From: Saccoglossus kowalevskii
Lineage: Eukaryota > Hemichordata > Enteropneusta > Harrimaniidae
DNA length: 33,441 nt
Direction: 5' to 3'
Assembly: GCF_000003605.2 (NCBI RefSeq)
Contig: NW_003120919.1
Coordinates: 597,975-631,415, forward strand
In this document: positions 1-33,441 of the stretch, piece by piece
How the letters are laid out: every line of letters starts with the position of its first letter
Position numbering within the stretch: the stretch's first letter is position 1
The notes under the pieces: model-generated
The model's database searches: none
What the model was told of the DNA's origin: nothing
Seen by the model: only the letters and a program-made list of their open reading frames with translations
Program-made: the position numbers and the translations under genes

Positions 1-624
1 ATGTAGTACCTATATATGTATATCAAAGCAATTGGACTTGCGGTTTTCACAAGAAGTCGAAAATATCACTTTTTACCAAAAATTACAAAAATATTCACCA
101 AAATTAGAGAATTGAAGATATCATTACAAAATGAACAAATCTGAGAGAGGTCGACATGTAGTACCTATATATGTAATATCAAAGCAATTGGACTTGCGGT
201 TTTCAACAAGAAGTCGAAAATATCACTTTTTACCAAAAATTACAAAAATATTCACCGAAATTAGAGAATTAAAGATATCATTACAAAATGAACAAATCTG
301 AGAGAGGTCCACATGTAGTACCTATATATGTAATATCAAAGCAATTGCACTTGCGGTTTTCAACAAGAAGTCGAAAATATCACTTTTTACTAAAAATGAC
401 AAAAATATTCACCAAAATTAGAAAATTGAAGATATCATCATGAAATGAACAAATCTGAGAGAGGTCTACCCAAGGTACATATACACCAAGTATCAAAGCA
501 TTCAGGCTTGTAGTTTTCAAGAAGAAGTCGAAAAAGTAAAACATTGACACGGACGACGGACGACGACGACGACGGACAATCACTCATATGATAAGCTCCG
601 CTCGACAAAGTCGACAGCGGAGCT
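1..624 (-). repeat. Tandem ~156 bp array with microsatellite and terminal hairpin
   Basis: Units begin at 1, 156 and 313 (period 155-157 bp, nearly identical), followed by a diverged fourth unit from about 468. A GAC-rich microsatellite follows at about 549-579 and a hairpin at 594-624 with arms AGCTCCGCT and AGCGGAGCT, plus an inner CGAC-AAA-GTCG stem. The order array, microsatellite, hairpin recurs elsewhere in the window, so I read this as one mobile element with its hairpin end on the right; the array continues off the left edge. A diverged reverse-oriented unit lies at 23140-23280. The layout resembles Helentron-associated elements (HINEs); that assignment is inference. Confidence 0.75.
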
Positions 625-2834
625 AAAAACTCGCCATTTTAAGCAGTAAAAAAGTGTTTCCTCTGAAAATTAACGATCCCGAACTATTGTTTGATCTCCA
701 GGGTTCCTGGGGGATAAGTGGTGACTTTGAAATTGAGCTGATCTGTATTTAAATACAAAAGACTGAAAGAAACACTTTGATTTTTGTGTTTAATATCTAG
801 CATGCGTTTGATTGATTCCCATATACCTCGGCTATTTACGATACCCTTAGTTTACAAAAAAAAAAATCCGACCGGCCGACCCAATTTTTCAATTTTCCAG
901 AAGTTTTTTTTTTGTTGGCCTTATGTTCATCCTTTATTTCAGTAGACTGGAATGATTACAGCATTCCACTTGCTGAACACCACAAATGTCTAGTTACAAT
1001 GCAAGTTATATCTGACTGTTAACGTATGCACTATTCCACCCTCTGTCCCCTTTCTAGTATTCATTATGCATTCAAATTTATGGAAAAGTTGCACACGCTA
1101 TAGTATCTCGAGAGATTCAGTAATACCCCAGGTTCATAGCCAATTTAAATGATGGCCAGGAAAATATTCATGATGATAGTTTTCATTCTGTGTTGCTCAC
1201 TGGAGTTAGAGTAACGCGATAAAGCACTGAATTTTAGGCAACCATGTGAAAGATACTTTGTTAGAAATGAACCCATCCAGCATTACCTGATCAGCAATTC
1301 AAATTGCTTGTAACAGGAGATCGGTATTATAAAACTTATAAACGCTAAACCAAAGTCAAAATACAATTACCGGTAAAGGAAATGAATCAACATACACTAC
1401 TAGCAATTAATATAGAGAAATTAATTTTATTGCATATGAAAATGATAGTAAAATAATATATTTTAATACTCAAAAGAAGATGCATTTCAGAAGAAATTAT
1501 ATAATTTTATTTCACCTTGCAGACCACTGAATTGTTGCCTTAAAAAAATAGTTAACGTAGTGACCTTGGTAGTGACCAGATTCAGAACTGAATATTTTGC
1601 AAATCAAAGTTATTGCATTCCTTTCCACTTGAAATAAAAAATCATTCTTTTTTTTCTGGAACTGGCATGCAACATTTTCGTGGTCTTCAGAGAATGTAGG
1701 AATTGGTATAATTAAAACGATAATTATGTTTTACATGTCATATAAAAACCCATAATGCAATGCAACTATTGTGGAGAAATAACTCAATATACCCATGCCT
1801 GTGTTGTATCTGTCAGTACAGAGTGAGAATCAAGACACTTTAGTTCGGGTCAAAAATTACCACAGAAATGAAAAAAAAATAATACTTTCAGCCAGAATAA
1901 TCAGCATCGCAAAATGTTAAAAGATTAGAATATGAAAATAATGCAGCAATACTTTAACCGTAAATTTTATAAAACTGGAGAGAATAATTTGTAATTTGTA
2001 ATTGATGTCTGGCAGTAATTATTATTCACGTCACATACAAATGTTAATACACTTTTCCCATAAATCGTGATCTCTAGTGACGAAATGCTACCATGCCTTG
2101 TATAGAGAATTCGAAGCATCGATATCGATTATTTTCCATCAATGAAGACTTGATTTAGTGTTTTTACTTCTAAATAACGAACGACTACACAACCAAACAC
2201 AGCGGCCGAATTGAACAACACTGCTGTCACCCATATACCTAATTTGACTGAAGCGATCCATCATTAGATAGCGTGAAATATAGGGATGGTGTATTATTGA
2301 TAATTATCGTTTGCACATTTGGCATTACAGGGGTTATTTTGGGTCAGTCAGCAAAAGCACAGCTCATGACCTTGTAATTTACAATATAAGAAATTTACAA
2401 TACCAGATACCTCATGTATCTGCTTATCCAACCAGAAAGGCATCTTAAATGCCCAAAGACTACATTGTAGGTATATATTTGTACATAAATTAACACAATT
2501 AATGAAATACAGGCAATTTAACATACAAATTCCACACTTTCACTGCCAAATTTCTCTGAGAAAAAAGAGAATTTTGAGAGCTCTTCATAAACTATTGGAT
2601 CAAACCATGCAATATGTTGGAAAGATCAAGGGCAACATCTAAAAGAGGTGTAGTATCTGCCCCCCTTTTTTGTAAATGGTTTCACCTGGTAATAAAATAA
2701 TTCCATAATTATTAAATATTACTGCGACAATAATGTGTCATATAAAGAAAATAACTTAAAATATTAATTTAAATTCACATTAACCGTACAACAAATGCTG
2801 TCAACTGTTGCAATGAATTATCACGATTTGAGTC
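625..2834. other. AT-rich non-coding stretch, no gene seen
   Basis: About 2.2 kb downstream of the SDF4 stop on its strand. No long open frame, splice-supported exon or recognisable repeat was found. It contains only scattered homopolymers. Confidence 0.5.
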
Positions 2835-3060
2835 AAAATCCACTGTGACTCCCTAAAATCTCAGTAAAAGTCACTGTGACTCCCTAAAATCTCAGTAAAA
2901 TCCATTGTAGCTCCCTAAAATCTCAGTAAAATCCACTGTGACTCCCTAAAATCTCAGTAAAAGTCACTGTGACTCCCTAAAATCTCAGTAAAAGTCACTG
3001 TGACTCTCTAAAACCCCAGTAAACGTCACAGACATTTTAGAACCCCCATGAAAGTCAGTA
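2835..3060. repeat. 31 bp minisatellite, about seven copies
   Basis: The core CACTGTGACTCCCTAAAATC recurs at 2841, 2872, 2903, 2934, 2965, 2996 and in degenerate form at 3027, exactly 31 bp apart each time. Inner copies are almost identical and the rightmost ones decay. Two variants, beginning ATCCACTG and GTCACTG, alternate irregularly. It lies in non-coding DNA. Confidence 0.9.
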
Positions 3061-3490
3061 CGACTCTCTGGGACCTGCGACTCTTGAGTTTGAGAATCAC
3101 AGTGATTGCTCACTACTAAAAAATTTTGCACCCCCCCTCCAGAGAATTCAACTCTGACAACAATAAAGAGATATAAATTGCACCACAGAGTAGCACATTA
3201 ATTGCAACACAAACAATGCTGCGGAATAAAAAAAAAACATTTATCTACATTCACACATCTGGCAAAACATTTTGAAATTATTAACAATATCTTTTCAGCC
3301 AAACTGAAGCTTTTATTGGTTTGAACAAACCGGAAATTATCAGTCTTACGGTAGTGATGTGAGGACATCTCGTATTGATTTGATATTTAATTTAATCGAT
3401 CTGTGTGACCAAGTATTGACATATATGGCAATGATTCTGAAAGCTTGTATATTGAATGTTTGATGAATGTAGCAAGCTTACGTATTGCAC
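3061..3490. other. Non-coding stretch, nothing recognised
   Basis: AT-rich sequence between the 31 bp minisatellite and a MITE. No exon or repeat was recognised. Confidence 0.4.
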
Positions 3491-3680
3491 TACTGTAGAA
3501 TACTTACTTTATTTTCGCTAAGGAAATGATTCAGTGATAATAAAATCCAGCTAATAAACTTTTTTTCCTATATTTCACATTCAACTAATATAAAATCAGT
3601 GAAAATAAATTCCATACAAAACACCCAAAAAGTCTTATCAGCGAAAATTAATTCCAGCTAAAATAAAGTATTTTACAGTA
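3491..3680. mobile_element. MITE family 2, copy i
   Basis: A 190 bp element opening with TACTGTAGAATACTT and closing with AAAGTATTTTACAGTA, an imperfect terminal inverted repeat of about 16-24 bp. The interior shares the blocks GATTCAGTGA, AAAATCAGTGAAAAT and CCATACAAAACACC with copies at 10387, 11492 and 24079. It has no coding capacity and so is a non-autonomous DNA transposon; the superfamily is unassigned. Confidence 0.85.
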
Positions 3681-6020
3681 TTTATCAAGCGAGTTATTAT
3701 TTATCTTCACTAAATGCTATTTGAATTCCGTTTGGAAGTGTGCTATTAACCTCAACTAACCAAGGAAGTATGTAATGTTTTATGTTCATTTGGAAAATGT
3801 CAGTATATGTCAAGATGATGAGCCAACTGTTATTTCCTCACTTTAAAAAAACAGTGGATTTCTTTAGAGTAATACAATGTCAGACTGCAAGGATAATGCC
3901 AAATGATGTTACTATGGTAACCAATGATTTGATTCAAAAATTAGGACAGGATTTATAAGCATATAGTGTAAAATTTAATTATGATACCTTTGAACGCCAT
4001 ATTTTTTTTTACCAAAATATTGATGTAACATTTTCTATAAATTTTCATTTTGTTCGTTTAATACAGGGTTTAAAAATTTTGTAAAAATTACGCAGGTTTA
4101 TTTTGTGAAAGTTGACAATTGCAGCTCAGAGAATTAAAATCTACTCTTTAACCATGGGATTCATAAAACATGGTAAACTGGTACATAGACTTGTGTCTAA
4201 AGATGTCAAGATTTCATTAAAGTAAATCACATGGGTTATGAGATTTTTTTTTAATGGCAAGTTTCAGTAATCAAAATGGTTACTTTGAATGTATTGAAAA
4301 TAAATTATATGATAGAAAAACTATGCTATGATTTGGGATCGATTGCCATAACAACACATTCTTGATCTTGAAGTTACAGAAAATATCTGTTTATCATCCC
4401 TTGGCTACATCTCAAGTTATTCTATACTTTTGAAACAACGATGAACATTTTTATGTATTTAAAACGAATTTCATTTCAACTATGACCCAAATAGCTTTTC
4501 ATTGACTGCAGATTCATTTTGTGTGGGATGACACAATTCAGCTTTGGTAAGAATGAAAACCAATATTAAAGTTACATCAGACTTAGATTTAATATTAATA
4601 TTTTGAAAAATTATACATGAGAAACTAAATTAAAAATGTCTTGCACCTGCTGTGTTTGAAAAGATTGTATTTATGATATAAATTTGGTCACCATCTACAA
4701 ATAAATTTAAAATAATAAAAGTCAAAATTGTTAAGGAAACTTTTGATTAAAACAATTTCTTGGAAAAAAAATTTACAATTATACCTCACTTATCACCAGT
4801 TAATTATACTAAATTACTTTAATTAAAGGAAAGGTAAATAAACTTACGAAATAAATTAAAAAGTAATTAATAAAATAGCAATGGGAAATAACTTACTTCA
4901 AATGAAATTGTGACCACTGACTTTTCAAAATGTCTCTCCCGATGTCGGGCAGGAGTTTACGAGCAATTTTTAAAATCTCCAAAGCAGTGTTTCCCCTAAG
5001 CTTTCACTTTGCAAAATTTTCGCAGTGGGGGCAAGTTTTTCAGTGAAATTGAAAAATTTCTTTCATGTTGATGCTTAATGTATTAAAATATCCGAAGCAA
5101 AATAGTTTTTGAGCTGATATGACATATTTCTTACATATACCAGGAACAATGCTCTACAGAATTCTTAACATTGAAATAATTCCTAGAAATTTATTTGGGC
5201 AAGGTGAGTTAATTTTACAGTCACTCACTTTTAAACAAGATTCTGACAAGATTTTAATCACACTATTACATACACATGTGTGAAATAGCATGTGACCCAT
5301 GATGTCATGCAAAATGCGCCATTTATAGGTTATTTACCTGGACACACGATAATATTGTTGACTGAGGAATTCTAGTTCGGAATTTTGTGTTTTATACATA
5401 TATTCAGAAATATTCAAGTTGTGAATTACGGTGGTCAGGACATAGTTTCCATTATCTGTGTATATACACACAAGTCAGAGTGCAAGTTTAACAAGCAAGT
5501 TCTATAATACACATTTCATAAACCCATCCTACAGATCTTTCATGGAGGTTAAGGATGAAGAAATTTACGCATATTTAAACATGTGCCAATGATAACACTA
5601 TACCCATGTACATGTATGTATTTACCCTGTGGATGTTGTTGTGTATAATAACTCAAATACTTGATAAAGCATACTGTATAAATAATTGTTATTATACATC
5701 CACCAAGAAAAAAACAATTGAATTTTGAAGTGAGTAAAAAGCTTACCATCACTTGTTTAAAAATGAATCAGCACTCATTTGAATATAAAAGTTTTCTATA
5801 TATGGGGTAGACTATGTCACCAACATTGAAGTGTAAAAGGTTACTGATGTCACATTTCAACGCTTTTCTTTGTTTATATTGGATGCAGACGTACTATAGT
5901 GTACAAGGAACATAGAATCCTGTCCCTGAACACAATGGTATATACAAAACAAAACAGTTTTCCTTTTTCTTTCGGATGTTATCTCTTGTTAAATTAATAC
6001 TACAAGCAGGAAAATGATGT
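3681..6020. other. AT-rich region downstream of SDF4, no gene seen
   Basis: No exon, RNA gene or clear repeat was recognised over about 2.3 kb. The 3' UTR and poly(A) site of the minus-strand SDF4 gene should lie near its right end, but I found no canonical reverse-strand AATAAA close to the stop codon, so the transcript end is not placed. Confidence 0.4.
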
Positions 6021-6110
6021 ATATTAATAAGGTTACCACAAGAATACTAGAAAGTTTGTACTCAGGCAGTATGGGGACACATTAACCTATGCTACACGTC
6101 TGGCGATATG
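6021..6110. mobile_element. Partial copy of MITE family 3
   Basis: From AATAAGGTTACCACA onward the sequence tracks the element at 25516-25660 block by block: AATAAGGTTA, a CTCAGGCAGTA-like block, then CATTAACCTATGCT against CATCAACCTTTGCT. The right inverted repeat is not recognisable, so this copy is truncated or strongly diverged. Similarity also extends about 20 bp to the left. Confidence 0.55.
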
Positions 6111-6274
6111 ATCACCATATCGTCATCGTGCAAATGTTACTCCATTGCATTTCAATAAATATTCAGTCACATATTTTTAAGTTGATTATTAACCTATTCT
6201 TTAGAGCTTGTGATGCAAAAAAAAAGTACATTAAACTTGCGAGAGAGTCCAAATTATATACACAGGGGTGATAG

Positions 6275-6451
6275 CTAAAACTCATCATGGACACTTTTTG
6301 CATAGTTGAACATTTTGCTACCAATAAAGAAATCATAGTTGATGAGGACTTCTTTCAGTGAAAGTCTACCGTCGTCATTGATGTCAGCTACACCCATAAG
6401 ATGCCTGGCCTCACTCTCTGCATTATGTCGACTTTTTGGATCCATGTATAC
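6275..6451 (-). CDS. SDF4: SDF4 exon 6 (EF-hand 6, HDEF C-terminus, stop)
   Basis: It follows an acceptor ending CTTAG and opens in phase 0 with VYMDPKS, collinear with SYMDP of human Cab45. It encodes the sixth EF loop [12 protein letters not shown] and a conserved tail FFIGSK...SVHDEF before TAG. The terminal acidic-Phe sequence resembles the vertebrate Cab45 tail rather than the HDEL-type ER signal of other CREC proteins. Confidence 0.95.
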   Translation of the reverse strand, partial: VYMDPKSRHNAESEARHLMGVADINDDGRLSLKEVLINYDFFIGSKMFNYAKSVHDEF

Positions 6452-9400
6452 CTAAGTATCAAAAGAAAAAAGCAATTAGAAATCAACAAGTAATTTCATT
6501 ACATAGTTCCTGTGAATTATTAAACTTACTGTAAAATGACTAATTTTTACTGGGTTCAAATTCTGCTGATGTACCATTACAGGCATATTCAGTCGGTTTC
6601 AAATTCACAGTTTTATCATTTAGATAATGTGTTCTATGCTAAATTTTACATAATCACTGGGTTTTAATTTAGCGCATTTTCCAGTTAGTGAAATAATCAA
6701 AATTAAAACCCAGTGACTAATTAACAGTCCTGGCTTGTCAGAGATATGACTCTGGACCTGCATTCAATAAAACAAAATAGCTGCCAGTCGGCCATTTTGA
6801 ATCTGATTTGAAAAACACCAAGTCATTGAAAATGACCAGTCCCCGTTAAATTTTTGAAAGTTTTCTTTGTGCTCGTCATATTAAAGCGGAGGGGATGTCG
6901 CGAGCGTGTCCTTGAAACTTGAGTTCCATGTGGCGTATACAACAGATTGTTTATTTACATCAAAACACGTGTTCCGTGTAGTAGTAAGATGGCCAAAAAT
7001 AAAAACAGTCGTTATTCGGCCATCTTTGATCTGATTATAAAACACACTGATATGTATGATGTATGTGCCGAATACGAATGAAAATGGTACATAAATTGTG
7101 GAAATATAGTAGTAAGGCCAAAAAGTCAGATGGCTGTCAATCGGCCATCCTTGACCAGATTTTGAAACAAATTGTCATGGACATGCATCCTAACATGTAT
7201 AAAGTACATGTATGTGCCAAATTTGAATGAAAACTGACAGGGCACGTCCAAGATACCGCATAAAAAAACAAACAAGATGCCTGCCAGTCGACCAACTTTG
7301 ATCCAATTGCGAAATGAATCGTCATGAACATGTATCCTAACATGTATAATCTATGTACCAAGTTTGAATGAAAACTGACAAAGCATGTCTAAAATACAAC
7401 ATTTTCAAAAAACAAGATGGCTGCCAGTCTGCCATTTTGAATTGAATCGCTAAACCACTGCATGTGCATATGTCCCACATAAAGTACTAGGCACATGCAA
7501 AGAATGAACAGAATCGGTCCAAGGGATTCTGAGATATGACTGTGGGCGGATGCACAGACGCACAGACGGAAGGACGGACGGAGACCGAATTATAAGTCCC
7601 CGTGTCCCTGTTTTTGGACTTCGTCCAAACGGGGACTAAAAAGACATGCATCAAGGTGCAGTACATTTCATGTCAAATCAATGCATAATTTAATGCTAAG
7701 CAATTATACTTCCATAAAGTTTTATATCAATGCGAAGGAGACTGCCCTCCCTGCACACCAACGATAATTATTATAACTGTTGTAACTGTACCTCTAGTTC
7801 TTCTACTGTGACCTTCCCATCTTGATTTACATCAATGGCTTGTTCAAATTCTTTTTTACGTTCTCTCACCCACTCATCTTCTTTTGCCATTCTTTCTAGT
7901 TCTTTTTCATGTCCAATAGGAAGTGATACAAACTCAACAACCGTCAATATGCCATCACCATCTTGGTCTGAAAGTGAGAGTGATTTTGGATCAGACATAA
8001 TGATATATGCTGTAAACTGCATTTCAACTTATATGGAAGATTTCAGATTAATTTTGAAAAATCTGTTCCCTTTTTGTGAATTTTAAGACTGCTATTCGAC
8101 CATCATAGATTCAATGACAGCAAAAATTACTATTGTTTGGACATGATTGGACAGTGTGAATATAAGCAGAATTTCAACAACAAAAATGAGAATAACCAAA
8201 AATGTCTGCCAGACAGCCATATTGTATAGGATCTAGACAAAAAACAACTTGCATTTTCGTGAAATATTACATGCTACTGTACCAAGTATGGATACACTAA
8301 TGATTTGCAAAAATGACAAAAATTTTTGTTGTACAAAATGGCCATGAGTTGCAACATTGGAAAAATCTCATAAAACAAAAGATGTGCCACAGTATGCAAA
8401 TAGGTATAACCATTATTTTAAGTTTGAACAGAATAGCACAACTACAATGACAATACTCCAAACACGGTCCAAACATGACAAATTTAGGTTTTTCGGGTAA
8501 TTGCAAGACAAATAATTATATCATCCCCAGTTGGCCATTTTTAAAAATTGGAGCGTATGTGTACCATCATGCATCAACTGTGTATCAAGTTTGGGGAAAG
8601 TTGGCAACTTTTGAGAAAATGTGACAGACAGATGGATGGACAAACAGAACCCAATCCATAAGCCCCTGGACTGTGTACAGTTTGGGGATACATGTAATAA
8701 TACACATGATACTAACCCAAGTCATGTAATATTTCCTCAACCAATAAGCGTAACATTCCTCTACAATGCTCAGGATGCTTAAATGCTAGGAATTCCTCAT
8801 GTGTCAGACTGTTATCCTCGTTTTCATCAGCTTGCTGCCATCTGTCTTGATCTCTATATAACTCATAGTCATCTACAATTAATGGAAAAATGAATAATCA
8901 CATCAAAATAAATAAATTTATGTGAATGTAACATTTGAGTAGGTGTAACTAACCACTTGGGTTCTTTTGTTATTTTTACCGGTAATACTTTAAAATAAAA
9001 TTTTAAGCAGGTCCAACTCTGACCTTGCCTTTTTTTAAGGTCTTGCAAAACAAAAAAGGCATCTTAGGGTGTCAAATCACGGAATTGCACATGGGATTCT
9101 CAGTTAGATGACTAAATATAGACTATATTACAAAATCAATATTCAATGTTAGGCATTTTCCATCAAGATTAGCCTGAGATGCACGTCAGACTCTTGAGTT
9201 GTTTTTTGAATAGACTTATGAAATTATACGAGAATACTGCAAAGTATGCCAGAAGGCAGTACAGTGACAGTATCAACCAACTCACAGTAGAGATTGATGT
9301 AATTCTGTACTGCCTTACATACTAATTGTCATATTCTCATGATAACTTCATATTAACATCATTATTATAAGTTGTTTAATTTAATTTAATAAACCATTTT

Positions 9401-12400
9401 CCGTTGACTGAGAGATCCTGTGTGAAATTGAACTAAAAACAGGACAAACAAAGGTCATAGCATTGTAGTGGCTTCCAAACATGTGTGGGGTTCGTCAAAC
9501 CCAAAAATATTTTTAGGTTTTTCCATGCTTAATTATGTGCTATACACACTTTATGATGATTAATTTCTATGAAGTAGATGTATCTACACGCAATATTCCA
9601 CTCTCAAGGATCGTCATTACGACATTGAGCTATAAAAAGGAAACATATATTCAAAATCAAATCGTTCAATCTTTGTGACAGATGTTCGGTCCGTGTCTTT
9701 CACACAATATGCAAGATCTCGAGGTGAATGGAAAATCACCTATTAATGAGATAACTACACTTACCGTCATCTTTAAGGTCTAGTTTTGACTCTCCATCAC
9801 CAACTTTTTCAATCAGTGACTGAGAATAGCCTTTGACTTTTAAGAAGTAAATTTTGTATTCAGCCCATGAAATTACTCCTGAGAAAAAAATGTATTTTTA
9901 AAATTTATAATATGTATGAAAGTTGACTAACGTAAAAGCATTAAAAGCAGGAAACACCAGAAAGAAAAATTGTACACAGAAAGTAAAAAACAATAAAAGG
10001 CAACTACCAATAAAATGATTAAGTTAAAATAATCAATACCATCTTGGTTAGGATCAAATTTGAAAAATGTTTTTTCATTTTCCTCAACAGCCTCCTTATA
10101 ATGTTCTTCTGTCTTTATTGAAATCCAGTCTGTGAGTTCTAATAATCCTATCTGTTTGTCTCCATCTGTATCCACCCTATAAAGACAGGTAAAAATGAAA
10201 GAAAGAAAAAAAAACCTGTTACATTCAATTCATAGGGAGCACAAGCCTTTGGTTAACAGTGTCTGTGATATCCACTGATTATTCTTCCTGTGGAAAACTG
10301 AGTTGATAGGCATAGTTTTGAATGAAACGTATGAACCAGAACCAACCAATCATTTTAATAAGATCAGTGACCCATTATTTATATATTACTGTGGAATACT
10401 TTATTTTCACTTGGAATTAATTTTCGCCATTTTCGCTGAAGAAATGATTCAGTGAAAATAAAATGCAGCGAATAAACATTTTTCCTATGTTTTACATTTA
10501 ACTTGTCAAAAATCAGTGAAAATGAATTCCATACAAAACGCTTAAAAAGTGTTCCAGTTAAAATAAAGTATTCTACAGTATCTACTGAGTTTGCTAACTT
10601 GTGAGGTACCATTCCCTGGCCAATATATACGCCATCAAATGGTAGATTGCGGATAAGTAATGAGAAATTAACTGCAGAATATAAATTTAAGCAGGCTCGT
10701 AAAGTACGGCTGTACAATCCCAAGGATTGTACCAATGTGTGATAAGAGGTTACAAAATAGCACTTTACATCACATTTCTATGTGTAAATTTCCAATGTCC
10801 TTTCCTGAATTATACTACTATTTAGACAGTCAACAGTTCTTAGACTTAATGTAAATGTGTCTCCTAGACATTGAACCTAAGGTGTTTGATGGGAAACGCA
10901 AAGCATTTTAAGCGAGGGACTATGGCACTCCATACTTCTTTGTGTTTTTTTCTGATTTACAAATCAGAAAACAGGTCCAGAGGGTGGCAATGTTTGATTT
11001 AAACACTATGCGGCAATGAATGTGCATGGTCACCACAGAAATCTTTTTGCAAAATGCAAGTTGATCATACACTTACAATCACTACTACGAACTGTGCTCA
11101 CAGTCGTGTGATCATGATTCAGTTAGATATTTAAGCCAGTTTATTCAGTTTTGAGGTGGATTCACAGGTATTCTAGTGCCAGATATAAAATCTTGCTTCA
11201 GCCAATCAAATGGCTAGATTCAGGTTAACCATGTTATTAAGGCAAATATATTTTGAATGACCCGCTCATCTTATGTACATTTATGTCTGTCTTGAAAGGG
11301 ACTATTGTCGCCGACAGTTTGATTACAAGACGTTATGAAAATTCATACGTCAGTTTAAAATATTCCTATTTTTGTTAACATTCAGACAAGGTTTATTCAC
11401 TAAGTTAGGGGGGCATTGTTTTTCCTTAACTAATGGTCAGTTACATTGCAGGTAAAAGTTTGTCTAAAAGATACAGAACCTCCAAAATATGTACTGTAAA
11501 ATATGGAATTAATTTTCTCCATTTTCCCTGAAGGAATGATTAAGTGAAAATAAAATCCAGCGAATATACCTTTTTTCCTACATTTTATATTCAACTCGTC
11601 AAAAATCAGTGAAAATAAAATCCATACAGAACACCGAAAAAGTCTATTCAGCAAAAATTACTCCAAGCATTTTGGTTCAAACTCAAACCTTTGCATATTT
11701 AATGAATTATATTCAAGCTAAGTTTATACTAAGATAAAGTGATTTGTATTTATTTCAAGTTATATAGTTTGTGAACAAGACAATGTTAAATTGATTTAGT
11801 AAAACCCAAGAATGGTTGCACAGTGTTTCATAGACATAGTTTATGAAACTATGTACTAGACATGATTTCATATCTTCGGAAAAATACAAACAAACACTGA
11901 GAAAATAGCATCAACACTACCGGTATATATCTCAATGTAAGTACCTGTACAAATGTCTAATTGTCTTGCAGTCCTATGTGTATTTGGAATTCATTTCATC
12001 AAATATTTATAAATTCAATTGGTTTTAACAATACAGAAGCAGAGTTTTTGTTAAGAGGCAGTTGTTAGCGAAATAGATGTCTACTAGGCTTGTTTGCTAT
12101 TTTGTGTTTTTAAGACCCCTTATAGAACAGTGTTATATTTTTACTTCTAGTCTACTCCAGGGCTTAGTGAAACCTCTATAAATTAAAATGTACACAACTT
12201 TATTATCAGTATGTGTTTTTCTTTTGATCAATGTAGTCAGCATATTTAAAAAGCCTTTTATTCTTTGTTTTGTATACCATAGTATGTCTTGTTCTTTTAA
12301 TTATTGAAGAGATTTTGGGAAAAATGGACCAATCATGTTTAGCCCAAATGTGTTAAAAATGCCATTTTAAGAAACAATTTCATGCAATTGCAAAAGAAAG

Positions 12401-14082
12401 CAATTGCCTATTTAAATGTGTCAATTGAAATTGGTTTGGTTGTATGATGATAGATTACATCAGGGCAGTGGTGTTCTTGCTGGTTCAGTAGTTGTATGAT
12501 GGCCGGTACAAGACACTCATGTTATTACTATCTATTATGACTGAAACTCGTATGACAGATATGATACATCCTGAAGTCAGTATATTTGTGCATTTTTGTG
12601 TATTTGTTTTGAATGAGATTGGTCAAGACATGTCAGAGATATGGTTTTGAAACAGCATTTATTAAAACAAAAAGGTCAGTCAGTCATTTTGGATCTGGTC
12701 TGAGAAAAAAATATGTATCAAGGTCACATCATGTTCAATGTATGTACCAAATCTGAATAAGATATGTACATTGTACATACACATACAAGTTCTAGTTCAA
12801 GAAAGTAATAGAAGGTAAGTAAAAAAAAAACATTAAAATAACATTAGGATTAGGCAGTAAAAATTAATGCAGTTTGTGTTTTTCAAAATACACTTTCAGA
12901 TACCGTGTCACATGTCTAATTAGTTTAGGATGGTTAGTATTATTAAAGATACTGAATGAACTTGTTGATATTGTTTTCAGTCTGGAAAGTCGAGATTTCC
13001 TTAGTAAATTCAGCGTACATAGTATCCCTTTCATCAGTGTAGTAGCTACAGTCTGTAATGAAATGGACTTCATCTTCAATACTGTCACTCCTACACTTAT
13101 TACAAATCCTGATGTGTGATGTATGTTTAAAGTTTGAATGTCATCAGTCAAGGTATGTCAGAGATATGACACAGAAACTGCATTTGTTAAAACAAAATGG
13201 CTACCAACCATTTTCAATCTAATCTGGGGGAAAAAAAGATGTGCAGAAATGCGTGATTTTGATGAATTTTTAGCACTAAAATGGTCTCCATGTGGCCATC
13301 TTGAACTGGATCATGGAACAAATGCATGTGCATATAAATATAGTATGATGTATGTGAAGTTTGAATGAAAGACACACAAATGAATACATGCACAGATGCA
13401 CAGAAATTAAATTACAAGTTCCCGTTTTCGAACTATGTGCCAACAGGACCTTATTAAGATATATAACAAAACAAGTTACAGCTTACCAGAAACACACTAT
13501 TTTTTTGTATTTAGCCTAAACCAGACTTTGACAAACGTGGCATGCAAGTAAACCCAAACAAACCAGTCACTATTTTGCTTGTGTTGGGACAGGGCTCCCA
13601 GGCAATTCAAAAATTAAATTCATGAATGTGCTGTCTGTCTGTAATCTGAATGATACGATTATTCATACACAGTTCATGCTTGTACATAATAATTCTTAAG
13701 CCACATATTGTGACTTTTTTGCACTTCTAATTTTTACTTACTGTTGAAATATATCTTTCAACCTTTCTTTGCCTTCCTTTTCGGGAATATTCTCAAAATC
13801 CTCGTGTTCGTTTCCCAAAAATACCTCTTTCCTGAATTCTTGATTGAGGTGTCCATCTCTTTCAAGTTTCAACCCCTCAATGTGATCCGGTGGAAATGGT
13901 AAGTCGTTTTCCTTGTCGTTTCGCACATTATCCCGGTCATTTTTAAGAAGTAACTTGGAAGCATTTACGGGAAGTCCTTGGGGGCAGGGGACCATAAACA
14001 CTACAAGAAACGTACACACACATAAGAAGGTCCTACACCGAGCCCGGAAGTCCATTCGAAGCAGTGGGAGGTACGATTCCAT
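6275..14082 (-). CDS. SDF4: 45 kDa calcium-binding protein (Cab45/SDF4), complete, six exons
   Basis: Cab45 is a soluble Golgi-lumen calcium-binding protein of the CREC family (with reticulocalbin and calumenin). In vertebrates it oligomerises with calcium at the trans-Golgi and helps sort secretory cargo. Coding exons are 13742-14082, 10040-10176, 9765-9878, 8717-8872, 7792-7967 and 6275-6451; every intron is GT-AG and the sum is 1101 nt, 366 codons plus stop. A signal peptide covers about residues 12-36 and a sequon sits at Asn40. The CREC-typical block [17 protein letters not shown] starts at residue 64. EF-hand loops lie at 116-127, 155-166, 213-224, 250-261, 295-306 and 331-342. The C-terminus is HDEF, against HEEF in the human protein as I recall it. 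The first ATG has A at -3 and G at +4. The gene looks intact. Confidence 0.96.
6527..6729. mobile_element. MITE family 1, copy a (SDF4 intron 5)
   Basis: About 203 bp, opening TACTGTAAAATGACTAAT and closing with a slightly decayed TTAACAGT. Nested inverted blocks ACTGGGTT and AACCCAGT lie just inside. Most of the sequence matches the copy at 20146-20357, including ATTTAGATAATGTGTT. No coding capacity. Confidence 0.85.
6730..7637 (-). repeat. Diverged ~140-147 bp tandem array with GACGG microsatellite and hairpin (SDF4 intron 5)
   Basis: Repeated blocks GATGGCTGYCARTCGGCC begin at about 7129, 7276 and 7416, with weaker units near 6777 and 6987. Each is followed by a CCAAATTTGAATGAAAACTG-like core. 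The array runs into ACAGACGGAAGGACGGACGG at about 7563-7582 and a hairpin at 7594-7637 whose outer arms are AGTCCCCGT and ACGGGGACT, with an inner TTTGGAC/GTCCAAA stem. A reverse-oriented relative with the same hairpin type is at 28688-28960. I infer a non-autonomous mobile element. Confidence 0.75.
7792..7967 (-). CDS. SDF4: SDF4 exon 5 (EF-hands 4 and 5)
   Basis: The acceptor CTTTCAG leaves AC, which completes the Asp250 codon begun by the G of exon 4. It encodes EF loops [12 protein letters not shown] and [12 protein letters not shown], separated by a helix with [10 protein letters not shown], which matches the WVKDRKKEFE stretch of human Cab45. The donor GTACAG follows the codons for ELE. 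Confidence 0.95.
8180..8690 (-). repeat. Degenerate array with hairpin end (SDF4 intron 4)
   Basis: Blocks resembling GCCATATTG, AAAATGGCCATG and TTGGCCATTTTT, each followed by an ACCAAGTATGG-like core, suggest two or three decayed units of the 6730-7637 type. They lead into ACAGACAGATGGATGGACA and an imperfect hairpin at about 8661-8690 with CCCC and GGGG arms enclosing GGACTGT and ACAGT. It looks like an old member of the same element class. Confidence 0.5.
8717..8872 (-). CDS. SDF4: SDF4 exon 4 (EF-hand 3)
   Basis: The acceptor TTGTAG and donor G-GTTAGT bound a 156 nt phase-1/phase-1 exon. It encodes [19 protein letters not shown], the third EF loop, then [14 protein letters not shown], matching FLSFLHPEHSRGML of human Cab45. 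Confidence 0.95.
9218..9351. mobile_element. MITE family 3, full-length copy (SDF4 intron 3)
   Basis: 134 bp bounded by ATGAAATTATACGAGAATA on the left and, read on the other strand, ATGAAGTTATCATGAGAATA on the right. An inner GGCAGTACAG pairs with CTGTACTGCC. The same TIR design occurs at 25516-25660 and, in part, at 6021-6110. Confidence 0.8.
9394..9740. mobile_element. ~350 bp TIR element, copy in SDF4 intron 3
   Basis: It begins CCATTTTCCGTTGACTGAGA and ends GAATGGAAAATCACC, an imperfect inverted repeat of about 25 bp. It aligns along most of its length with 27941-28300 in the ankyrin-Roc gene, sharing CAAACAAAGG, TAGCATTGTAGTGG, TTCAAAATCAAATCGTTC and CAGATGTTCGGT. The two copies have diverged considerably. 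Non-autonomous, no coding capacity. Confidence 0.8.
9765..9878 (-). CDS. SDF4: SDF4 exon 3 (second half of EF-hand 2)
   Basis: The acceptor TTTCTCAG and donor G-GTAAGT bound 114 nt. Its first two bases complete Gly160, so the intron cuts EF loop 2 between DPNQD and VISWAE. It continues [14 protein letters not shown], matching YKVKFLASKGHSEK of human Cab45, then a short acidic linker ending in four Asp residues across the next junction. Confidence 0.93.
10040..10176 (-). CDS. SDF4: SDF4 exon 2 (EF-hand 1 and start of EF-hand 2)
   Basis: The acceptor TTTATAG leaves a G that completes Gln114. The exon encodes the first EF loop [12 protein letters not shown], then [16 protein letters not shown] and FKFDPNQD. 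The donor GTATTG is weaker than those of the other introns, but junction and frame agree with the family alignment. Confidence 0.95.
10387..10580. mobile_element. MITE family 2, copy ii (SDF4 intron 1)
   Basis: 194 bp, TACTGTGGAATACTTTATTT at the left end and AAATAAAGTATTCTACAGTA at the right, so the inverted repeat spans about 20 bp with few mismatches. The interior matches copies i, iii and iv. A long minus-strand open frame across it is a by-product of the element. Confidence 0.9.
10581..11491. other. SDF4 intron 1, unassigned stretch
   Basis: Intronic sequence between two copies of MITE family 2. No exon or other repeat was recognised. Confidence 0.4.
11492..11676. mobile_element. MITE family 2, copy iii, right end decayed (SDF4 intron 1)
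   Basis: It opens TACTGTAAAATATGGAATTA and shares GAAGGAATGATTAAGTGAAA and ATCAGTGAAAAT with its relatives. The closing AAAGTATTTTACAGTA is missing after CAAAAATTACTCCAAGC. The left TIR also lacks the block CTTTATTTTCGCTT seen in copy iv. Confidence 0.8.
11677..12600. other. SDF4 intron 1, unassigned stretch
   Basis: AT-rich intronic sequence with no exon, repeat or RNA gene that I can recognise. Confidence 0.4.
12601..13450 (-). repeat. Diverged tandem units with decayed hairpin (SDF4 intron 1)
   Basis: Two units near 12632 and 13155 share GTCAGAGATATG, GCATTT-TTAAAACAAAA and a CATTTT-ATCT-TCTG block with the 6730 unit. They are separated by about 500 bp, partly other sequence. A further GGCCATCTTGAACTGGAT and a GTTTGAATGAAAG core precede CACAGATGCACAG and a poor hairpin around 13419-13450 with arms like AGTTCCCG and CAGGACCT. 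This is an older copy of the 6730-7637 class. Confidence 0.55.
13742..14082 (-). CDS. SDF4: SDF4 exon 1 (signal peptide and N-terminal CREC region)
   Basis: It encodes residues 1-113 and two bases of Gln114, then the donor GTAAGT. The hydrophobic core [14 protein letters not shown] follows basic residues RARCR, as in a signal peptide; cleavage near Gly36 is likely. The Asn40-Ala-Ser sequon matches the position of one in human Cab45. A second in-frame ATG at 14053-14055 would still leave a signal peptide, but the first has the better context. Confidence 0.95.
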
Positions 14083-14400
14083 TTTTTAAAATTATTGTTG
14101 ATTGTCTGCGTAATTCTGATAAAACAAAATATGTTATAATAAATCCAAGTAACTACGGACTGTGATAGCGGTTAACAGTCACGCACTTAAACTAAATATC
14201 AACACAGCTGTCACAACGTCTTTAGAAAGGCGCACGCAAACAGGTCATAGAAACAGGTTAGGTTGTTTGCAGAGCATTCACTCCACTCCTAGAAAAGCGC
14301 CACCCATGGCATATTTTCGCCTTTTTTGTTGGCGTTTTCAGGACAGTGTGTTTCCCATCACAACTATTGTATTATGGCGAAAAAAACACAATTATTTCAA
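14083..14400 (-). promoter_or_regulatory. Probable SDF4 5' UTR and promoter region, no motif assigned
   Basis: This is the sequence directly upstream of the SDF4 start codon on its strand. No TATA box, initiator or CpG-rich block can be fixed by eye. It is listed only because transcription must start here or just beyond; an upstream non-coding exon is also possible. Confidence 0.35.
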
Positions 14401-14936
14401 CAATTAGAATTATTAATATTAATCTATTATTCATTTTCATAAAAAAATGCATGTATTGCAATTTGAATGGAATAATTACAAAAATATCTGAAAATAAAAT
14501 AATCACAATCACAATATAAAGCTGAATCGGTCACATTGAACATGTTGCCTAATATGATTATTAAATTCGCATGATACTATCGCTTTTAAAGTAGACGCCT
14601 ACTCATGAAAGCAAATATCTAGGTTTTATTCATTTTGCGATAAATTGTATTCCCATAAAAAAGAATATTGACTTAAAAAGGGTTGGGGTCACCAGCCTAA
14701 TTTTCGAGAAATTGATGGTTGTATTTAAGTGGAAAGTCGCCATTTTGACTCTATTATAACACTTTTACCACAGGTTCCTGTGGCAGAGATATTATGCAAT
14801 ATCTCAAAATCTAGCCTGGTGACATAGGCTGAAAAAATCATATTGTTAATGATGGAGTACATTTTGTTGTTCTGAATTATTTTAAAAATCTGGGTTTTAA
14901 AAAGTGTCAAAAAATGCAATTTTTCTTTAACAATTC
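14401..14936. other. AT-rich intergenic stretch
   Basis: No exon found. A short palindromic stretch, CACAGGTTCCTGTG, at about 14770-14783 is followed by AGATATTATGCAATATCT. Both could form small stems, but nothing links them to a function. Confidence 0.4.
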
Positions 14937-14972
14937 CCGCGCGTGCGCAGGTGACGATCCTCCCGCTTTAAA
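14937..14972. mobile_element. Solo end of the 19900-20068 MITE family
   Basis: GCGTGCGCAGGTGACGAT followed by CCTCCCGCTTTAAAG matches the right end of the element at 19900-20068 (GCATGCGCAGGTGACGAC then TTCCTCGCTTTAA). No matching left end was found upstream, so this is a truncated copy or a chance fragment. Confidence 0.5.
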
Positions 14973-15371
14973 GCATTATTGTACAACAAAATAAGAATTT
15001 TCATCAGAATTTTCTAATATCTTATCAACCATAAGAACCGATCTTCTTACAACATATGTGTTTTCACATGGCCCGGCATACAACAAAAATGAAACTGAAA
15101 AGTAACACTGCGGGCAAAGGGTTATGTCTTTTGAAACAAAGTTACTGTGCAGAGAAGTAATATACTAGTAATGAGCGGAATAAGATATCGCATTGAGTAG
15201 AGGACATTTTCAAATTACGTCATCACGCCTTGCGCTCGTTGATTGGCTGATTCAACTGCTATTACAATTTATAAATATTTATAAAAATAAAGGTGTAACG
15301 GTTTTTTTTGTGTGTCAATAGTATCAGTATCCTTAGACATAAAATGATATGCATGAAGATATAGATTAAAT

Positions 15372-15763
15372 CAGAGGTACATTACTTGGGGTTTGAAACT
15401 CGCCTAGTACTGTATGGTGACATCATGTCAAGATCCCATTCAAGTCTCTTCTCGTAGATAGCGAGACTGAGGCTACGACCTTCTGACATGACACATATCA
15501 ATGTTCAAGGTTTGTAATGAAAAAATAAAACTTTTCTTGTCACTATCATAGTGAAAAATGTAATACATCGAAAATTTACAGAAAATATAGTTCTCGTAAT
15601 CCGTCATATCGTGGACAGCTATTTTGATCCACCTGGACATCCCAGTATCCTAGTTACTTCGGGCATGCGCATTCGCATTTGGAACGCTTATGCGAGAGCG
15701 AGATTGTGACGGGATCTTGGTATCATGTCACCGTAGTTACAAACCCCAAGTAATGTACCTCTG
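15372..15763. mobile_element. 392 bp inverted-repeat element with flanking 7 bp direct repeat
   Basis: The left end CAGAGGTACATTACTTGGGG and right end CCCCAAGTAATGTACCTCTG are exact inverted repeats over at least 24 bp. Similarity continues inward for about 70-90 bp through GTGACAT-ATG-CAAGATCCC. ATTAAAT lies immediately outside both ends (15365-15371 and 15764-15770), so this is a true insertion with a target-site duplication. The CAGAGG terminus and 7-8 bp duplication suggest hAT; the superfamily is inference. No open frame, so non-autonomous. Confidence 0.92.
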
Positions 15764-15770
15764 ATTAAAT

Positions 15771-17541
15771 GTTGATGAAGAATTTTATAATAAACATGAA
15801 TTTATTTATTGTTTAAAATATTTAGGAATATTTTATTTGAATTGTATATATACATATGTGAAAGTTGTTGGCATGAAATCTACAGCGACACATTGATATT
15901 CCGAAGATTTGCATAAACTGCCCTCTGTGATAATTTGTGGTATATATAGACTCGAACCTCAGACAACTAATATTAATTGTCTGGGTCCGAACGAATGACA
16001 TTTAGATATCGCGAGACAGTCATTCATGTATTGATGTGTATTCACCGCACTAAAAAAAATCCGTCATTAAAATAGGGGTGACAATTTGGGGTGTAAAACG
16101 AGTTTAGGGTCAAAAACCTATTTTCCTCATCAAAACCCTATTCAGGCTCGAGCATGGGTACTAGGTTTTCCTCTGGGTTGCCCCGGGCTTGCTCTCACAT
16201 ATCTATAAAGCAATGTTAGCCTAGACTATTAAGTAAAAACATATATCAGTAGATGAAACATATGATATATTGGAAATAACAAATTAACCACCCTAAAGAT
16301 AAGAAGATCTCGGCCAAAAGTAGTACGTGAAAACAGAATTTGTAAACAAATATCACGCTTGAAAAATAAATAGATAATAAATAAGCGAACAAATACAAAA
16401 GTAAATAAATAAATAATCATAGACTTTTATGTAGGACATAAAGTAAATCGGTGGTATGTGAATGCCTGAAAGTTGTTGGTAACAATTATGAAATTCTATT
16501 CAATTTACCGCCACTTATTCTGAATTCATCAATGCAATTATTCTGTCATTATTTATGTTTGTTTTTGAGCTATGCTGTCATGTTATATCATACTATATGC
16601 TCTGACAGTATAATCGTGTAACAAAACATATTGATTGGTCTGTTATTGGGACGATGGTATGCTCTACCCCATCGTATATGTAGTCACCCAAAACGCACTA
16701 GCAGTATCTTTGAGAGGTCCGAATCATTCTCGGTGTTGTGGGGGTGTCCCCAGACCAGAGCTATAAGAAGGTAGAGGGATGAGCCTTCAACAATGAGTGC
16801 GTTTTTTATACCAATGTTTTGACAAACTCCATACCCATATTTTTAGCAAAGTACATTTTTGTCAACTAAAATTTTGCAAATATATTTACCTTGAATTTAT
16901 ACCTATTTAGACAGGAAATAGGACCTACTAGTATTTCAACGGCACGTTCCCAATAGATAATGTCTACATAGTGTCCTCCGGGGTGTATGTTTGTTGTCGC
17001 CCTCATATCCAGCAAATATGCGCTGTGGGTCATGGCACTCAGACAAAATTTTATGTAATACCACATTTATTTTTTTATTTATGCAGCTCCTATTTATTAG
17101 TAATGATCCCCTGAACAGGGTTGCAATAAATTAGTAAATTGTTTCTGTAGGAACAAAAAGACAAGTCGTTAATCGACGCAATTACACCATGATTACTTTG
17201 AAATATGCCCGAAACTTAGCATAGTACATTAACATTTTTTTACATGTTCCCCTTTTTATTTAGTCGTTAGCCGTTAACCGATGCAATTATTACACTGGTA
17301 TAAAATGCGCGAATTAAAATTATTTCTACCGTACACAACAATGAAACTATTGTACCAGTATTTTATTAAAACGTCGACGGTTATTCGCGAGTTTTATTAG
17401 TCAAGTTGATAAACGCCGAGGTTGGCTTTAGGTGAAGAATAACTCAACCACACCTTAAAAGACGTAAAATCTCTTGAAACAAATAGAAAAAATGCACGTG
17501 GTTTGATTTCTATAATTTGTGGTAAGCTTTCAGTAGCTTTT
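15771..17541. other. Intergenic stretch, no gene seen
   Basis: AT-rich DNA with a small palindrome at about 15960-15983 (CAGACAA and TTGTCTG around an AT-rich loop). No exon with splice support and no RNA gene was recognised. Confidence 0.4.
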
Positions 17542-17767
17542 TAGAAACACAACATTGTATATAATTAATATAGTATTAGGGCCCAATTTACGCTAATTTA
17601 TTTTAAATTTCGACCATACTTTTAAATTGAAATAGAAACACAACATTGTATATAATTAATATAGTATTAGGGCCCGATTTACGCTAATTTATTTTAAATT
17701 TCGACCATACTTTTAAATTGAAATAGAAACACAACATTGTATATAATTAATATAGTATTAGGGCCTG
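17542..17767. repeat. 91 bp tandem repeat, about 2.5 copies
   Basis: TAGAAACACAACATTGTATA recurs at 17542, 17633 and 17724, exactly 91 bp apart. The first two units differ at about one base (GGGCCCAATTT against GGGCCCGATTT), so the duplication is recent or homogenised. The third stops after GTATTAGGGCC. Confidence 0.95.
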
Positions 17768-18029
17768 ATTTAACTTAGGTGTCCTGATGTGATTGGAAGT
17801 ATATTAAAATTTTGCTAAAGCAGTTTTAATTTATTCGCCATAACTATTTTCAAATATTTTGTCTGGAAGTTTGTTTCTAGGTTGAGTTTTATTTTTTTCA
17901 AGACATTTTATCACTGAATAATAAAATTATTATTACATTATTTTTTAAAAAAAGAATCAAAGATGTCAATTTTTAATTTGTATTTCAATTTCTACGTAGA
18001 CATTCCATATGTAATATTTATATATATAT

Positions 18030-18165
18030 ATTTTTGGTATTTGTGATTTCTTGTAATTGTCTTGTACAGTGTGTGTTTTTATATTGCTCGATTGTATTAG
18101 CACCTGGTGTGCTACTTTATTTTTATTCGAGGGTAAATAAATAAATGTAATGTAAATGTAAATTA
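18030..18165 (+). mobile_element. Probable LINE 3' tail
   Basis: A T-rich stretch with TGTGTGTTTTTATATTG and GCACCTGGTGTGCTA leads into GAGGGTAAATAAATAAATG and a short TGTAA-type repeat. This is the usual form of a 5'-truncated non-LTR retrotransposon 3' end. No reverse-transcriptase sequence is present, so the clade is unassigned. Confidence 0.4.
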
Positions 18166-18376
18166 TGCATTATATCTTTACTTTCATTGCTCCCCTCTTC
18201 CAGGAAGCAAAAAGTTCATGCAATATTGGAAGTGAAACTGGGGAAAACAAACACAATACTAGTAAAATATTTCAAAAGTTTTTCCTCAACTCAATTTTTT
18301 GAATTGTTGTAGCTCTGTGTTTTACTGTGTCAAGTTACCAAAAAATGCTAATATTAAAGGAAAAATAAAGTTTTAT

Positions 18377-18426
18377 NNNNNNNNNNNNNNNNNNNNNNNN
18401 NNNNNNNNNNNNNNNNNNNNNNNNNN
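18377..18426. other. Assembly gap of 50 N
   Basis: Fifty undetermined bases. The round size suggests a nominal gap, so true length is unknown. The flanks carry LINE-like tails and low-complexity sequence, which would explain a failure to assemble. Confidence 0.98.
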
Positions 18427-18608
18427 ACAATATTAATATCAAGGCATATCTGCAAGGTTTTTTTTTTCTGTTATCATTTTTATGATATTTTATCTTATTG
18501 TCTTTCTTGTGTTTTTTTCATCCACACTTTATTGTAATTTAACTCAATATCCTATAAAGGATACGATATCAATAAAGTTTATTATTATTATTATTATTAT
18601 TATTATAA
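18427..18608 (+). mobile_element. Probable LINE/SINE 3' end with (TTA)n tail
   Basis: T-rich sequence, then CCTATAAAGGATACGATATC, AATAAAG and about nine TTA units at 18579-18606. A short 3' region ending in AATAAA plus a trinucleotide tail is typical of CR1- or I-like LINE ends. The body would lie in or beyond the gap. Confidence 0.45.
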
Positions 18609-18673
18609 AAACAAATTTCGACTTCTACGTTATCTTGTTTTGACTACACGTAAATACCAAACATACGAGGAAT

Positions 18674-18752
18674 CAGGCGAACTGGTAATCGGGCGAACAG
18701 GTAATCGGGCGAAACCGTTCGGGCGAAGTGGTAATTGGGCGAAATGCCCCCA
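18674..18752. repeat. GGCGAA minisatellite, ~14-17 bp units
   Basis: The block GGGCGAA followed by about nine bases (ACTGGTAATC, ACAGGTAATC, ACCGTTC, GTGGTAATT, ATGCCCC) repeats five times. It is unusually GC-rich for the surroundings. It falls within an 82-codon open frame, but nothing else supports translation. Confidence 0.7.
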
Positions 18753-19397
18753 ATTCGAATACAACGGTCGGTTTCATTTTTCATCCGGGAACTTTTACAC
18801 GCCCTCTAGTGGACTAGTTTTTGTACGAACGACGCGATACCATGGAAATACTTGGGTCATTATGTCAGTCGCGTTGCATCAAACTTAGACGATAGTTTTT
18901 ATGTTACAAACAACACCAATAGCACTCTCGTGAGCCTCGTGGAAAACACGATTCACCGAACATTTGGGAGGATCAGTAACGGTACACCGATAGTGGGAAT
19001 GACAAATGAGTGCCTCGATTAGTAACTGCTTTACGAAATGTCTAAGGTAAAGAAGAATTAAATTTCTATTTCCGTGTGGACGTCCATGGACGTCTGGGCT
19101 GGCTTTAGTTATATATGTTGTAGTAGACTGGGTTCCACTCTTTTGCCCCTGCGCACAATAGACATATGGGATTGAACAAAAAAACTGTACGTAACTTTAT
19201 TGGGGGTAAATTTTAAAGTATTAATTAGTTAATACTAGTAAATAATCAATTTAATATCTAGGAAATGTACCTGCTGTGCTTCGCAGAAATATCAACTAGT
19301 CTAGTCAATTATTTATAGTTTGTCTGGCTCCAATGACTCGGACATCCTTTCTTGAAGTTTATCTTTCAATGTTTATATCTACATGGACACTCATAAT

Positions 19398-19422
19398 AAA
19401 AAAAAAAAAAAAAAAAAAAAAA
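19398..19422. repeat. Poly(A) tract of 25
   Basis: Twenty-five consecutive A residues after CTCATAAT. It may be the tail of a retroposed sequence, but no parent could be recognised upstream. Confidence 0.9.
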
Positions 19423-19899
19423 GTAGCGTCCTCCCCAGAAAAATAGCTTACAGTATCAGTTAATTTACATAACAATTTAATATGTTAATCATCTTTATTG
19501 TAGTCATTGTTATGCAAAATTATGCTAGTTTATCTAAAATGAAACAGTTGGGAGCGCCTACTGTATAATGCTTTAGGGAGAACCCTGAAAAGTATTTTGT
19601 GTATTTGTCATAAAACACATCACCGTAGCAACAACTATAATTTTACCTGTTTTAAAGATTAATGCACGATCAAAGAAACTGAGAAGCACAACAAACATCT
19701 ACAAATATAAAAGCTCTGTTCTATCAAATTACAGCGAAACATGCATTTATTATAAGAATCCACATTGATGCAGAAAATAACAGTATCATTAGTGAGATCA
19801 TTAGATCGCTTATCATTCTATAACATATACATTGCTCTCAGACTAGACAGACCAGAAGAGGATCACAGTTGAAACAGTACTTCATCTGCATAACCAATA

Positions 19900-20068
19900 C
19901 CTTTAAAGCGAGAGAGTCATCACTGCGCATGCGTGGGAATTGAGTCCCAAACGATTAAAACAACACACGCTAAAAATGCAAAGGCTCATGGGTAAATGCT
20001 TGTTTGTAAACAGTGACATGCTATGGCCATCTGACGCATGCGCAGGTGACGACTTCCTCGCTTTAACT
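19900..20068. mobile_element. 169 bp MITE with 10 bp target-site duplication
   Basis: The left end CTTTAAAGCGAGAGAGTCAT and right end, read on the other strand, GTTAAAGCGAGGAAGTCGTC form an imperfect inverted repeat that continues through a TGCGCATGCG block, about 33 bp in all. ATAACCAATA flanks both sides exactly (19890-19899 and 20069-20078). A 9-11 bp duplication is typical of Mutator-like elements; that link is inference. Arms are GC-rich with the palindrome GCGCATGCG. A solo end lies at 14937-14972. Confidence 0.88.
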
Positions 20069-20145
20069 ATAACCAATAACTGTGATAATAACATAATAAT
20101 TTTGACATTTTTTTAATTTGAGCCTAATTTCTAAAAACTGGAAGC

Positions 20146-20357
20146 TACTGTAAAATGACTAATTTTCACTGGGTTTAAATTTCACTGATTTACCATTTCA
20201 GGCATATTCAGTGGGTTTTAAATTCACGGTTTCGTCATTTAGATAATGTGTTTTATGCTAAATTTTACATATTCACTGTGTTTTAATTTAGCACATTTTT
20301 CCAGTCAGCGAAATGAGCTAAATTAAAACCCAGTGAATAATTACCCCCTTTACAGTA
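20146..20357. mobile_element. MITE family 1, copy b
   Basis: 212 bp with perfect ends TACTGTAAA and TTTACAGTA and nested CACTGGGTTT/AAACCCAGTG blocks. It matches the copy at 6527-6729 over nearly its whole length. It inserted next to, or was joined by, the LINE-like tail that starts at 20358. Confidence 0.9.
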
Positions 20358-20600
20358 TATAAACATTTGTTTGTTTGTTTATTTACACATAACAAAAATC
20401 ATAACATAAAATCAGACATTAGTGTAGGAAAAATAACTACATAAAAACAACTACATAAAGCAAAGATATTAGTAAAAAAAAAAATATTGAAACAACAAAT
20501 GCAAATACTAAAATTCGTCTAAAAAATAATATTAATTTGTATTCAAGTAATGTATTACTGGTTTACCCCGGTAGTTTATGTGGTGCTGCTGTCTCATATT
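20358..20600 (-). mobile_element. Possible 5'-truncated LINE, 3' end only
   Basis: Read on the minus strand, the sequence ends TTTTTGTTATG then TGTAAATAAACAAACAAAC, a tetranucleotide-tailed end typical of non-LTR retrotransposons, preceded by about 200 bp of T-rich 3' UTR-like sequence. No coding part remains. Confidence 0.4.
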
Positions 20601-22722
20601 AAAACAGATTTTTAAATATTATGCTAAAAGAATTGACATTTTCTCATCGCTTAGTAATGATATGAATTTATATGTATATATGTGTACACATGTACACTAC
20701 AGTTTTGTCTAGCAGATTAGATTAGATATGAATATACCAGTGGTTACTAGAGACATACACACCAACAAACTTGAATGAATGTGTAATCAAAATATGAACT
20801 ATATATCATTTTGGTTACTATGGGTTGCTAGGTGTCGAAGATATATTTTTTTACTTAATATAATGGCAATGTTTATATTCCTATGGTATTGGTTTGGTTT
20901 TCATGACATGCCCACCTCACTGCTGTGATGAATGTTGATATAATCCATCTGGTAGCATAGCTGCAGTGTGACATTTGACACAAAACTGGTGTATAAATAT
21001 TTGCAGTGGCGCAACTAGTTGTGCTAATTCACGCAACAGAAAAATTGAGTGTAAAAATGAAGGAAATCCGAGGCGATAATGTTTTTGGTTGTAATTCAAG
21101 TCACCTATACAGTCACATAGAATTTTATTTGTTTTCTTGAAGACTGACCTTTCTAGCAGTCAACAAGCTGACTCAACTTGATTTGGGGGGGATTTCCTTT
21201 TGACTCAGAATCCCACATATCAGACTTGTTAGAGCACACACTGCATACCTGTATCCATAATGGTTTGCTGTAATATGATGTATGGATACTACTGGGGGGG
21301 GGTATAAGTGGTCACATGACCATAGTTTTCATGTCGTCGTGGTTTCTAGGGTATGATGTCATGTAAAAGACAATGTCCCAAAACATGTACATTCCAGATA
21401 TGAAGGAAATCAAACCAATCAGACAGATAGTTTTTAAGAGGTTTTAAATGAAAAAAAAATGGAGAATTAATGACATTATTAAGAACTGGAACAATTGTTA
21501 GAAGTCCATCCAAAGAATCTACATATCACATACAAAAGCAATTAGGCTGATGGTCTCACAAAAAAGTTGCATTTAAGAAACACATTTTTTTGCAAATTTC
21601 TAAAATACACAACACACTTCACTTCATGACAAAAATATTAACTTATTGCTTGTAAATGTGAACAAAAATTAAAATTCTAGCTTTATTTTCAACGCTTGAT
21701 CGTTTTTCACCGTGAAACGGCAAGGCAAACTGATGACCTCTTGGCCTACCTGTTGAATCTTCTGAGAACATACATGTAGCATATTTTTATATTTTGCCAA
21801 TTTCGGGTTCCCGAATTGATAGCGTTTGCATATTTATCGTTTGTGGGCTTTTACATATTGCATGACCCGAGGTCAACAAACCCAAAGGTGGGACAAATTG
21901 AAAAATGTTCCAAACGTGCAGGGGTGCAGTAAAAAAAAAAGCAGGAGAGGCAAAATTTGGAAACTTTAATCACTGCTAATTATTGGACAAACTGAGGTTA
22001 TTACATAATTCGTGTATTTGATAATTTTAATGATAAACTACATGTTGTTGAAGGGAGTTTTCAACTTGAAAGTCTAAGATAATGATTAATTTACCCAGCA
22101 TTTCTTGTACATTATCATTATTATTATTTAGAGGACTTATCATGCACATATTCTCCTAAAATGAGCACTATGCGCATTACATAATGTAAAAGACTATCAA
22201 TAAAAATCACAAGAACTATAGAAAAGAAAAACAAATTAAAACTAGTAAAATTGACTACAGTGATATGTTTTTAGTGCCCTCATAAATGATGAATGTGAGA
22301 CTGAATGGCGGATTTAGAAGGGTATGCAATTCCAATTGTTCGAACCTGAACATTGGAATGCATGTTCACTGTATGATGTAGTCTTGGTGCGTGGTTTCGT
22401 TAATATACGATCGCCTGATGACAAACATATAAATTGTCTAGCTGATGCTATTTATGTAAAAGATCTGATAGATATCGTGTTCCAGTGTTACTTATTGATA
22501 AGTAGCATAAACTTGAAATGTTATATTCAATACGTCTGTTAACTGGAAGACAGACAATGAAACGATAAATACAATAAAAGTGGTGAAATGTGAGAAGATA
22601 AACTCCGCTTGCAGACAAGACGAGCTGCTGAATTTTGAACTTGTTGAAGTTTCTTTATTAGTCGGATGCCCTGGTTATTTGATAAACTGATACATGTTTA
22701 TTCCTACTATCATTCTTATTAG
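20601..22722. other. Region upstream of the first recognised ankyrin exon
   Basis: The start codon and first exon(s) of the ankyrin-Roc gene should lie here or further left, but no exon ending in phase 0 with a convincing start could be fixed. An ATG at 22304 (MADLEG) runs to a GTATGC donor in phase 2, which does not fit the next exon. Otherwise AT-rich with a GGTCACATGACC palindrome near 21313. Confidence 0.4.
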
Positions 22723-22824
22723 AAATACAATACTGTGTATGCAGCTGCTCGGAAGAATGATATTGATGGTGTGAAACGTTTACTTGCTGCAGGACGACCA
22801 GTAGATGAACCGGATGCAAATTAT
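22723..22824 (+). CDS. Ankyrin repeat exon 1
   Basis: The acceptor CTTATTAG opens on KYNTVYAAARKNDIDGV, and the donor GTATGT follows ANY. This is a 34-codon ankyrin repeat whose usual TPLH is replaced by TVYA, common in an N-terminal capping repeat. The in-frame codon immediately upstream is TAG, so the exon must be reached by splicing and lacks its own ATG. Confidence 0.9.
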
Positions 22825-25800
22825 GTATGTGATGTCATTGATATATTTATCATACATGGAACGTGTGTTTCCTTCGATCCTATAGTAAAATCTGATCCAG
22901 TATTCAATGACTCAGCAAATGCATCAAATACTTTTACTGTGCCATCTGGACAAATTATTTGTAATCACTAAGTCAGAATTGGAAGTTTGATTCCGATTGT
23001 CTGTGCTTGCATCTGTGCATGTGTCTCTGCGAAACCTTGGTCATGCATGAACCAATTTTGTTCAAATCTTGGTACAAGTCGAGTGGAAATGATCATGTTA
23101 CTGATTGTCTTCTTCAACTTCCGTCACCAACTGTATATTTTTAACTGCTTGGAAACTGCTAGCCCCATTGCTTCAATATTTTACATGTTGGCACCTCAGG
23201 TGGATCTCTCTCAGATTCATTCATTTTGTAAAGATATAATCTTAAATTTTGAAAAATATTTTTTTTTTCATTTTGTGAAAACTGTTGTTATCATTTTACA
23301 CCATTTTACAATCAAAGTCAATTAAAAGGGTTTCTTTGTATCAAAATATGCAATTTTTGGTTTAAATAGGTGAAAATGACGTTTTTGCCTGTTCTCTGCC
23401 TCGATCAATTTCATTCAAACTTTACGTATTGTCTAAAACATCACATATGTTGCTAAACACAGTTTCACAATCAAAGTGTATAATAATTTTTAGGTCAAAA
23501 TATAGTTGGGAAATTCTGGTAGAGTGAAATAATGTTTGTGCCTGTTCTCAGCAAGGTATTGACCAATTCTATTCAGACTTTACATATAGGTGTTAAACAA
23601 CACATTACATATGTAGATACAATTGCACAATCAAAGTCTATTGATGAGGTCTCTAAAGTTCAAAATATGTCATTCATTTGTAAAAGTTTATGCAGGGGTG
23701 ATGTCATTGACTCAATTGATGACTTGTTTACTGTGTGGTCGATAGTGATAGTCAATTATAAGTAGCTCCATCCCACAAGATTAATTATTCGTATATTGTT
23801 ACAGTATAACCAAACTGCTTTACATTATGCCGCACGTCATGGGTATACAGCTATAGCAGAAGTGTTGATTAATGCAAAAGCCAATGTGAATGCTGCAGAC
23901 AGCTTAGTGAGTATAATTTCTATGATACGTATGGTGTCAATTTGAGCTGCTGCTCAGTATATTCAGATGTTGTATAACATTTGAACTTGGTCTTGGGATG
24001 CTTTAAAATTATTTTTATTAAATATCTTTAAAATAAAGTTGGTATAATATAATTAAGGAATAACCACTCAATTTTGATTACTGTAAAATACTTTATTTTC
24101 GCTTGGAATTAATTTTCACTATTTTCGCTGAAGGAATAATAAGATCCAGTGAATATACCTTTCTACCTATATTTTACATTCAACTCGTCAGAAATCAGTG
24201 AAAATAATTTCCATACAAAACACCCAAAAAAGTCTTTTCAGCAAAAATTAATTCCAGCTAAAATAAAGTGTTTTACTGTTACAGTAGTTCCTTCCATATA
24301 CACATACAAAATAGTTCTGTTTATAGTCTGCACTTCCCTTCAGACGACTGGGACAAAAATAGTAAATTTTTTTGAGTAAAAACTGAAAATTGACTAAAAT
24401 TTTGTCTGTTGGCTCCAAAAACAGGGTTCTTTTCCAGAAATAGTGAAAAATTATAAGAAAAATATGCAGAAAAATTAGGGCGAGAAAGTCTGGTGGTAAA
24501 AAGGTTAATTACCTTTGTACCTTCTTTCACATATTTGCAACACAAATTAAACTGTCACAGTGGCAGTCCAAAAGTCTGGGAAAACACAAACATAGCCGAC
24601 TAACTTTTGTGATTACCCTTGTCTGTTATGAAAACATGAAGTCACTGTGGCTGAGTCAGTCTTTATTTGACTCGCATAAAATATACAAAATAATGTTTTG
24701 TTCTCAAGTAATGTTAATAAGGATTAGAATTAGGTAGACATATGATTAATTTCTTACAATACTGTAATTAATTTATAATTAATTAATTATATAATTAATT
24801 ATATAATTAATTACATGTATTTCATTATTTTTTTTATTTATTCAGCTGCATTCATTCAACTGCATTCTTTCATTAAATCAATCAAATAATTGATAAATTA
24901 AACAATTAATTAATTCAGCAGAGTGATTCCTCATTGCTAATTATCAACTTTCATGTGACTCATTTGCATACAGTGGAAGCTGACTCCATTACATTTGGTT
25001 GGAGCGAATGCATCAGTTGCAGAATTATTATTGAATAATGGTGCTGATATTAGTGCTGTCGATGACGTGAGTATACTTATGGTGTATATATGTGTCTGAG
25101 GTCATCACTAAATCGTGATAATATTACACAATAAGAATATTATAGTATGCAATTATCGACTAATTGTTTTCACACATTTTAAATGGCAAATATAATCCAT
25201 AATTCTCAAAAATCATTTTGTGGCTGAATAATTCCTGATTTGCTGATATTGTGTATTATACACTGTAACACCATAAGTTACAGAATGCCGTAATTTTGTG
25301 GTATTTTACAGGGTATTTTCATCCTACCATAGTAGGAAATGCGAATTCCATATATGGAATGATTACGCGCGTAAGCATCCTCTAATAATAAAAACAAACA
25401 TGGCTGCCACTAGAGTTTGACCGAACTCCACACAAAGAAGTTCGCTGATTCTGTTTTAAAAATTTTGGATTTCAACATTCCCATGGTGTGGTGTATCCCT
25501 GGAAGGAAAAGATGTATAATAATAAGGTTATTACGAGTATACCCCAAAATATACACTCAGACAGTACGCTGTGCATCAACCTTTGCTGCATGTCGGTTGA
25601 TACTCCAGCTGTACTGTCTTTGTGCATACTTTGAGGTATCCTCGTAATAACCTCATTATATATTAATTTATAAGATTAGGGTATGCAAGGGTGTGATATG
25701 TTTTGAAGATCACACACGAAGTGAAGAAGCCACGCAAATTGTGATATCATAACAAAATTGCAAAAGAAACCTATGTTTCTAGGAATCCTATAGCAAATTA

Positions 25801-28800
25801 GGGAGTGTGAAAGACCTGGTTTGTGTTCATGTCAGACCGTTTGTGTCCTTGCATATTCGCAAATCATGTTAAATACATCGGCTTTGCGATTCTGAATGTT
25901 TATGCAATAGAACATTTCCAAGCACCCACTTATTCTGTGATGCTATTGGTTATTCATTGATGTGTTACTCATGAGATCTTTATCTCATATCATCATAAAT
26001 GTTTATGATCTTTGACAAATTTCTGACATTATCACAACTCCATGTTTTATGTGATTTGATTTGAATCCTTACTGACTGTCATGTTCAGGTTTTATTTTCA
26101 AGTGCCCTTACTAACTTCTCTGACACTTTTTGACCAATTTTTGGGGTTTCAGTGACATATAACAAACTATTTTATTTTTTAGTTGTTTTTAGATTTTTCT
26201 CTGGCACACTAACCGATTTTGTTTAAATTTAGTGCAAAGGCAATGAATAATGGTTTCATTTGCCAATTATTTTTGTTTCAATAAAATTATTGACATTATT
26301 ATCCTTCTTTTGTGTCTGCAAATCAAATGCATCTTTATACATGCCAGCTAGATCTATGCCATTGACAAAGACTCCATTATGAAATTAACAATCAGACAGT
26401 AATGTATCTAATGGAATGCCATTACCATCATTTGCAAATGTTTATAAATTATCATGTTTTGACATTGCTTAGTTTAATAAATGCAAATTAACAAGCTGTC
26501 AATAGCCTAAATTAAATCAATTAGGCAAGGTACAGAAATAAATTGTAGCATTGGCTTTTAAGCTTATGCAGGATACAAGCTAGCTCATTGGCCTGCTCAA
26601 AAATGATTGATTGTTTTCATTCCTCCCCCAGAGAAAGGATACTCCATTACATAGTGCTGCACGAAATGGACATACACTTACAGTGAAGACACTATTAGAT
26701 AAAGGTGCCAATGTAAATGCTGTCAATACAGTGAGTATATTCTTTTGTTGATGTGTAACATCTATGAGCATAAACTCATCAGATTAGTGGCACAACGATA
26801 TTACAATGCAAATTAATGTACATGTAATGTTTTCGTTTTTTTCCCAGAACGGAAACACTCCATTACATAGTGCTTCACGGAATGGACATATACTTACAGT
26901 GGAGACATTAATAAATAAACGTGCCAATGTGAATGCTGTCAATGCAGTAAGTATATTGTTTTACCATAGGTATTAAGTCAATAAGTATAAATGTCCAACT
27001 GTTAGCTATTCCATTTTATGCTTAGCTTCATATTGATAAAACCAAAACAAACTTTTAAGCATATTTATAAGAATACACTAATACTTTACTGATGCCAATT
27101 CCAAGTACATACACGTATATTTCGAAACAGGTACATTGGGAAATCATGAGTATACACACATGCATGGATCTATGCAGATATGTTTGCTTCGAGGTTCATG
27201 TATAGGGATAGTATGATTTAATCTGTCATCTAAATAATAAAATATCAATTAAGAACAAAATATTCAGCAGATCAAATCAAACGAGTTTTATGATATTGAA
27301 ATAAATTATGATATTTTGTAGCGTCATTGTGAGGATGCGCATCAACATCAGCTTTTGTGTATACTATGCATCATCCAAAGATATATTTATATCGTAATTG
27401 GTTTGGTGCATAATAAATGAATAAATCACATTTTTAGCGATGAAAACTAATGAAAATTTACTAAATTGCAATGTGAATGAAAGCTATATTGTACTCTTGT
27501 TTGTCAGGCTCAGCGTGCTCCATTGCATTGTGCTGCATGGTATGGAAAAATACCCATAGTTGACTTATTATTAAACAATGGTGCCAATCCCAATATTGTC
27601 GAAGATGTGAGTACACTTGTATGGATTTATGTAATGTAAAAATTCACCACTAAATTGTGGAATTGTAACAAATAGTGGTTTCACTCAGAATTTAGTGAAA
27701 TAAAACAATGTGTACATTCTATAATTCATATAATTAAAATAAGATAAATTTAAGTAACAGTGTTGGGATTTGAAAGGTGGAAGTTGACTTTTACGATCCA
27801 TAACAAAACTTATTAAAGTTATCTGAATTATTATTGATATTATTAATATTAAACAAATTATTTACAACATTGATAAAATTGAAAGCATTACATACATTTA
27901 TGTGATTAATTTTTTGTTTTCAATAATCTTTGGCCAAGAGACCATTTTCCATTTACTACGAGATCCTGCGTTATGCATGAAATTGAATATAAAAACAGTA
28001 CAAACAAAGGTTATAGCATTGTAGTGGTGACAAACATCGCGTGGGATTCGGCAAACGCAAAAGTATTTTGGAGGATATTTCCATGCTTAATAATGTGCTG
28101 TATACATTTGATGATGTTCAATTTTGATGAAGTAAGGGTATTCAAATGCAATGTTCCCTTGTCAAAGATAAGCTTTTCGATGTGAGCTTACAAATAAAGC
28201 AATCCAAGTTCAAAATCAAATCGTTCGATTCTTGCGGCAGATGTTCGGTGTGTGTCTTTCACGCAACTTGAGAAATTGCATAGTTGAACGGAAAATCACC
28301 TACTGGTGATCAATCAAAAACATTTCTTATGCATAAAATTATGGTATAATGTTGAATTTGCAGATTGATAGTAAATTTGTATGATTTGATTTTACATTAC
28401 AGATTGGCAACACACCACTGATGAGAGCATGCTATGGAAATTCATTGGACGTTGTTAAACTCTTATTATCTAAATCAGCAGATGTTAGTCACCGTAATAA
28501 GGTTAGTTTACGCATCTTGTAAATTTGGTGCAATCCAAAAAACAGAATTCTCTTCACCTGAAATGTGGGAAAAATATTGCAAAATTTAAAAAGGTTTGAG
28601 ATAGTAGTAGAAGCGTCTTGAAAAAACAGCTAACTAAGTGAAAGGAAATATTTTGCACAGTTCTTCTAACATGTGCCCCCACTTTTTAGTCCCTGTTTGA
28701 ACAAAGTTCAAAGCGGGGACTTATAATTCATTCTTCGTCCTTCCAGAGTCATATTACATTACCCTGTGGACCAAATCTGTTCATTTTTTGCATGTGTCTA

Positions 28801-31800
28801 GTACTTTATCTGGGATTTGCACATGCAGTGATTTACTGATTCAATCAAAGATGGCTGATTGGTAGCCATTTTGTATTTTGTCAGTTTTTGTTCAAATTTG
28901 GTACATGCATTTTACATATTATGTATAATTGTAATTGACCAATAACGCAATCATAAACTGTCACATTAAATGTGTTAGTTTTGTTTTTTACTGAATTTTT
29001 GTTTTCCAGTTATTCTTACAGTTGTTTTGAAACACCACAGAAACCATGTTTTTCCAATATTATTTTTCAGAAACAAGAGAATGCACTGTTTGCAATAATA
29101 GATGTGTACAGCCCATTTCTCACAACATCACAAGATAAATGTAATGCATTGAATATCATGACGATTTTACTGGACAATAATATTGATATGATAACACCAA
29201 ATAAGGTTTGTAATTTACTTGTATGCTTATGATTCACTTATGAATATAAATAATGAGCAGAATTATGAATATATATTTCCAGGTTAAATATGTCACCATC
29301 AATTTCAGGAATTTCCTTATTTATGACTCAAAAAGTTGTTGATGGAGTATTATCACATTAGAGGTATTAGTGAGAATATGTAATTTGCATTAGTGATGGG
29401 GGTTTGGGATGCCTTCTGTGTTTTGGTAGAGATCTGAGTATGGTTTCCATGGAAACAGCACTTTCAGGAATGATTTTTCACTTATAACTCAAAATAGTTT
29501 TAATGGATTCTCATGAAATTTGCAGGAGGGGTTACCCTAGAAAGTATTAATCAGTGTTGGGAAAGCATGGAAACAACATGGAAACAAGAATTACCAAATA
29601 ACTTCAAAAGTTAATGCTAAGTGTTCTTAGCATGAGTTAATTTGTCCTTCACGCATATATGATTAGATTTTAGCTGGATTCATTTGCTATGAATAAAGCA
29701 CATTTTTGCAGGATATTCTCCACCATTATCAGATAGGATATTTCTCTGATTTGTTGATCTCTACAAAATGTAGTTCGTAGCTTGCAGATATGTCAATGTA
29801 ATAAATGTGTCTTGTCGAAAGGAGACTTAAAATTGAAGAGGTATTATTAAGTATATTAAGTTAATTTGCAGATGCTGTTGAAGTGACTTGAAGTTTTAAT
29901 AATAGCATTTCAATTTAAATTGTAGGACGGCAAGACCCCAATTGAGTATGTGAGGTCTAAAATTGGTACAGAAAGTGATCTCATGGATGAATATTTCAAG
30001 GGAGCTGAGATATTGTTGATGAAAGTGAAAGCGGTATTGTTTTGTTTTGTTTTTTCAATCATATATGTCGAATACTAAACTGATATATATTCTGCCAACC
30101 AGCAATTACCTAATATATATACAACCTTACCCAGGACAATTGTTCTAAATTTACAGGCACGAGTCTATAAAGAACTAAAAACTGAACCAGGAATCCCCAT
30201 TGACACATCAAAACTACTGTTGTGTGGAGATGGAGGTGCAGGTAAAACTACTCTAAAGAACTCCCTACTCAAAGTGAGTATTTGTTATGATCACGTTTTA
30301 TGCGTATGATCAGGTGTAAATGGCAAATTATAGGCACATGTTCATTAAATATACATGACATGATATTAATATCAGTGATTAACAAAAATATACATGTTTG
30401 CATTGCCATCATAAAATTGTATGGATTTATATTATGAAATATTTCTCATATTCCAGACATCCGAATCAAAAGCTGGTCCTGCACCAGGGGAAGATAAGTA
30501 TGTGCTGACCCCAGGCATTGACATATCCAAAGAAGAATTGCCAGGTGTTGGTAAAATGGTTATATTAGATATGGCAGGACAAGAGAGTTATTTCTGCAGT
30601 CACGCTATGTTTTTACATGCAAATAAAGCTACTATAATTGCAATGTACCAGGTTTGTGACTTTGTAAGTGGGAAGGTGACCAGACCTCTGGATATTTTGG
30701 AGAGAGAAATGAACCGGGTAAGAAGATAATTATTTTAAAAGATGGTTCAGTCTGAAAACACCAATAATTTAAAGTGCAGGTTTCAGTAAAAGCACATGTG
30801 CATATTTGAGTTTAACTAGTCATGATCAGTCATGATCTATCTGACATCATTATCTGTCTGTTAATGGCCAAATCTATGTATCAACACATGCATTCAAACT
30901 GAATAGCTTTTTCGGAGATTACAAGTGGAGACCCCACAGGGAATACCAATGTGATTTTCAATTCATTATTGTCCCATTTATTAATTGGAATGCAATTAAC
31001 AGAACCTTTGATGCTACATACAGAAATGGTTTACAAAATGTTGAAACTATGAATATTGGTAGTGGATGCCGGTGAGAAAAATCTGGCACCACTGGTAACT
31101 ATATCAGTTATGTCTAAATTCTGAGGATAAGATGAACATTTTCAACATATGTCTGATATGGAGCCAGCCATTTTTGTCCTAAAAACAATCAACATTTAAA
31201 TATGTCATCAGGCATTTAATTTTCAGGCAGGGACTGATTTCTTTCAATTTTAGTATTGACGTGAAACACATGATGGGTTTACTGATACATGTGTTTAGTT
31301 TCGTGATGTGATACAAAATGGCCGACTTACAACTATCAGTATATTTGTTCAATTTTGGTGCTAAGGCAAAGTTTAATGGGTTGTATGATCTGAATTGCTA
31401 TACAGACAAGATATTATGTTATGAATATGGATGTCTAATTGTTTTTCAATTTGAGGATTGATAATCAACAAATAATTTTTTGTCCCAAAATCCCTGAAAC
31501 AACAACATTTAAATATGTCATCCAACTATTTCTAAGGCATTCCTTGGTCTGTTTTTTTTCAAGTATGAACACCGCACATAAAGGGAAAGTCATAGTAGTG
31601 GCAAAAAGTCTGTCATTCAACTTTGTTATTTTTTTGTTGGTGCGATAACTTCAATAATATTCAGCCGATTGCTACCAAACTTATATATATGGTTAATCTG
31701 TGTAGTTATAGGTATAGTTGGCATTTATGGATTGATTTTCCAAAAATTATATTTCTGTTTTTCTCTTCAAAGTGTATATAGTTTATATTGGGTGTAGCAG

Positions 31801-33441
31801 TTAAGTGTACTTTACAAGTGGAAGATCAGTCAGTCATTGTTTGCAGTGAAAAATGGATGGATTTTGTTCAAGCTTGGTACATACATTAGACATAATGGTT
31901 CCCTGATTGTTTTAATGAATGCAGTTCTAAAGATATATCTTATAGGTGCTTTGACTGATTATGTTCAAATTTTATATATTCATTATACTTATATATTGAT
32001 TTGACGATCCAATTTAAAATGGCCAACCGGTGGCCATTTTGTTTCAAATAATGATGTTCCAGTGGAATATCTCTCAATATTGACAAGTATTGTACTATGT
32101 TACTATGAACAAAACTATATAACTTAGATTTGATAAATAACAGGGACTGTGCCCATGCATGGCTTGTCATCACAAATTCACAGAATAATCATGTTTATAA
32201 TCTGTACTTGGGACAAAAATAGCAATATTTTTTGAGTAAAAACTGAAAATTTAAGCAAATTTTGTCTGTTGACAAATACTGAAGAATACAAGGAACAAGT
32301 AAATTTTGGGCGAGAAAGTCTGGTAATGAAAAGTTTAAGTGATATTTCTGTTTATTTTCAGATTATTAACTGGTTTCAAATGCTGAAAGTTAGAAACCCA
32401 TCATGCTTGTCTGGAGTTAAACTGACTGTAATCTTAGTAGCAAGCAGAGGTGATTGGGCGGAACAGTTTAATTATCAGTCTGAAGGTAAGGTAAACTTCC
32501 TATCATTTGTGAATAACTGTATTTCAATATTTATTTTTTTAGTTACAACTCGCTTGTACCCTGCCTCATTGCAATCATGATGTCGTTAACTTACTTAAAA
32601 TGAATTTACTCACAGTTGGTGGCATGAAGAAGCAATGTGAATTATACATGTTGTGGTTTTATGATAAAATAAACCAATGTAAAAAATGAAATTTATTTTT
32701 TATCTTGAGTGCATCACAGAGATCACTGTTTTGTTTGTCTCTGCTAAAAAATGACAAATTCAGATTCAACATGTGAACAGTGCAAGAAGCACATTAAGCT
32801 TGTTAATGAGTGCAAGTGCACTTTAACTGAAAAAATACTGCTATATCTTTTTGACTCCCATGTGCGAAGCACAAAATGGGAGTCTTTGCAGTTAGTGTGT
32901 CTGTATGTGTGTATGTGTGTATGTGTGTATGTGTGTGTGTATGTGTGTATGTGTGTCCGACTGTTCCACTGCTATCTCAAGAACCATACATCGGTTTTTG
33001 ATGAAACTTGGTGCATAGATGCTCTGGGCCAATGCGCAGATTTGATTAGGTTTTGGTAAAAATCCATGCTCGTTAATTACCTAATTTGCATGATAATTAG
33101 CTATTTTTTAGCTGTTCTATGACTGTTCCACTGATATCTAAAGAACCACTCATTGGATTTTGATGAAACTTGGTACATAGATGCTCTGAACTAATGTAGA
33201 TTTTGATTAGTTTTTGGTAAAAATCCGTGCATATTAATTACCTAATTTGCATGATAATTAGCTATTTTTTAGTGGTTCCATGACTGTTCCACTGATATCT
33301 AAACAACCACTCATTGGATTTTGATGAAACTTGGTACATAGATTTTCTGAACTAATGCTAGGTTTTGATTAGTTTTTGGTAATAATCCGTGGATACTAAT
33401 TACCTAATTTGCATAATGATTAAGTCAATTTTCGGTTTTTC
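22723..33441 (+). CDS. Ankyrin-repeat/Roc GTPase (ROCO-like) gene, partial at both ends
   Basis: Twelve GT-AG exons join in one frame to 479 residues (22723-22824, 23805-23906, 24974-25066, 26632-26730, 26848-26946, 27508-27606, 28403-28501, 29071-29205, 29926-30033, 30157-30273, 30457-30717, 32362-32485). A probable thirteenth starts at 32764. Residues 1-231 are seven ankyrin repeats, one per exon; 232-312 hold degenerate repeats. The Roc domain follows: P-loop GDGGAGKT at 336-343, TPGIDI with G2 Thr369, DMAGQE at 389-394, hydrophobic strand VILVAS and G4-like SRGD at 466-469. Ankyrin-Roc order is as in DAPK1 and many invertebrate ROCO proteins, in which Roc binds GTP/GDP and is followed by COR. 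COR and any death or kinase domain would be past the window. Function is unknown; a cytoplasmic signalling or scaffold role is inference. Confidence 0.93.
23140..23665 (+). repeat. Tandem ~153 bp units in ankyrin intron 1
   Basis: TGCCTGTTCTC recurs about 153 bp apart near 23386 and 23539, each followed by ATTC-AACTTTAC and, about 75 bp on, CACAATCAAAGT. An earlier partial unit carries TTTACAATCAAAGTCAATTA near 23305. The segment 23140-23280 matches the reverse complement of the left-edge array (GGATCTCTCTCAGATTC, TTCATTTTGTAA). No hairpin was found. Open frames here are repeat-derived. Confidence 0.65.
23805..23906 (+). CDS. Ankyrin repeat exon 2
   Basis: The acceptor GTTACAG and donor GTGAGT bound 102 nt in phase 0. 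It encodes NQTALHYAARHGYTAIAEVL then INAKANVNAADSL, a full canonical repeat with the TALHYAARHG turn-helix signature. Confidence 0.95.
24079..24286. mobile_element. MITE family 2, copy iv (ankyrin intron 2)
   Basis: 208 bp; opens TACTGTAAAATACTTTATTT and ends with AAATAAAGTGTTTTACTGTT then ACAGTA. It is the longest copy, keeping GCTTGGAATTAATTTTCACT, which is the inverted partner of AAAATTAATTCCAGC near the right end. The inverted repeat thus reaches about 45 bp with mismatches. Confidence 0.9.
24318..24510. repeat. Interspersed repeat, copy 1
   Basis: It shares GGGACAAAAATAG, TTTTTTGAGTAAAAACTGAA, TTTTGTCTGTTG and GGGCGAGAAAGTCTGGT with 32193-32338 in the same orientation. No terminal inverted repeats are obvious. 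About 190 bp here; the other copy has an internal deletion. Confidence 0.75.
24765..24818. repeat. AT-rich palindromic low-complexity tract
   Basis: Repeated TTAATTAATTATATAAT units, self-complementary throughout. Intronic. No function is suggested. Confidence 0.75.
24974..25066 (+). CDS. Ankyrin repeat exon 3, shortened repeat
   Basis: Only 31 codons in phase 0 between the acceptor GCATACAG and donor GTGAGT. It encodes KLTPLHLVGANASVAELLL then NNGADISAVDD. The segment between TPLHL and ELLL is two to three residues shorter than the standard AAxxGHxxxV, so the first helix or turn is trimmed. Frame is kept. Confidence 0.92.
25516..25660. mobile_element. MITE family 3, copy with full TIRs (ankyrin intron 3)
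   Basis: Left AATAAGGTTATTACGAGTAT and right, on the other strand, AATGAGGTTATTACGAGGAT. The inverted repeat continues through ACCCCAAAATAT / ACCTCAAAGTAT and ACAGTAC, about 50 bp of a 145 bp element. Relatives are at 9218-9351 and 6021-6110. Confidence 0.85.
25661..26631. other. Ankyrin intron 3, remaining part
   Basis: Long intronic stretch. Around 26100-26290 the text TTTGACCAATTTTTGGGG and CTAACCGATTTTGTTTAAAT resembles decayed units of the ~150 bp arrays, but the period cannot be fixed. No exon was seen. Confidence 0.35.
26632..26730 (+). CDS. Ankyrin repeat exon 4 (duplicated partner of exon 5)
   Basis: The acceptor TCCTCCCCCAG and donor GTGAGT bound 99 nt. It encodes KDTPLHSAARNGHTLTVKTL then LDKGANVNAVNT, a full 33-residue repeat. 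Exon 5, only 117 bp downstream, has nearly the same DNA, including the start of the following intron (GT-AGTATATT-TTT). Confidence 0.96.
26848..26946 (+). CDS. Ankyrin repeat exon 5 (tandem exon duplicate)
   Basis: The acceptor TTTTTCCCAG and donor GTAAGT bound 99 nt encoding GNTPLHSASRNGHILTVETL then INKRANVNAVNA. It differs from exon 4 at roughly a dozen of 99 bases, so the pair looks like a fairly recent duplication of one exon with part of its flanks. Confidence 0.96.
27508..27606 (+). CDS. Ankyrin repeat exon 6
   Basis: The acceptor TTTGTCAG and donor GTGAGT bound 99 nt, phase 0. It encodes QRAPLHCAAWYGKIPIVDLL then LNNGANPNIVED, a full repeat with Ala for the usual Thr before PLH. Confidence 0.95.
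27941..28300. mobile_element. ~350 bp TIR element, copy in ankyrin intron 6
   Basis: It begins ACCATTTTCC and ends TTGAACGGAAAATCACC and aligns with 9394-9740 over most of its length. A 70-codon plus-strand open frame inside it has no counterpart open frame in the other copy, so it is not a gene. Confidence 0.8.
28403..28501 (+). CDS. Ankyrin repeat exon 7
   Basis: The acceptor ACATTACAG and donor GTTAGT bound 99 nt encoding IGNTPLMRACYGNSLDVVKL then LLSKSADVSHRNK. It is the last canonical ankyrin repeat before the degenerate ones. Confidence 0.95.
28688..28960 (+). repeat. Hairpin-ended array unit in ankyrin intron 7
   Basis: A hairpin at 28688-28721 has outer arms AGTCCCTG and CGGGGACT and an inner TTTGAAC-AAA-GTTCAAA stem. 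Then come TTCGTCCTTCC, a worn GGACG microsatellite on the other strand, and units with GTGTCTAGTACTTTAT, TGGCTGATTGGTAGCCATTT and TTCAAATTTGGTACATGCA. These are the reverse complement of the 7400-7637 segment, so the two are copies of one family in opposite orientation. Confidence 0.75.
29071..29205 (+). CDS. Degenerate ankyrin repeat exon 8 with insertion
   Basis: The acceptor TATTTTTCAG and donor GTTTGT bound 135 nt, phase 0. It encodes KQENALFAIIDV, an insert-like segment YSPFLTTSQDKCNAL, then NIMTILLDNNIDMITPNK. The start (ENALFAI) and end (MTILLDNNID) fit an ankyrin repeat carrying about 12 extra residues between its helices. Confidence 0.88.
29300..29640 (+). repeat. Two ~158 bp array units in ankyrin intron 8
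   Basis: CAGGAATTTCC-TTATTTATGACTCAAAA near 29308 and CAGGAATGATT-TTCACTTATAACTCAAAA near 29466 start two related units 158 bp apart. Each continues with a TTGATGGA- or TTAATGGA-like block and, near its end, GGAAACA. No hairpin or microsatellite was found. Confidence 0.55.
29926..30033 (+). CDS. Exon 9: last ankyrin half-repeat and linker
   Basis: The acceptor AATTGTAG and donor GTATTG bound 108 nt, phase 0. DGKTPIEYVRSKIG is the start of an ankyrin repeat. The rest (DEYFKGAEILLMKVKA) is a charged, helical linker leading to the Roc domain. Confidence 0.88.
30157..30273 (+). CDS. Exon 10: start of Roc domain with P-loop
   Basis: The acceptor AATTTACAG and donor GTGAGT bound 117 nt. After PGIPIDTSK comes strand LLLCGDGGAGKTTLKNSLLK: the Walker A/G1 motif GDGGAGKT binds nucleotide phosphates, and its Lys and Thr are intact. 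The spacing from ankyrin repeats to P-loop resembles DAPK-type Roc proteins. Confidence 0.95.
30457..30717 (+). CDS. Exon 11: Roc G2 and G3 motifs
   Basis: The acceptor ATATTCCAG and donor GTAAGA bound 261 nt, phase 0. LTPGIDI carries the G2 threonine (369), and VILDMAGQESYFCSH carries the G3 motif DxxGQ (389-393), typical of Roc and Rab-like GTPases. A GTTTGT inside the exon after AMYQ could act as a weak alternative donor, but the downstream LDILEREMNR joins smoothly to the next exon. Confidence 0.94.
31230..32110 (+). repeat. Degenerate array units in ankyrin-Roc intron 11
   Basis: Repeated cores TTCAATTTTGGTGCTAAG, TTCAAGCTTGGTACATACAT and TTCAAATTTTATATATTCAT, together with ACAAAATGGCCGAC and AATGGCCAACCGGTGGCCAT, look like three or more decayed units of the TTYAARYTTGGTAC type in plus orientation. 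No hairpin or microsatellite end was identified. Confidence 0.5.
32193..32338. repeat. Interspersed repeat, copy 2
   Basis: It matches 24318-24510 in order: GTTTATA, CTGGGACAAAAATAG-like, TTTTTTGAGTAAAAACTGAA, TTTTGTCTGTTG and GGGCGAGAAAGTCTGGT. The middle part is replaced or deleted. It ends about 24 bp before exon 12 and so supplies part of that intron's 3' end. Confidence 0.75.
32362..32485 (+). CDS. Exon 12: Roc strand and G4-like motif
   Basis: The acceptor TATTTTCAG and donor G-GTAAGG bound 124 nt; it ends in phase 1, the first break from phase 0. IINWFQMLKVRNPS is the helix before strand VILVAS. SRGDW sits where other GTPases have the guanine-specifying NKxD and DAPK1-like Roc proteins have SHAD; Asp is kept. 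Confidence 0.93.
32764..32890 (+). CDS. Probable exon 13: end of Roc domain, 3' boundary uncertain
   Basis: An acceptor AAATTCAG at 32761-32763 leaves AT, which completes a codon begun by the G of exon 12 (Asp). The frame then reads STCEQCKKHIKLVNEC and CTLTEKILLYLFDS. The pattern of a helix followed by a strand ending in FDS resembles the last helix and strand of Roc domains (KLFVLDA in DAPK1 as I recall it). The pyrimidine tract is poor. The exon runs into the hairpin at 32853; GTTAGT at 32891 is one possible donor. Confidence 0.55.
32853..33441 (+). repeat. Hairpin, GTAT microsatellite and three ~162 bp tandem units
   Basis: A hairpin at 32853-32884 has perfect 9 bp arms GACTCCCAT and ATGGGAGTC and an inner GTGC-GAA-GCAC. 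A TGTGTGTATG microsatellite (about 32898-32956) follows, then units whose ACTGTTCCACTG starts lie at 32960, 33122 and 33283 (162 and 161 bp apart). Units share GATGAAACTTGGTRCATAGA and ACCTAATTTGCATGATAATT. The third unit continues off the window. Same layout as the left-edge element, opposite orientation. Confidence 0.88.

Follow-up and report, generated by a model that had tools for sequence, protein, structure and literature searches.

Introduction

Does an order of tandem units, microsatellite and hairpin, which recurs along a stretch of DNA in ever different letters, mark one kind of mobile element? This question is raised by 33,441 nucleotides of the hemichordate Saccoglossus kowalevskii (contig NW_003120919.1, positions 597,975 to 631,415, forward strand), hereafter referred to as the window, in which an initial annotation had described this order at six sites and proposed several families of Helentron-associated elements (HINEs) that use one mechanism. 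The analysis presented here makes it very probable that the intact sites are HINEs, i.e. non-autonomous and apparently non-coding Helentron-type elements of several hundred bases to more than 1 kb, which are copied as outlined below. This reading is supported by hairpins at the element boundaries, by T-rich TT insertion and by the lack of duplication beyond T, while confidence in it is slightly lowered by the decay of nearly half of the subTIRs in one family (B) and by a sample that favours hairpin-holding copies. At least three families with different letters (A, B and F) follow the single layout, in agreement with the proposal.

The layout is already known from HINEs; new here are the members A, B and F, and not a new kind of element. 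HINEs spread satellite-like arrays through animal genomes, and three families with complete ends, a B element nested in an A element and a set of empty sites make their rules visible in one genome, namely the T-rich target, a triple complementarity and the unit-wise change of arrays.

HINE copies in the window

All six sites had been assigned the same order of array, microsatellite and terminal hairpin. The window hairpins were folded as single-stranded DNA and compared with 200 dinucleotide shuffles each. Those of sites A, B, E and F were better than 200 of 200 shuffles (z -4.2 to -5.7), the hairpin of site D (13411-13458) was weak, with 10 of 200 shuffles equally good, and that of site C (8644-8696) did not rise above chance (127/200). 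The common order is borne out at sites A (1-624) and F (32853-33441), applies to site B with corrected limits and to site E in truncated form, but lacks a convincing hairpin at C and D. Moreover, the hairpin does mark an element edge as annotated, but it consists of the 5' subTIR and the IR and is not the 3' end; the opposite end, which was absent from the annotation, comprises the 3' subTIR and a palindrome. The 5' and 3' designations used throughout presume a polarity that is adopted by analogy with Cg_HINE of Crassostrea gigas.

The family A copy (1-629, minus strand) is truncated on its left, where an assembly gap (N) adjoins. Read along the minus strand, it features TTTTT and a two-storey hairpin (594-624) of 5' subTIR AGCTCCGCTGT, inner stem and IR AGCGGAGCTT, a GTCC/GACGG-type microsatellite (about 551-577) and a 157-bp array, which TRF places at 1-534 (3.4 units). 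Site B holds a complete family B copy with true limits of 6819-7637 (minus strand) and 95.4% identity to the 25-row consensus. Its 5' subTIR/IR hairpin (7595-7637) contains a short insertion in the IR side and is followed by a GTCC-type microsatellite (7550-7582), tandem units of about 141 bp (7170-7429, 1.8 copies by TRF, with more diverged units leftward), the 3' subTIR (6838-6847, AACGGGGACT on the minus strand) and the 3' palindrome (6822-6836, GTCATTTTCAATGAC on the minus strand), after which TTG closes the element at 6819. The adjoining bases 6763-6818 match a B unit and look like a piece of an older neighbouring HINE. Family F (32848-33441, plus strand) is cut on its right by the window end and consists of TTTTT, a 5' subTIR/IR hairpin (32853-32884), a TGTGTGTA microsatellite (32895-32957, also given by TRF) and a 161-bp array (32959-33422, 2.9 units).

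The remaining sites are incomplete. Site E (28688-28921, plus strand), a relative of family B, retains the 5' hairpin (28688-28721), a degraded microsatellite and about 1.5 units, and no 3' end was seen in it. Site D (12601-13458, minus strand) is a decayed family-B-like HINE with an unrelated insert, the reading frame of which (12850-13160, minus strand) we take to resemble the C-terminus of a non-LTR retrotransposon protein. Site C (8180-8690, minus strand) comprises decayed HINE-like units. Two further pieces had not been listed before: a decayed HINE piece at 31835-32166 (left limit approximate, plus strand), which by eye has a family-B-type 3' end (AACAGGGACTGTG, CCATGCATGG, CTTG) with a palindrome differing from that of family B, and a decayed piece at 23020-23292 with family-A-like units. 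In addition, a 31-bp tandem repeat, CACTGTGACTCCCTAAAATCTCAGTAAAAGT, occupies 2841-3029 with 6.1 copies.

On its left, the window borders N within the A array, and on its right it ends within the F array. In the genome, F arrays ran into N in all seven copies of one set (L059-L065) and in one of five of another (L070), and the A array at window position 1 and the F arrays seem to break the assembly. A search of the whole window against Rfam gave no match at gathering score, and a Pfam search gave none for 8 window reading frames, nor for a 103-aa frame over the left end of family F.

Anatomy of the element ends

In element sense, family A reads TTTTT-AGCTCCGCTGT (5' subTIR)..AGCGGAGCTT (IR), followed by a GTCC-type microsatellite, 157-bp units, the 3' subTIR ACAGCGGAGCT, a CAGCC..GGCTG palindrome and CTTG|TT. 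In family B the corresponding parts are TT-AGTCCCCGTT..AACGGGGACTT, a GTCC microsatellite, units of about 141 bp, AACGGGGACT, GTCATT..AATGAC and TTG|TT, and in family F they are TTTTT-GACTCCCATGTGC..ATGGGAGTC, the TGTGTGTA microsatellite, 161-bp units, GCACATGGGAGT, an imperfect TCTAAG..CTTTGA and TT. All three families thereby show the Cg_HINE-type arrangement, in which the IR pairs with the 5' subTIR and is followed by the microsatellite and then the array in constant orientation. Hairpin, microsatellite and units fill the consensus sequences of A and B.

Perfect inverted identity of the two subTIRs extends, in consensus or copy, over 12 bases in A (of which one is a T from the T-run), 10 in B and 12 in F (2/2 elements). 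Within single elements the identity is whole in 20 of 21 A elements (11 bases) and in 13 of 25 B elements (10 bases), with partial loss in 12 of the 25; these counts, like the flank counts given below, leave out one head each of loci L003 and L020 (the inner) and of L054 (the outer). The subTIRs of about 11-15 bp that characterize both ends of HINEs were hence found in these families, in B with only 10 bases. For the naming of families, 11 identical subTIR bases have been used (PMC4067079).

The 5' hairpin is two-storeyed in A, B and F, with an outer stem of 8-9 bp, an inner stem of 4-6 bp, a 3-base loop and a small bulge, and each of the three surpassed 200 of 200 shuffles. The 3' palindromes are weaker, since 28 (A), 13 (B) and 89 (F) of 200 shuffles folded equally well; they hold a constant position in A and B copies and are imperfect in F. 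A script for TT followed by a stem of at least 8 and an inner stem of at least 4 was run over 71 sequences, 228,101 bases in total, and returned 43 places, each of them belonging to type A, B or F. Three rounds on shuffled sequence returned none, and only this zero is informative because the loci had been chosen for holding A, B or F. Compensatory changes appear at copy level in the B hairpin (inner stem of the window copy, 28688 site and L049), but were set aside as proof of pairing, since several equal CpG decay and would match by chance. By eye, a stretch after the IR (CTTAT.., then GTCC-like) is common to A, B and sites C, D and E and missing from F, and on this visual comparison A, B and the decayed sites appear not to be all unrelated, while F stands apart.

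Genome copies and element boundaries

The genome search covered 572,110,611 bases in 4830 contigs, and the scored copies were the best 40 of 2508 (A), 1569 (B) and 2252 (F) first-look candidates. Their choice as best matches to hairpin-holding queries implies that truncated copies are under-sampled. For the consensus sequences, A was limited to elements of 700-910 bases (14 rows) and B to 720-850 bases (25 rows).

The family A 5' hairpin edge was present in 28 of 28 loci and the 3' end in 21, the remaining 7 running into N, reaching the contig end or having an unrecognised 3' end. For 21 A elements, two of them double-headed, both ends could be paired (23 entries); locus L022 falls outside this set although it shows both A ends. 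In family B, the anchor just inside the IR was found in 30 of 30 loci, with L056 lacking the outer part of the hairpin and L057 bearing a deletion in it, and 25 of the 30 yielded elements with both ends paired (26 entries, one doubled). The left flank (bases 1-1400) was unmatched by any other locus in 23 of 30 B loci, and beyond base 2450, about 100 bases past the usual 3' end, inter-locus matches were absent from 21 of 30; the largest exceptions stem from a second B copy or B-like units in L042, L048, L050 (right) and L054 (left). The family F 5' edge occurred in 7 of 7 loci, each of which reaches N about 650-870 bases further on. Among five further stretches, chosen for longer matches, two (L066, L067) contained the F 3' end, whereas L070 leads into N, L069 stops with its contig and L068 passes into non-family sequence. 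The genome copies of A, B and F thus place the hairpins at element boundaries, as had been predicted.

Some copies are compound. L003 (reverse strand 1419-1500) and L020 (reverse strand 219-300) are A copies with a doubled 5' end, in which about 81 bases of terminus precede a complete element and the junction is a TTTTT that is also present inside the element; their identical spacing suggests that such a double-headed copy was possibly mobilised in one piece. At 1502-3391 of L050, a B element with 94% identity to the consensus lies directly before an older B copy (79-91%), separated by a T-rich stretch, an arrangement expected if the T-runs at element edges are themselves targets.

Insertion sites

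The flanks are dominated by T. Positions -1 and -2 are T in 21 of 21 and 21 of 21 A elements and in 25 of 25 and 24 of 25 B elements, respectively, and T is the first base past the 3' end in all 21 A and 25 B elements. Suffix-prefix matches between left and right flank across these 21 A and 25 B elements were no commoner than in shuffled pairs, and three identical non-T bases on both sides occurred in one B element out of 25 and in none of the 21 A elements. The two F elements with both flanks likewise lie in T-runs and share no flank sequence.

Empty sites were sought with 49 joined-flank constructs within the retrieved sequences. Five gave spanning matches, three of which (L031, L037 and L049, all family B) represent empty sites; the other two, L050 and L054, were dropped, as they matched neighbouring copies within their own locus. 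The empty copies of L031 comprise window positions 25438-25589, L052 and L051 (the last with further gaps at the joint), and that of L049 is L025, with two small gaps elsewhere. In L037 (996-2472), a B element is inserted into the 157-bp array of an A element, to which five empty copies were aligned, and this nesting supplies a relative age in addition to an empty site. The empty-site paralogues are 75-88% identical to the filled sites, which in 3 of 3 alignments are two T longer beside the element. The gained TT could equally be part of the element or a 2-bp TT duplication. The expected TT insertion without target duplication beyond T was accordingly observed in all three empty sites, each of family B, and in the flank counts of 21 A and 25 B elements; T-rich TT insertion with no target-site duplication is also a defining property of HINEs.

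Alternative explanations

Canonical Helitrons begin with 5' TC and close with a 3' hairpin followed by CTRR. They insert between A and T (PMC4067079). Assignment to this group was rejected, since the present elements have CTTG|TT or TTTGA|TT at their end and are inserted into T-runs. Mobilisation by a cut-and-paste transposase, the elements being MITE-like DNA transposons, as pearl-type elements were once assumed to be, or else foldback elements, would conform to the inverted repeats close to both ends and to the many copies (best 40 of 2508, 1569 and 2252 candidates). Yet the inverted repeats are subterminal, the ends are asymmetric, with hairpin and microsatellite on one side and a palindrome on the other, the three empty sites all lack a duplication beyond T, and the 46 elements show none above shuffled pairs, rendering this origin very improbable.

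That plain satellite arrays merely adjoin chance hairpins, with no mobile element involved, would be allowed by sites C and D if they were taken alone, given a hairpin at chance level in C and a weak one in D. Considering that dispersed copies share the same paired ends and have empty sites, and that the hairpins of A, B, E and F beat every shuffle, this view is contradicted for A, B and F and appears very improbable overall. Retroposition of units with an A-tail, finally, is suggested by the A-run at one edge of family A, the hairpin end of site A reading ..AGCTAAAAA on the plus strand; it has a minimal probability in light of ends that are both constant in 46 paired elements (a sample picked by hairpin-holding queries), of T-rich bases at both edges and of the absence of duplications above shuffled pairs. 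The HINE reading is hence retained in the following.

Tandem units and array length

A recurring core had been described for the otherwise different units. In comparisons with 200 shuffles per pair, the core AAACTTGGTACATAGAT (element 5'-to-3' sense) was identical at 17 of 17 positions between one B unit and the F unit, with 0/200 shuffles as good, in the same sense relative to the 5' end and with no such match in reverse orientation. A second B unit compared with F was equalled by 9/200 shuffles, and the B unit beside the microsatellite, which lacks the core, by 126/200 against F and 127/200 against F's first unit. For sites D and C, the corresponding numbers were 0/200 (D vs B), 1/200 (C vs B), 5/200 (D vs F) and 47/200 (C vs F). 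The main unit of A lacks the core and matched B no better than 59/200 shuffles; it did match F (0/200), but at another place than the core, and A's first unit gave 29/200 against F, 179/200 against B and 177/200 against B's first unit. On these alignments, B and F truly share the core, D and C are likely to have it and it was not found in A, so that the description is clear for one B unit and F, patchy elsewhere and inapplicable to A's main unit. The letters AAACTTGGTACATAGAT were not found in the literature searched.

Array length changes in steps. The lengths of 20 A elements lie near 731 + 0, 1, 2, 3 or 5 x 157, within 0.19 unit, where the base length of 731 was chosen by us and the set omits the interrupted A of L037 as well as the outer heads of L003 and L020. 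With their ends constant, the copies hence vary chiefly in the number of whole units.

Comparison with published elements

The closest description is that of Cg_HINE, which features a 5' subTIR of 11-12 bp, a complementary IR, a 3' subTIR and a 3' palindrome, a GTCC/GTCY/GTCK microsatellite in several elements, a short array whose 140-180 bp units keep a fixed orientation, and a T-rich TT target with no duplication, while an autonomous partner was not linked (PMC7492417). Families A, B and F resemble it in layout, orientation rule, target and absent linked partner, as judged by the accessible portion of that description and not by letters. Differences concern the spacer between subTIR and IR, which folds into the inner stem in A, B and F and for which the Cg_HINE text available gives a length only (1-12 bp), and the microsatellite, which is TGTGTGTA-like in family F and of GTCC type in Cg_HINE. 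An inner stem of the 5' hairpin was not found in the accessible parts of PMC7492417, PMC4067079, PMC5139131, PMC8268682, PMC12628747, PMC7992393 and PMC11136912. The Cg_HINE groups combine related and unrelated modules within one genome (PMC7492417). The mover of this microsatellite-and-array type is unlinked here as it is in oyster, a question already in print.

HINEs were defined, and their variable T-run reported, in PMC4067079. According to the portion of this source available, DINE-1 and the HINEs of mite and Culex share with A, B and F the subTIRs, the 3' palindrome (a putative one in the present families), the variable T-run at the edge, the TT preference, an unmodified target site and tandem repeats in some copies; for those HINEs autonomous Helentrons with the same ends are known, whereas none was found for A, B and F. 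The bivalve elements pearl, CvA, CvE, MgE and DTC84 carry internal repeats of about 160 bp as seen here, a likeness of size in the text available and not of compared letters (PMC7492417, PMC5139131). Conserved motifs common to the internal repeats of different elements are described in the accessible part of PMC5139131, and such sharing is found in the present families alike.

Proposed mechanism

Copying of these elements would proceed by a rolling circle driven by a Helentron protein (Rep, PIF1 helicase and endonuclease) acting in trans. The protein would nick at the T-run beside the 5' subTIR, whereupon one strand would be peeled off by synthesis through microsatellite and array until, beyond the 3' subTIR, it stops at the 3' palindrome that adjoins CTTG|TT or TTTGA|TT. 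The freed strand might then be laid into a T-rich site, leaving the target unduplicated, and arrays would gain or lose whole units within otherwise constant elements. The 5' subTIR could pair either with the adjoining IR or with the distant 3' subTIR.

Since A, B and F keep both pairings despite their different sequences, pairing rather than letters seems to be selected, and all three families are consistent with the conservation of shape rather than letters; we infer that one mechanism may stand behind the several families. A more speculative and rather doubtful extension is that the 5' end might be recognised by the shape of its two-storey hairpin, the outer strand of which would switch between the IR and the distant 3' subTIR and thereby tell the Helentron protein 'start' from 'stop'. 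If true, this switch would account for the use of a single enzyme by unrelated families.

A Helentron gene in the same genome

The initial annotation had asked for an autonomous Rep/helicase element with the same ends. A Helentron gene is indeed present, but none with A, B or F ends occurs in the four Rep-bearing stretches inspected. The PF14214 profile gave 8 matches in this genome and none in 14 control genomes. At locus L073 (C2261), Rep (PF14214), PIF1 helicase (PF05970) and endonuclease (PF03372) lie in three neighbouring open stretches in two frames, and Rep motif 2, YRVEFQQCGSPHTH, fits the serine rule for Helentrons as given in the available text of PMC4067079. Judged by this domain content, L073 is taken to be a Helentron gene. 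Its element ends were not found in the retrieved sequence, which is followed by over 4 kb of N.

The search for A, B or F ends on a coding element covered 5 of the 8 Rep matches, in the stretches L073, L075, L078 and L079, and found none beside them; of the other three (C238, C3452 and C1873), C238 was inspected for frames, as L074. L078 and L079 contain Rep pieces without A, B or F ends. In L075, a Rep piece is followed about 1.3 kb downstream, in the same sense, by a decayed unit of family A that breaks off at the 3' subTIR; this unit was rejected as the Helentron's own end and is read as an old neighbouring HINE. At 2504-3657 of the same locus, a coding-looking minisatellite (QLPRCHLTSWMSTTKVSPHIVDVNYQG..) interrupts the Helentron-type Rep reading frame. 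In L074, an 11-kb contig, an open frame of 1446 aa matches Helitron_like_N weakly (40.2 bits); it looks unlike L073 and may belong to another lineage or to foreign DNA.
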